Shown here piece after piece: positions 1 to 64,000 of a stretch of DNA of 64,000 bases. The DNA comes from Ulota crispa (Eukaryota; Streptophyta; Bryopsida; Orthotrichales; Orthotrichaceae): positions 1 to 64,000 of the forward strand of contig OY987250.1 in the NCBI GenBank assembly GCA_963920765.1, in the 5' to 3' direction. Numbering within the stretch: the first letter of the stretch is position 1; every line of letters begins with the position of its first letter. The translations under genes and the position numbers were made by a program. The notes under the pieces were generated by a model that saw nothing but the letters and a program-made list of their open reading frames with translations, was not told the DNA's origin and did no database searches.

Positions 1-1141
1 AAGGAAATATCGAATGGGAGTTTCCCTAGTCCTTTCATATCATCACGTGCACAAACAGATAGATTATCCACATGTGCACGTTCATCCACAAAAACAAGCT
101 TTTATTTGTGACTTTCATCCATATATGGGCAAACTTGATGTATATATGAGAGGGATATGGCAATTTATCTGATTTTCCCCCAATTTTGTTTAGTGTCAAG
201 GCAACCAATGTCAAAATGAGGTACGATTCTAACGAGAACTTGCAAAATAACAACAAAGAATAAGCGGCAAAGAAACAACATGGATACACAAGATCCACAT
301 GGGGATAGTTCCAATGGATTGAAAAATATCGAATGCACAAGGAGCATGCATGTTCTTTCACTTATGGGAGAATTTTATTTTATGGATTTTATCACTTTTA
401 GTATGAGCCAAGAAGGAAGATATTTTAGGGGGTATGATTGGTGTGGCAATTGGGGCCATCTTGTGGTGGAGTGTGGTTATTCCCTCCTTTGCCCTTGGCC
501 CATGACTTCATCCAAATGGCATCTCCTTTGCCTTGCTCCTGAGTGGACGAGGGATGTATGCAGGGGATTGTTTTCAGAGTCCTCAAAGTGCCCTCCATAC
601 CAGGGTTTTTTTTGGGTATTTGTCAAGGTAGAGCGACCCGCACCCTAGACTGCACGCAAGTAAGGAAAAAGTAGCTAAAATTGGATAGAATGAATGATAT
701 GTGCGCATTCTTCCAAATTTTTACTAATATAAGCTATTTTAATCCAAAGTCTGATAAACAATTTGTTTGCTCAGGGAGACATCTAGCAATTTCATCCACT
801 TTTTCATCCAAAATTCTTAGAGTAGTGGTTGCCATAGACGTTTTTAGGTAAGATTTAGGCAAAAATTTGCCATGAATAAAAACCTTGCTCCATACCCTCC
901 GTACCCCCAAAAGTGTGGCCCTTGTTATTTGTGGGATCTTGAGTCTTGAGAGCATCTCTTGCAACCCTCTAAATGTCCAAGCCCCTCTTAGTTTTGGATG
1001 ATAAGTGATCAATTCTAACTTGTGTTGACCTCTATGTTTATCTTCCCCTTCAAATAAGCCATATTTGAAGGGGTCACGAGACCCTCTACAAGCTATCTAT
1101 TTAGCAAGTTGCACTATTGGGATACAAGTGACAATCCCCTC
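1..1141. other. Gene-free flank with one dispersed repeat
   Basis: I see no convincing coding sequence here; the open frames are short, have no recognisable motif and lie in AT-rich repeat DNA. The only structure I can support is the dispersed repeat at about 640-925, described separately. The left boundary of any larger element lies outside the window. Confidence 0.5.
640..925 (+). repeat. Dispersed repeat R3, copy 1
   Basis: This stretch aligns by eye over about 270 bases with 46345-46605 in the same orientation. Shared landmarks, in order, are GTAAGGAAAA, CTAATATAAGCTA or its diverged form, TTTCATCCACTTTTTCA and GGTAAGATTTAGGCAAAAAT. The last 20 bases or so are almost identical, while the middle has many substitutions and small indels. 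No open frame is conserved between the copies, so I treat it as non-coding repeat DNA. The second copy lies inside the large TTAA-bounded composite at 44708-46823. Confidence 0.6.
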
Positions 1142-1694
1142 TTAACCCCTAAAGGCCCAAAGGGGTACGGACAAAACATAGATGTGTTATAAAATGGTAC
1201 TTTTGTAACTCTGATGAAGTTTGCTTCAAAAGAAAAAATAAGAATCATAATTTTTAGTAATTATCCGTATGGTCAAACACTCAAAAAAAGTTTTGGATTT
1301 TTATGTAATGAAATTAGAAGCATTTACCATTTAATATTCACCAAAATTACAAATTTTACTCATAGATTTCAAATTTCGGAATAATTGGTTAAAATTAAAC
1401 ATTCTATCCTAAACTTTAAAAATGCAATCTTTTGAAAGGAGAGAACATCATTAGTTTCTTGAAATAGTAAATTTTACAACTCTAGCAAATATTGAAGTAG
1501 TTGTCTTTGAAAAATTCTCCTTGGTGGAGTTTAACTTGGGTTGACATGATTCAAGTTAAGTTGGAAAGTAGACTTGATTTTATATTGCAAAAAATAAAAA
1601 TAAAAATAAAAATAACTTTTTTTTTCATCTCAGGCAGCCTGAAAAAAAACAAGCAGCAACTAGAAAAATGGTTGATTGGGCGCTTAGGGGTGAA
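1142..1694. mobile_element. TTAA-flanked element h (piggyBac-like termini)
   Basis: The left end reads TTAACCCCTAAAGGCCCAAA (1142-1161). The right end, read in reverse complement from 1694, is TTCACCCCTAAGCGCCCAAT. The termini therefore match as imperfect inverted repeats of about 20 bases. The left flank is TTAA and the right flank a diverged TGAA at 1691-1694. That TGAA is also the left flank of the next element, so the two abut on one shared target site. There is no transposase frame, so this is a non-autonomous element. The superfamily assignment is inference from TTAA plus CCC-starting ends. Confidence 0.6.
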
Positions 1695-2623
1695 CCCCTA
1701 AAGGACCGTTGTACCTTTGGAGGATGGGTTGAACTTTGGGCATGTACCTATGGCTGAACTGCTTTGTGTGATTCATTGAAACTTTTATTGAGGTGGGGAA
1801 TTCAAATATCTATGTGGGCATCTAATTTTTTCTTCATTCCGACATTTGATGAAGAAGTTATGCATGAATTTATGAAAATTTGGGGAGGACTGCCAGTCCG
1901 GGCAGCCCAAAAACTTTTTTGAGAATTATATATTTTTTAAATATAATTTTGAAATTGGTTCTTTAGATTTTTTTTTATACATGAGAAGCTTTGGATCATT
2001 CAATTTCAATCAATCACATGAAAGTTATGAGGAGTTTTTGTTTACAGGCAGTTATGGATTCTCTACTCTAAAATAAATTTTAAAGTCCTTTCATTTACTT
2101 GATTTTCAATATTTTGGAAAAAAATTAAACTAAAAAATGTAGATTGTTTATCACAAAACTATGACCGTTGGGATTTGAGTTTTTCATTTCAATAATTAAA
2201 TTTGTAACAATTTAGCGTTTTGATTCATTCTCTACTTCTTTTTACTTATTATTTTTCCCCATGTGTTGTATGGTTCCAATTGATTTGGAAATTCTCCCAC
2301 ACATACCTAACTTGATCTCCTACATGGATAAAATAAAGTACAATTTTGGGTAGAGCAAATTTTTGTTGTATGAATGGTCAAAGGCTTTTGAAATTTTTGG
2401 TCAGCATGGAATTTTTTTTTTCAATTTAGATGTAAATATCTCACTCCTCTTCATTGGGAATGAGCTGATTTTTTTCCGACAAGTACCTCTTCTAGTCTGG
2501 GGCAAAATCCTACTATTGGACTTGCCCAAAACCAAACATAAAATCCATTTTTACTAAACCTCCTAAAAATGGCAGTTTTTAGGGACTTTCTGAGAAAAAA
2601 GGGCTCGGTCCTTGAGGGGTTAA
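1691..2623 (+). mobile_element. TTAA-flanked element a
   Basis: The left terminus is TGAACCCCTAAAGGACCG; the right terminus in reverse complement is TTAACCCCTCAAGGACCG (to 2623). Between them lie two blocks shared with the minus-strand element at 30142-31336: one at about 1735-1900 (landmarks GGGCATGTACCTAT and CATCTAATTTTTTCTTCATTCC) and one at about 2280-2620 (landmarks ACACATACCTAACTTG, TGGTCAAAGGCTT and AATGGCAGTTTTTA). The first block also recurs at 44850-45000. There is no transposase-like frame. Shared ends plus shared interior show these are copies of one mobile family about 0.9 kb long. Confidence 0.7.
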
Positions 2624-3063
2624 ATGGACAGGTTTCAATTGTGCTAACAAATACCCCGCAGATGCAAAATTCAGGCCAGAAAAAAATCATACGGGAGCAT
2701 ACTAAGTGGGATGATTTTATTGGGTTGAGATTGAAAATGGCAAGCTAATTGTACTTGGAGCCTCCGATTCTCCATCAACCGGCACTATTACAGAGGTGAA
2801 TTTTGCTTTTATTAGGAAGTTTGAGTATGTGTTACCCTCAAAAAATGAGCGATTATTACAAGGACGGAGCCTCTTGAAATGTAGCCACTTGTTTGAATGA
2901 CAAGTTTTGGGTTGCCAAAACTGTGGTTCTCAAACGCAAACCAACACCCTTTTAGATTAATCAATTCAAACCTATGAGAATTGAAAATGGTAGATCGAGG
3001 GTTTCATTTCCAGCACTACACTAATTTTACAACAATATGTTGTTTTTTGGGAAAATGACTTAG
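2624..3063. other. Unassigned spacer between elements
   Basis: I see no gene, repeat partner in this window or structured feature. The last four bases before the next element (TTAG, 3060-3063) form the left target-site duplication of the MITE that follows. Confidence 0.4.
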
Positions 3064-3318
3064 AACGCGTTATCTGTTAAATTGGGACAAATGAAGGTAC
3101 CATTTTGTACTCCACCTTAAACCCAAAAAATCACCTTAAATCATATTCAAAGGTATCAGATTTAGTTTGAGCCACTAAGATTTTTCCCTCGCAAATTTCT
3201 CCTCTCAAGTGAAGATACATGTACCAAAAAAATGTTGAGCTCAATTTTTAGGAGGCCTCCTAAAACCTTCAAAAATCCCAAAATGTAAGCTTTGTCCCAA
3301 TTTAGCGAATAACGGGTT
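3064..3318 (+). mobile_element. 255-bp MITE, family M copy 1
   Basis: The left terminus begins AACGCGTTATCTGTTAAATT; the reverse complement of the right terminus begins AACCCGTTATTCGCTAAATT, followed by GGGACAAA in both. Each side is flanked by TTAG (3060-3063 and 3319-3322), a plausible 4-bp target-site duplication. The interior (landmark CTAAGATTTTTCCCTCGCAAAT) aligns in inverted orientation with the MITE at 30674-30931. It has no coding capacity. The superfamily is undetermined, because the ends and TSD do not match a textbook family I can name with confidence. Confidence 0.65.
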
Positions 3319-3546
3319 TTAGGTAATGGCAAATCAAACTAATGATGTGAAGAACAAGTAAAACGCCCTATTGAATGGCATCAATGTCACTAGAGATACA
3401 AACCGACCCTTATTCCTCATGACTTGGCTAGCTTTGCTATGACCTTGACACAATCTCAATACTAGCAAGTTTAAACCACTTGATCATCTTTGAGGTCTCG
3501 AAGTTCTCACACGAGAAACAACAAGTTGCAAATCGCAATTTAACAG

Positions 3547-3566
3547 TTCCATACCTTAGTTATTGA
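3547..3566. repeat. 20-bp direct repeat flanking foldback A (left copy)
   Basis: The 20-mer TTCCATACCTTAGTTATTGA occurs here and again, perfectly and in the same orientation, at 4552-4571, on the outer sides of the foldback element. The flanking pieces between it and the foldback arms (roughly 3567-3625 and 4502-4551) also share short words such as GGGGAAAAAA/AGGGAAAA and GGCC. It could be an unusually long target duplication or the remains of an older structure. Confidence 0.6.
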
Positions 3567-3625
3567 AAAAGCCTCCGTGGGGAAAAAACCAGAAGTCGGC
3601 CATGCTGAAATAAAAGTGGTGTGAA

Positions 3626-4501
3626 GTACAGTTGGGTACAACATACATACAAATTGCCATTTTGAGGTTGGTTGTTTCTTTGGTGAAATGTTAAGTATAA
3701 GCAATACATTTTTTTCAAAAAAATTACCATGGCATCCTTGCACAGTATCAATCCAGCATGCCAAATATCAGTTTCAAAAAAGAAAAACTTCATTTGTGGT
3801 GAATTTTTTGAGTGAATTTTTTTGGTTTTACATGATATTTTATTAAAAACAATTGGTAATGAATTTTTGAGATTTGATTTCATGGGTTTAAAGGAAACAT
3901 CCATATGCACATCTTTCATGCTAAAAAATACCCCCTTAAGTAACAAAAGTTTGATCAATGAAAAATTCAATGAAACTTGTGATAGGCCCAAATTTTGTAA
4001 AATACATATTTTTCATTTTTAATTAGCTTTTCATCAAGTAAACAAGATATCATGACTAAAGATACAAACCTACTCACAATATTTGAGTCAAACAACAAAA
4101 TTTGATTTTCATAAAATAAAATAAAAATTACAAAATTTGGGCCTATCACAAGTTTCAATGAATCTTTCATTATTCAAATTTTGTTACTTAAGGGGATATT
4201 TTTTAGCATGAAAGATGTGCATATGGATGTTTCCTTTAAACCCATGAAATCAAATCTCAAAAATTCATTACCAATTGTTTTTAATAAAATATCATGTAAA
4301 ACCAAAAAAATTCACTCAAAAAATTCACCACAAATGAAGTTTTTCTTTTTTGAAACTGATATTTGGCATGCTGGATTGATACTGTGCAAGGATGCCATGG
4401 TAATTTTTTTGAAAAAAATGTATCGCTTATACTTGGCATTTCACCAAAAAAACAACTAGCCTCAAAATGACAGTTTGTATGTTTGTTGTACCCAACTGTA
4501 C
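3626..4501. mobile_element. Foldback element A (long inverted-repeat transposon)
   Basis: Two arms of about 395 bases (3626-4020 and 4108-4501) are near-perfect reverse complements separated by a ~90-base loop. The ends are GTACAGTTGGGTACAAC and its complement. Landmarks in both arms include CATGGCATCCTTGCACAGTA, GAGATTTGATTTCATGGG and CATATGCACATCTTTCATG. Short frames in it are mirror images of each other, which shows they are by-products of the hairpin rather than genes. The same arm words and the same loop words recur in elements B (34801-35662) and C (45020-45920). An RNA read through this would form a ~400-bp duplex. The superfamily is unknown. Confidence 0.8.
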
Positions 4502-4551
4502 ATGCGAAAAAACCCCTATAGGGAAAAGGCCGGAAACCCAATGGGGGAAGA

Positions 4552-4571
4552 TTCCATACCTTAGTTATTGA
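4552..4571. repeat. 20-bp direct repeat flanking foldback A (right copy)
   Basis: Perfect direct copy of 3547-3566, about 50 bases outside the right arm of the foldback element. Confidence 0.6.
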
Positions 4572-4929
4572 GTGCATCCTTGATGCAATTGGGCACATAG
4601 AAAAGTTCCATTGCCAAAACGCTAGCATTTTCAATCACAATTTATCTCTTCGATCTTTTGCCGATCACAACTTGCAATAGTAGTGAAATCAACAAGGTTT
4701 TATTAAGAGCGTGTCTGCATAATCTGCCCTGCAGGAGATTTCTAAGGTTAGAACCAAGCATCTCACCTCAAGAAATGTGTAGAACACAAAAATCAGGAGT
4801 CAAGATGTCACTAGCATATTATCAAGGGAAAATTTTAAGGATACCCCTGAAGTTTGCCGTATTTGAATTGATATCCATAGTTTCTCAGAAATTGCACAAA
4901 TATCCGCCTTGGACCATAATTTTCAGGCC

Positions 4930-5420
4930 TTAACCCCTGAACGGCCCTAGGGCTCTGGAGAGACAGGGGTATTAGTCAAGTATTGCGTTCATCAAATTTC
5001 AAGAAGTGCAAAATAACATTAGAGATTGAAGCATTGTGTGATTGTGGTTGATAATAAAGGGTTTCATAATAGAGATTGAAGTATTATGTGATCAAGATTG
5101 ATACATATTAAATTTGTAACACCATATTTGTTAAATTGAGAAAAAGAGTACATTTTGGGACTTTCATTATTTCTGTCATTATGTGAAATTCAGCATATTA
5201 TAAAAGAAAAATACATGCAATTTTTTGTACAATATTGAAGTTTCAGTGATTACCTACAAGAATTTCAAATAACTTTCAATTTGAACTATAGCTATGCCTA
5301 CATTTATTGTATGTAAGATTAAGGTGAAGTACAAAGTGGTACCTCTGTTTTTCCCAATTTAACAAATATGGTGTTTTGTACATATGGCCAAAAAGGGCCT
5401 TTGGACCATTCATGGGTTAA
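4930..5420. mobile_element. TTAA-flanked element f, inserted in a MULE arm
   Basis: The ends are TTAACCCCTGAACGGCCC and, in reverse complement, TTAACCCATGAATGGTCC. The element interrupts the left arm of the surrounding MULE exactly at a TTAA. The undisturbed right arm reads CAGGCG-TTAA-TTCC..TTAGTTCTAT (complement of about 5530-5560), whereas the left reads CAGGCC-TTAA-[element]-TTAA-TTCTGTTAGTTCTAT. One TTAA in the empty arm and two in the filled arm is direct evidence for TTAA target duplication. Without the nested MITE the element is only about 230 bases, so it is non-autonomous. Confidence 0.75.
5118..5375 (+). mobile_element. 258-bp MITE, family M copy 2
   Basis: The left end is AACACCATATTTGTTAAATT; the right end is its complement (AATTTAACAAATATGGTGTT ending at 5375). 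Just inside come AAAAAGAGTACATTTTG on the left and complementary AAAGTGGTACCTCTGTTTTT on the right. Target duplication TTGT is present on both sides (5114-5117, 5376-5379). It is the innermost of three nested insertions: MITE M in TTAA element f in MULE T2. No coding capacity. Confidence 0.75.
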
Positions 5421-5651
5421 TTCTGTTAGTTCTATAGTGCATGCCACTTCTTTCTCCCTTGTGCGCACACTGCTTCTTCTCTGCTCTATTACACTCCTTG
5501 CTTTAACATTGATCATGGAAGTAGCCTGCACAATAGAACTAACCGGGGAATTAACGCCTGAAAATTATGGTCCAAGGGTATTCGATTTCTGAAAACCAGA
5601 GATATCTATTCAAATATGGCAAACTTCAGGGGTATTCATAAAATTTTCCCT

Positions 5652-6800
5652 ATTTATCAATGCTTGGAGGTTTGGAAAATAGTCACGTTGTACTTTTAAG
5701 AGATTCTATTAGATATATTCCAAACCTCAGATGAAAAACAGAATAATTTTCTTGAGGCGTTGTCGCGAGAGCAAACGGAACTTTCATTACCCAAGACTGG
5801 GCTTTCTCACGAGAAAACCTGAAAGTACTTAGCAAAAAGTGCAAGCATGAGCTATTTTTTTCATGAGAAATGGAGGAAGAAGATAAATAAACTAAACTTG
5901 CAACAACTGTGCAAAAGAAGGGTTCTTATTATGCAAAAAGGGGGCAGAGAAAAGAATAGGACTTGCGGAGGGATCGAGATCCTACTCAGCCTCAAAACCT
6001 TGTATCAAGGGAATTGAAACCCCTAACGTAAATGCAGAACAAACTTTATCGATCAGCCCAGGGTTTTAGCATCTGCTGAGGATGTTGGCTTCCAGTAGGG
6101 TTCTGCAACCGATTTCCAGGCGTAAAGGCCACGAGAACTCAAGCTTCGGAATAAGCATTGCAGCACCAGACTGGAATGAAGAACGTTGCGGGAACTAGTT
6201 TAAAAAAGACATTAAAAAACCAAACGATGTTCAACCAAAGAGTATCTGTACACAAGTTATGCACAGCAAATTATGAAACTTGCGAACAAGAAGAAGAATG
6301 CCTCTTGATGTTTTGAGGAACTAAGAGTGAATTTGTTTGAACTACTATTCAAAATCGTAGAAGAGAGTGAGGACTAAGAGCAAACTTTTATGCTGCTTGA
6401 GAATCTCAAAACTTAGAAATGACGAACAATTTTGCATTGTAGTGGAAAACTTGATTGTTGTTACTAGGTTTTATAATTCTAAGGTAGCGTGAAAGTTTGC
6501 CCTAACACTTTTTTCCAAGGTCCTAATACCCCTTTCCAAGGTAGACTATGCATTTCACCTCACAAGGGCATGATTAGTGTGCCATTATTGAGATTACCAA
6601 ACCTTGGTATTGCTTGTAATCAACAAAGATTCTTGACAAGCACCTCAACTAGTTTCTTGATTTCTTCGTTGAATATGGAAATGTCTTGTTGCATGCACTT
6701 TTAAGATGTAGTGATTTAACTAAGAAAGGATTAGTTGCAAATCCAAATCACCCAAATTATATGAAAAGTCTTACAAAACGTCATTGAAGAGGACAATTCT
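5652..6800. other. Left flank of the telomere block, no gene recognised
   Basis: About 1.1 kb with a somewhat higher GC part at 5980-6190. I find no open frame with a recognisable domain, no TIRs and no copy elsewhere in the window. The transition into telomere repeat at 6801 is abrupt. Confidence 0.4.
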
Positions 6801-9277
6801 CCCTAAACCCTAAACCCCTAAACCCTAAACCCTAAACCCTAAACCCTAAACCCTAAACCCTAAACCCTAAACCCTAAACCCTAAACCCTAAACCCTAAAC
6901 CCTAAACCCTAACACCCTAAACCCTAAACCCTAAACCCTAAACCCTAAACCCTAAACCCTAAACCCTAAACCCTAAACCCTAAACCCTAAACCCTAAACC
7001 CTAAACCCTAAACCCTAAACCCTAAACCCTAAACCCTAAACCCTAAACCCTAAACCCTAAACCCTAAACCCTAAACCCTAAACCCTAAACCCTAAACCCT
7101 AAACCCTAAACCCTAAACCCTAAACCCTAAACCCTAAACCCTAAACCCTAAACCCTAAACCCTAAACCCTAAACCCTAAACCCTAAACCCTAAACCCTAA
7201 ACCCTAAACCCTAAACCCTAAACCCTAAACCCTAAACCCTAAACCCTAAACCCTAAACCCTAAACCCTAAACCCTAAACCCTAAACCCTAAACCCTAAAC
7301 CCTAAACCCTAAACCCTAAACCCTAAACCCTAAACCCTAAACCCTAAACCCTAAACCCTAAACCCTAAACCCTAAACCCTAAACCCTAAACCCTAAACCC
7401 TAAACCCTAAACCCTAAACCCTAAACCCTAAACCCTAAACCCTAAACCCTAAACCCTAAACCCTAAACCCTAAACCCTAAACCCTAAACCCTAAACCCTA
7501 AACCCTAAACCCTAAACCCTAAACCCTAAACCCTAAACCCTAAACCCTAAACCCTAAACCCTAAACCCTAAACCCTAAACCCTAAACCCTAAACCCTAAA
7601 CCCTAAACCCTAAACCCTAAACCCTAAACCCTAAACCCTAAACCCTAAACCCTAAACCCTAAACCCTAAACCCTAAACCCTAAACCCTAAACCCTAAACC
7701 CTAAACCCTAAACCCTAAACCCTAAACCCTAAACCCTAAACCCTAAACCCTAAACCCTAAACCCTAAACCCTAAACCCTAAACCCTAAACCCTAAACCCT
7801 AAACCCTAAACCCTAAACCCTAAACCCTAAACCCTAAACCCTAAACCCTAAACCCTAAACCCTAAACCCTAAACCCTAAACCCTAAACCCTAAACCCTAA
7901 ACCCTAAACCCTAAACCCTAAACCCTAAACCCTAAACCCTAAACCCTAAACCCTAAACCCTAAACCCTAAACCCTAAACCCTAAACCCTAAACCCTAAAC
8001 CCTAAACCCTAAACCCTAAACCCTAAACCCTAAACCCTAAACCCTAAACCCTAAACCCTAAACCCTAAACCCTAAACCCTAAACCCTAAACCCTAAACCC
8101 TAAACCCTAAACCCTAAACCCTAAACCCTAAACCCTAAACCCTAAACCCTAAACCCTAAACCCTAAACCCTAAACCCTAAACCCTAAACCCTAAACCCTA
8201 AACCCTAAACCCTAAACCCTAAACCCTAAACCCTAAACCCTAAACCCTAAACCCTAAACCCTAAACCCTAAACCCTAAACCCTAAACCCTAAACCCTAAA
8301 CCCTAAACCCTAAACCCTAAACCCTAAACCCTAAACCCTAAACCCTAAACCCTAAACCCTAAACCCCTAAACCCTAAACCCTAAACCCTAAACCCTAAAC
8401 CCTAAAACCCTAAGACCCTAAGACCCTAAACCCTAAACCCTAAACCCTAAACCCTAAACCCTAAACCCTAAACCCTAAACCCTAAACCCTAAACCCTAAA
8501 CCCTAAACCCTAAACCCTAAACCCTAAACCCTAAACCCTAAACCCTAAACCCTAAACCCTAAACCCTAAACCCTAAACCCTAAACCCTAAACCCTAAACC
8601 CTAAACCCTAAACCCTAAACCCTAAACCCTAAACCCTAAACCCTAAACCCATAAACCCTAAACCCTAAACCCTAAACCCCTAAACCCTAAACCCTAAACC
8701 CCTAAACCCTAAACCCTAAACCCTAAACCCTAAACCCTAAACCCTAAAACCCTAAACCCTAAACCCTAAACCCTAAACCCTAAACCCTAAACCCTAAACC
8801 CTAAACCCTAAACCCTAAACCCTAAACCCTAAACCCTAAACCCTAAACCCTAAACCCTAAACCCTAAACCCTAAACCCTAAACCCTAAACCCTAAACCCT
8901 AAACCCTAAACCCTAAAACCCTAAACCCTAAACCCTAAACCCTAAACCCTAAACCCTAAACCCTAAACCCTAAACCCTAAACCCTAAACCCTAAACCCTA
9001 AACCCTAAACCCTAAACCCTAAACCCTAAACCCTAAACCCTAAACCCTAAACCCTAAACCCTAAACCCTAAACCCTAAACCCTAAACCCTAAACCCTAAA
9101 CCCTAAACCCTAAACCCTAGACCCTAAACCCTAAACCCTAAACCCTAAACCCTAAACCCTAAACCCTAAACCCTAAACCCTAAACCCTAAAACCCTAAAA
9201 CCCTAAACCCTAAGACCCTAAACCCTAAACCCTAAAACCCTAAACCCTTACACCCTAAACCCTAAACCCTAAACCCT
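6801..9277 (+). repeat. Interstitial telomeric repeat block (CCCTAAA)n, ~2.48 kb
   Basis: About 350 units of the plant-type 7-mer CCCTAAA (TTTAGGG on the other strand) in one orientation. From about 6918 to 8365 I see no variant unit. Near the right end variants accumulate: CCCCTAAA (8367), TAAGACCC (8410-8425), CCCATAAA (8650), CCCTAGACC (9117), AAAACCC, and CCCTTACACC (9247). At the left edge there are only two variants (near 6815 and 6910). Pure distal units and degenerate units next to subtelomere-like DNA are what a former chromosome end facing left would look like. An assembly join at 6801 cannot be excluded. Confidence 0.97.
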
Positions 9278-9278
9278 T

Positions 9279-11930
9279 TATACATCACTAAACCTATTTA
9301 TTCACCTAAAACCATTTATTCACCCAACATCATTTTATTCATCCATAAATGTGTTCATTCTTCCAAATCCCCTTTATTTACCCAACATCCCCTTATTCAA
9401 CCAACATCCAACTATTGATCTAACACCCGTGTATTTATCCAACAACCCTTTATTCACACCTAAACTTGTTTATCCACCCTCTACTGGTTTATTCATCCAA
9501 CAGCTCGTTACTCATCCATATATCTATTTATTCATCCAACAACCTTTTGTTCATTAATGACCCTATTTATTCACCACTAAAGTTCATTATTCATCCAACA
9601 ACTCCTTATTCATTCAACACCCTTTTGTTCATCCAATAGCCCTTTATTTCACCCATATTTTTTTTGTTGCCTTTATTTATCAAACAATTCCTAATTGACT
9701 CAACAGACAATTATTTACTCAACAACCCCTTATTCATCCCACAAACCCCTTATTCATTCACCAGTCCCTTATTCATCCATACAATCATTTGTTCATCTAC
9801 ACATCCATTTATTCATTCAATAGTCTCTTATTCATCCATACACCTATTTAGTCATCCATACACCTATTTATTCATCCATACACCTATTTGTTCATCCATA
9901 CACCTATTTATTCATCCATACACCTATTCATTCATCCATACACCTATTTATTCATCCATACACCTATTTATTCATCCATACACCTATTTATTCATCCATA
10001 CACCTATTTATTCATCCATACATCCATTTATTCATTGTTATAGCCTTCTATCCATCCATACACCTATTTATTCATCCATACATCCATTGAATCATCTAGT
10101 AGCTTCCTATCCATCCATACACCCCAAACTCATTCATGTACCCTTTTATTCATCTAGAAGATTGTCTATTCATCCATACACCCATTTATTCATCCAACAG
10201 TCTCTTATTCATCCATACTCATGCACATTCATCCAACATCCCACCAACAGCCTCTTGTTCATCTACATAGTAATCATTCCAACCAAAGATCCTAAACCCA
10301 TCCATTGGACCTTTATTCATTTAAAAGCCCCTTATTCATCCATACACCCATTTATTCATCTAGTAGCCTCATATTCATTCACATATTCATTCACATATCC
10401 ATTAGTTCATCCAAAAGTCTTTTATTCATTCATCAAACCCTTATTCATCCCTAAATCCATTTATTCATCCAACAATCTTTTATTTACCCATGTACACTCT
10501 TGTTCATCCATACATCCATATGTTCATCCATATGGCCATTTAATCATCCATGTAAACCCTTAATCATCCAACAATCCCCTTTTCATTTTATAACAACTTA
10601 TTAATTCAACAGTCTGTTATTCATCCAACACCCCCTTGTGCATCCAACACCCTCAAATTCATTCATATACGTATTTATTCACCCAAATACCCATTTATTC
10701 CTCTAACAATCCATTATATATCCATGTGCCTCCATTTATTCATCCATTGGTTTTTTCACCATCCATGTGTCCATTAATTCATCCAACAAACTACTTGTTC
10801 ATTCCATAAGCCTTTATTCATCCATAACCTTGCATAATCATCCATGCACCCATTTATCAACCCAATAGACCCTTATTCATCTAGCACTCTGTTATTCATT
10901 TATATAGCCATTTATTCATCCCACAGCTTGTTATTCATCCATATACCCACTTACTCATCCAACAGCATGTTAATCATCCATATATCCATTTATTCATCCA
11001 ACACCATGTTATTCATCCAACATCCCATTATTCATCCAACAACCTCTTATTCATCCATATACTTTTTTATTCATCCAACAACCTCTTATTCATCCATATA
11101 CTTTTTTATTCATCCAACAAACCTTCATTCACCCATTAACCCATTTATTCATCCAATGGACAATTAATCATCCAACAGCCCCTTATCCACTCAATAGCCT
11201 CTTATTCATCTAACACCTCCTTATCCATCCATACCCGCATTTATTCACCATACACCCATTTATTCATCCAACAACTATCTATTCATCCATACACCCATCT
11301 ATCATCCATACACCCATCTATCATCCATACACCCATCTATCATCCATACACCCATCTATCATCCATACACCCATTTATCCACCCTACAAGCTTTTTCATC
11401 CATATATCCCATTATATATCCACATATCCATACATTCATCCGACAGCCCATTATCCATCCAACAACCCATTTTTCATCCCATAGCCCCGTATTCATCCAA
11501 TTGCCCCATATTCATCTATTAATCCATTTAATCATCCAACAACTATCTGTTCATCCATACACCCATTTATCCACCCTACAAGCTTATTCATCCATATACC
11601 CCATTATTCAACCATAAACCCATTTATTCATCCAGCAACATGTCATTCATCCATACACATGTTTTTCCATCCATACACCCTCTTATTCATCCATACATCC
11701 ATTTACTCATCCATACAACCATTTATTCATCTAGCAGCTTGTTATTCATTCATACACCCATTGTTCTTCCATACACAAATTTATTCATCCATACACTCAT
11801 TAATTCATCCATACATCCATTGTTCATCCATTCACCCATTTATTCATCTATACAATAAATTATGCATCCATCTATATATAAATTTGTCAATCCACAAATA
11901 AATTTATTCATCTAAGTGCACAAGTTCAAA
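9279..11930 (+). repeat. 20-bp minisatellite (TTCATCCATACACC type), array 1
   Basis: Tandem degenerate copies of a 20-base unit, consensus near TTCATCCATACACCYATTTA. The best-preserved run is 9833-10045, with nearly identical consecutive units. Elsewhere the TTCATCC core persists while the rest drifts (AACAACCC, AACAGCC, ATATACCC). The first units are mixed with the last telomere repeats (9260-9330). Long open frames here, up to 299 codons, arise because the unit contains no stop in any forward frame; they encode only reiterated Ile-His-Pro/Ser-Ser-Ile-His and are not genes. Confidence 0.9.
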
Positions 11931-12280
11931 TGTGGTCAAAATTTCAACAAAACATAGTCAAGTTTGTAGCAATTCCAAACTACATAAAACTAATAAAGCA
12001 TACAACTAACCAAAACAACTCTAAATCCTCCCTGTCTAAATACAAATAGGAAGAGTGCTCAAAACCCATCCCAAACTACTTGAACCGGGATAACGTAATT
12101 GATGGTAGTCAGAAATGAGGTGCCAATAGTCAGAAGTCAGAAGTCAAAACTCGAGTGTCAGATGTCAGGGAAGCAAGCAAACCTGTGCTGAACTTGACAT
12201 GTATTCCTTTGTATCCAAACCAAAACTACGTGCATTTGCACGAGAGGCAACACACCATTATAACCTCCATGTTAAAATGG
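11905..12280 (+). repeat. Conserved ~370-bp block following the minisatellite, copy 1
   Basis: Begins near AAGTTCAAATGTGGTCAAAA and includes CAATTCCAAACTACATAAAA, CTAATAAAGCATA, CAAACTACTTGAAC, GTCAGAAATGAGGTGCCA and AACTTGACATG. The same block in the same order and orientation follows the other two minisatellite arrays (15505-15880 and 16985-17350), so array plus block form one higher-order unit. I recognise no coding function. Confidence 0.85.
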
Positions 12281-13509
12281 TAACGCTATACCCCCAAGAT
12301 GAGCTGCATCCACCCTTGTCATTGCTATAGGCTAAAATGCTTACCATAGCATTAGGAAATAAACCCAACTAAACTATAACTCAAGGCATAAAACAACATG
12401 ATATTCATTGCTATAGGACTCATATTAGTAGACCCCTAAAGCTGCCTTTGAAGTTCTTTGAGACAGTTCTTTCATTGAATCCTAAATGTTTTTGGGTTTA
12501 ATAAACCATGTTTTTCTAGCTCTCATTTTGCAATACTAGTAGGTTTTGATTATAAGAAAATTTGGTCACAATCAACAAGCTCAAAGTGTAAATATTGCAT
12601 CCTAATCCCTTCATAAAATCTCATGTAGTCAAATTTTCAACACCAAAATTTACAGTGTGGCATGAATAGCAATTGGCCATGAACCAAAAAAAGACCATGG
12701 TAAGAATGCCTAGGAAAGGTGAAAATGCAGCAAAGGTTAATTGCCGTGTCAAAAAGTGAGATGGCAGAGAAAGTGAGAATGCAAAGAATGTCAGAGGGGA
12801 ATGTCAAAACGTGCTTTCTTTTGTGAGTAGAGAAAAAATATGTGCATACATAAAAGAGGGGTTGCACAAATGTGACCTGTGTTGCAAAAAGGTGTGACCA
12901 TGTAACCCGTGAATGTGGTGCATTCATGTACCTTTGAATCTTTAGTCAGACTCCATATCTTTGAATGAGGATAAGTGGTGGAAGTTTTGTACTTGCTACA
13001 AGATGGTAGTTATTGAACATTGTCAAAAAGTTTGTGACCCCTAAACTTTGAACCGCAAGACCCTTGAGTCCCTTGTTTAACTTGAACAACATGGCCCCCA
13101 TTTAGATTTAAAAATCTACCCATCCACATTGCTATAGAGTGCAAATTTCATTATTTGTTTTTTCAAGTGAATGCACCCTTCTAAACCCAAAATAGTATCA
13201 TTTATACTCGGTTGAATGCTTTGACCCTAAACCAAGGGATGTAAAATACAATCCCTAAACCTCATTGTTGGAATATCTTGCATTAAAATCATGCAAGGAA
13301 TTTTGTCCAAAGTTTCATGAATGAAGTAGTCCAATTTTAGAAATACAAGCATTTGAAGTTTGCTTGTTATTCTAATGATAAATTTTGAGTCTAATCAAAT
13401 CAATTTCAGTGTGCTCCCCAAACATATTTTGAGATTATTGATAAGTTTAATAAGATCCATGAACTAAACTAAACCACTTTAGCTAGACAAAAAGTGGCTA
13501 AAGCGTTTA
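12281..13509. other. Spacer between composite repeat units 1 and 2
   Basis: About 1.2 kb absent from the second and third composite units. I see no gene and no internal repeat. The interior contains scattered A-rich purine runs and short minus-strand frames without recognisable motifs. Confidence 0.4.
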
Positions 13510-15505
13510 CTTCTAGTCATTCATCCTAAACCTTTTATTCATATACATATCCATTCATTCTACTACACAGTCATCTATTCATCTAACAATTCTTTTGTTC
13601 ATCCACATATCCTATTATCCATCTATAAACATGCGTATTCATCTAACAACATTTTATTCATCCAAACATCCATTTATTCATCCAACACCTCTCTATTCAT
13701 CTTTACACCTATCTGCTCATTTATACGCCCTTTATTCATCTCTACATCCATTTATTCATCCAACACCTCTCTGTTCATCCATACACCTATTTATTCATCC
13801 AACAGCCTTTTCTCTATCCATACACCCATTTGTTCATTTATACATCTATCTATTCATATATACATCCATTTAATCATCCAATAGCCTTCTAACTATCCAT
13901 ATATCCATCTATTCATCCATACACCCATTGATTTATCCATACACCCATTAATTCATCCATATATATCCTTATTCATCCAAAAATCCTTTATTCACTCATC
14001 AAACAATTATTCACTCAACAGTCTCTTGTTCATCCACATGCCCATTTATTCACCCAATACCTTTTTGTTCACCTATATATCCATTTATTCATCCAAATCC
14101 CCTTTATTCTTCCTCTAAATTTTTTATCCATCCAATAGATTATGTATTCATCCAATAGTCATTATTCACTCAACAGACTGTTTATTCATCCAACATCCCT
14201 TTATCCACCTAACAGGCCCTTATTCATCCAATAACCTTTTTATTTATGCATAATCCCATTTGTTCATCTAATATCTTGTTATTCATCCATATAACCATTT
14301 ATTCATCCGACAGCATGTTATTCTTCCTTACATCATTTATTCATCCGAATACTCATTTATTCATCTGTATACTCATTTATTCACCCATACATCCATTTAT
14401 TCATCCATACATCTATTTATTCATCCACACATCCATTTATTCATCCACACATCCATTTATTCATCCGAGCACCCATTTATTCATCCAATAGCCTCCTATC
14501 CATCTACACATCCATTTATTCATCCAACAGCCATACACCCATCTATTCATCCATACACCCATTTATTCATCCAACAACTTTCTATTCTTCCGTACACCCA
14601 TTTATTCATCTAGAAGCTTCATATCCATCCATACACCCGTTTATTCATCCATAAATCCATTAAATCATCTAATAACCTCTTATCCATCTCTAAACCCTAA
14701 ATTCATCCATATACCCTTTTATTCATCCAACAAACCATGTATCCATCCATACATCCATTTATTCATCTAATAGTCTTGTATTCATTCATAAACATGCGCA
14801 TTTATCCAACATTTCATTATTCATCCAACAGCCTTTTGTTCATCCATAAAACCATTAATTCACCCAACAGTCTTTTATTCATCTATCAAACCTTTATTCA
14901 TCCAACAGCTCTTTATTCATCCAACAACCCATTTATTCATTCAGCAGCATGTTATTCATTCATATACTAATTTATTCATCCAACAGCATGTTATTCATCC
15001 AACATCCCATTATTCATCTAGCAACATATTATTCATCCATAAACTCATTTATTCATCCAATAGCATGTTATTCATCCAACATCTTATTATTCATCCAATT
15101 GCCTTTTTTTCATCCATATATTTCTTTATTCATCCAATATTCCATTATTCATGCAACATCTCTCTATTCATCCATTAACTTACTTATTCATGCAATAGAC
15201 AAATATTCATCCAACAACGCCTTACTTATTCATGCAATAGACAAATATTCATCCAACAACGCCTTACTCATCCATGCACCCTTTTGTTCATCCAACAACT
15301 ACTTGTTCATCCATACACCCATTTATCCACTCAACAAACTTTTCTTCATCCATATACTCATTTATTCATCTAGCAGCTTGTTATTCATCCATACACCCGT
15401 TCACTCATCCATGCACCCATTATTCATCCATACACCCGTTTATTCACCCATATAGTAAATTATCCATCCATACATAAATTTGTCAATCCACAATAAAATT
15501 TATTC
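13510..15505 (+). repeat. 20-bp minisatellite, array 2
   Basis: Same TTCATCC-cored 20-base unit and same strand as array 1. Well-preserved runs lie at 14370-14480 (TTCATCCACACATCCATTTA) and 14510-14570. A local duplication of about 60 bases is visible at 15175-15265 (CTTACTTATTCATGCAATAG twice). It ends with the same transition into the conserved block as array 1 (AAATTTGTCAATCCACAA). Confidence 0.9.
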
Positions 15506-15900
15506 ATCCAAGTGCTCAAGTTCAAATGTGGTCAAAATTGCTACAAAACATAGTCAAATTTGTAGCAATTCCAAACTACATAAAACTAATAAAGCATACA
15601 ACTAACCAAAACAACTCTAAATCCTCCTTGTCTAGGTACAAATAGGAAGAGTGCTCAAAATCCATCCCAAACTACTTGAACTGGGATAAGGTAACTGACA
15701 GTAGTTAGAAATGAGGTGCTAGTAGTCAAAAGTCAAAAGTCAGAACTCTTGTGTCAGATGTTAGGGAAGCAAGCGAGCCAGCTCTAAACTTGACATGCAT
15801 TCCTTTGTTGCTAGACCAAAACTACATGCATTTGCAAGGGAAGCAACACATAATTGTGACCCCTGTGTTATTTTTGTGACCTTGTGACCCCTGAATGCGT
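15505..15900 (+). repeat. Conserved ~370-bp block, copy 2
   Basis: Aligns along its full length with 11905-12280, with substitutions in perhaps one base in ten, mostly transitions. The order of landmarks is identical. Confidence 0.85.
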
Positions 15901-15924
15901 TGCATCCACGCTCTTCATTGCTAT

Positions 15925-16345
15925 AGGGGGAGTAGGTCACCTTAAAGCTCAATTCCAAAAAATTCATTTGGAAAGAGTATCCATGTAACCTAAAAGTCAG
16001 CGTTCTTATATCTCACAATCTATAATATTGTATCAATAAATAATCACACAGTTGAACTTACAGCTATAAAAAATATGAAGGTAGGTCGCTTCAAAACTCA
16101 ACTCTAGAAATTTCATTTGGATGGGATACCCATATAATCCTAAATCCTAAATCCTAAAAAAAAGTCAACACCTTATCCAAAAAGTTAATGCTCCTACATC
16201 TCTCAAACTATGATATTGTATCCAAAACTAATCACACTGTGGGACTTGCAGCTATCAAAAATGGGGGGTAGATCACTTCAGAACTCAATTCTAAAATTTT
16301 TATTTGGATGGGATATCCATGTAACTCCAAACCCTAAATCCTATA
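15925..16345 (+). repeat. Tandem ~160-190-bp repeat with telomere-like tails
   Basis: Three tandem copies start at about 15928, 16081 and 16266, each with GTAGGTCACTTCAAAACTCA-type sequence, then TTTCATTTGGATGGGATA and CCCATGTAA. The latter two end in degenerate telomere-like words (CCTAAATCCTAAATCC at about 16140; CCAAACCCTAAATCC at about 16328). A fourth copy lies at 17403-17480, ending in AAACCCTAAACCCTAG. Telomere-like tails in repeated units suggest the units were once assembled near a chromosome end. Confidence 0.75.
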
Positions 16346-16984
16346 CTAGTTTGTTCATCCAATAGCCCTTATTCATTCCTAAATCGATTTATTCATCCAT
16401 ACACTTGTATTCATCCAGCAGCATGTTATTCATCCATACATCAATTTATCCATTGAGCATCATGTTATTCATCCATATATTCATTAATTCATCCATATAC
16501 CCGTTTGTTCACCCATACATCCATTTATTCATCCATACACCTCTTATTTGTCCATCACACCATTTATTCATCTAGGAGCATGTTATTCATCCAACACTCC
16601 TTTATTTATCCATGAACTCATTTATTCATCTATAAACTCATTTATTCATCTATAAACTCATTTATTCATCCATACACCCATTTGTTCATCCATACACCCA
16701 TTTGTTCATTCATACACCCCTTATTCATCTATACACCTATTTATTCATCCAATAGTTCATTATTCATTCGACAATTCATTATTCATCCATACACCCATTT
16801 GTTCATCCATACACTCATGCCCTATTTTCACCCATACACTCATTTATTCATCTTTATATCCATTTATTCATCAAACTCCCACTTACTTTTTGAAATGCCC
16901 AATTATTCATCCAAATATGAAATCATTCATCCAAATACACAATTATTTGCTCTAAACCCACTTATTAATCTAAACCTCCATTTC
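16345..16984 (+). repeat. 20-bp minisatellite, array 3
   Basis: Third, shortest and partly degenerate array of the TTCATCC unit, same strand. The right-hand part (16880-16960) has the diverged form TTCATCCAAATA. It is followed by the third conserved block. Confidence 0.85.
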
Positions 16985-17350
16985 TTACAACAAAAAATAG
17001 TCAAATTTGACGTAATTCCAAACTACATAAAACTAATAAAGCATATCCTAACCAAAACAATTCTAAAATTCTACATCCTCCATGTCTATGTAAAACTAGG
17101 AAGAGAGTTGGAAACCCATTCCAAACTACTTGAACTGGGATAAGGTAACCAATAGTAGTCAGAAATGAGGTGCCAGTAGTCAAAAGTCAAAAGTCAGAAC
17201 TCTAGTGTCAGATGTTAAGGAAGCAAGGGAGCCTGTGCAAAACTTGACATGCATTCCTTTGAATCCAGACCAAAACTACGTGCATTTGCACGGGAGGTAA
17301 CACACCGTTGCAACCCTCGTCTTAAAACAGTAATCATGTACCCCTGAGAT
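16985..17350 (+). repeat. Conserved ~370-bp block, copy 3
   Basis: Aligns with 11905-12280 and 15505-15880, with the same start-to-end order. It confirms three rounds of the composite unit (array + block), progressively shorter to the right. Confidence 0.85.
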
Positions 17351-17402
17351 GCGCTGCATCCACGCTCTTCATTGCTATAGGACTCACAGCTATCAAAAAT
17401 GG

Positions 17403-17480
17403 GGGGGTAGGTCACTTCAAAATTCAATTCTAAAAATTTTATTTGGATGGGGTACCCATGTAACCTTAAACCCTAAACCC
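17403..17480 (+). repeat. Solo copy of the ~165-bp tandem repeat with telomere-like tail
   Basis: Reads GGTAGGTCACTTCAAAATTC, TTTTATTTGGATGGGGTACC, then CCTTAAACCCTAAACCCTAG, matching the tandem copies at 15925-16345. Confidence 0.7.
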
Positions 17481-19208
17481 TAGTTTTTCTTGATTGGAAG
17501 ATATTGGCAATTTCATCCATTTTTTGATTTTAGCGTAATGGTAGTAATGTCAATTCAAAGTGAGATTTACGATAGGAACACCCATAAGCATTAGTGTCCA
17601 CATAATTGTCACTTCTAAAATCTAGGAAAATCTGTGGAAATAAATAGCTGTAATTACAAGAATGTACAACATGTGAACATGAACCACTTGTGTTGGGTGT
17701 AATCATGGTTGTCATATTGGACCGCCCCCCCAACTCTTGCATGAAAAACATCCTTGTCAATTTTTGTTGAAAATCAACCACCCCTCCAACCATTGCTGCC
17801 ACGCACGACCCTTCTTTCGCCATGCTCTCAACAACTCACCTCCCCATCAATGACCCCGTCAGCTTGTGCTTTAAGCAATTCCAGGTGAACCATATCTAGA
17901 TCATGGATGTGCATTGGAAGGATGCTATCAAAACAACTGAGGAGATGCTAGAGTGGACAAAAATTGCAAGTTACTATTTCTGCTAAGAAAAGGAGAAGTA
18001 TTTTTCTTGACTTCTCGGCCATAATAGACTCCCCATCACTGCAATCAGATTATTTATTGCTTAAAAGCCATGGACATGACCCTCTGGAGCTCTTCCTTGG
18101 GATGGGAAGACTGCGACTTTGTGGGTGAGATTCAAGGGTATGGTAGTCAGAGGTTGTGGTTCTCTTGCTTGCAATAGCCTGTGTTGGAGCGGTGCTTGCG
18201 AGCTAGGTAAGTGGAGCGCTTGACAAGTGTAACCTTCTAGTCAAGCCTCCTCCCTCAATCTCCCCATGGTGATTGATTGCATAATCCGGGAAGAATGTAC
18301 TCCATAACAAGGAATTGACCTTTGCGCTAAAGCCTCAAGTGTCACCCTTGTTGAAGCACTCACCCCCCCAAGAATGTATTGCACGTGCCTCCAGAAGAGG
18401 AAATGATGCCATTGAAGGTTCAACACTCTAGGAGATCAAAAAGTGCTAAGAGGTAGTTGTCTCTCACGCATCCATGCAGCATTGGTGAGGCGCAAAATGA
18501 AGCATGCCTAAGGTTTGGTTGCACCACAATTTGTCACCCAAGGGTGCAAAACCAACTACACAAACTCCCATGTTGGCAACATCAATTTTGCATCAAATGC
18601 TAGCAATGTTGGCATGGCCAAATCCATGGTGCACGGATGAAATCCTAAAGTCCTTGCATGCACAGAATTGTAAACACCAACCACTCTCATCCAATGTAGG
18701 CAACTCCTTTCAAAAATCATTACTGCACCTTCTCCTAAAAAGCACAAAAAACCCTTAATCACACTCCTGTGTTACTGCCAAATCTGCTCCATTGCAACCT
18801 ACCTACTACAATCAATAAGCACTAGGGCAACGCCACCCTCTCCCATTAAACCATGCCACTCTCTTGCATTGAACGCATCTAACCAATGGTGTGGTGCGTT
18901 TCCTGTCATTTCACCAAAGAGATAATGCTAGCATAGAGTGGAATCACATATCGACCCTTGAATACACTCATTTTTCCTCCAAGTTCCTCATTTGGCTCAA
19001 AAGCATGTACATTGTATATCTGCCCATGTATAAACAAAAATGGAAGACTGTAAAACAATTTGCAAACCCTGGCAATCGTTGCATATGGTTGAGGGAAGCA
19101 TAAGTTCAAAGTTTTCCAACTCCAAGGCAAAGCACAACATGGAAAGGCCTCCAAATACAAGCAAGACACCTTGTATTGGTCACAGGTGCACTACGTATCC
19201 TTTAGGGG
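17481..19208. other. Gene-free stretch right of the composite repeat
   Basis: Higher in GC than its surroundings but without a convincing gene. Short frames on both strands (for example 17530-17823 minus, 18556-18762 minus) have no recognisable motifs. Near the right end lies a solitary terminus of the TTAA-type family in inverted orientation (CCTTTAGGGGTTAA, TTAA at 19209-19212), for which I find no partner. Confidence 0.4.
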
Positions 19209-19212
19209 TTAA

Positions 19213-22135
19213 TACACATGGATGAATTGCCTAGTTAGTTTCTAAAAACCCTTCAAGGATTGATAATTGGAAAATAGGCACTTTCAATATATAGCATTTT
19301 TCAATAATTCAATCATGTGATGTTTGGAAGGACATATGCATATCATATGCTTATCTAGAAATAATCTTATTGACAAAGCAAGTGTCATAAACAAACTATC
19401 CAAAGTGTGTATATGATTATCTAAAATAGGCATGATTGCTGCTTACATTAAGTTCAAAATTCATGCAAAATATGGAGAGAATTCCAAATGTTTAATGACA
19501 AAATAATACATAATGATATGAATTATTCATTAATAGTTAAATATGACTTTATAAGTTGCATTGAGCATCCTTTTATAATTTCACATAAAGCATTTATGAT
19601 TCATAAAAATTCCAATTCCAAAATCAATGTCCTCCCAAGCTTATTAAAATACTAATCACTTGAATTCCAAGAATACAAATGTTTGAAAGTTTGAGTCTAG
19701 CTTTATATAATTATCAATTGTCAAAAATCACAATTATCTGATGGCCACCAAACTCTGTAATTATGTGGATCAACTTCAATGAGATAATCTCTCATTTGAG
19801 CCCCTAAAAACCCAATTCACAAAACAAATTGGTTATTTGTAACCATAGACTTAAGAAAACCATGTACTTTTTAAAATTTGTTCTCTTAAAAAAAAGTTAT
19901 AATAAAACTCACACACATTTAGAACACATTTTACACAATTTGAGTATAATTTTATCTTTTTACACAAATTTAGAAGGTTTTCTAAGCATACAATACTAGA
20001 CATTTTTATTTACTAACAAAATAACTAAAAAATGATGAAATTAAAACTTGATAACTTGCAACCAAACATTGAGAAAGTTTAGAATCGAATCTTTGACTTT
20101 GTGGTTCAAAGATTCACTTGTTGTTTTCACTACATTACTCATTTTAACAATGCAAATTTTTTTTGAACAACAAAGATATTTTAAAAGAACATGTGCTAGT
20201 ATCATAGTATGCTAAAGTTAGAATAAAGCTAAATAGAATTTACAAATCTTTGATTCCAAGAATGACCCTAAAAAAAGAAGAACAATGGTACTTGTGAAAA
20301 ATACTAGATTTAGAAGACATCTTAGATTTTTGGAATACCAATTTAAGCGTTAATCTATTTTTTTAAAGTTAAGACCTTCTAATTTCTAGAAAAAGACTGA
20401 TATTCAAATAAATTTAGATTTTTGGTTTTAAGTTATATAATAGCACATTTTGGTATAAAAATTGACCACAATTTTAGAGTTTGATTTTTTGGATTCTAAT
20501 ATTAGAAATAAGCCCTTTCTATAAACCTTTTAGTTTCTCTTAAAGAAATGTCATTAGAATGTAAAAGTCATATTTTGATTTAATGTATTGTGGATTGAAA
20601 ATGCAATATGTGATATCAAAGTGGATAATGAATTCACTAATTAATTAGATACTCACTTCCAAGAATAGGCTCTCCTTGAGATGCTCTAATGTCTACTTCT
20701 ATAGAGCTCAAGCCCAACTCATGAAAATCTTTTGCATCTTTGTTTATAGTGTTTAATAAAATATTTGAGCACAATAAGAAAATATCTTCTTGTTAATAAA
20801 AGTAAACAAGCTAAAATGTTAGGAATCTTGAAATCCGTATCTTTTTTTTTGAGTATTAATAAAAGTGAATTTTTTTTGCTATGCATTGCTCTAAAAACAA
20901 GCAATAATAAACCATTGAGCCAAATAATGATAGATATTGGTTTATTTACAAATTGATTAACAAACTCTATTTATTCCAATTATCTCTTTGAGTTTTTCAC
21001 TTTCATAAAAGTAATTTGTTCCAAATTTTATAAGATTTTATCAATAGAAAAAGAAAAAAATACAAAATCCATCTATTAATGTAAAGATACAAGCGCCATA
21101 CAGCACAATTATTAAATTATAAACGTAATTCTCTATATTTTTTATCATCAACTATTGAGACTTGACCACCTTACACTTGAGTATTGGTTTAAAATTCTCT
21201 ACTATGACTGTTTTTGAAGTGTTATTTTTAATACTATGTACTCAAATTGTGGATTCAAAGATACTTTGATGGACATTTCTTTATCATTTGATAAAGTATA
21301 AGTCCTTATTCTCCATTCTATATAATTTCTAGGTTGAACCACTAGACATTGAATTGGGTTAAGATGTATTGAATCGAGCATTCCTTTCATGCAAAATGTG
21401 ATACTTGGAAAATTGTCAAGTGGTGATGTTGTTGTGTCTTGTAATAATAATCACATACAATTGTAAGTAAATTCTTTTATCAATAGATGACTTGTTCAAA
21501 CAAGACTATCAAAATAAAGATAAGAAAGTCCCCTACTACTAGCACATATGTTTCATAATCATTTTACATAAGTTTATACTAGTTGTTCATAGAAATTTCA
21601 ACCCAAAATAATCAATTCCACACAATATATAAAAATCAATAAGTTCTTGTGTTTCAAGTGATTTCAAATGCACATTGGATTATTATTTGCATACTAAGCA
21701 TTAGCAAATAAAAAAACATACTTTACAAGGCATTGTCAATGTGCTACTTCATTTTTCATAGGCACTAATAATAGAAAAAATTAGAATAGCAACAAAAAAA
21801 ATTTAGAAAATAAAACCTTATATTTATTGTGGAGTATGTGGAGTTGTATTTCTTTAGTAACATGCATTACTTCTATAAAATTGAGCCTAAATAAGCTCAA
21901 AAAAGGATAAATATATATGAAATCAAGAGCTTCTACTACCCACCACTACCACTTGTTATGACTTCCATTTTATATTGAGTCTAATATGAAATCTTCTATA
22001 TAATCATCCAAATTTTGGTCAATAGCATTTTGAACATCGTTTTTTGGCTACCTCATGCATTTGTGCATTAAGGCAATTTTCATTTTATGAAGTACTTTTC
22101 TTAAAATGTCAAGTATAAATAGTTAACATTCTCAA
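19213..22135. other. AT-rich intergenic DNA
   Basis: About 2.9 kb of strongly AT-rich sequence with frequent A and T runs. No frame longer than 65 codons shows a motif, and I find no inverted or direct repeat partner. Confidence 0.5.
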
Positions 22136-23034
22136 TTAACCCTTAAATGCCCAAAGCACCAAATTTTAGTGTCCAAAATTTTTAGGAAACTTTGAAACTA
22201 TGTGCAAGGAGCACATTTGAATATTTTTAGTTTTTTTACAAAGGAGTTTTGGGCTGAAGGTAGCTTCAGCGTTCAGTTTTAGTTTCCTTCATAACTTATT
22301 CCAATTTTGTTTTGGTGGAAGCTAAACTGCAAGTATATGTTTTGTGTCATGCATAGTGTCATGAATAGTGTCACAAAGCCTATGACAAGTTGCCACATTG
22401 AGAAAACGGGTATCAAGTTGAGAAAAAAGTGAAGATTTTCCATGAGCACTCTCTTAGGTAGCAAGGGCCCTTTTGCTAAAATTTTGTCATCCAAGAAAAT
22501 CTAAAAGTGCATTTGGACTAATTGCACTTGGAATGTCTTTGTTATAAAAATCAGCGCTCATCCACCACCAAATTTTCTTTCATTCATAATTAATAATGAT
22601 TGATAATTAAAACTAAAAAACTTATTAACGTTAGGGAATTGTGCTTTGACCATTGCATTGCAAGCTCATTTGCAAAACTGTGGTTATGGAATTGGAAGGG
22701 CAGCCATTAGTTTTCAAGGAACAATAAACACTAAAGCATTCTAAGTGGTTGTTTTCCAATTTTGTATCCAAAAGTCACCAGTTTGTTTAAGGTGTTTTGG
22801 ACAGCTCCAAAACAAGAAAAAATTCCACACTCATCCACATTCAGTCACAAGTATCTTAAAATCCGCATGGCCATTTTGGATTTTTTTGGTAGCGCCATCT
22901 AGAAGCCTTGAAGTTTAAGATTTTATGATTATAGTTTTAATTTGATGTGTAATAATGATCTTGCAAGGACAATTAAGAAACTTCAAAACAACCTCACAAA
23001 AACAAGAACAGCACCCTTGGGCATTTAGGATATA
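22136..23034. mobile_element. TTAA-flanked element d
   Basis: The left terminus is TTAACCCTTAAATGCCCAAA; the right terminus in reverse complement is TATATCCTAAATGCCCAAGG, followed by GTGC where the left has GCACC. The left flank is TTAA; the right flank has decayed to TATA. At about 0.9 kb the length equals that of element a. A second possible right end, AAGGGTTAA at 23731-23739, is less well matched. No transposase frame. Confidence 0.55.
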
Positions 23035-23439
23035 AATTTGACTTTTGATGAATTGTTGACAATGGATAGTTGAGAAGCTTTCTACATTTATTGAATTCCT
23101 ATTCCCTCAATGATATCAACACATATTTATTAAAATTAGATAGATACTCCTTGGCTCATTTTACATACTCCAATGACAAGAACAATGTAGAATTTGCCTC
23201 TTTTTATTTCCAATTAAACTTCAAAACAAATCTTGTAAAAAAATTGTATATATAGTATGGATAGTGTATTCACAATGAATATTTAATCACTTTTAAACCA
23301 AACACCATCTAAATGAAACATCTTTCTATTGACTTTACAATGTTCACCACTAAAAATCTAAGCGTTTACAACTTATTCATACGGCATACATATCAACCCA
23401 TAAAAGCACAGGTGGACAATAAATCATCTGCTAGCTTTG

Positions 23440-23655
23440 AAAAAATATTCTGTACAAAAGAAAAAAGTCAAATTTTATTTGATTTTTTTTTCAGATGTGA
23501 TCATAAACACATGGTCCATCATGGAGGGCAAAATTAATCTCATCAAATACATTCATATTTGTAATTGTGACAAGGCGTTTGTTTTCATATTGCCCTTCTT
23601 GCAATTTTTATGAGGTCAACACGTATTGTTGACTTTTGCAACTTTTAGGAACACT
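23440..23655 (+). repeat. Dispersed repeat Q, copy 1
   Basis: Aligns in inverted orientation with 31430-31650. Shared landmarks are ATCATAAACACATGGT, CATCATGGAGGGCAA, TGCCCTTCTTGCAATTTT and the GTTGACTTTTGCAA type. The first part is open in one frame in both copies, so it may derive from a coding region of an unidentified transposon, but it is too short to name. Confidence 0.55.
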
Positions 23656-24489
23656 AGTACAGGCTAGGCACTTGCTAGAGCACTTTAGTTCTATAAGGCA
23701 GGTCAAGCCACAATTGTGAGCCCAACGATTAAGGGTTAAACATGCTTAGATTTGTTTGGTTTTTACTTGTTTACTATTATTTATTTATAGTTTACATAGC
23801 AATGAAAACTAGTAAATGTCTAACAACAAGAATTATTTTAGAGAACATCCAATGGAATATGACTTTGAGGACATCTAATAAATCTTTTTGCATGTTTGTG
23901 GTTTTCTAAACTTTAACAATTGCTTAAATGGTACGTATGATACAATAACTAGCATCAAGAAAGTAGAGCATATGATCTTTACAATTGTTAGGTCCTATTC
24001 ATCAATATCTTAAAAGTTGCTTAAAGACAATATGTAGGATAATCTATAATCTTAGCAAATAAAACATTTGACGATCTTGAAAGTTAAGAAATCATTCCTA
24101 CAATTTTACAATGAAAGATATCTCACTACTGCAAGGTTCTTTTTGCCACTTATTGCCCATTTAGATGTTTAAAAAATAGTTTGAGATTCCCTGAAAAGTA
24201 ACTCTTATACATTCTAGAACAAACAAAATTTGTAAGTATGTATTTACCTTGGGGGCCAAATAACATGATCTACGATCTGATTCTCAAAAATTCCATTCAG
24301 TCTTGAAAAAAGTGTTCCCCTTTGCATGAGAAGCAAGCTACTTCCAAATGTTTGACCTACATGTCAATTTGGAATATATCACAAGACAAAGTGCAACAAG
24401 TAACATAAAAGCACTTGTAATTTTAGGGTTTAGGATTTAGGATTTAATTTTTTTTATTCTGTTTATATTTAATTCATAGCAAATAAAGT
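23656..24489. other. AT-rich spacer
   Basis: No gene or paired repeat seen. Contains the lone AAGGGTTAA terminus at 23731-23739 and one telomere-like word on the opposite strand (TTTAGGATTTAGGATTTA at about 24427). Confidence 0.4.
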
Positions 24490-24896
24490 GAATTGATAAA
24501 GGCACACCCTAGGTTTGATATATGCACACCCCCAACGGATAATGGTTAGATTTTTACCATCAAAAAGCTACATCTGAAAATCTTGAATTCAAATTTGGAC
24601 TTAGATACCTTGATTTTTAGTCCAGAATCATAGGTGAGGCTATTATTGAATAACACCCAATGAAAAAGCTTAGCTTTTTTTACAAACAAGATTAAAAATA
24701 TTATTTTCACCTTTCGCAAAGCTTTTTCATTAGGTGTTGTTCAATTGTAACCTCTAGTATGGGTCTAGACTAAATCAAGGTCTCTAAGTCCAAATCTGAA
24801 TTCAAAATTGCCAAATTCATCTTTTTGATGGTAAAAATCTAGGATTTACCCCTAGGATGTGCATATATGAAACTTAAGGTGTGCCCTTATCAATTC
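24490..24896. mobile_element. 407-bp foldback MITE
   Basis: Almost the whole element is one inverted repeat. Left arm about 24490-24690 (GAATTGATAAAGGCACACCC, TTTTTACCATCAAAAAG, TGGACTTAGATACCTTGATT, CACCCAATGAAAAAGCTT); right arm about 24712-24896 is its complement, ending GGTGTGCCCTTATCAATTC. I see no clear target duplication beyond AT-rich flanks. No coding capacity; a transcript would fold into a ~190-bp hairpin. Confidence 0.75.
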
Positions 24897-26531
24897 TCCA
24901 AATTAATAAACTTTATTATCATTTCAACAAGCTTTGAATCTCATTATATGAAAGATAAAGACAATGACAGAATGTACTTTCACACAAACTTCATCATGGA
25001 ACCATGCATCCACACGTGTCATCTCGCTTCCGGTATCAAGGGCAAGAGGTAGACCACTTATTGTAGGAGAGTAGTAAGTTTTGCCGTCAAATATAATATA
25101 GCTTAGTGTGGCATAAGTTGCACAATCACACTTGCACTCTACAAAAAAAATAGCCTTGTTCAATGATGCTTGGACAAGGTCAACGCTCCAAGTGAAGAAA
25201 AAAAAGTTGACCATATTCAAGTATTGACAATAAAAAGAGATTTCATTCAACTAGACCTAAAACGTAAAGATAGAAAGGAGATCTTAACATTATCCAAACT
25301 TTTCCTTACAAAAGAGCTTATTCAAGCATCACTATAATTTGGGTGAAACATATAATAACAAGAGCCACTTAAGGATTAACGCTTACTTTTTTTTGACAAG
25401 TTTTCACAAAATCTATATAAAAACAATTACTCTTTTTTGAAATTATGAGAAACAATTATAATGTGTTGTTTTTCTACTTTAAAAAATGGTTTATAACAAC
25501 AATTTGAATGAATTCTTGCTTCAATTCTAAACATCAAGAGGACTAATATACAACTTCTAATAAGTCCTTTACATTTTTTTTATTAGGATGCTCAAATTAT
25601 TGAGTAAGATACCCTTTGACTGAAATTGACCAAGCTTTGAACTAAACATATTATAATTGATAACATTGAGTAAATTTAAGCTTGATACAAATGAAATTGA
25701 TGATGTCATTGAATTAAATATTATACCAAAATATCCACAAAAGACTCAATTAAAGACCTCAAAATGTTGCCAATAGCTCCTAATTTTTTTGTGGTACGTT
25801 GTAAACCATTTGTAATAAAATATGTTTTCAAGATCGTGGTAATTATATAGTTTTTTAAATGGAATGAAACCAAAATCAATGGACTAAGTGATAGATCATT
25901 CCAAAATATTGTTTCAAAATAACTCACCTTTCAGTGTTTGCTAGCTCAGCCCAACCAAAATGGTTTACACCAAACTTCTCTTGTAAATTTACACCAATAG
26001 TAACATAACCAATGTCAATGCTTGACGATAATAGTTGTCTTGACTTTAGTTGTCCTATACAAATCCCAATTCTCCTATTGGTTATAAGCTTTGATTTCAT
26101 CCATTTGCTTATGATTGTACTCTTACAAATAACCAAACCAATGACTCCATCATCAATACATGATTTTATTTTTAAAGCAAATGTTTTTTCAGTTATGCAC
26201 CTGAAAATCCAACAAACATAAAAGGAGTTAATTAATTAACTCAAACCATAGCATTGGTTATAAAGCTCAAATGTGAAGCGTATAACAAGTGTCCTTGTTT
26301 TGATTTCATTATTTATAAAAGCATTTTTTAGATCATTCGCATGTTTCCTAAAATACAAGGTCCATCTCTATAATTGATTCCATTGAGGGAAATCCCCATA
26401 CACGTCCTTCTTCTTGGATGCTAAATAATGTATTTTAAACACGCTAGGAACCAGTACTCTTTGAAACAAATTACAAAAGGTTAACATTACATATGTAGAC
26501 AATGATTTATATTTATATAGAAGGTTTGGGA
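24897..26531. other. AT-rich spacer, no gene recognised
   Basis: A minus-strand frame of 108 codons ends at 24924. Its central part is compositionally protein-like but I recognise no family and see no homologous copy, so I do not call a gene. The rest is AT-rich without structure. Confidence 0.4.
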
Positions 26532-26777
26532 TTAACCCCTAAGCGTCACAACAAAGGTTTTTGGATCCAGACTTCAAGAACATTTTAATCATCAAACTTT
26601 ACAATTTTCATATCCGTATGGTGGATTCTACACAAACTATAGATTTGCACTTGTCAAGAAGTTGCCAACAAATTTCTAAGATGGATTTTTTAGTTGTTGC
26701 TTATACCCCAAGTTATTCCATTTTGTTTAGGATGCTCTTCCAAACATGATGTTCTATTTGTGACGCTTAAAGATTAA
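26532..26777. mobile_element. TTAA-flanked element e, 246 bp
   Basis: The ends are TTAACCCCTAAGCGTCACAA and, in reverse complement, TTAATCTTTAAGCGTCACAA; 17 of 20 bases agree. TTAA is present at both sides (26532-26535 and 26774-26777). The inner part of the terminus (GCGTCACAA) differs from the AAAGGCCCAA type, so this is a separate subfamily with the same outer motif. Non-coding. Confidence 0.7.
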
Positions 26778-29700
26778 ATATTTGGTGCTTTTGAAATTTG
26801 CGCATATGACCATACATTTGGACCTTGTACTATTGAAAAGACCAAAAAACACAACAAGCCTAAATAATTTGTATGAAATTTATGGTCCACAAGTCCATAA
26901 AATTGCAAATACAACAAAATAGTCAAGCTTTTTGAACATTTTTAAAATAGCATATGTTTGTGCATAAAATACCAATGCAAAAACATATTGGCATGTTGCA
27001 AAATCTCAAAACCAGATGACTTTATTTTGAGTACTCCAAAATTGAATTGTGGAATTCCGTACATATTAATATCATTATGGACAATCTAGTTTTAGTACAA
27101 CACATTATTTCAATCAATAGTTAGTTGATAAGTTGAATTGGAAATTTCATAAACATGATGAATAAAAGCTTCATAATCATGTTGTTCATATCTATTATGT
27201 CATGCTCATTATTTAAGAGATAAAATGATATTTTCTTTGGTCTTATTTACTTTGAATATTGCAAATTCTTATATTTGTAAATGTCACAATTTTGTCTAAT
27301 TCTAAATTAGCTCACAAGCCATGAGAAGCATAATTTCAGCTTTTAATATTTCAAGCAAGTTCTAATATCCAAATATTGCTTTGAATAAATTTGAGGAAAT
27401 TTGAGGAAATTTGATAATTATAGTGCTTGACATGTCAAAGTTCATATGATGCAATTTTAATAAATATTGCAAAATTGATGATTATTATTGTATGTTTTAT
27501 TATATCAAATCTCATAGTTGGTACCTAAAATTGTCACTTTATCAAAATAATTAAAACCAGTTTTGGTAAGATAAACACATCTTTAGTATACAAGTTTTGA
27601 ATTGTTCTATTTTAGTTACTATGATATGAATCCACAAGATTTATTTTTTTGCACCAACAAATTGCATTAGCAAGAAAAATTCAGATATAACATTGTTTTT
27701 TGGTATTCAATATGCACAAATTTCCAAATAGAAAACCAGAAAAACTACAAATGTTACCAAATACAATGTGGTGGGGGTTGACAATACTTAACCCTTTAGA
27801 GACCACCAAACCATATTTTGGTGCAAGAGAGTGGGTTTTAACATGTATAGTAAACCGCTCAATAATTTGGAAATTGGTCTTGAAGAACACATGTGTGCAC
27901 AAGAATATTGCATCCAACTAAACAAATAAGAATGAAATTGGGTATGTGAGCTAACAAATGATGATGGTTATATGACACAGCCTCAAAATATGCATCCATT
28001 TTTGGTCAAAAATGAATCAAAGCAACAATTCAATACCTCAAATATCCAAAAAGGATTTCATATCTCAATTGCAAAATCCAAAAAAAAATCAAATTACCTA
28101 AGAAATACGCTCATATAGTTTCTCTCTATGGTGTTAGATTGTAGTATTTGAAGATCTACTGAAATGGTGTTGTCATTTCATCTCTTAAATTTTTCATCCT
28201 CCATGGGAGGCCAATTCATCATTGTTTTCTCCAATCGTATTCTTCATGGCATTTATCATATTTTCTATAGAATTGTTTTTAGATGGTAGCTAAAGTGGGA
28301 TACTTGACCATTTTTGTCCACTTAGCTACACCTTGTGATTGCTATTTTTATCCATTTTGTGTGAAAGTACTCTCATTGAAAAGGTGTGGAAGTCCACTTT
28401 CTAAAAATATAAGGTTCTTTTCAAGCAAAGCTCACATGAAGCGATAACATCCAAAACTACACAAGCATGAAAACTACAGATTTTTCACTTATGACATACT
28501 CAATAATCATAATGTTTCATTTTGAATTGTAGATCTAGTTGAAATCTTCTTAATTTATAATAAATAAGGCAATCTTTCCATTTATATAGTTGGACTATTC
28601 AAATTGGGTCCAAATTTGATTGAATTGCACATCTAAGTTCACCATTGTTGTTGCTAGTGGATTTTGAGAAAATGGGTATGGTCTTTGGTTAACTTTAGGC
28701 TAGAGTTACATATAAATTATGTGTCCTTCCTATTCTATATCTCCTTATGCTTCATTTTTTTATGAGACAATCACAAATTTTATTTGTTTAACTCTTTTGT
28801 GTGTTTTTTAACCCTTTTTCCATATTTTTCTTTCAAAAGGCACAAAGTTGTTGGAGACATAAATTTGTGTACAAAAAAATGTAAAAGACAAAATTTCACT
28901 TTTGGAAGTGGCTGCAAAAAAACTTGTTTTCAAACTTCAAGCACTAAAATCTTGCAACTACAAAATTTGTTTCAATTACTCAATTATTGCGTCCCGCATT
29001 AATAGTGCTAATTTGCACTAATCCAAAAAAGGTATGTACAATATGGAAGGCACCTTAATGAAGTAGTTTGTAGTAATTTAACTCAATATATTGTGGACTA
29101 CAAAATTTGATTACTACCTCAAAAACGTAAGTCAAGTGGCCAAAATTTTGAGAATCTTTAGGAAGCATGTATCTCAATTAAATAGAGTGTGAAAGATGTT
29201 CCATTATAGGAAGGGTGCGACCATGTTGTTGCTTGGACAAACAACAAAAATTTGTGCTCAAAACTTTACTTGGAGGACAAGGGCAAGCAACATATCACAC
29301 CTTCACACTAACTAGACAAAATTCACCAAAACTAAAGACTAATGAAGGAGTCTCACATTTTTCAATGTCTCACACTAAGAAAAATAACTTGTGCAACACC
29401 AATTTTTTCTAAAAATGAGGGGTATATTTGAACAAACTCACCAAAATATCCAATCCTCCAATTAGACCCATCAATTACTTATTTAGAAAAAGTTGGAGGT
29501 TTTAGCCTTGCTTTTGGGCGGAAAAGAGTATTTCAAAAATTGGTTCGAGACTCAAAACATTATACCCTACACAACCAAACAACCATAGGGGATAGTATGT
29601 ATGGTGCTAAATAACTCATTTGCTACCAACAAATAGATTTAAATTCAAATCTTGACTAGGTCACTAGAACCGCATTGATTGATATTCTAACTTCTTTGTT

Positions 29701-30141
29701 GATCTCAAATGTAGTAATTTTGTGGATGCATTCCAAATACAAGAAAAATACATTGTATTGTATAGCTTGCTACGGCACGCTCACACAATCAATGGCTACT
29801 TTTGAATAGTTGTTAGTAGTATAGAAATTGAAATACATACATAGTGTGTGTGTGTGGCAATTACCCAAGTACTCCTTGCCCTTTCACTTCCATTTTGTCT
29901 GAGGTTGGCAATGTGAAGCTCCCTTGAATATAAATACCCTTGTATTCTGATCCATCTTCATGTGTAATCCATACTAAGCATTCAAAATTGTGATGAGCAT
30001 TACATGGTATACCTTGTCCATGATGGTCTTGATGCACGTGGCATAATGTTTTGTTTCTTCCATTACGCTTTATTAATTCCATATTCCTTGGCTTAATGTA
30101 TCCATGAGGTCCCTACATCATCACAGCTAACATCATTTCCA
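26778..30141. other. AT-rich spacer with one dispersed repeat fragment
   Basis: No gene recognised. 27788-27800 carries a lone TTAACCCTTTAGAG terminus. About 29650-29790 aligns with 47005-47185 (TCACTAGAAC, CCAACTTCTTTGTT, TAAATGTAGTAA, GTGTGGATTCATTACTAATACAAG type), a sequence that lies inside TTAA element g. A minus-strand 73-codon frame ending at 29861 looks protein-like (several His and Cys) but has no family I recognise. A short (TG)n run is at 29846-29857. Confidence 0.45.
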
Positions 30142-31336
30142 TTAACCCCAAAAGGCCCAAGTTCTTTTTTCTATAAAAGCCATTAAAAACTGCCACTTTT
30201 AGGGGAATGGGTAGAAAGGAAGGAACAAGTTTTTTTTTGAAATTTTACCATAGGATCTTGCCCTAGATTATAAGAGGTGTTTTTGGGAAAAACTTTAGTT
30301 CATTTTAGATGGAGAGGAGTGAAATATTGACACCTAAAGTGAAGAAAAATAATTTTTTCCCTTCTTGCCCAAAATTTCAGAAGCCTTTGACCACTCTTGT
30401 AGCAAAAGAATTGCTTTGCACAAAGTTGAAATTTGATTACGCAAGCTAAAATGACCAAGTTAGGTATGTGTAGGAGAAAGTTCAAATGAGTTGGAGGTGT
30501 ATAACATACTTCAAAAAACCTTTGAATGCTAGGAGGTTGAAAATCTGCAAATACATTAAGCAAAATTGGCGGATTTACGTGAACTTCTGTAGTTTGAATT
30601 ACATGGATCCAAACAAAGAAAACCAAGATTTCCTAACCGACTAGAACTTGGTAATAAAAATGAAAGAACAATTAACACCATATTTGATAATTTGGGAAAA
30701 AGGTGTCATTTTGGGACTTCTGCAGGTTGTACATGATCATGTACAATCAAGCTAGTAGCATTTTTTTTTTGGCACGTGCCCTCACCTAAGAGGAGGAATT
30801 TGCAAAGGAAAAAATCTTAATGGCTTGGAGTGAATCTGATACTTGCAAATCTGATTCAACGTGACTATTCTAGATCAAGGTGAAATACAAATGGAACCAC
30901 TGTTATTCCCAAATTTAACAAATATGGTGTTAAATACACAAACTGCTCAAAAATGTAAAGTACCAAATTTTACAAGAGGCAAGAGGAATGGAGGTAGGAA
31001 GTCTCCCAAAATGAGCCCCTTCCACTCCAAATCCCTTTGTCGAAGTGTCCACATCTTGTGCCCATAGATAGGAGCTGATATTCTTTGGAGTCAAAACTCA
31101 CTTACAAAAGAGAAGCCTTGCACAAACTGCCCCTTCTTCCCTAGTTTTGATGAATTCTTGCACAACTTCTTTGTTAAATGTTGGAATGAAGAAAAAATTA
31201 GATGGCCACAAAGGCATTTGAATTCCCATTTTGTTTGCTAAAAGTTTCAAAAAATCACACAAACTAGTATAGCTATAGGAACGTGCCCAAAATTCCACTT
31301 GGCCCCAAAGGGGTCACTTGGGCTTTTAGAGGTTAA
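30142..31336 (-). mobile_element. TTAA-flanked element b (with nested MITE)
   Basis: The left terminus is TTAACCCCAAAAGGCCCAAG; the right terminus in reverse complement is TTAACCTCTAAAAGCCCAAG. TTAA flanks both ends (30142-30145, 31333-31336). Read on the minus strand, the interior repeats the two blocks of element a (1691-2623) in the same order. Between them sits a family-M MITE (30674-30931) absent from element a, which explains most of the extra length (1195 versus 933 bases). No transposase frame. Confidence 0.75.
30674..30931 (-). mobile_element. 258-bp MITE, family M copy 3 (nested in element b)
   Basis: The left end is AACACCATATTTGATAATTT and the right end its complement AAATTTAACAAATATGGTGTT-like. 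The termini are nearly identical to those at 5118-5375, and the interior matches 3064-3318 on the opposite strand (CTCCTCTTAGGTGAGG type). The four-base flanks are AATT and AAAT, so the target duplication is not clean here. Confidence 0.7.
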
Positions 31337-31429
31337 ACTATAAACGCCCAATTAGTCATAACATTTACTCCTCTATAGTGCTCCACAATGATTTGGCAAG
31401 TACCCACCAATTATAATGCTATTTCTAAA

Positions 31430-31650
31430 AATTGTAATAGTCAACATTGCATGCTGGCCTCATGAAAATTGCAAGAAGGGCACGAGGAGACCTAACACAA
31501 TGTCTTTGAAATTTTCTCACAATTTGGGTTACCCAAAATCATGAGTACATTTGGTGAGGTTGTTTTTTGCCTTCCATGATGAACCATGTGTTTATGATCT
31601 CTTTCAAAAAATTGTAAGAAAAATGGCCTTTTTTGATTTTGCAAATTTAT
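31430..31650 (-). repeat. Dispersed repeat Q, copy 2
   Basis: Inverted copy of 23440-23655. On the minus strand it shares ATCATAAACACATGGTTCAT, CCCTTCTTGCAATTTTCATG and a GTTGACTATTACAA tail. It lies just outside TTAA element b. Confidence 0.55.
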
Positions 31651-32402
31651 TTTTTCATGCAAGGGATGAAAAACATCCCCTTAGCATGTAAGCATCAAAA
31701 GTGCACATGATGTTTACAAAGTGCTTTTAGTGTTTCAATAAAAATGTACATGATACTTTTAAAATATTGTCATCTTTGCAAAAGCAAAGCTAGAATTGCC
31801 ATAGTTGCTAACACATTCACAATTTTTTTATACTTTACATACAAACATATAGTGAGAAAAGAAAGGATTTGTTATCTATAAACACAAGAGTAAAAACTAA
31901 TAATTAAAAACCTTTGCTTTTAGAACTAGAATCTAGTATTGTAATAAATGCTAAAACGTATCATTGTTAAAGTATTTGTAGTAGGTGTTTGAAGCCTTGC
32001 AAAGAGTTGTTTATGACCTCCATTGAATGCTTTAAAAGATTTGTATTTTATTTCTTTTTTCATTACAAATGTATTGTACATTCTCATACTAAATACAAGG
32101 TATTGCTATTGCCACCCCAATCAGATGTTTTTGCAAATAACACCACATGTCCACTACTCTCTTCACCATTTTTTTGCTCAATGTTCTTTTCTCATGGAAG
32201 TTGACACTATTGGTATGTCTCAATTATGACAAGATAGAAATGTTTGACAATAAGTTGCAAGCATGGTCATACAAAAGTGAAGAAAACAAATAGACCATAA
32301 ACCCTCAAAGTAGCATTTTCTAATTGAACACTCTTTCACTTTGATCTTCTTACTTTGATACAATGTCACAAGTTGAGAATGTGCATTGTAGTGGAGTGGC
32401 AA
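31651..32402. other. AT-rich spacer
   Basis: No gene, repeat partner or structure recognised. Confidence 0.4.
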
Positions 32403-32564
32403 TACTACAAAAAAAGACTGTATGCAATGACAAATCCAAATTGACAAAATTGTCCAAATTGATAAAAATTTGACAAAAACATGTCCAAATTGATAGAAAA
32501 GTGCCCAAATCAAGGTGACCTAATTGATAGAGAATGTCTGAATTGACACTGCTCCCTTGTAGTG
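32403..32564. mobile_element. 162-bp CACTA-type miniature element
   Basis: The left end TACTACAAAAAAAG is a one-base decay of CACTACAA; the right end is CCCTTGTAGTG, the complement of CACTACAAGGG. A perfect 3-bp target duplication CAA lies at 32400-32402 and 32565-32567. CACTA ends plus a 3-bp duplication are diagnostic of the CACTA (En/Spm) superfamily. The interior consists of repeats of CAAATTGAC/CAAATTGATA. A related sequence is at 44215-44365. Confidence 0.75.
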
Positions 32565-34800
32565 CAAGTTGTGGTGATAATAGCAAAATATTTGGATGAC
32601 ATGTGATGTCACTGATAAAAAGAATGTTAGTTGAGATAGCTATAGCAAAAATTGTGGTCACAAGAGCAATACCTACATACAAGCCAAAATTTCAATATAG
32701 GTGAGTATTGTTATAGTTACTAGTGATATAAAAGAGTGACAAACTAGATTCTTGATATTTGTCTTGCAGCCAAGAAGTTTGCAATACACCCATGTGTTAT
32801 CACTAGCAATGTCAATATCAAAATTAAACAACTTTGCTTGGATTCCCAGTTTCATTTCAATGTAAAACTTTTTCTTGAGATGCATTTCACAAAGGAGCAC
32901 AAGTTAATGACGATGTCAAAATTTGCTGTAAGTTACCACTTGTACAATATTTCATTTTAGCAAACGTGAATTTTATGGATAAATAAGTCAAACAAGCAAT
33001 TTGGATAAATAGGGTGGAATATTGAATTTTTAGTAAAGTGATGCTCTCACCAAGGTCAGAAAATTGTGCACAATGGCATATGTTCAAATTTTAGAGTCAA
33101 TTCACATTACAAGGAAAGGTCATCAAAACTTGTCACTCTTTGGATATACACATGCCTTCAAACATCATCTCAAGCATTTATCATAATAAAAGTACAATAG
33201 AAATATGTTTCTACTTCTTTTATTTGCAAAGGTCTTTGAGATTATACTTAGCTGATTTTGTTTTTCCTAAAAGAGATAGAATAGAGGAGGAAACTAGCCA
33301 AATTAATTGAGATCTCAACTACCTCTAAAAGGGTCATTTAGTTTATTTTAATACCAAATTTCTTTGTATTAAAATAACCTTCCTTTAATGAACTTTGACT
33401 ACAACCACAAGCAAGATATTTGCCTTCCATTCTTAGCTGACCATATTTTGGAATTGTGGTTTTGTCAACTCTTGTTTTTTTGAGCATTAGATACATTCAT
33501 CAAATTTTTGACCATCATTCTTACACGCCAACACCTTAGAGTTAATTTTAGAAATTTTATCAACAAATGGCAATGATTTCAATTGTTTTGAGCTCCAACA
33601 CAATTTCCAGCTCTTAATTTGAAGTAAGCCATAGTTGCCTTGCATAAGTGATGCTACTCAATGAAAAAGCATATTCCACATTAAAAGCTTCAAAAATTGT
33701 ATCACTTAATGACTTTATTTTTTATTGTTTAGTTCCAATTGCATACAATGACTTACATTCTAAGTTCATACCTCTCACTCTTGTTCAGAAAAAAGTTGTA
33801 GTGAAGGAAGTTTTACCTACTACTGACTCAAACTAAATGTCATCCCTTTCTTTTTGAATGAAAATTTGAACCACGCAATATCCAAATTCATGAGTAGTAT
33901 ATAAGTGACAATTTTGTGGAGCTAGTGATCATTTTTTAAAATGAATACACGTTTTTGATACTATGAAAATAGGCGGCTTTGTAATGGAACAAGCTGTAAT
34001 AAAATTCCTTTTGATTTGCCCTTCTTTTTTATCAATAACATTTTGATGTCATGAACATCTATGTCAAAATGCATGAAATAAATTTTGGATTCATCCAAGT
34101 TTCATTTACAATATCCCTCAATACTCACCTTCCAAAATTCACTATTGATTCATTACACCTTCAAAGTTCTTACAATTACTTGCATTTTTCCTCATGAACA
34201 TATGCCAATGTGCAACTGTTGTCGTTGTTTCTCTTGCATGTTAGAGGGCACCATAAATGTACATGGTGGTACTTTCAACATCATTCAAAATAGGCTTGAG
34301 CAATATCCAAGGAGGTTTTGAGTTTCTATGAAAAAAATCATACATTTTTCATTTGTGACCATTTTTATTCATTCATGCTCACCATAGTGCCTGTATTAGG
34401 TAAGTGCACAAATGGCAACCTCTCTTCAAAAGCGTCCCTATAATTAGCTAAATAATGGATATGAAGTGGTCATTTGATGAACCTATGTTATCCATTGAAT
34501 GACTAGAAGAAAAGGTGTACTTTATTGCAAAAGCCAATTATTTCCTTGAGTTTACCTCATCTCTTTCCAAGTTGCAAGTGAATTTTTTTTAAGAGACCAA
34601 CAAGTCACAAATAGGTGCCTATTACAAAAAAACTAAAAATTCATCAGTGACTCAACAATGCTTCAAAAAACATGAATAAAATTGCACTATATTTGACATT
34701 TAAAAAAAAAAAATTAGACAAAAAAACTTCTTGTTTCAAAAAGCCCATGAAAATGTAAAGTAGTCTTTAAAGTGTTGCTTTTTGGACAAATTAGTTTATT
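32565..34800. other. AT-rich spacer, no gene recognised
   Basis: Short frames only (maximum about 78 codons), no motifs, no repeat partner seen. Confidence 0.4.
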
Positions 34801-35662
34801 GTACACTACCCAATAGAAAGTACATACTCCCCTTTCAAGGCATTCAAAGAAGTTTGCTTAATACAAAACTTAATTGGAATTTTATCCTCAGGTTTTTTAT
34901 ATGTGATCCTTATGCAATCATGATCAAGCACATCAAATCTTAATCACTAAAAACCAAAATCCTATTTTTGGTGATTTTTTTGAGTCAAAATCTTGGTTTT
35001 ACAACAAAGTAGATTAGAAAACTTTGGCAATGAATTTTTGAGATTTGATTGCATGGATACATTGGAGACATTCATATGCACATCCTTCTTTCAAGCAAAC
35101 ATCTCCAAAAAAATTCCAAGAAAATTCTAAAAATATTTTAATGTTAGGGTGATCATGACCAAATATAGTAAAATATGTATTTCTTCATAAAAGTTATTTT
35201 TTGCCATGAGATTTGTACATTATGACTAAGTTTGTACCTTTAAACATGATGATATGTTTATTTTGCCAAAAAACTAATTTCCATATAGAAATATATGTTT
35301 TACAAAATTTAGTCCATGAACTAAAATACTTGTAGACGTTTTTGGAATTTTTTGGGAAAAGTTTGATTGAAATACAGATGTGCGCATGGATGTCTCCAGC
35401 ATATCCAAGCAAACAAATCTCAAAAAGTCATTGCCTATGTTTTTGAATCAACTTTCTTTGAAAACCATGATTTTGATCCAAATCAATCTACCAAACATAG
35501 GATTTTGGTTTTAGTGACTAAAATTTGGTATGCTTGATCATCATTACATAAGGATCACATACAAAAAAGTTGAGGATAAAAGGCCAATTATGTTTTGTAT
35601 TAAGTAAGTTTCTTTGAATTTTTTGAAAGGGGAGTATGTAGATTTTTTTTAGGGTACTGTAC
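34801..35662. mobile_element. Foldback element B
   Basis: The left end GTACACTACCC and right end GGGTACTGTAC mark a hairpin with arms of about 390 bases (34801 to ~35200 and ~35270 to 35662). Shared arm words are GAAGTTTGCTTAATACAAAA, GATTTGATTGCATGGATA and CATATGCACATCC. The arm core is the same as in elements A and C. The loop, read in reverse complement, gives CATCATG..AAAGGTACAAACTTAG, matching the loops of A and C. The arms have diverged from each other more than in A. No coding capacity. Confidence 0.75.
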
Positions 35663-36640
35663 TATAATTAAACATTTCCTACAAATCGAACCCAAATTTT
35701 ATTGAGTGATTCATACTTCAACTAATTTTTTTGACATTTCCATTGCCTAACTTTCTATAGTGTTTCTAGATCTCCTTACTCAATTGGGTTTAGACAATTC
35801 CTAGAGTTTTTAGAGTTTTCCAAGTACATAACAATGAAAAAGGGCTAAGTTACAGTTGGATGATCCTATTTTGTGAGCAAAAAGCATTGAATCCATGAGC
35901 AGTGAGCCAAGATTTGTGAACAATAACCAATTTTGAACTCAAACTCAATGGAAAAACTAAAAAATAGCAAATTCTTTAAGAGATGAATATTTATAATGAA
36001 CCATTATAAAGCCTGAACTACAATTTTATAGGTGATCTTTAATATTTTGACAAGAAAATTAGGCTCATGGCTAACTAGTCATGGATCCTTGCTCACAATT
36101 TAGCATTTCCCAATCAAAGTCCACTAACCTTAGTTCAAACAACGGATATGATAATATCCAACGTCTCCTACCATTTGCTCCATTGCCTTGGTGCCACGTT
36201 TCATCTTGGCTCCCATATGGAAACTGAAAGTACTTTTTACTAGACAAGGGAAACACAAGTCTTGGCAATGTCCTTGGTGGAAGGTCACTACTTGACACAA
36301 CTTGTCTTGAGCTCCATACAAAAATGAGGATGGCAATGTTGAACCCCACAAGGACAATGACCAATCTGAAATTTTGGCCTTCCAATTGTTCAAAGGGTGT
36401 GGAACTCTGCAAACAAACACGCCGTTTGCAAAAAGAAATGAAAAGAAGTAAATAAATAAAAAGTAAAAAAATGACAATTTTAAAAGAAAAAACCTGATGG
36501 ACACCTTTGAAGTTTGCAATAGGGGTAGTCACACCTTTTCCAAGAATGAAACTTCACTAAACAATAAGGGTAGTCACAGCTTCTCGAAGAATAAAAAGAG
36601 AATGGAGATTGAAAATCAACTGAATGAAAGTTGGAGCCAA
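35663..36640 (-). other. Spacer with an unrecognised 153-codon minus-strand frame
   Basis: A minus-strand open frame spans 36071-36532. Near its N-terminal third is a hydrophobic stretch (FLLFIYLLLFISF), followed by a second (VIVLVGFNIAILIFV) that could be a membrane segment; the C-terminal half is polar. I recognise no family, see no splice context or homologous copy, and the start is arbitrary. It may be chance or a remnant. The rest of the interval shows nothing. Confidence 0.25.
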
Positions 36641-37315
36641 AATGAGCTTGATTTTAGTGAAGATGTTGTGACACCCCATTTGTTTGTGATGGAGAACGGA
36701 GAATGGAGAATGGATTACTTAGAGAAAGGCAGCATGGCCAACAATTGGAAGAGTAAAAAGAGCTAGAGTAGAAAGCAATCCAAGAGCAGGGAAAATAAAT
36801 AGACCATGATAAGAAGTTCATACCCTAACTCATTCTCCACTCCATTCTTCACATCCAAAGGAGAAAAATGGGTTGGTGAGAAGTTTAGCATGCTAAGCAT
36901 AACAAAAGCTCTGGCAGCCACCAGCAACGTAATACGCTTGCATTCTCATTCTTTGCAAGCAAAGAAGACAGTGCCATGACTACCCCTAATGAGACGTGGT
37001 GGAGGGAAAATAGGGGCAAATGGAAGCACTTCTCCATGAAAGAAGGTGGAACACCCTCTTTGTGATTAGTATAGAACGGAGAATAGAGAATGGAGAATGG
37101 ACAATGACCAAAGTAAGAAAAGCTAAAGTGTAGGTACAAGGAGTAGTTTCCAACATTAGAAAAGCTATTGTTAAAAATGAAAAAAGAAGATTAAACAAAA
37201 ACCAAGCAAGATGAAAACAAGACAAAAATGGATAAAAAATTAGTTAGTGAAGATTTTTCCACCCCATTCTTCACCTCCAAAGGTGGAGAGAAAAACTTCT
37301 CAATCTTCAAAGAAT
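36640..37315. repeat. Degenerate interspersed GGAGAATGG repeats
   Basis: A motif of roughly 45 bases, (A)CACCCCATTCTTC or ACACCCCATTTGT plus GAGAACGGAGAATGGAGAAT, recurs at about 36665-36715, 36825-36875 (inverted), 37048-37105 and 37255-37310 (inverted or partial), spaced by about 150-220 bases. The units alternate in orientation. I cannot tell whether it is a decayed satellite or an inverted-repeat element. Confidence 0.45.
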
Positions 37316-38075
37316 CAACAAGGACGAGCTGCCTTGATCCCATTCTCCAAACCCAATTCTCCAAAGATCAAGAATGGGCAAAGAAGGTGTGACTATTTCC
37401 TAATGTTTGTATAGATGCCTCTGGTTTTTCAAAAATTGTACAAATATCCTTAGATTAGAATTTTCAAGTATTTATTTTGTTGTGCACACCACTTCTTTCA
37501 TGATCAATGTGACAACCTTAAATTTAGAAAAAGAGAGCTATTCCTATTTTATAGATATTAGCTAACCTCTTTTGTTAAAACTTTTTGGTTTCTTCAGCGG
37601 GAAACAAAAAACTTAACAGAGGAATACAATTAGTATATTATAGCCATTTTGGATTAGATAATTTGGTTAAGAAAGAACCTCTTGGTTCTGGTCTTAATTG
37701 GATTGTCAACCAAGATTTAGGACCAGAATTTGGAATTGACAAGTCTGAGTTGCGTGAATAGTATTGGAGGTGGTTAAGATGTACATTGGGCATTAATTAC
37801 TCCTATCAAAAACTTAGGCAAGATTCTAAAAACGGTCCTAAATATCCAATGATTAGGAGCAACGGCCTTTTTAATGGCCCTAATCATTAGTCCAGACAAT
37901 AACTACATAGGGTTAGGCAAGACGGCCATATCCCCGCCCCTCACTTATTCCTTTCTCTCCTTTCTCCTACGCACTTTTTGCTCTTGCTTCCCCTCTCGAG
38001 AGCTTGTGTGAGATTGGCTTCGTGATAGTCCAGGTTGTAGTCTTCCTTCTTCATGTGTCAGGATTGTCAAGAACA

Positions 38076-38675
38076 ATGGGGAGGATTGGACAAGCGATAG
38101 CTCTTAGATCGATTCATCCGGGCATATCTCAGGACCCTAAATAAAGAGCAAACCTGGAAGAGGACTTGAAGAAGGTGGAGTGCCTAGGGTTGATTAACAT
38201 ACCCTGGAATTTGAGGGATGATGAGGTTGTGAGAGAGTTACAGAAGAAACCCTCTAGCGAGTGGCTTGGCACCGTGAGAGCTAACCTGGATAGTTGGACC
38301 TCCAAGGTGTGGACTGAGGTTTACGGGTTTAGCAGGAAGGGGAGCGGATTAGCTGATCGGACTGACAGATACGCTAAGGGGAAATTCTATAGCGCATCTG
38401 ACGCTCACAACGATCACTGGGTCACAGATTGTAAAGTCAAGAGGGATAGGAGAGTATTAGAGTTCCTGGTCCCCATCCTACTTCCAGAGTACCCTACTTA
38501 CCTTATCCTCACCTTCACCAACACCATCTTTGGTGCGCTGTCAAGAGAGTTTCTGGTGAATTGAGGTGTAATAATCAAGAAAGTCGTGGAAAAACTAGTC
38601 AAAGGGTTGGGGAACACCAAGCCTTTCAGATTTTCCCTTTTATCTCCCACCTATACTCTCACAACAATCTGTTGA
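38076..38675 (+). pseudogene. Decayed coding sequence 1, transposon-associated plant protein (unknown function)
   Basis: An in-frame ATG at 38076 opens a frame that continues to 38675 through two internal stops (TAA 38142-38144, TGA 38562-38564) without any frameshift, about 200 codons. The best-preserved part lies between them: a helical N-terminal piece (EEDLKKVECLGLINIPWNL), then YGFSRKGSGLADRTDRYAKG, an HWVTDC segment, RRVLEFLVPILLP and NTIFGALSREF. This pattern resembles uncharacterised proteins I associate with plant repetitive elements (gag-like or putative plant transposon proteins), but I cannot name a family and no catalytic site is visible. Both stops could arise from a single transition (CAA to TAA; TGG to TGA). 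The position inside MULE-type arms suggests capture or an element cargo. Gene-like GC and preserved frame set it apart from the AT-rich surroundings. Confidence 0.55.
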
Positions 38676-38694
38676 GAAATCAAGAGCGCCTCAA

Positions 38695-39906
38695 ATGGAA
38701 GTAAGCAAAGGTAATGAGAGTACACAATATTACCCCAAAACCAGAACCAAAAGAGGAAGAAGACAAGGAATACTAGATGGGGAGGCACCAGATGTTGAGG
38801 TGGTCCAAGAAGTCCGTGTAAAGGAGAAGGAGCCCGCTGAACCTTCTGGAGTATCTAATCCTGAAGTCTAGGAGAGGTTTAAACTAGACCTTATCCCCAA
38901 AATTATGAGGGAGCTGAGAGAGGTCCAGCGAGTAATACGCTTCTACCAAGAGCACAACCAAAACATGCACAAGCTCTTGGGAGGGGCTTCACAACAGGAG
39001 ATGATTACCGAGGTGAAGAGTTTCATTGAATTCAAAACCTCAAAGCAATCAGAGGTAGACAAGTTGTCCCGGTAGGTGAAGGATCTACAAGGCGAGCTGA
39101 AGGAGGAAAGTGAAGGAGATAAGGCAGCTCCCGAGGCCAACATAGAGATTGTCAAGCTCATGCGGTTCATTGGAAATCTAGGTGACATGGTGAACAAAGC
39201 AAAGCTCTATGACACGGAAGTCTTGGAGAAAGGGTTGCAAGTTGGGGCCAAGCTGGTTTTAGTGGTAGTGGAATACGGAATGACAATGGAGGTGATGCTG
39301 CTGGAGATGAGGAGTATCCTGGTAGATCTTAAAACTCTCTAGCATACGAGTGAAGGATTTGAGCAAATCAAAGATGCAACATCCACCCAAAAGTCTTCTA
39401 TTGTGTGATTGCTGAAGCCAACCACACCAAAGGAGAAGGAGGTAGTGACAACCCCAACATCTGGTTGTCTACCCAACAAGATCGATTTGGGTGCTGAAGA
39501 GGAGAAGTTAATACCCGAATCTCAGGATCAAAGCCAAGATCCAACTACACCAGAAGATCAGGCCTTGACTTGGGTCCCTAGACTGGTGAAGCGGAAGATT
39601 ACAGCCAAGCGTGCCAAAGAGTTGTTTTCTCTGGATAAGAGCAATGTGACTCCGATCTAGATCGATATTTGGAATGACTCTCCTTTTGAAGTAACAGCAA
39701 GTGATGGAGAGACATCAGAGTCCTTGGAACGTTTGGCAAGTTTGGATTCCTCCAATGATTCTGATCCGGAATCATCCAAGCTTGCCAAGCAAGGAACCCG
39801 GAAGATTAAGGGTAAGGCTCTTGCCAATGGTAAAGGTGCAAGCGGAAGCAAGATGCTGCCAGCGCGGAAGGTGGTGTCTACCTCTCAAAAGAAGAAGAAG
39901 ACCTAG
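38695..39906 (+). pseudogene. Decayed coding sequence 2, acidic coiled-coil protein (unknown function)
   Basis: Starting at ATG 38695, one reading frame runs 404 codons to the TAG at 39904, interrupted only by stops: TAG 38869, TAG 39073, TAG 39340, TGA 39406 and TAG 39658. There is no frameshift, so the frame was under selection until recently or belongs to a young copy. The predicted product is charged. Residues about 60-220 have heptad-like helices (RELREVQRVIRFYQEHNQ, EVKSFIEF), the middle is rich in Pro/Thr/Glu/Gln, and the C-terminus is basic (KKKKT). It starts 20 bases after coding sequence 1 ends, in a different frame. No domain is recognised. Four TAG stops and one TGA are each one transition away from CAG or CGA, a methylated-cytosine decay pattern. 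Confidence 0.5.
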
Positions 39907-41210
39907 TCATTTAGTAGTAGTAATAGCTGAAGTAACTAGGGTAAATAGAATAAAGGGAACCAACACTAGGAGTAAAACTGTAGTTACTTCCTGCTCCAGT
40001 GTATGTAGTACCTGGATCCAAGATTATAGGATCTTAGATCCATTTTTTTGGGATTTGGCGGCTAACAGGGGAAGACCGCTATTTTTTGGTAAAGGGAATG
40101 ACACTTGTCATTCCCTCGACCACAGCTTCTCAGAGAGGAACTTTTTAAGTTTTCCTAGGATTAGCTTTTAGAGGCATGCTTGGGATTAGTGCCTTGGTTC
40201 ATTTTGTATTGTTGATTCAACTAATGCAAGCAAAGCTTTCTTATCCCAGTACTTTGAATTGATCACTTGGGGTGTGGTGTATGGGAATGTAAGCATTGGG
40301 ATGAGAAGAGAGAGAAGTGACCCTAGATCTTGTTTGATCTGATTTCTAGAGCCAGTAGAGAGGAAGTTAGAATACTGTGTGTACTAAGGGGCAGTTTCTG
40401 TTTGGGTTTACAATTTGGATACTCTTGTGAGGGATAGCAAGTCTTAAGTTGGGTGCGTTCAGATAGCAATCCCAACGCATGCTAGCTGACGGTTGGGAGG
40501 TTCCACTACCACCAAGAGTGACGCAAGCAAAGGAGCAAGGATCCTTTAATTTTCCAATTACCATCTTAGCAATAGGAAATATGTCAAGCAGGGTTTGTCG
40601 TTGTGGTGTGTTGGGATTGTAGGGGTTTCCTGAGTGACTTGTTGCTTTGGATTTACATCCAAATTGGCTGTGAGGGAGTAACTGCATCTTGTTATTTTTT
40701 TTGTGTTCTTTGTTATTGTTTTGTTAAGTGATACTTCACTCACTATAAACTGCTGAGGGATAGGATCTCACGTGGCCTTCCTTAATCCCCAATCACGGAA
40801 CCCTTTAATATAGAAGTTAAACTTCAGTTACTGTTGTGTGTTTGACATCTGGACCTGGAAGAGGTACAAAGATCAGCCACTCCTTTCGGAAGTCCGGTAC
40901 GTTAGGGAGGAAAGGAAGGATAGTTAGAAGTCCTGTCAATTGACTCCGTATTTTCTAATTATTTTTTCTCCTTGTGTGTGTGTTTTGTGTCTATTTGCAA
41001 GTTACCTTTTTCATCCTATTTCAGACAACCTTATGGATCTACAAACTAAATCTCTATGGAACAAACATGAGTCATCTATTGGGTGTTTTAAGCTGTTTTT
41101 AACGCCAACAAGAGGATAAGTACTTTCATGTGCTATCACAATCAATGTTGAAGGAGGAAGTGTAATAGAATAAGATAGAAGCAACGTGCATAAGTGATTG
41201 TTCACAACAT
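39907..41210. other. 3' part of the MULE-enclosed segment
   Basis: Less AT-rich than the surrounding DNA, no clear frame. Could be 3' untranslated DNA or the remains of a further coding part; I find no LTR, PBS or poly-A tail that would make the enclosed segment a retroelement. Confidence 0.35.
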
Positions 41211-41348
41211 AATACACGCTTGAAAATTATGGTCCAAGGATATTTGTGCAATTTTTGGAAAACCAAAGGCACCTATACAAATATTGCAAACTTAATGGAT
41301 ATCCATCAAATTTTTCCTTTTTAATGAAGGGTCTAAACTCTGAACCAA

Positions 41349-41481
41349 CACTAGTAGAAAACTTTGTTAAAGTCAACATAAACTCCTTGATATTTCCTTG
41401 CTTTTAACACAAAAATTTGCTTTAGAAGCAAGGATATATGAAGTAGTTTATGTTGATTTCAACAAAAAAATTTTACTAGTG
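41349..41481. mobile_element. 133-bp CACTA-type miniature hairpin
   Basis: The left end is CACTAGTAGAAA and the right end TTTTACTAGTG. The arms are complementary over most of the length (AAAGTCAACATAAACT opposite AGTTTATGTTGATTTC). A perfect 3-bp target duplication CAA lies at 41346-41348 and 41482-41484. CACTA ends and a 3-bp duplication identify the superfamily. It lies about 30 bases outside the MULE end. Confidence 0.8.
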
Positions 41482-41484
41482 CAA

Positions 41485-43424
41485 GCTTGTCAAAAGTACT
41501 CTATCAATTTATCTAAATTAATTTAAAGGATTTCAAAAAATTCTTAGAATTGGTGAATTTGATGTTTTAAAGAAAATGTTTGTTATTTGTCTTGGATGTG
41601 ATGAAGTTTTTGTAGCTTGTAAACCTCTTTGAAAGTTTCAAAATTTTACACCACATGGGGAAGGCAAATTTGGCACTTGGGTGTCAAAACTATTTACTTC
41701 TTGGGTTTGCATGATTGAACGCCTATAATTTGATACTTTTTGAGCCTTGGAGTTATTTGCATGAAAATATATCAAGTGCTAATTTTGGAAAAAGGTGTAT
41801 TTTGTTGGTCTTTGTATTGGAGATTGAGTATTTTGGATGTTTTTTGGAAATTGTAAAGCCAAGGTTTCTAAAATGTGCTTACAGTTTTAATAAAAGTGTG
41901 TTTAGCATAGGATAAGCAACATCACAGATGATAGAAAATTCTCTTGATTTTCTAAAGGGAGGTATATAGAGAGTTTCCCATGATTTACATAATAGCTTAT
42001 ATAGAAGCTGAAGAGCAAATTGTATGACATTGGAGGTGGATAGTATTGATTTTGCAAAAACAAATCTTTGAAATATTTTCTAAGATAATCTAAATTTAGT
42101 GGTAAATATATTTTGAATAATACATCAAGATTTGTATGAGCTAAAGCACCTCAACAATAAGTGCAAACTTCCATGCTGACCTTGGAATTAAGAAACCTAA
42201 AAACAACTTATAAACAAGTTTGTCCTTTTGCAAATTTGTTTGTTGCTTATGAAATTTGTGACTCCAAGTGAGCATGGAAGTTTATATTAAATCATGAATT
42301 TGAGAAACATCTGCAATATGTATTATTCAAATTTTTTTTGAGAGAAAGTGCAAAAATATTATTGAAATTGGATCATCATGTTGCCTCCCTGGCACTTGCA
42401 AATGGCAACCACGACCTCCTCTCCTCATTACTTACACAACAAGTACAACAATCATTGTGCAATTGTTGTATGAATATTTTGTTTTGCTGAAATTAGTTTC
42501 ACCATCTCTTCACATGTGCAATGGAATTAGGCTTAGGGTATGTTTGTAACATCAACATAGCAAACCCAAAACTCCATGATAATTGTTGGGTTTTGTGTAA
42601 ACAATTAAAGTTTCATCACAAATTACTCTATACCCTTTCCCACATGTGCCGTGAATGAATGTATTCTTCTTCAAAAATGAAACCCATCATACCATTATTT
42701 AGAGCATTCTTGCTACAAAAGATTCTTGACATCAATGCAAATGGTTCTCTACATTGGTTGTTTGTTCCATATTAGTAAATAATCTTTTTGACATGAACTT
42801 CAAAGGCAATGTATTAGCATTGCATCTTTGGCTTGCTCTTTTAAGTATGGTCTTATTCAAACTTCCTCACCTGTGGCTTTTCATCAAGAACCAATAGAAT
42901 GAACCAAATGTAACAAGGACTCTATGTAGTTGTATGTTATTGTGGAGGGCTCATGAAGGTCTACTTGTACAAGAATCTTTGTCTCTGCAAGTTGAATAAT
43001 GACACGGTGGCTTTTGTCTTAAGATTGGCCTTGAAATTTTGTAGAGCAATAATTTAAAAAAAAAACATCTTTTTCTTGGGCTAAAAAGGGCTAAAAAGGT
43101 TTAGTTTTTGTCACGTCTTTTGATAGCTCTAATAAAATGGACAAAAGTTTTTTGGGTTTAGCAAAATTTGTGAACACGATTGCAAAGAGATGAGTTGATT
43201 TGAGATAGTAAATTGATTGATAGATATATTTGTAAATAACACAGATTTTGTGTGATTATATTGTTTAATATGGTTTTACTATGGAAGCAAGATGAAGCTA
43301 AACTTGTATAGCATTTTCTTAATTGTAATCTAATACTACCAATAGGCTCATGTACTCGCCATTCCAAAAGAGGGCCATCAAGGGAGGGGTCCCTGCAAAA
43401 ATGTTAGTATTGATCTGTATTCTT
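41485..43424. other. AT-rich spacer
   Basis: No gene or repeat partner recognised. Confidence 0.4.
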
Positions 43425-43590
43425 CCATCCCATGCCCATGATCCAGTCCATCCCATACCCATGATCCAATCCATCCCATACCCATGATCCATCCCATCGC
43501 ATGCCATGACCCATCCCATCCCATGCCCATGACCCATCTCATCCCATGCCCTTGACCCAGCCCATCTCTTACCCATGGCCCTCCATCCAA
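43425..43590 (-). repeat. Minisatellite of CCCATGATCCATCCCAT type
   Basis: About eight degenerate units of roughly 20-25 bases (CCCATGCCCATGATCCAGTC, CCCATACCCATGATCCAATC and so on). Overlapping minus-strand frames encode only Gly-Met-Gly-Trp-like reiterations (GSWAWDG, MGMGWDGSW) and are by-products. On either side the words CACTCGCCATTCCA and GGGCCATC/GGGCAATT recur at about 43352 and 43741 in direct orientation. Confidence 0.7.
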
Positions 43591-43714
43591 TGCCGGCAAG
43601 TAAGGTAGAAAATTTGATTGTAGAAAATTTAGTTATTAATTAGTTTCTCAACCGCGTTACATTCTATTATTTTGATACTCAACTACCCAACTAATGATAT
43701 AAGACTATTATATG

Positions 43715-43736
43715 AATAGATAGATAGATAGTTGAT
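43715..43736. repeat. (ATAG)n microsatellite
   Basis: Short run ATAGATAGATAGATAG preceding the second CACTCGCCATTCCA word. Confidence 0.6.
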
Positions 43737-44214
43737 CCGTGCACTCGCCATTCCAGCAAAGGGCAATTTGTGTGCTTTGTCTAGCTCAAATTGTAAGTGA
43801 ACAATTGAGCAAAAAAAATTAACATGCAATTTTTTATTTATTTTTTAATAACAAATAGAGTATCATTATAGAAAGAAGTGCCCTCCATGGCCTCCATGGC
43901 ATGTCTCCACTTCACGTTAAAAAATATTCCATGGGATAATATAAACTCAAATTCAATTTTAGATTCAAATCAATTTGCCTCTTCATCTCCCTCCCTACTC
44001 GTTTTATCTCAATTTCAAATTCAAGTTGAAAAAAGATTCAATGGGTTCCACCAAAGATGTCCTTTCACACCCAACATCCATGTTCATCACTTTGCCCCTT
44101 GGCCTGCGGCCAATCACAAATTTTATAATCATATGTGAACTATCCAACTAATACAATCAGCCGACATTGCATTCTATTATAGAAATTAGATACAATTTAT
44201 TGGATTTTTGAATT

Positions 44215-44365
44215 AACTACAAGGGAACACTATCAAGTTGGATAGTTTTTGTAGGTTTGGTTGTCTTGATTTGAACATGTTTTTGTCACTTTGGATGATG
44301 TTTGTCATTTTAGACACATTTAGTCAATTTGGACATGTCAATTTGGACTCGATTTCTTGTGCTAC
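44215..44365. mobile_element. CACTA-like miniature element, diverged
   Basis: The left end AACTACAAGGGAACACT matches the inverted right end of 32403-32564 (CACTACAAGGGAGCAGT). The interior shares CAATTTGGACATG and GTCACTTTGGAT words. The right end TTTCTTGTGCTA is a decayed complement of CACTACAAGAAA. I could not find a clean target duplication. Confidence 0.5.
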
Positions 44366-44792
44366 GGCTTGGAGATATTAGATATGACCAAAATACCTCA
44401 ACCTTTGAAGAATCCAAAATGTTCTTGGCTTGTTATATGAACATTAAAGTGTATTCATGACAATCATGCCCTTGAAATTGACCAAACATCAATCAAATTG
44501 TAACCTTTTAGTTATTTTTTGTTGTTATTGCTACTAATAGCTTAGATAGTCTATCTACATGTTGTCCTAAAATGGTTCATTTGCCTAAATCTTCCGCAGC
44601 ACATTGTTTTTCTTGAGTTAGATCCTCTACTTTATAGAACTTGAACATTGACTTGCAAAAGCTTTGCATAAGTGTGCAACTTTGAGTAGTAATTTTGTAG
44701 GGTGTTATTAACCCTTAAAGATGCAAAGGTTTTTTTTATTTGGATGACAAAAAGACAATTTGTTGGATGTAAGAAGGTCATTCTTCATCCAT

Positions 44793-45019
44793 TTAACCCC
44801 CAAAAGCCCAACTGTCTCCGCGAGGGACAAATGGATTTTGGACATGTACCTATAGCTAAACTACTTGATGTGATTTTTTGAAACTTTAATTGTAGGTGGA
44901 GAATTTCAATACCTACAAGGGGATCTAAGTTTTACCTCATTCCAATACTTGAAAAAGAAGTTGTGTAAGAGATTTTAGTACCTAGTGAGAATAGGCAACA
45001 AGGGCAGCAACTTTCCTTT
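44793..45019 (+). repeat. 5' part of a TTAA element related to elements a and b
   Basis: Begins TTAACCCCCAAAAGCCCAAC and continues with GGACATGTACCTATAGCTAA, GATTTTTTGAAACTTTAATT and CCTCATTCCAATACTTGAAA, matching 1735-1900 and the minus strand of 31100-31300. The homology stops where foldback C starts, so C probably interrupted it. Confidence 0.65.
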
Positions 45020-45920
45020 GTACAATACCCGGAAGGATATTCTTGCCAGTCCTCTTTTGCACTCTTCTTCAATCACTAAATTCAAAATCTAACAAAATAT
45101 AACTGACATTTTATTAACTTGCATCAATTGTACTATATTCTTATTAGCAATCTTAATCTAACATACCAAAATTTCAACTCCAAAAAACCAAAAATCAAAT
45201 TATGGTGAATTGTTTTGTATAATAACCATGGTTTCACAAAGAAAGTGATTGAAAAACATTGGTGATGAATTTTGGAGATTTGATTGCATGGATATGTAGG
45301 AAACATCCAAATGCACACTTTCCATGGTAAAAGATAACCCCTTAAATAACATAATTTTAAATTAGAAAAAATTCAATGGAACTTGTGATATGCCCAAATT
45401 TTGTAGAGTAGATATTTTTGTGTGTCAACTAGCTATTCATGAGGTAAATATAATATCATGTTCAAAAGTACAAACTTAGCCACAATGTATGAGTGAAACA
45501 ATAGAATTTAATTATTATAAAGAAATGTCATCTTACAAAATTTGGGCATATTGTAGGCTGCATTGAAGTTTTTCTAAATCAAAGTTTTGTTACTTAAGGG
45601 GTTATCTTTACCATGGAAAGTGTGCATATGGATGTTTTCTACATATCCATGCAATCAAATCTCCAAAATTCATCACCAATGTTTTTCAATCACTTTCCTT
45701 GTGAAACCATGGTTATTATACAAAACAATTCACCATAATTTGATTTTTGGTTTTTTGGAGTTGAAATTTTGGTATGCTAGATTGTGATTGCTAGTAAGAA
45801 TAGAGTATGATTGATGCAAATTAAAAAAATGACAGGTATATATTTTGTTAGACTCCGCATTTAGTGATTGAAGAAGAGTGCAAAAGAGGAGCAATAGGAA
45901 TATCTATTTGGGTATGGTAC
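45020..45920. mobile_element. Foldback element C
   Basis: The ends are GTACAATACCC and GGGTATGGTAC. Arms of about 400 bases (45020 to ~45425 and ~45530 to 45920) are complementary throughout, for example CCTCTTTTGCACTCTTCTTC, CATACCAAAATTTCAACTCC and GATTTGATTGCATGGATATG. The loop (AATATCATGTTCAAAAGTAC) corresponds to that of elements A and B. Mirror-image short frames occur in the arms, as expected for a hairpin. No coding capacity. Confidence 0.8.
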
Positions 45921-46344
45921 TTGGGAATTGACTCCCAAAAGGGGCAGCTTGCAAGGGTAGAATAATGCAACAAAGTGGGCATCCAAGGAATGGGTTTGTG
46001 TTAGAACCTAGTGCAACTGACATGCTAATGGAGGGAGGGCCAGGGCTAGATGGCATGCCACTTTGGCTGGAGCTTGCTGCTTTGCAACTTGACGCCTTGC
46101 CTAGCCTTCTTGCTTGAACTTTGCTCTCAAACCTTGCAAATTGTGCCCTTGAATCGTGCATGAATTGAGCGTGGCTTTCCAAAACCGCACAGGATGAACT
46201 GGCTCCTCGCTTTCAATTTTATACCCTCGTATTTGGGTCCCTTCATTTGTTGTGCTTTTGAGAAACTGCTTTGTATTTGGTTCTTCACCTTCCCATGTGC
46301 TGTGCAACAAGATACCTTATTTCTTTGTAAGGGTATACCGATTG

Positions 46345-46605
46345 GCACCCCAAAATGCATGCATGTAAGGAAAAGTTGGCAAAATTTGGAATGAGGTAAC
46401 AATTTGTGCACGTTCATCCAAAAAGCTTACTGATATAAGCTACCTTCATCCAAAATTTGGCAAGCAAGGCGTTTGGATAAGCAAGGATGTGGCAGTTTCA
46501 TCCACTTTTTCACACTAATTTCTTTGTATATTGGTTGCTAGAGGAAATCCGAGGTAAGATTTAGGCAAAAATTTGTTAGAAAAAAGAACCTTGCCATGCA
46601 ATCTA
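46345..46605 (+). repeat. Dispersed repeat R3, copy 2
   Basis: Same orientation as 640-925. Shared words include GTAAGGAAAA, AGCTTACTGATATAAGCTA, TTTCATCCACTTTTTCA and GGTAAGATTTAGGCAAAAAT. Confidence 0.6.
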
Positions 46606-46930
46606 AAGAAGTCAAGACTACAATGGACATCCTTGTACAAAATATCAAATAGAAAAAACATAATCAATGATTTTACAAATTAGATTTTTGATGCTAAAAA
46701 CTAGACTTCAAAAGGAATAGTTCAAGAATATACACTACTAAAATTAGCAATTCAATTAGGATTTAGGGGTGTTCAAAATGAAAGCAACAGCAAGATGTGG
46801 TGCCTTTGGCATCTAGGGGTTAAGTGTTTTAGGCTTCATTGCCTTATAACCAAAAGTGAAGATATGCAGAAATTGTATTTTTTGGCTTTCAAGGCATGAC
46901 CAACATGATTTTCTAACTTGCACTATCTAG

Positions 46931-47202
46931 TTAATCCTTAAATGCCTCATATTAGGCATAGTAGACACTTTATAAAAGTGATAGGTTTTACTTTGAGATC
47001 TCAAATAGCTCACTAGAACTATATTGATATGTATTCCAACTTCTTTGTTAATATGAAATGTTGTGAGCGTTAGTTGATCTTAAATGTAGTAAAGTTCTTT
47101 GTTGATATTGACTATAGTAAAAGTGTGGATTCATTACTAATACAAGAAACATGTTTCATACTGTGCTAGTTGTAGCAGCATGCTCAAACATTTTAGGGTT
47201 AA
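46931..47202. mobile_element. TTAA-flanked element g, 272 bp
   Basis: The left terminus is TTAATCCTTAAATGCC; the right terminus in reverse complement is TTAACCCTAAAATGTTTGAG. TTAA is at both sides (46931-46934, 47199-47202). The interior aligns with 29650-29790. Non-coding. Confidence 0.6.
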
Positions 47203-47396
47203 GCTAGTAATAGATCATTAAAAATAAACTTTCAGTGCAAATTTATGTGAAGTAATCCACTAATGCCCATAAAACAAGCGCTCTTCATTCAAGTCATCCT
47301 GACATAATTACAATTATAGCCCTAAGATCTTCAAGGCTTGATCACAAAGAAAGAAAAATCATAAAATTGTTCCTTAAGGATATTTCCAAACTAGAA

Positions 47397-47846
47397 CTAG
47401 GCATTGTTGGAAAACACATGCCTCCAATTCCAAGGGTGGAAGTCACAAGAAGCAACAAGCTTAAGGGCTTTTGTAAGTGCAGCTCCTTCAACTACTACTT
47501 TGCCATGTTCAAGCAAAGTGTCAAAAACATTTGCATCCTCCAATATTAAATGATACACTACCTTATTGTCTCTCTCCATTCTATGGTCATACGTGCTCAA
47601 TTCAACAAAGTGGATGAACAATGAAGAGGGATCAATGTCAGAGATGAAGTTTATCAGATTAAATGTTTTGGCAATGTTTGTGGCATTTTGCAATAGGTCA
47701 AATCTCTCATCCTTGGGAGCATTCAAATAATGTTCATTCAAGGCATTGAAAGTGGCATTATGAGGCTTTTGTTGCTGGTTGAACAAAGGCATGCCATGAG
47801 ACAAAACTTGCTTGAGAAGTGCCTGAAACTCTGTCTAGCTTGAGTA
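47397..47846 (-). CDS. Candidate internal exon of an unrecognised gene
   Basis: A minus-strand frame is open from a possible splice acceptor (complement AAGCTAG, near 47840) to a stop at 47397, about 145 codons. It is compositionally ordinary protein (SHGMPLFNQQQKPHNATFNA, then DERFDLLQNATNIAKTFNLI, then VVEGAALTKALKLVASCD) rather than reiterated or hydrophobic junk, which is rare in this window. I recognise no domain. No start codon is convincing and no copy exists in the window. It may belong with 48258-48410 on the same strand. It could also be a fragment of an unfamiliar transposon gene. Confidence 0.3.
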
Positions 47847-48257
47847 CAATGACAATTTGCCTTGTAGGTCAAGCACAAGTAAATCACATCACTACGTTAC
47901 ATATGCGTAATATATAGCACTTGCAAATTCACTATCTCAATAACTTTTGTATAACTTACTGATTAATCATGCAAAGATGAGAACTAGTGTTCTTGTCACT
48001 GTGCTAAATTTATGCACAGCTTGAAAGACTAAACCTTGAGGAAACTCATAATTGTATCCCAACATTTTGAAAGTTCTTGTGAGAAGCTCTCTGTAAATTT
48101 GACTGATGCCATTGCAATAACATCATCATCTCCTCTAGCTTGCATCATTTGTTATAGACTTGCAATTCTTCATCAAATCAACGTTTGATATGGTATAGCT
48201 GCTTAGAAATCATATATTTATAAGAACTACTGAAGGAACCACCAGAGAAAAGATATA

Positions 48258-48410
48258 CCTGCATCCAAGAAGGCGCAATCGTATTGGCCAGGGAGTCCCA
48301 ATAAGGCGAGTACAACTTTTTGTCCAAGACTGGTTGCCAAACACATACCAATGCCACTCTCATCACCATCAATACCAAAGCAATAGCAAAATAGCATACA
48401 ATATTTCATC
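48258..48410 (-). CDS. Candidate small exon ending at a GT donor
   Basis: The minus-strand frame reads FGIDGDESGIGMCLATSL and continues to FLDAG, where complement CAG/GTATATC looks like a splice donor at 48258. About 50 codons. No family recognised; linkage with the exon candidate at 47397-47846 is only by strand and distance. Confidence 0.22.
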
Positions 48411-51119
48411 CAAGTACCAAATCTGTAGACTGCACATAAAATTATTGGAGATTCAACATTCCCAATTATTCAAATATTCTTGATACAGTTCTCAAAACAC
48501 TAATTGGTAGATATTGTCAAGTGCCTAGTACTGTGCCATCAACCAAATTAGCTCCAAAAAATAGCAAAGTTGCTTTGTGAATGCCTTCAATCTACACATA
48601 AAAGGCCATGGAAGAGAGTCTGCCACATTGAGAACTAGAATGTTTTTAATAATAAGACTGTAGCTTGATAATATATGGACCCGGTGCATTCACTTGTCTA
48701 CATGGTACACACAAGAGTGATTTTTCATTTCTAATGCAATATGACACGAACTCTGTTGTGACAAGAAGTTTCACATTGGCTACAATCTAAACTGAAAAAA
48801 ACCAAGGTCTGGGACATGTTCAACAATGCCTTATCATACACAAACAAAACAAGTGGTTGAAGTCATGAATGTACCTTGGCAACAGCCAAGCATGTTTGGC
48901 ACGCCCAATGTGGAATATGTGTATCAAAAACTTCCATATTACGTCCATCTAGTTGAGGTACCCATATCTAGTTGCAATAAAAAGTTAACTTCATTAGCAG
49001 TACACTGATGATAATTTCCAAGAAAACATAAAAGATAAACAAATTGTGCTTATTCACTCCAATCTCTGAAAACCATATAATGATAGAAGTCTCTCACTGA
49101 GAACCATAACACTTGAATATTATGATTTAAATGTAGTCGCCACCATGACCTAGACTTTATAACAACAATAGCAATGAAGTAGTAGTGATCAAATTCTCAT
49201 TACAGGCGCAATACACCAACAAGCTTATTCACAAGAGCAAGATAGGTATGGCCCTTTTCTTAATTTTGAAAAGTGCTTTTCTAAAGATTTGTTCACAAAC
49301 ATAATTTGATTTCAAATCAAAATGCCAATAAAGATAAAATGATAATAGAGTCCTTGGCTAGAATTAAGGACATATTATCAAATTCACTTGTAGCTTCTAA
49401 ACCAACGGATCTCTTGAATCTAACAACAATATGAAAAATTGTTGATAAAAAGATAAGTGTTTTTACCATAACTTTTAAGTCCTTGTGTGGAGTTTGCTTC
49501 CAAAGTCTAGGTAGGTCAATGTTTTCATGAAACACATAAATGAGCTAGCAGTGCGAGTACTTTGAGTATTGTGAGAGACCATCAAGTGCTTTAGTTGCTA
49601 TATTCTTACTTCACAAATCACAACACAAGGCTTGCTCTTGCTAAAGTGAGTATCACTAGTTGTCGTGGTGTTCCATTCTTGTAAAATCACCAAACACAAA
49701 CAATCATCAAAAAATCTACTATTGAAACTTATAAAGTGCAAAAACACAGATACAATAATTTTCAAACTTAGTGATAGTGATAATAGGAGCTACAAAAACA
49801 AAAACGTCAATAGCATGGACTTTTGCAAGTTCACCATTTGGAGAAACAGGACCGGATTAGCCCAATGGGAGTCATGGAATAGAGGATGTACTCCCAACTT
49901 CCTCATGTTTGCTATAATCATCTTTTGGCACCGATATTGGTAATGCTATTGCCTGGTTATATCATCTTGAAAATCACATTGATGTCAATTGAGACCACAT
50001 CAAAAATATTGAGAAGAGTTTTAGAGAATCTTATACAGAAAAAGATTGGATTTTTGACTAATGACAAAATGTGAATCCATGATGAAAGATTCTCAACAAA
50101 ATTCTACACACATATTTGATACTTTTCAATGTATAGCATAGAAAATGCTTAATGGTTCCATCTAGTTATATCATTACACAATTTCTTGTCAAATTGAGAA
50201 TTGATGCCATCATTTTTGAACTATTTGAGCATTTTTTTTGAGGTGTTGCCTAATCCAATTCAATGCAGTACTTAGAAAAAGGCAATGGTTGTTGGGCATT
50301 TTCAAAAACAGCTAGAGATTATTTTTTGCCTATGAAAATAACCCCTGGTACTACAAAAATCTACAAAAATCCATGCATAGGGGCCACCTGCAATCCAACA
50401 AATAATAAGATGAAGCCTACTAGACCACAAACCATTCTCATTAAAAAGGCCCCTCCATGCACTAGATAGAAAACCAAAAAAAAAAATCCCTCCTACAACA
50501 ACACTGTGAGAATGCAATATAAGAGCCGGTTCTAAAATGCCAAACAAGAAATCTTGCTAGTTGTAGATTGCACATATCAAATTTCTCCATGATTACAATC
50601 TCCATTCTACAAAAAATGTAAATATTGATCATCTAGGAGATGTATTAGCTGGAAAGACACTGAAATTGGTAGACAATATTTAAGCCTACAAGAAACAAAC
50701 TTGCAAAGTATTGAGCAAACAAATTTCAACAATGCCAAAATCATTGATGAAGACAATCGTTAAGTGATGCAAAATTGCATGAGCACAAAAGCATGAAATT
50801 TTGATCAACTAATCACAAGTGAAGCTGACCTACAAAGATTGGATGAAAAAATTGCATTGCTTAAAAGAACATTTGCTTTTCACAATATACTTCCATACAA
50901 ATATGAAATTAGGGTGAGAATGAAGGAAAATTTATGTACCGCATTGAGCACAATAAAAACAAAGCATCTTACATTGTTAGAAAAATTTTAGAATATACAT
51001 TATATTTTGGTATTAGCACTTATCAAAACTTCAATTACTCCTCTTTTTCAAAATGCATTCCATCATTGGTTTTTTTTTTGCATAGAAGTATTCCAATCAT
51101 CAATAACTATTGTTAATGG
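48411..51119. other. AT-rich spacer, no gene recognised
   Basis: Several short frames without motifs, no repeat partner identified. Confidence 0.4.
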
Positions 51120-53270
51120 ATCTCAAAGATGTAAATGTGTATCTTTCAATGGCTTTGGTAATTGAAATAAATAGCATTGAGAATTGACAATGATTGTAGT
51201 AGCAAGATCTTGAAGAGCAGGGTTGGCCAAAACTATTTCTTGAAGTCTGAAAATCTCATCATGTAGTGTCTTCTTGCTTAACTTTGCTAGGTTTGAGGAT
51301 GATAAATTTTCTCCCAAACATGATGTGGAATCATTTTTTTCATTTTCCATAAAAATATCCTCTATAGGCAAAAAAGCAAAAAGGTCTTCTCCATGATCTA
51401 ATGTTGTAGGAATTATCCATGTTCCATCTTCTAAAGAACTGTAAAAACAATCACATACTTTAATGAGCTGTTCATTGTCAATTTTTGTGAAGAAGTATAG
51501 AACTCATATTATATGTTTGTACATATTTTCTTGACAAACCCAAACACATATACAAAAAGCCCATTTTGTATCTAGATGATAAATAGGATACTACACATTT
51601 GGACCATGACTGTGATTGAAAACAATAATAAGATCCAATTTTAAAGATGAGAATATAATATCTTCTTGATTTATAGCTTTGCTTTTTAGCACCATGTCTT
51701 TGATTAGATCATCTCAATGAGTATTTGAAATTTGACCATGTCATTTTAATAGGTCCATGTACCAATAATGTTGTGCCAAATCTTCTATAAGCGTCCATAA
51801 CAATCAATCCAATCTTTTTAGCAATAGACTTTATTTGCTTAGTACTTGTCTTGTTTTCATAAAGTTATGATATGATTCTAATACTGCATCAGCATCTTGG
51901 CTTGCATGGAAAAACTAATGTGTAGCTTTTATCCACATACCAATAAAGAATATGTATGTAAATTGTTAAAAATTTAATTGTATGCAAGCAAAAAGAAGAC
52001 AAAATCAATAAAGAAGAGGTAAGAGTTACTTACCAAGTTTTCTCATCCAAATTGTTTTGAAGTAATTACAAAACTTAACTTTTTGTACATAGTCCAAACA
52101 TATTTGGTTCAATTTAGTTGATGCTTTTGCTATCATTTGAACAACCAATTTTCCAAATGTATCCATATACATTATTTCATAAAATCTATGCATAATATCT
52201 TGTCAAATTTCTTTGCTTGATCTTTTTTTAAGAAGATGATTCAGCCAATACCTTCAAACATGCCATAAACAAAGAATTGTGGCAATAGAATCCCTCTATA
52301 TCATCTTGTAAAATATACACAAAAATGGTTTGAGTGTCAAGTCTTTTATAAACATGTAAAGTTGTTATGATTACTTGATTTTTACATTAACAACCTACAT
52401 TACTATTACAAATTTATAAAAGTGTAAACACTATAATATACAATATATAAAACATATGCAAATTATAAAAATTAAAAAAATAACATGTATCAAGAATAAT
52501 AATAACTCACCAAATAGCTTTGATCTTTGCATCAGCATTATCAACTATAAATGCATTAGGCTCGCATGAAGAGTCATGTTCTTGTGTTATTGCATTCGCT
52601 GCTTTCAACCATACTGCCATATCTATTGTCTTAGCACTGCTTGTTATGATCTATGCAATTAGAATGCCATTTGAAAACAAATCAAAAACCATAATTGTAA
52701 ATAGATGATATTGCACAAATTCCAACAAAGACATTTGTAAATAAAAGCCCACAAAAATTCATAAATTGCATGCTTTTAAGCAATTTCATAATTCTAAAGT
52801 CTAGATTACCACCTTATACTTATTAGTGCCAAATGTAGCATCGCAAGCACTAATTCTATCATGTTGAAAATCACACATTTTTTTTGTTGCCAAGTTAATT
52901 GAATACCTAAAACATAAAGTTGATCACATGTACTCATACCCTCTTGGTAGAAGAAAATGGAATTTGGATTTTTAATAGCCCGCAGTTCAACACTTATAGT
53001 GTCTGAAATGTGTTTTTGATACAATCTTTTGTACCACTTCCGAGCCAAATTCAATATATCTTTTGATTTTAAGCAATCATCTTGTAATATATTCTCTTCA
53101 CTATCTTCATGAATTTTGGATTTCACTAATAGTAAATGTTGCTCCAAAATTTGTGTAGGCCTAAGCTTACAAGCTAATTGTTCTTCAAACCATACCTTCA
53201 AGTCTTGAGATATCCAAGGTTTATATTGTGCCTTTTGTTTAATTGCATTAACTTTCTAATGATGAAGCAT
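51120..53270 (-). pseudogene. MULE/FAR1-type transposase relic with DDE and SWIM domains
   Basis: Read on the minus strand, homologous segments follow in the order expected for a plant MULE transposase or its FAR1/FHY3 relatives. (1) 53270-52806: an N-terminal helical region, a FFYQE-like segment, then, after a one-base shift in an A-run, CDATFGTNKYK, which holds the first catalytic Asp of the MULE DDE domain. (2) 52700-52505: MVFDLFSNGI, IITSS and PNAFIVDNADAKI, the second catalytic region with VDDA changed to VDNA, ending at a GT donor. (3) 52290-52035: LCLWHV and a helical C-part ending at donor GTAAGT. (4) 51960-51120: DADAVLESYH, a SWIM-like zinc motif (CICVWVCQENMYKH, last Cys lost) and a C-terminal tail. 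Stops and shifts interrupt every segment, so it is dead. Several segment boundaries look like genuine splice sites. It could be a transposon or a domesticated FAR1-like gene. I found no MULE TIRs around it. Confidence 0.7.
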
Positions 53271-53396
53271 GTTTCCAATTTGGTTTGGAAAAGTATCCTT
53301 TATTGGAAGTTTGTTGTATTGATGATAATAATATATTCTAAATTTTAGTAAATTTAATATTTATGTAACAACAAGCCTATCTTTCTTCTATTGAAA

Positions 53397-53667
53397 GGTT
53401 GGAATCAAGTATTAGGAGTTTGCTCTAGGCAAAGAGAGATATGCTAAGTGGAGTACTCAACATTGGAAAGAGAGCATGTAATAGGAAGCACCTCATAGAG
53501 AGGATTAGACCATGAGCGTGGTTATTCCATACGATTAGGTGAAAGAAGAGTAGTTGGAAGAGTATATAGATGAGAGGTTTGAGAATACATTCATGTCTTC
53601 CATTTGTATTTTATACATTTTTGTATACCATGTGTACTTTTGCTTTTCTATCTTTTTTACATTTTCA
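53397..53667 (+). repeat. 5' LTR
   Basis: Aligns along its length with 57592-57870. Shared words are TTAGGAGTTTGCT, GATATGCTA, AGAGTATATAGATGAGAGG, TTCATTTGTAT/TTCCATTTGTAT and TTTCAATA. The first bases have decayed (GGTTGG instead of TGTTG). It ends ATTTTCA, three bases before the PBS. Confidence 0.9.
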
Positions 53668-53670
53668 ATA

Positions 53671-53683
53671 GGTTATGGGCCCA
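53671..53683 (+). promoter_or_regulatory. Primer-binding site complementary to half initiator tRNA-Met
   Basis: GGTTATGGGCCCA is complementary, over 13 bases, to TGGGCCCATAACC in the anticodon stem-loop of plant initiator tRNA-Met rather than to the tRNA 3' end (whose complement would be TGGTATCAGAGC). Priming by a cleaved half initiator tRNA is known from Drosophila copia and other hemiviruses. The match and its position just after the LTR are seen here; the priming mode is inferred. Confidence 0.75.
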
Positions 53684-53701
53684 TTTCTTTGAGTTTTGGA
53701 A

Positions 53702-53936
53702 GTGTGTCCACAACAAGGTCACCATTACTCTCACTTAAATCCAACTCCAACTCCCCTTGCAAATCTCCATGCTCACAAAAGGTCACATCACAACATCAAA
53801 TGAACTTCTTAGACTTCAAACAAATCAACCTATATATCGTTGAATCCTTGCAATATCCCAAAAACAAACACGTCACCGCCTTTGCATCAAGCTTGGTCTT
53901 TGATGCATCGGGGATCTTGACTTCTTGCAACACATC
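53702..53936 (-). repeat. Inverted fragment of the element's own integrase region
   Basis: The reverse complement of this stretch aligns with 55490-55729 over about 235 bases (GATGTGTTG, CATCAAAGACCAAGCTTGAT, GTTGTGATGTGACCTTTTGT, GGTGACCTTGTTGTGGACAC). It lies immediately before the gag relic. The junction falls in a short shared word near 53928-53936 (CAACACATC), suggesting a template switch. A full transcript could pair the two copies. Confidence 0.8.
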
Positions 53937-53937
53937 A

Positions 53938-54381
53938 ACAAAGTGAAGACTCTTGCAAACCATTTCGACGTCTTTGATGTATCCTTGACGAAGGGAACAT
54001 TGTCATGACTATTTTGGAGAATTTGCCATCTTCTTTTGAGAACTTAATTGTGACAATAGAGACAAAGGACATCAAGAGGCTTATCCTCACATACATGACA
54101 TTGCGATTGATGCATGAAGTGACAAGGAAGAAAAAGCATCAAATCATGGCTATGAAGAATGTGGCTTTGATTGCTTGCTACAAGAGTAGTGGAGATTCAA
54201 CTAAGGTTCAAGGTAAGCCCCTTCTATGCAATGTGGCAAACTGGGCCATTTTGCTTGTAATTGCTACAAACGCAAAAATCATAGAGGTGAGAAGGCCAAC
54301 AAAGTCAAAGCGGATGAGAGTGGTGAAGATTATATATTCATGGTCTTTCATAATGGTCCATTGAGCTTGGCAGGTGATTAA
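53938..54381 (+). pseudogene. copia gag relic (C-terminal part)
   Basis: After a lost N-terminus the frame resumes with HINKVKTLANHFDVFDVSL and, after a shift, VMTILENLPSSFENLIVTIE, the signature of the copia-type gag (UBN2) domain, then TYMTLRLMHEVTRKKK. Around 54215-54270 a zinc-knuckle-like segment (CGKLGHFACNCYKRK) is visible in another frame, with the first Cys displaced by a one-base change. It ends with the TAA at 54379-54381, just before the protease. Gag would form the particle core; this one cannot. Confidence 0.75.
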
Positions 54382-55896
54382 ATGATGAATTCGAGGGCTA
54401 CCACCCACATGTCATTGTATGAAGCTCATTTTAAACCTTTTGAAACCATTTTGGCAAAGAAGGTGTTAATGGGTGATAATTTGGTGCTCCAAGCCATTAG
54501 AAATGGCTCCATTTTTGTAGACTCTCTTATTGAGGGATGCACTAAGCGCATTTGGTTCAAGAATGTGTTGTATGTGCCAAAGTTGCAAAACACCTTCTTT
54601 CGGTGAGCAAAATAATAGAAAGAAGGCTAAATGTACAATTTGGAAATCGTAGATGCATTATGAGGTCTTCTAATAGAGTCACATAAGCCATAGCATCACG
54701 TAAGGGCAATTTGTATTGTTTGGAGTGCAAAGTTGTGTATGGAAGAGAGAGTGCCCAAGTTGTCACTTGAAACAAAAATGGATTGATTTTGTAGCATTGA
54801 CGCGTGGGGCACTTGAATGTGCAAAGTTTGAGGGCTTTTCTAAGTTTATTGAGCGGCCTTGACCTTTCTAAGTCTCATGGTAATGTCTTGCCTAATGTTT
54901 GTGAGGATTGCATTAAGGGCATACAACAACGGAATTGATTTCCGCAGGAAGGTGCCACACGTATCACCAAAGTGTTGGGCATTATGCATTCAAATGTGTA
55001 TGGCCCCATAAAAACAACGTCATTAAATTGAGCAAGATACTTTTTAACTTTCATTGACGATCTTTCAAAAAAGGTGCAGGTATACTTTCTCAACACCAAA
55101 GGCATATGTTTTTGAGCGGTTCAAAGAGTTCAAGGCTTTGGTGGAAAAGGAGGCAGAGTGCTTCATAAAAGTGTTGCCGTTTGACAACGACGAAGAGTAC
55201 ATTTTAAACTAATTTGAGACCTACTTGAAGGCCCAAGGTATTGTACATTAAACCTCAACTTTGCATACACCATAACAAAATAGAGTGGCTAAGAGGACTA
55301 ATTGCACCATTGTGGAGATGGCTAGGAGCATATTCTATGACCAAAAGCTTAGGTTGAAGTATTGGATTAAGGCAATGAATAACGCAATGTATATTTGCAA
55401 TCAATGCCTCACTAGTACAATGGATGGTAAAACTCCACAAGTAGCGTGGAATAAATAAAGGCTTTTGGTGATACACAATCGGATTTTTAGATGTGTTGTA
55501 TATGCCAAGATCCTCAATGCATTAAAGACCAAATTTGATGTAAAGGCGATGAGGTGTTTATTTTTGGAATATTGTGAGGGCTCCAAAGCATATAAATTGA
55601 TTTGTTTAGAGTCTAAGAAAATCATTCAATGTTGTGATGTGACCTTTTGTGAGTACAGAGATTTACAAAGGGAGTTTGAGTTGGGTCTAAGTAGAAGTAA
55701 TGGTGACCTTCTTGTGGACACACCTCCAACGCCCTCGCATGATAATGATGACGATGGAGATGATGAGGACCAGCCTTGTGAAGATGGAGATAGAAATTTT
55801 GTGGAAGATGCAAATGCAAGCCAAAGTAACAAAGGCTCCAAGTTTAAAAAAATCACAAAAAATAAGAAGGCACAAAATATTGCTCCAAGCGTTTAA
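54382..55896 (+). pseudogene. copia protease and integrase relic
   Basis: Protease comes first: the active-site triad normally written D-S-G is N-S-R here (NSRATTHM at about 54385-54410), followed by FKNVLYVPKLQNTFF. The pre-integrase zinc finger (H..GHLN...C..C.KG) is present at about 54795-54930 but with two stops. In the integrase core the first catalytic Asp is Asn (HSNVYGP, ~54990), the second is retained (FLTFIDDLS, ~55055), and the Glu is Lys (about 55285, QNRVAKRT). A 143-codon open stretch (55465-55896) is the integrase C-terminus and linker, ending with an Asp-rich tract. The two catalytic-site changes in the integrase fit single G-to-A transitions. Read-through needs several frameshifts. 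Confidence 0.8.
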
Positions 55897-57606
55897 GTAG
55901 GAGATAGCCAATATGTGGGAGGCGCGCGGCGGTCGACAAGGGTAAGCAAGCATGTAGAGGAGTGGTGGAAGAACTACATTTTCCCTCAACCATCTTTCTA
56001 CTCGAATCATGCTAACGTGGTCTTTGCTCACGACCCCATTGCATTGAAGAAGGCTTTGGAATCTTGAAATGCAAACAAGTGGGTGGCAGCTATGGAGGAA
56101 AAGTGCTACTCTCTTTATGCCAACGACACATGAGAGCTGACCACCCTTCTTTCACCTTGTAAGGCGGTGGGATGCAAGTAAGTGTTCAAGACCAAAAGAG
56201 ATGCTACAAGAAAGATTGTGCGCCACAAAGCAAGGTTAGTGGCAAGGGTGTTTTTTCAAGTTCAAAAAATGGACTTCAACAAAACATTTGCTCCCGAGGC
56301 CAAGTTCACCACCATACGTCACATTATAGCTTTTAGAACATGATTAGACTTAAAAATGCACCAAATGGATGTGAAGACGGTCTTCTTTGATGGCAATTTG
56401 GAAGAGGACATCTACATGGAGCAACCCAAGGGGTTTGTGCAACGTAGCCATGAGTACCTTGATTACAAGCTTACAAAATCATCGTATAGGCTAAAACAAA
56501 CTTCAAGGGCATGGTACCAAAAGATTGATGCAAGTCTTTTGAGTTTTGGTTTTGAGAGGAGTATGGCGGACCATAGCTTGTATTTTGCACAAGTGGGAGC
56601 CCATGTAATGCTTGTGCTTGTGTATATTGATGACTTGGTCATTTTTTCTAGCAACATGAAGACCATGGGTGCATTAAAGGCCAAGTTGGAGGCGGCGTAC
56701 AAGATGACGGATTTGGAGAAGTTGCACTATTGCTTTGGAATAGAATTTGCTAGAGATCAAGGTGCAATGACCTTCACTATGAGCCAAATCAAGTATGTGG
56801 AAGAGGTGCTGAAGTGGTTTGATATGGAAGATTGCAAACCCATCGGCACTCTTTTAAACACCAAGGTAAAATTAATAATTTTGTATGGATGCTTTGAAGA
56901 TCGTGAATGCACCTTACAAATCACCAATTGGATCTTTGATGCATGTCATGGTGGCTACAAAGATTGATTTGACTTTTGCCGTTAATACTGTGAGCCAACA
57001 CATGACATGACCGGAATGAAATCTTTACATGGCGGTGAAGAGGATCATGAGGTATATCAAGGACACCATCTCATGTGAAATTGCAATTGGGAAGAGAGCA
57101 CATACACTTGATGGAATATTGTAATGCAGATTGGACTGGCGATGCCAACAATAAGAAGTCTATCATGGGATATGTATTTAGCTTTGAAAAGGACATGGTG
57201 TCATGGAGTAGCAAAAAACAACCTACAGCGGCTTTATCCACAACGGAGGCAGAATACATGGCGATAAACTATTGCACATTAGATGCTGTATGGCTAAGGC
57301 AGCTTTTAGAAGATGCGCGGTGTGGGGACGTGGAGGGCACTTTGATCTTGTGTGACAATCAAGGTGCCATAATTCTTGGTAAGAATCTGGTGAATCATGC
57401 AAAGACAAAGCACATCGAGGTGCAACATCATATTGTGAGGAAGAAGGCGGAAAAAGAACCATTACATTGGAATATTGTCCAATTGAGGACCTGTTGGCAG
57501 ATGCGATGACAAAGGCAATGGCAATGGATAGACATGAGCGTTTGATAAGAGCCATGGGCATTAGGGACTTTGGCTATTTGGAAAATGGGAGTGTTGAAAT
57601 GTTGTA
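55897..57606 (+). pseudogene. copia reverse transcriptase and RNase H relic
   Basis: The N-terminal part (WWKNYIFPQPSF, then ANKWVAAMEE, then VRHKARLVA) is broken by four stops. From 56356 a 203-codon stretch is open and holds the RT core: MHQMDVKTVFFDGNLEED, SSYRLKQTSRAWYQKID, and the catalytic VYIDDLVIFSSN at about 56620. RNase H follows at 57075-57509 (YCNADWTGDAN, SKKQPTAALSTTEAEYMA, LCDNQGAI, AKTKHIEVQHHIVR). After another shift the C-terminus ends in a TAA at 57604-57606, about 15 bases inside the 3' LTR. The RT and RNase H catalytic residues are kept, unlike those of the protease and integrase. Confidence 0.85.
57580..57591 (+). promoter_or_regulatory. Polypurine tract
   Basis: GGAAAATGGGAG directly precedes the 3' LTR start TGTTG. 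It would prime plus-strand synthesis. Confidence 0.75.
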
Positions 57607-57873
57607 ATAGGCATTAGGAGTTTGCTTTAGGCCAAAAAAGATATGCTAGGTGGAGTTTTTAGCATTGGAAAAAGGGCATGTGATAGGAAGCAATTCATAG
57701 AGAATATTAAACTATGGATGTGGTTATCCCATATGGTTAAATGAAGGGAGAGTGGTTGAAAGAGTATATAGATGAGAGGGTTTGAGAACCCTCTCATCTC
57801 TTTCATTTGTATCGTATACATTTGAGTATACTATGTGTGCCTTTGCTCTTCTATCTTCCTTATGATTTCAATA
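57592..57873 (+). repeat. 3' LTR
   Basis: Starts TGTTGAAATG and ends near GATTTCAATA. Compared with the 5' LTR it has numerous transitions and an extra short direct duplication (GAGAACCCTCTCATCTC region at 57784-57800). Confidence 0.9.
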
Positions 57874-60838
57874 ACTTCTCCACTTATCTTTTCTTGCTTA
57901 CATGGTCTTAGAAGTGATTGAGAAGACTTCTTCTTACCATTAGAATTATTCTAAAGGTACCCCTAGAATTAATTTATAATCTATATTAAATGAAATGGTG
58001 AGATTGCATAGAAGTGAAAAAAATTATCTTCATCCAACATCAAAAGTAGTACTAAATCAAAATTATCTATAAAAGAAGAAGTTAGTTTGAGTTGGATTTG
58101 GTTGGCAAAAACAACTGCTACATTGCCATAGTCAAACATCTCAAACATGGACCCATTGTAATTGATGTAAAAGCGGCTCTAGCATTGCTATATTGTATAT
58201 ATGACGCACTTGAAGCATAGATGATAAGCATTTAGGGCTTCTCAAAATTTTCTCATGACACTCCATCCTTGTGTGTCAAAACATTGTCTTATCAAAATAC
58301 TATTCACCCTAAGTTAATGAATTTGTCTTGTATTCCTCTTAGTGAATGGTCAAATGATCAATTATGTGACGTGTTTGAAGTGCAAAGGCCACGTTAGAAG
58401 TGCAAGATGGAAAACAAGAGTTTTGAAGGCCTTTCAAAAATAAATAACTCTTGATGTGTCAGGTTCAAATTGCAACAAAAAAATGCTTTAAGGGAACCGC
58501 ATTTCAACTTACTTTACAAGCTCAAATTAAAAGCTCTCAAATGATTGTCAACATTAAAAATTGCATTTGAAAGCTCACAACATTGAATATTGCATTTAGG
58601 TTGCCTCAAAAATTAAGTTGCCTTGCCTTGCCTTGAAAAGTTATCTCATGATTCATCACTTGACCACTTAAAGTTGCATGCAACTCTCTAAACACTTGAA
58701 TTTCACATGGTTTACAACTCAACGTCAATGGTTTGTTTTTCAATAACTTTATTGTTGTTTTGAGGCCCTTTAAACTTTGTTAATGATGAAAATCACTATA
58801 GCAGCAATAAGTTATTACATACTCTAAAGTGTCACAAAATTGGTGTGGGGCAACCTAAACGCAACATTTAGTATACCATTAAACTCACTAAAGGGGAACA
58901 AATAAGCTCAAAACAGGTTCTTGACAAATCCTCAATAGGTTCTCAGCATGTTCTCGAAGTTCTTGAAAAATTCTCAAATTGGTTCCCAATAGGTTCTCAA
59001 CATTGAGACTCATACACAAGCCCAATCTCTAGGAAGCACTCAAAAAAGTAGCGTGTTTGAATTGCAAAGTCTTGAGGTTTTGAAGGAATCAAGCTTTTGG
59101 GGGTTTTCATGAGCCATGAACTTGCACACGCGCATCTTGTAAGGGAGGCAAAGTTTTGAGCATTTTAAGAGAAGTTTTAGGTTGGGTCAAAGCTTTGCAT
59201 TAGGAAGCACCATTTAAATAGATTGAGCATTCCAAAGCTCCAGCACCATCATCGTGTCAAAATTTGGCCTTAGCTATTACAAAGTTTTTTACACAATTTT
59301 AGATGATTGAGTTCTTCCAATAGATGCAAGTCTGTAACTCTAGTTCTTAAAATAATTGGTCAAGTAGACACATACAGTTGCATCTCTGAAATTTTGAAAC
59401 TCCACTCTATCTATCTAGAGTGTAGATAACTCTATTTATTTTTGTTTCAAGTGATTTACTACATCAATCATCTTTTATCCACCTCTATTGATTTTTGATG
59501 GCTTAATGACAACATTATTTCCCCCTTGGAATTCATTGGCAAGTAGCATATCTACCTTAACTAGACTTTAAAGCAATAAATAGTGAGTTTAGTTCTTGTT
59601 ATTGAATTAATCAAATTGTTTATAAGCAATTTGATGCCTTAGAATATGCTTTCTATGGTTATTGTATGATGAGCAATAACAAGAGTTCAAATTTTTGTCT
59701 AGAGATGACCTAAAATCATCACAAATCTGTTGCTCAAGTGATGGATATTCTCAATGTCAACGTATAAGAATTTTAGCTGCTGCTTTTTAGATATGTATAG
59801 CAATTATGTAGCTGTACTTTTGTTTTGGAACTTATTGTAAGTCAGCAAAAGAGAGTAGTCAAAAGTAATTATAATGATCACTTGCGACTCATTTTGAATT
59901 GGTCGTGACACAAGGGAATAATTGTGGATTCTGCATTTTTTAGCTCTAAATTAGGTTAGTTGCAAATCCGGCATTATTTGATTCTTCCATTCTTGATTGT
60001 GATAAAAGTCACACTAGACGCACATATCTATGTAGCTTGTTTTAAGAATGTTTGGCAATACTTTGATTCAATGACACGACATCTTTTGGTTTAAAGTGAG
60101 TGTTGGATGCCATTATTTTTGGAGAAAATTCTCTTTTCCAAGAACTTTAAAAAGCGTTACTAGTTTCCAATTTCAAGATAACAACAATCTGACCGTTTGA
60201 AGTGAATATGCAAATGACAACAAAACATGAGGTGACTTTTGCCCAACGTAATGGGTCCAAGTACATGAGTGATTTCTCCTTTTACTAAGTTTTTTTGTAC
60301 ACTAAACTCTAATTCCTAAATAATGCTTTTTACAAAGTTATGATGTCCAATGAGAATGAGACATGCGTTTTTAGCAGTAGTAGCATGTTATGGCCCATTA
60401 TCTAAGGAAAATTGTGATATTTAGTTCTAGGAATAGAGTAATTTTGAGATTGTTGAGCACAATTTTGAAACTGGTGAGGATTATTTGAAGGCGCATTTGA
60501 AATTTATACATTTCTATTTGAGGTAGCGCCAATTGCAGCTAGCATTTAAGTTTAGAAGCTTGTGGCATAATCGCTGTGGAATTTTGCATAGTTTGTGAGT
60601 TTCTCAAAAGCAACTGCAATTCAATGATAAATGATAGGGTTCATATTGGATGTGTTCAATTCTATTCTATGGTACAAAAATTTTAGAACAGCACAAATGA
60701 TCTTTTGGAAAGTTGGAAGCTATGGCAAACAATGAATCATAGTGTTAAGGAGATTGGTGTAAGTAGCAACTGCTTTAGCAGTGTTTGCAAAGGTCAAAAG
60801 CTTAAGTTATTTAGATAGCTAATGTCTGCTGTTTCTAT
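57874..60838. other. Spacer, no gene recognised
   Basis: About 3 kb. The only internal structure I see is a short reiteration of GGTTCTCAACATG/GGTTCTCAGCATG-type words at 58915-59010. No open frame with motifs. Confidence 0.4.
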
Positions 60839-61224
60839 GAGAATGTTACGACATTATGCTGTGATGTATCACTTATGGAAGTAGATCTTTTCAAGGCCAC
60901 AAAGGTACCTGATTATATCCGAGGTTATATTGATAACCTAGCTTTTTCCTTTTTACTTGAGTTTCTTGTTAGAGCTTCTCTTGAATTGTTTCACCAGAAG
61001 CGAGGTTTATCAAAACTTCAAGTTCATGAACAAATATGCAACTGCATGCAACAAGGAAAAATAATAGACTAGTTTGACCTTTGCTAGGCGGCTGGCTTTT
61101 CATTAGCCACAATGTTGGAAATCAATGACGCAAAATCAAGAGTTGAAAAATCTATGAATGAGCCTCTTGTACATCAACTTGATGAGTTTGGGCTTGTTTC
61201 GGTTTAGTGTCCTCATCATGTTAG
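60839..61224 (+). pseudogene. Exon 1 of an unrecognised decayed gene
   Basis: One frame runs from about 60839 to a splice-donor-like TTAG/GTATTT at 61224, with three stops but no shift (TAG 61070, TAG 61085, TAG 61205). The readable part is well-formed protein: VPDYIRGYIDNLAFSFLLEF, then RASLELFHQKRGLSKLQVHE, ICNCMQQGKIID and, after the stops, AAGFSLATMLEINDAKSRVE. The composition and helical character suggest a conserved eukaryotic protein, but I do not recognise it. The ATG at 60875 is the first in frame but probably not the true start. It is likely linked to 61479-61737 and 62255-62430. Confidence 0.4.
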
Positions 61225-61478
61225 GTATTTACCTCTTCTTTGTTTTTTTTTGTTATTGCTCAAAACTACTTTGATCTTGGAAGTACTCAAATCCGTCACA
61301 TAATTTGGGGTGGACATAGTGGTATATAGTTTTAGCATAGCATGGAGAAATGCTTTTGAAACCCGTTCATTTTTGTTCCAATGCTTAATCATTGAGGTTG
61401 CTTTTTGCTGGTGCATGTCATTGATGTTCATGTCTTGTTATACAACATGATGATGGCTTGTGGGATTATGCACATTAG

Positions 61479-61737
61479 ATGTTTTGTTCCTTATGAGGTT
61501 GTCACCAAGTCAAGTTCTTCAAAAGCCACTAGCTTCAAAGCAGCTTTCCTAAATTCAAAGCCAAATATTGAATCCAAAGGAGCAGCATCTAATGATGCTC
61601 CTTCTTCTAGAAATGGGCTTCCCTATGTAAAGCTTACATCTACTGACAAAAGTCTTGGTTGGGAAGAAAGCAGACGCAAAGAAGACGCCATAGAGGCTAA
61701 TTCAAAAACACATGCTACAGTGGATGATCAACAGTAA
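61479..61737 (+). pseudogene. Exon 2 candidate of the same gene
   Basis: Begins after the acceptor-like ACATTAG at 61478 and is open for about 86 codons to a TAA. The product is Ser/Lys-rich and probably disordered (SSSSKATSFKAAFLNSKPNI, then SLGWEESRRKEDAIEANSK). No domain recognised. Confidence 0.35.
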
Positions 61738-62254
61738 CAACATAAGAAAATTGCATTTATCATGAATGAGTTACAATGTTACATTATTTTGTTACTTTCA
61801 TTCAATTCCAAAATTTTTTTAGTCATTTCAATCCGTAATGGGAAAATACAATCAAGTTGATGTCTTAGTCTTCATCACAATTAGAGTTACACCAGTTGAA
61901 TCTTATCTATCATGCAAAAATCATGACTTTTTCAACATAAAGGACCTATTGCTAGTGCTCTCTCAATTTGTATCATGTGTGCTAAAACAGATTTTGTTGT
62001 TGTTAACTTGTATTTTAAGTGTGTTATATTGTGTGTTTCAATGTCCCAATTATAGGATTATTCAAAAATCTAGTTTGTTATTTGTATCATGGTGACCCAA
62101 ATGTGTAGTTATTTTTCCAAATATGAGAATAGCTATCTCTTGTAATTTTAATATACATCTTTTGCCATTTGGTTAGAAAGTTAGTGTACGTCATCCACTC
62201 AAACTTGTGCAATGTTCAATTTCTGTTGCAAAGATTCTTGTTGTTTTCTCCAAG

Positions 62255-62430
62255 TAACATTATTGGAGCTCGTTCAAGAGTTTCAAGGTTGCAACAAGTG
62301 TTAGCTTATGCAGCTTATCCTATTGCTAGAGAGGAAAAAGCTTATTCAACTAATTAAGGGCACTTTCACAGTGACTTCACCGAGTGAAGAGCAAACTATA
62401 CAACATGAAAGCCTTGATGTAGATGAGTAA
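62255..62430 (+). pseudogene. 3' terminal exon candidate of the same gene
   Basis: Preceded by a T-rich tract and acceptor-like CTCCAAG. It reads NIIGARSRVSRLQQVLAYAA, then YPIAREEK and, after a one-base shift in an A-run, LIQLIKGTFTVTSPSEEQ ending VDE and TAA at 62428-62430. No family recognised. Confidence 0.35.
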
Positions 62431-62539
62431 GGCAATATGTTGATATACATTCACAACTAAAAATACATTCTCATCTGTACTCCTTGATCTAAGAGACATG
62501 CAAGAGCCATGTTGAAAGAGTCTAGCAAAACACCTTTGT

Positions 62540-63035
62540 CAATGCGCGTTATGAAGTGCCTGCAAGTTGCAGTTTGCATCACGAAGTGGCTGCTAAGTGC
62601 CGATATGTGCAGCAGAGTGCTTGCTTGTCCGGGTCATGCCACAAAGTGATTGCGACTCTTGGCCGACACCTCGGGTCGATTGTGAGCAACAATACGCGCC
62701 GACTAGTGCCCACAAATTTTTGAACAAACCACGGAGTGTCAATACACATCACAATGGGGTGTTGAGTGTCAATACGCGCATTGGTGGGTTGTTGAGTGTT
62801 GTTACATGCTCAATGTGGTTTTGGATGTTGATATGCGTCGCAGGTTGGTTTTGGATGTTGCTACGCGCCGCTGAGTGCCCGCAAACACGGGTAGATGACG
62901 TGGAATGCTTCGTACAAGTCTTAGTTACGGCGCAAAGTGGCTGCTAGGTGATTATGAGTGTGGGTTGCGCCGTGAAGTGCTTGTGGAGTAGCAACAATTG
63001 CGGTTTGCATCGAAGAGTGCCTCCAGAGTACGTGC
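62540..63035 (+). repeat. CpG-containing degenerate minisatellite
   Basis: Roughly a dozen degenerate units of about 35-50 bases with the words CACGAAGTGGCTGC, CGCGAAGTGCC-like, GAGTGTCAATACGCGC, TTGGATGTTGCTACGCGCCG and GTGAAGTGCTTGTG. This is one of the few places in the window with frequent CG dinucleotides, beside TG and CA at equivalent positions, as in a sequence losing CG by deamination. A 116-codon open frame across it (62597-62947) is an artefact of the repeat. Confidence 0.6.
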
Positions 63036-63475
63036 AGGTAAGTGATTTCTCACAATACATAACAAAACTCAACTCAATATCACGTAAAACCACAAGTGTT
63101 TGCAATTAAGACCAAGTTCATGCTAGATAGTATAGGCGCTCATTTCTTTTTAGTGTTTGTTTGAGTGTTCACTAAGGCATACGTGGCTTCTATTTTCTGG
63201 ACACTAAATCTGCTAACTTCTCTCTTCTATAAGAACCCTTGAGCAATTCAACGTTGTGTTAAAACCAAGCTGACAAGTATATACATATTCATTGCCCCAT
63301 TCACCCATTCTCCACAAAGCCACGCATTACTCAAAAGAGGTTAGCATTGAAAACTTGTCCAATGCCTCCACAAGAATTCATGGGGGCACCTTGGCAGAGC
63401 ATGAGTCATAAGTGATTTCTTGGTACGGGATCAAAAAAGCTCTTCAGTTGGCCACATTTGCCAAATGCGAACCCA
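63036..63475. other. Spacer between minisatellite and satellite
   Basis: No gene or repeat recognised. Confidence 0.4.
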
Positions 63476-64000
63476 AATAAGGTCAATATTGAATAAGTGT
63501 CAATTAATCCCACAAAAATTTCCAAGTAATCCTAACCCTACCCTTACCTTGTAATAAAAGTTTCATCCAAAAATCAAATGTTTTGCTATTCCTTTATAAT
63601 TAACCCCCCTATTGCTCTTAAATGAAAATGTAATCCTAAGAGGGGTCACCATTGAGTGAGTGTCAGTTAATTCCACAAAAATTCCCACACATTCCATACC
63701 CTACCTTTATCTTGTAATGCAAGTTTCACCCCATACCCAAACTATTTGTTAATTCATTTGAATCGACCCCCTGTCTCTCCTTCTTAACAAAAGTGGCTCA
63801 AAAGAAGTAAGCACTGAATAAGTATTAATCAATTCCAAAAAAATTCCCACATGATTCTTGCTCTATCTTGAAGTTGTGCAAAATTCAGCCCAATGCCAAG
63901 CTTTTTGCTTAGTAATATGAATTTACCCCCCATTTATCCTATTTAACGCATGTTTGCCAAAAAGTGACTCCAAAGGGGATCACTACTGACAACAACTCTG
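63476..64000 (+). repeat. Start of a ~165-bp tandem satellite, cut by window end
   Basis: Units begin at about 63480, 63645, 63808 and 63975, each with GGTCAATATTGAATAAGTGT or a diverged form, then AATTCCACAAAAATTCCCAC, TACCTTTATCTTGTAATGCA and a tail with ATGAATTTACCCCCC-type sequence. The spacing of about 165 bases is in the range of nucleosome-sized plant satellites. The array may continue to the right. Confidence 0.75.

Follow-up and report, generated by a model that had tools for sequence, protein, structure and literature searches.

TTAA-flanked miniature elements in a land-plant nuclear genome are very probably non-autonomous piggyBac transposons

RESULTS

Elements in the Window

The window, that is, the whole stretch of 64,000 nucleotides that was analyzed, contains a series of short elements with inverted termini, two unpaired termini, and a natural empty site (Table 1). 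A telomere-like array lies at 6801-9277. In a Pfam scan ten window frames yielded Copia pieces only, plus a weak GPCR match below the cut-off, and an Rfam scan of the window gave 0 matches.

Table 1. Miniature elements and termini of the window and full-length coding elements of the genome
Feature	Coordinates	Strand	Relatives and remarks
Miniature element	1142..1694		~545-bp family; L045 (87%) and L046 (81%), same span
Miniature element, GGACC ends, 630-950 bp group	1691..2623		L030:5925-6843, 81%
Miniature element, TTAA on each side	4930..5420		Partial relatives only, in sampled DNA
Other arm of the inverted repeat; single TTAA, natural empty site	5518..5642		81% across junction
Unpaired terminus TTAACCCCTAAAGGATACG	19190..19212	-	Terminus search
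Miniature element, ATGCCCAA ends, ~900 bp	22136..23035		L005 (81%) and L042 (74%), partial spans
Unpaired terminus TTAACCCTTAATCGTTGGG	23717..23739	-	Terminus search
Probable 246-bp element, TTAA on each side, inverted ends CCCCTAAGCGTCACAA / TCTTTAAGCGTCACAA	26532..26777		
905-bp element, TTAACCCTTTAGAGACC end, TTAA on each side	27788..28692		Sequence comparison, direct reading
Miniature element, TTAA on each side	30142..31336		GGCCC/GGACC group at both ends, longer inside
Start of further element, putative right end	31333..31655		L046, 79%
Composite	44708..46823		Ends at 44708 and, separately, at 44793; repeat 45169-45773; family end 46603-46823
Probable short element, TTAA on each side	46931..47202		Interior partly like sampled 233-267 bp elements
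Coding element copy 1, 5308 bp	C1:30793800-30799107		Codes transposase; within 545-family MITE at TTAA
Coding element copy 2, 5230 bp	C2:24506994-24512223		Spans PF13843 locus

Eight elements had been listed in the initial annotation. Five of them are well supported and two (26532 and 46931) are probable, but 44708-46823 proved to be a composite, in which a 650-bp family is represented by its end at 46603-46823 and 45169-45773 is another repeat. TTAA is intact on both sides of five of the eight (4930, 26532, 30142, 44708, and 46931), as had been stated. At 1142-1694 TTAA is kept at the left, and direct reading of the right junction gave TGAA; this junction is common to the next element, 1691-2623, which adjoins at the single target site. 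The element at 4930-5420 sits within the left arm of the inverted repeat whose opposite arm is the empty site. The right end of the 22136 element is 23035, not 23034, and its right target site is decayed. For 26532-26777 no relative was found among the DNA sampled, despite its good ends.

Three termini had been regarded as solitary. Those at 19212 and 23739, both on the minus strand, are indeed unpaired, but 27788 is the left end of the 905-bp element, for which the sampled DNA provided five relatives (75-77%), four of them across nearly the whole span. The TTAACCCTTTAGAGACC end is similar to the 3' terminus of a transposase lineage. The end at 31333 abuts 30142-31336, and one TTAA is used by both. 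Sampled miniatures were mostly 230-950 bp long, with short, inverted ends starting CC(C/T). The ends of the 650-bp family are ATGCCCAA, and those of the 940-bp family are GGCCCAA/GGACCAA.

Terminus Statistics and Target Sites

For the terminus test in the window, telomere-like and TTCATCCA arrays were taken out, and the remaining 53.5 kb was compared with 40 dinucleotide shuffles. The 19-base terminus occurred 7 times with ≤2 mismatches (shuffle mean 0), 4 times with 3 mismatches (0.075 in shuffles), and 8 times with 4 mismatches (0.525 in shuffles). Genome-wide (274.8 Mb), 6130 exact matches were obtained with the 15-base terminus, a pattern without TTAA, and 5101 with TTAACCCCTAAANGCCCAA, the pattern with TTAA; the reversed control gave 0 in each case. 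TTAA therefore precedes 83% of the exact 15-base termini (5101/6130), which bears out the earlier expectation of TTAA-flanked copies throughout the genome. The baseline is ~0.7% of positions beginning TTAA, from 1799 sites in 264 kb that had mostly not been selected at random. In stretches of C1 totalling 200 kb, picked for already containing termini, 31 of 32 exact 15-base termini were preceded by TTAA, again with TTAA not in the pattern. All 17 plus/minus pairs fetched (L009-L025), which came from the TTAA-containing pattern, had TTAA on both sides and dissimilar outer flanks.

Fifteen distinct filled elements had a relative spanning the joined flanks. At least one relative carried TTAA for 7 of these 15; relatives showed TCAA, CCAA, or CTAA in 4 cases and TTTAA or TATAA in 1, and the junction alignment was not clean in 3, which amounts to 8 of 15 empty sites other than clean TTAA. 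Paralogous empty sites with a single TTAA, as had been predicted, are thus present, one of them within the window. TTAA target-site duplication was found for the elements in the genome-wide termini, the pairs, and the empty sites alike. Shared-TTAA abutments numbered 8 (134 ends, 1799 TTAA sites) versus an estimated ~5 for random placement; because this count is near random expectation, no preference for insertion beside other elements is claimed.

Transposase Loci and Full-length Coding Elements

The piggyBac family PF13843 (DDE_Tnp_1_7) gave 120 matches in the genome at 116 loci on C1-C11, with a best E value of 1.3e-73; these 116 were scored out of 528 candidates. A stop falls within the PF13843 match at 108 of the 116 loci. 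Seven of nine frames from six fetched loci matched PF13843 (E 1.2e-25 to 4.1e-67). L052 aligned to the solved structures of piggyBat (3.6e-18) and piggyBac (6.6e-16) and has Asp at all three positions that we take to be catalytic; L049 has Asn at the third. Cysteine-rich ends are visible in the relatives P0001 and P0003, and no Pfam match to the C-terminal cysteine-rich domain was obtained for any of the nine frames. Six host proteins placed in a tree clustered with other relatives, apart from two insect proteins.

One transposase-coding family is represented by two full-length copies at different sites with TTAA at their ends, and for this family (5308/5230 bp) a DDE_Tnp_1_7 transposase lies between both TTAA-flanked ends. 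Three of the four ends are CCCCTTGAGG and one is CTCCTTGAGG, which starts CTCC. The empty site of copy 1 is provided by four intact MITE copies with one TTAA, 1142-1694 of the window among them. Copy 2 matches copy 1 at 90-97%, exactly up to TTAA on each side, and the flanks differ; this comparison covers ends and flanks. Within two copies of one MITE, the same TTAA was used by a coding element and by a miniature. The helper that had been postulated elsewhere in the genome is therefore present as a type, in the 116 PF13843 loci and the two full-length copies. A longer relative with identical ends had also been anticipated: DDE_Tnp_1_7 coding copies with TTAA-flanked CCCCT/CTCCT ends were recovered, but their ends resemble those of the miniatures in pattern only and are not identical. 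No end of this general kind was seen at L051 in the 6 kb fetched, and at L050 there was a weak one only.

A second coding lineage, lineage A, was linked by its 3' end only. This end is TTAACCCTTTARSGACC (CCCTTTARSGACC among the coding ends), and 27 bp of it are common to 3/3 loci. Among the matches listed, 4 of 100 lineage A termini lay ≤6 kb from a PF13843 locus, where ~0.5 would be expected by chance in any orientation. All 4 were on the 3' side of the locus and pointed inward; L049 is one of the 4 and a partial source of the pattern, which leaves 3 independent cases.

DISCUSSION

Very probably, the elements belong to the piggyBac superfamily and are its non-autonomous miniatures (MITEs) in the nuclear genome of a land plant. 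The assignment to piggyBac made in the initial annotation is supported by the TTAA flanks, the single-TTAA empty sites, and the PF13843 coding elements. A piggyBac-type transposase would bind the ends, CCC-starting inverted repeats of ~14-19 bp, excise the element, and insert it into TTAA, which would be duplicated. The PF13843 transposases found here, or related ones, may have moved the window miniatures, with excision and joining presumably as in animal piggyBac. The best of 116 full-length pairs was 92% identical and the median was 83%; judged by this divergence, the copies are old. Because the copies are old and 108 of 116 transposase loci contain stops, transposition activity is probably past.

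It is unlikely that the PF13843 coding elements alone are piggyBac and that the abundant CCCCTAAANGCCCAA miniatures were moved by a different TTAA-targeting transposase. Among the coding elements recovered in the genome none has exactly CCCCTAAANGCCCAA ends, and the A variant of the CCCCTAAANGCCCAA end is not enriched beside PF13843 loci, as chance predicts (1 of 100 among the matches listed, of 119 in total, ≤6 kb from PF13843; 0.5 expected). However, the TTAA site and the CCC start are the same in coding elements and miniatures, and their ends, CCCCTTGAGGAC and CCCCTAAAGGAC respectively, agree at all but 2 of 12 bases. In two copies of one MITE, moreover, the same TTAA position was the target for one element of each kind. 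In corals, piggyBac and MITE ends are likewise alike in pattern (PMC2872659).

We regard Kolobok, another TTAA-targeting superfamily, as very improbable. TTAA is duplicated there too, but Kolobok termini are described as 5'-RR...YY-3' in PMC9587614, whereas the ends here start CC/CT, and the transposase of the coding elements here, which matches PF13843, differs as well. Just as little probability attaches to miniatures of PIF/Harbinger (3-base TTA/TAA) or Tc1/mariner (TA) with chance-conserved neighbours. Both are named among plant MITE types in a review (PMC10004981), but all 17 fetched pairs have the outer T on either side, 7 of the 15 empty-site cases showed whole TTAA, and the coding elements belong to PF13843. 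The 5'-RR termini of Kolobok, the 3-base duplication of PIF/Harbinger, and the TA duplication of Tc1/mariner were each looked for and not found. The end resembles the telomere repeat CCCTAAA, and the window contains a telomere-like array, but an origin by chance matching or by spread of that repeat can be dismissed almost entirely: the shuffles and reversed controls contradict it, as do the pairing of ends, the distinct families, and the empty sites.

With the piggyBac superfamily (IFP2 of Trichoplusia, piggyBat; PF13843) the elements share the TTAA target, CCC-starting ends, DDE_Tnp_1_7, and the three Asp residues (L052). In contrast to IFP2 and piggyBat, the host is a land plant, and in the tree the sampled host proteins and the two named insect proteins are separate. 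LEAFY in the genome (SAM_LFY best E 1.2e-27, with five weaker matches; ginkgo LFY from the PDB, 1.1e-23) indicates a land-plant host by its domain. The system is thus read as piggyBac of a familiar type whose host is unusual; piggyBac is usually regarded as an animal system. The coral elements AmiPB1-6 and CMITEs also use TTAA, and their ends CCCTTTAACGCCC and CCCCTCAGTGTCCG, as given in PMC2872659, have a pattern close to that of CCCTTTAACGACC and CCCCTAAATGCCC here. The CMITEs are described there as ~100 bp long, whereas most miniatures sampled here measure 230-950 bp, and exact ends in the genome number in the thousands.

Such elements had been thought to be rarely if ever described in land plants. 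PiggyBac labels are in fact already in print, among the angiosperm MITE superfamilies of a review (PMC10004981) and as a row at 0.00% in a fern repeat table (PMC6890710). The angiosperm MITEs share the label and a plant host but are presented in that text without a transposase, whereas coding elements are present in the genome here. As for coding piggyBac elements, the bryophyte, moss, and plant literature searched, largely outside subscription journals, gave no account of any from a land plant. The piggyBac match displayed for a moss genome paper (PMC10619864) was the word piggybacking.

If a plant genome has piggyBac transposase genes of its own, together with matching miniature ends in the thousands, the natural host range documented by coding elements would become wider. 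Tentatively, we propose an old land-plant piggyBac clade of at least two deep lineages that may have diversified in the plant group, would not be a recent arrival from animals, and could, by way of TTAA miniatures in their thousands, have built a large share of the DNA transposons. The age of plant piggyBac, old and vertical versus acquired by transfer, becomes testable. PiggyBac is reported not yet to have been tested in Physcomitrella as of 2017 (PMC5505980) and has been employed in plants as a foreign tool, e.g. in rice (PMC4309413). Plant-adapted transposases and ends would also become available for testing.

Termini and TTAA Targeting of the Miniature Elements

The window forms the initial 64 kb of contig C9 in an assembly of 274.8 Mb and 157 contigs, and the termini listed in the initial annotation were recovered there by direct reading. 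A shuffle test was performed on the window after removal of the telomere-like and satellite stretch. TTAACCCCTAAANGCCCAA matched 1, 4, 2, 4, and 8 times at 0, 1, 2, 3, and 4 mismatches, respectively, against mean values of 0, 0, 0, 0.075, and 0.525 in 40 dinucleotide shuffles. Genome-wide, the exact 19-base terminus occurred 5101 times (2550 forward, 2551 reverse), and its reversed control occurred 0 times. With TTAA dropped from the pattern, the 15-base terminus was found 6130 times. Thus, 83% of these exact termini are preceded by TTAA, as the proposal of TTAA-flanked elements had anticipated. In 200 kb of contig C1, sampled non-randomly as twenty 10-kb stretches placed on or close to known termini, TTAA preceded 31/32 exact termini, 12/14 with one mismatch, 20/27 with two, and 25/46 with three.

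For the analysis of empty sites, the flanks of filled elements were joined across one TTAA and compared with sampled DNA, with up to four relatives displayed per element. A relative spanning the junction was obtained for 15 distinct elements, two loci with an identical element being counted once. Seven of the 15 had at least one relative with TTAA at the empty site (best identities 93% and 90%), and some further relatives of these seven differed from TTAA there. Only TCAA, CCAA, or CTAA was found in the relatives of four elements, TTTAA or TATAA in those of one whose own left site is decayed, and three gave no clean alignment at the junction. A neat example from the window is element 4930-5420, which lies within one arm of an inverted repeat, the opposite arm of which (5518-5642) has a single TTAA. 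The predicted single-TTAA empty sites were seen for 7/15 elements, the other 8/15 not being clean TTAA. TTAA targeting by the window miniatures is real, and the window elements are piggyBac-type miniatures.

Unit boundaries were checked against ~295 kb sampled from the same genome, considering the best 12 matches per stretch. Assignments changed for 27788, taken in the initial annotation as a lone terminus, and for 44708-46823, taken there as one element.

Elements of the window and their support in sampled DNA
Positions	Type	Observation
1142-1694	miniature	relatives begin/end at or a few bases from the element ends
1691-2623	miniature	relatives begin/end at or a few bases from the element ends
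4930-5420	element	relatives partial only, but empty site present
22136-23035	miniature	relatives begin/end at or a few bases from the element ends
26532-26777	element	probable unit with good inverted ends and TTAA at both sides; relative not found in the ~295 kb (best 12 matches per stretch)
27788-28692	905-bp unit	left end at 27788; five relatives
30142-31336	miniature	relatives begin/end at or a few bases from the element ends
44708-46823	composite	from comparison with sampled DNA
46931-47202	element	probable unit; interior partly like sampled ones 233-267 bp long

When 77 candidates from fetched DNA and the window were compared with each other, some overlapping loci being counted twice, two large clusters emerged, one of 24 members, mostly ~650 bp long, and one of 23, mostly 630-950 bp long. 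Several small clusters carry different ends, e.g. TTAACCCTTTAAGGACCAC, TTAACCCTTAAACGACCAA, and TTAACCCCTGAGCGCC. The best full-length pair was 92.2% identical and the median was 83.2% (n = 116 pairs), so the copies are not young. In one fetched stretch (L027), one terminus is present at both 254 and 2001 with identical flanks; this spacing of 1747 bp may reflect a tandem duplication taking in an element end. A long foldback with 326-nt arms, 97% complementary and separated by 224 nt, occupies 3626-4501 of the window; similar repeats recur in sampled DNA and near 45169-45773.

Transposase Loci and Coding Elements

The piggyBac transposase domain PF13843 (DDE_Tnp_1_7) gave 120 matches in at least 116 loci, all above the curated cut-off (best E 1.3e-73); the locus count is a lower bound, 116 having been scored out of 528 first-look candidates. 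At least one stop lies within the match in 108/116 loci. No match was found in 14 control genomes, which are uninformative on plants because LEAFY is likewise missing from them. Among nine open frames scanned from six fetched loci, seven contained the domain. The L052 locus aligned to the solved chains of piggyBat (3.6e-18) and piggyBac (6.6e-16). Its motifs VDE, CDN, and GGVDVADQ each contain an Asp at what we take to be the catalytic places; L049 has Asn at the third putative place. In L050, two transposase frames are separated by ~270 bp with GT...AG borders (2838-3115), intron-like.

The transposase frames of L054 and L055 are contained in one element of 5308 bp (C1:30793800-30799107), which starts with TTAACCCCTTGAGGACAAAGG and reads TTAACTCCTTGAGGACTATGAGG inward from the other end. 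It interrupts a miniature of the 545-bp family, four other copies of which, window 1142-1694 included, are uninterrupted at the site with one TTAA. In a further copy ~2.2 kb beyond, this TTAA is occupied by another element; the two interrupted copies lie in C1:30793418-30803005. TTAACCCCTTGAGGAC occurs exactly three times genome-wide: in the 5308-bp element, 2.4 kb from the PF13843 locus C2:24508776-24509831, and at C1:6469733, away from all listed loci. The second place belongs to another full copy of 5230 bp (C2:24506994-24512223). Comparison of the ends gave 90% identity across the first 1007 bp and 94-97% across the last 324 bp; the matches begin and end at TTAA, and the flanks are unlike. 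Coding piggyBac elements are thus present in the same genome as the window miniatures.

The 3' end AA(T/G)CAACCA(T/C)GGTC(G/C)(C/T)TAAAGG(G/A)T(T/C)AA is common to L049, L052, and L053, which make up a second lineage, and the 79% match between L052 and L053 reaches to a few bases short of it. With up to one mismatch, TTAACCCTTTARSGACCRTGGTTG occurs 152 times genome-wide; among 100 listed, four fall no more than 6 kb from one of the 116 loci (~0.5 expected, any orientation), all on the 3' side, 1.5-2.4 kb away and pointing in. One of the four is L049, part-source of the pattern; the other three are independent. The longer relative encoding DDE_Tnp_1_7 that had been sought was found as the two TTAA-bounded copies, but the TTAACCCCTAAAAGCCCAA end is at chance level beside PF13843 loci, with one within 6 kb among 100 listed (119 in all). 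Such an end was not found within the fetched 6 kb of L051, and the fetched stretch of L050, which could be a domesticated gene, has a weak end only. These results run counter to a simple account.

Relatives, Host, and Published Occurrence

Protein searches returned 16 and 25 relatives, most without an organism label; the two labelled ones are insect piggyBac-derived proteins of 33% identity. A tree was built from 31 rows, six from the host (several partial) and 25 chosen from 41 relatives. The six host rows and ten unlabelled rows clustered together with full support (100/100), and this group divides into two deep lineages, each with host rows; under the midpoint root, the two insect-labelled rows fall outside it. 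This topology suggests a clade of plants, with ten relative rows lacking an organism label and several host rows partial.

A review excerpt lists seven MITE superfamilies for angiosperms, PiggyBac being one of them (PMC10004981), a fern repeat table gives 1230 PiggyBac copies at 0.00% (PMC6890710), and the abstract of an animal survey states that plants, too, have yielded piggyBac (PMC10813416). An excerpt on coral piggyBac shows ends that share the pattern seen in this genome, and gives the rule CC[C/T]T with repeats of 12-19 bp (PMC2872659). No description of land-plant piggyBac elements that encode a transposase was found in the literature, of which coverage was incomplete; the host is one in which piggyBac is little documented.

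That the host is a land plant is indicated by a SAM_LFY domain (C4:16275377; E 1.2e-27), which aligns to ginkgo LFY (1.1e-23), together with plant-type telomere repeats and a Copia element. Judging by its genome size and base composition, the host may be a moss or another non-seed plant. The decayed Copia pieces (weak gag, SH3-like, RVT_2) span 53978-56967. The CCCTAAA telomere-type array (6801-9277) is 2.5 kb long and lies 6.8 kb in from the start of C9, a position that points either to a telomere repeat of internal type or to an issue with the assembly; a degenerate TTCATCCA satellite follows it to ~17 kb.
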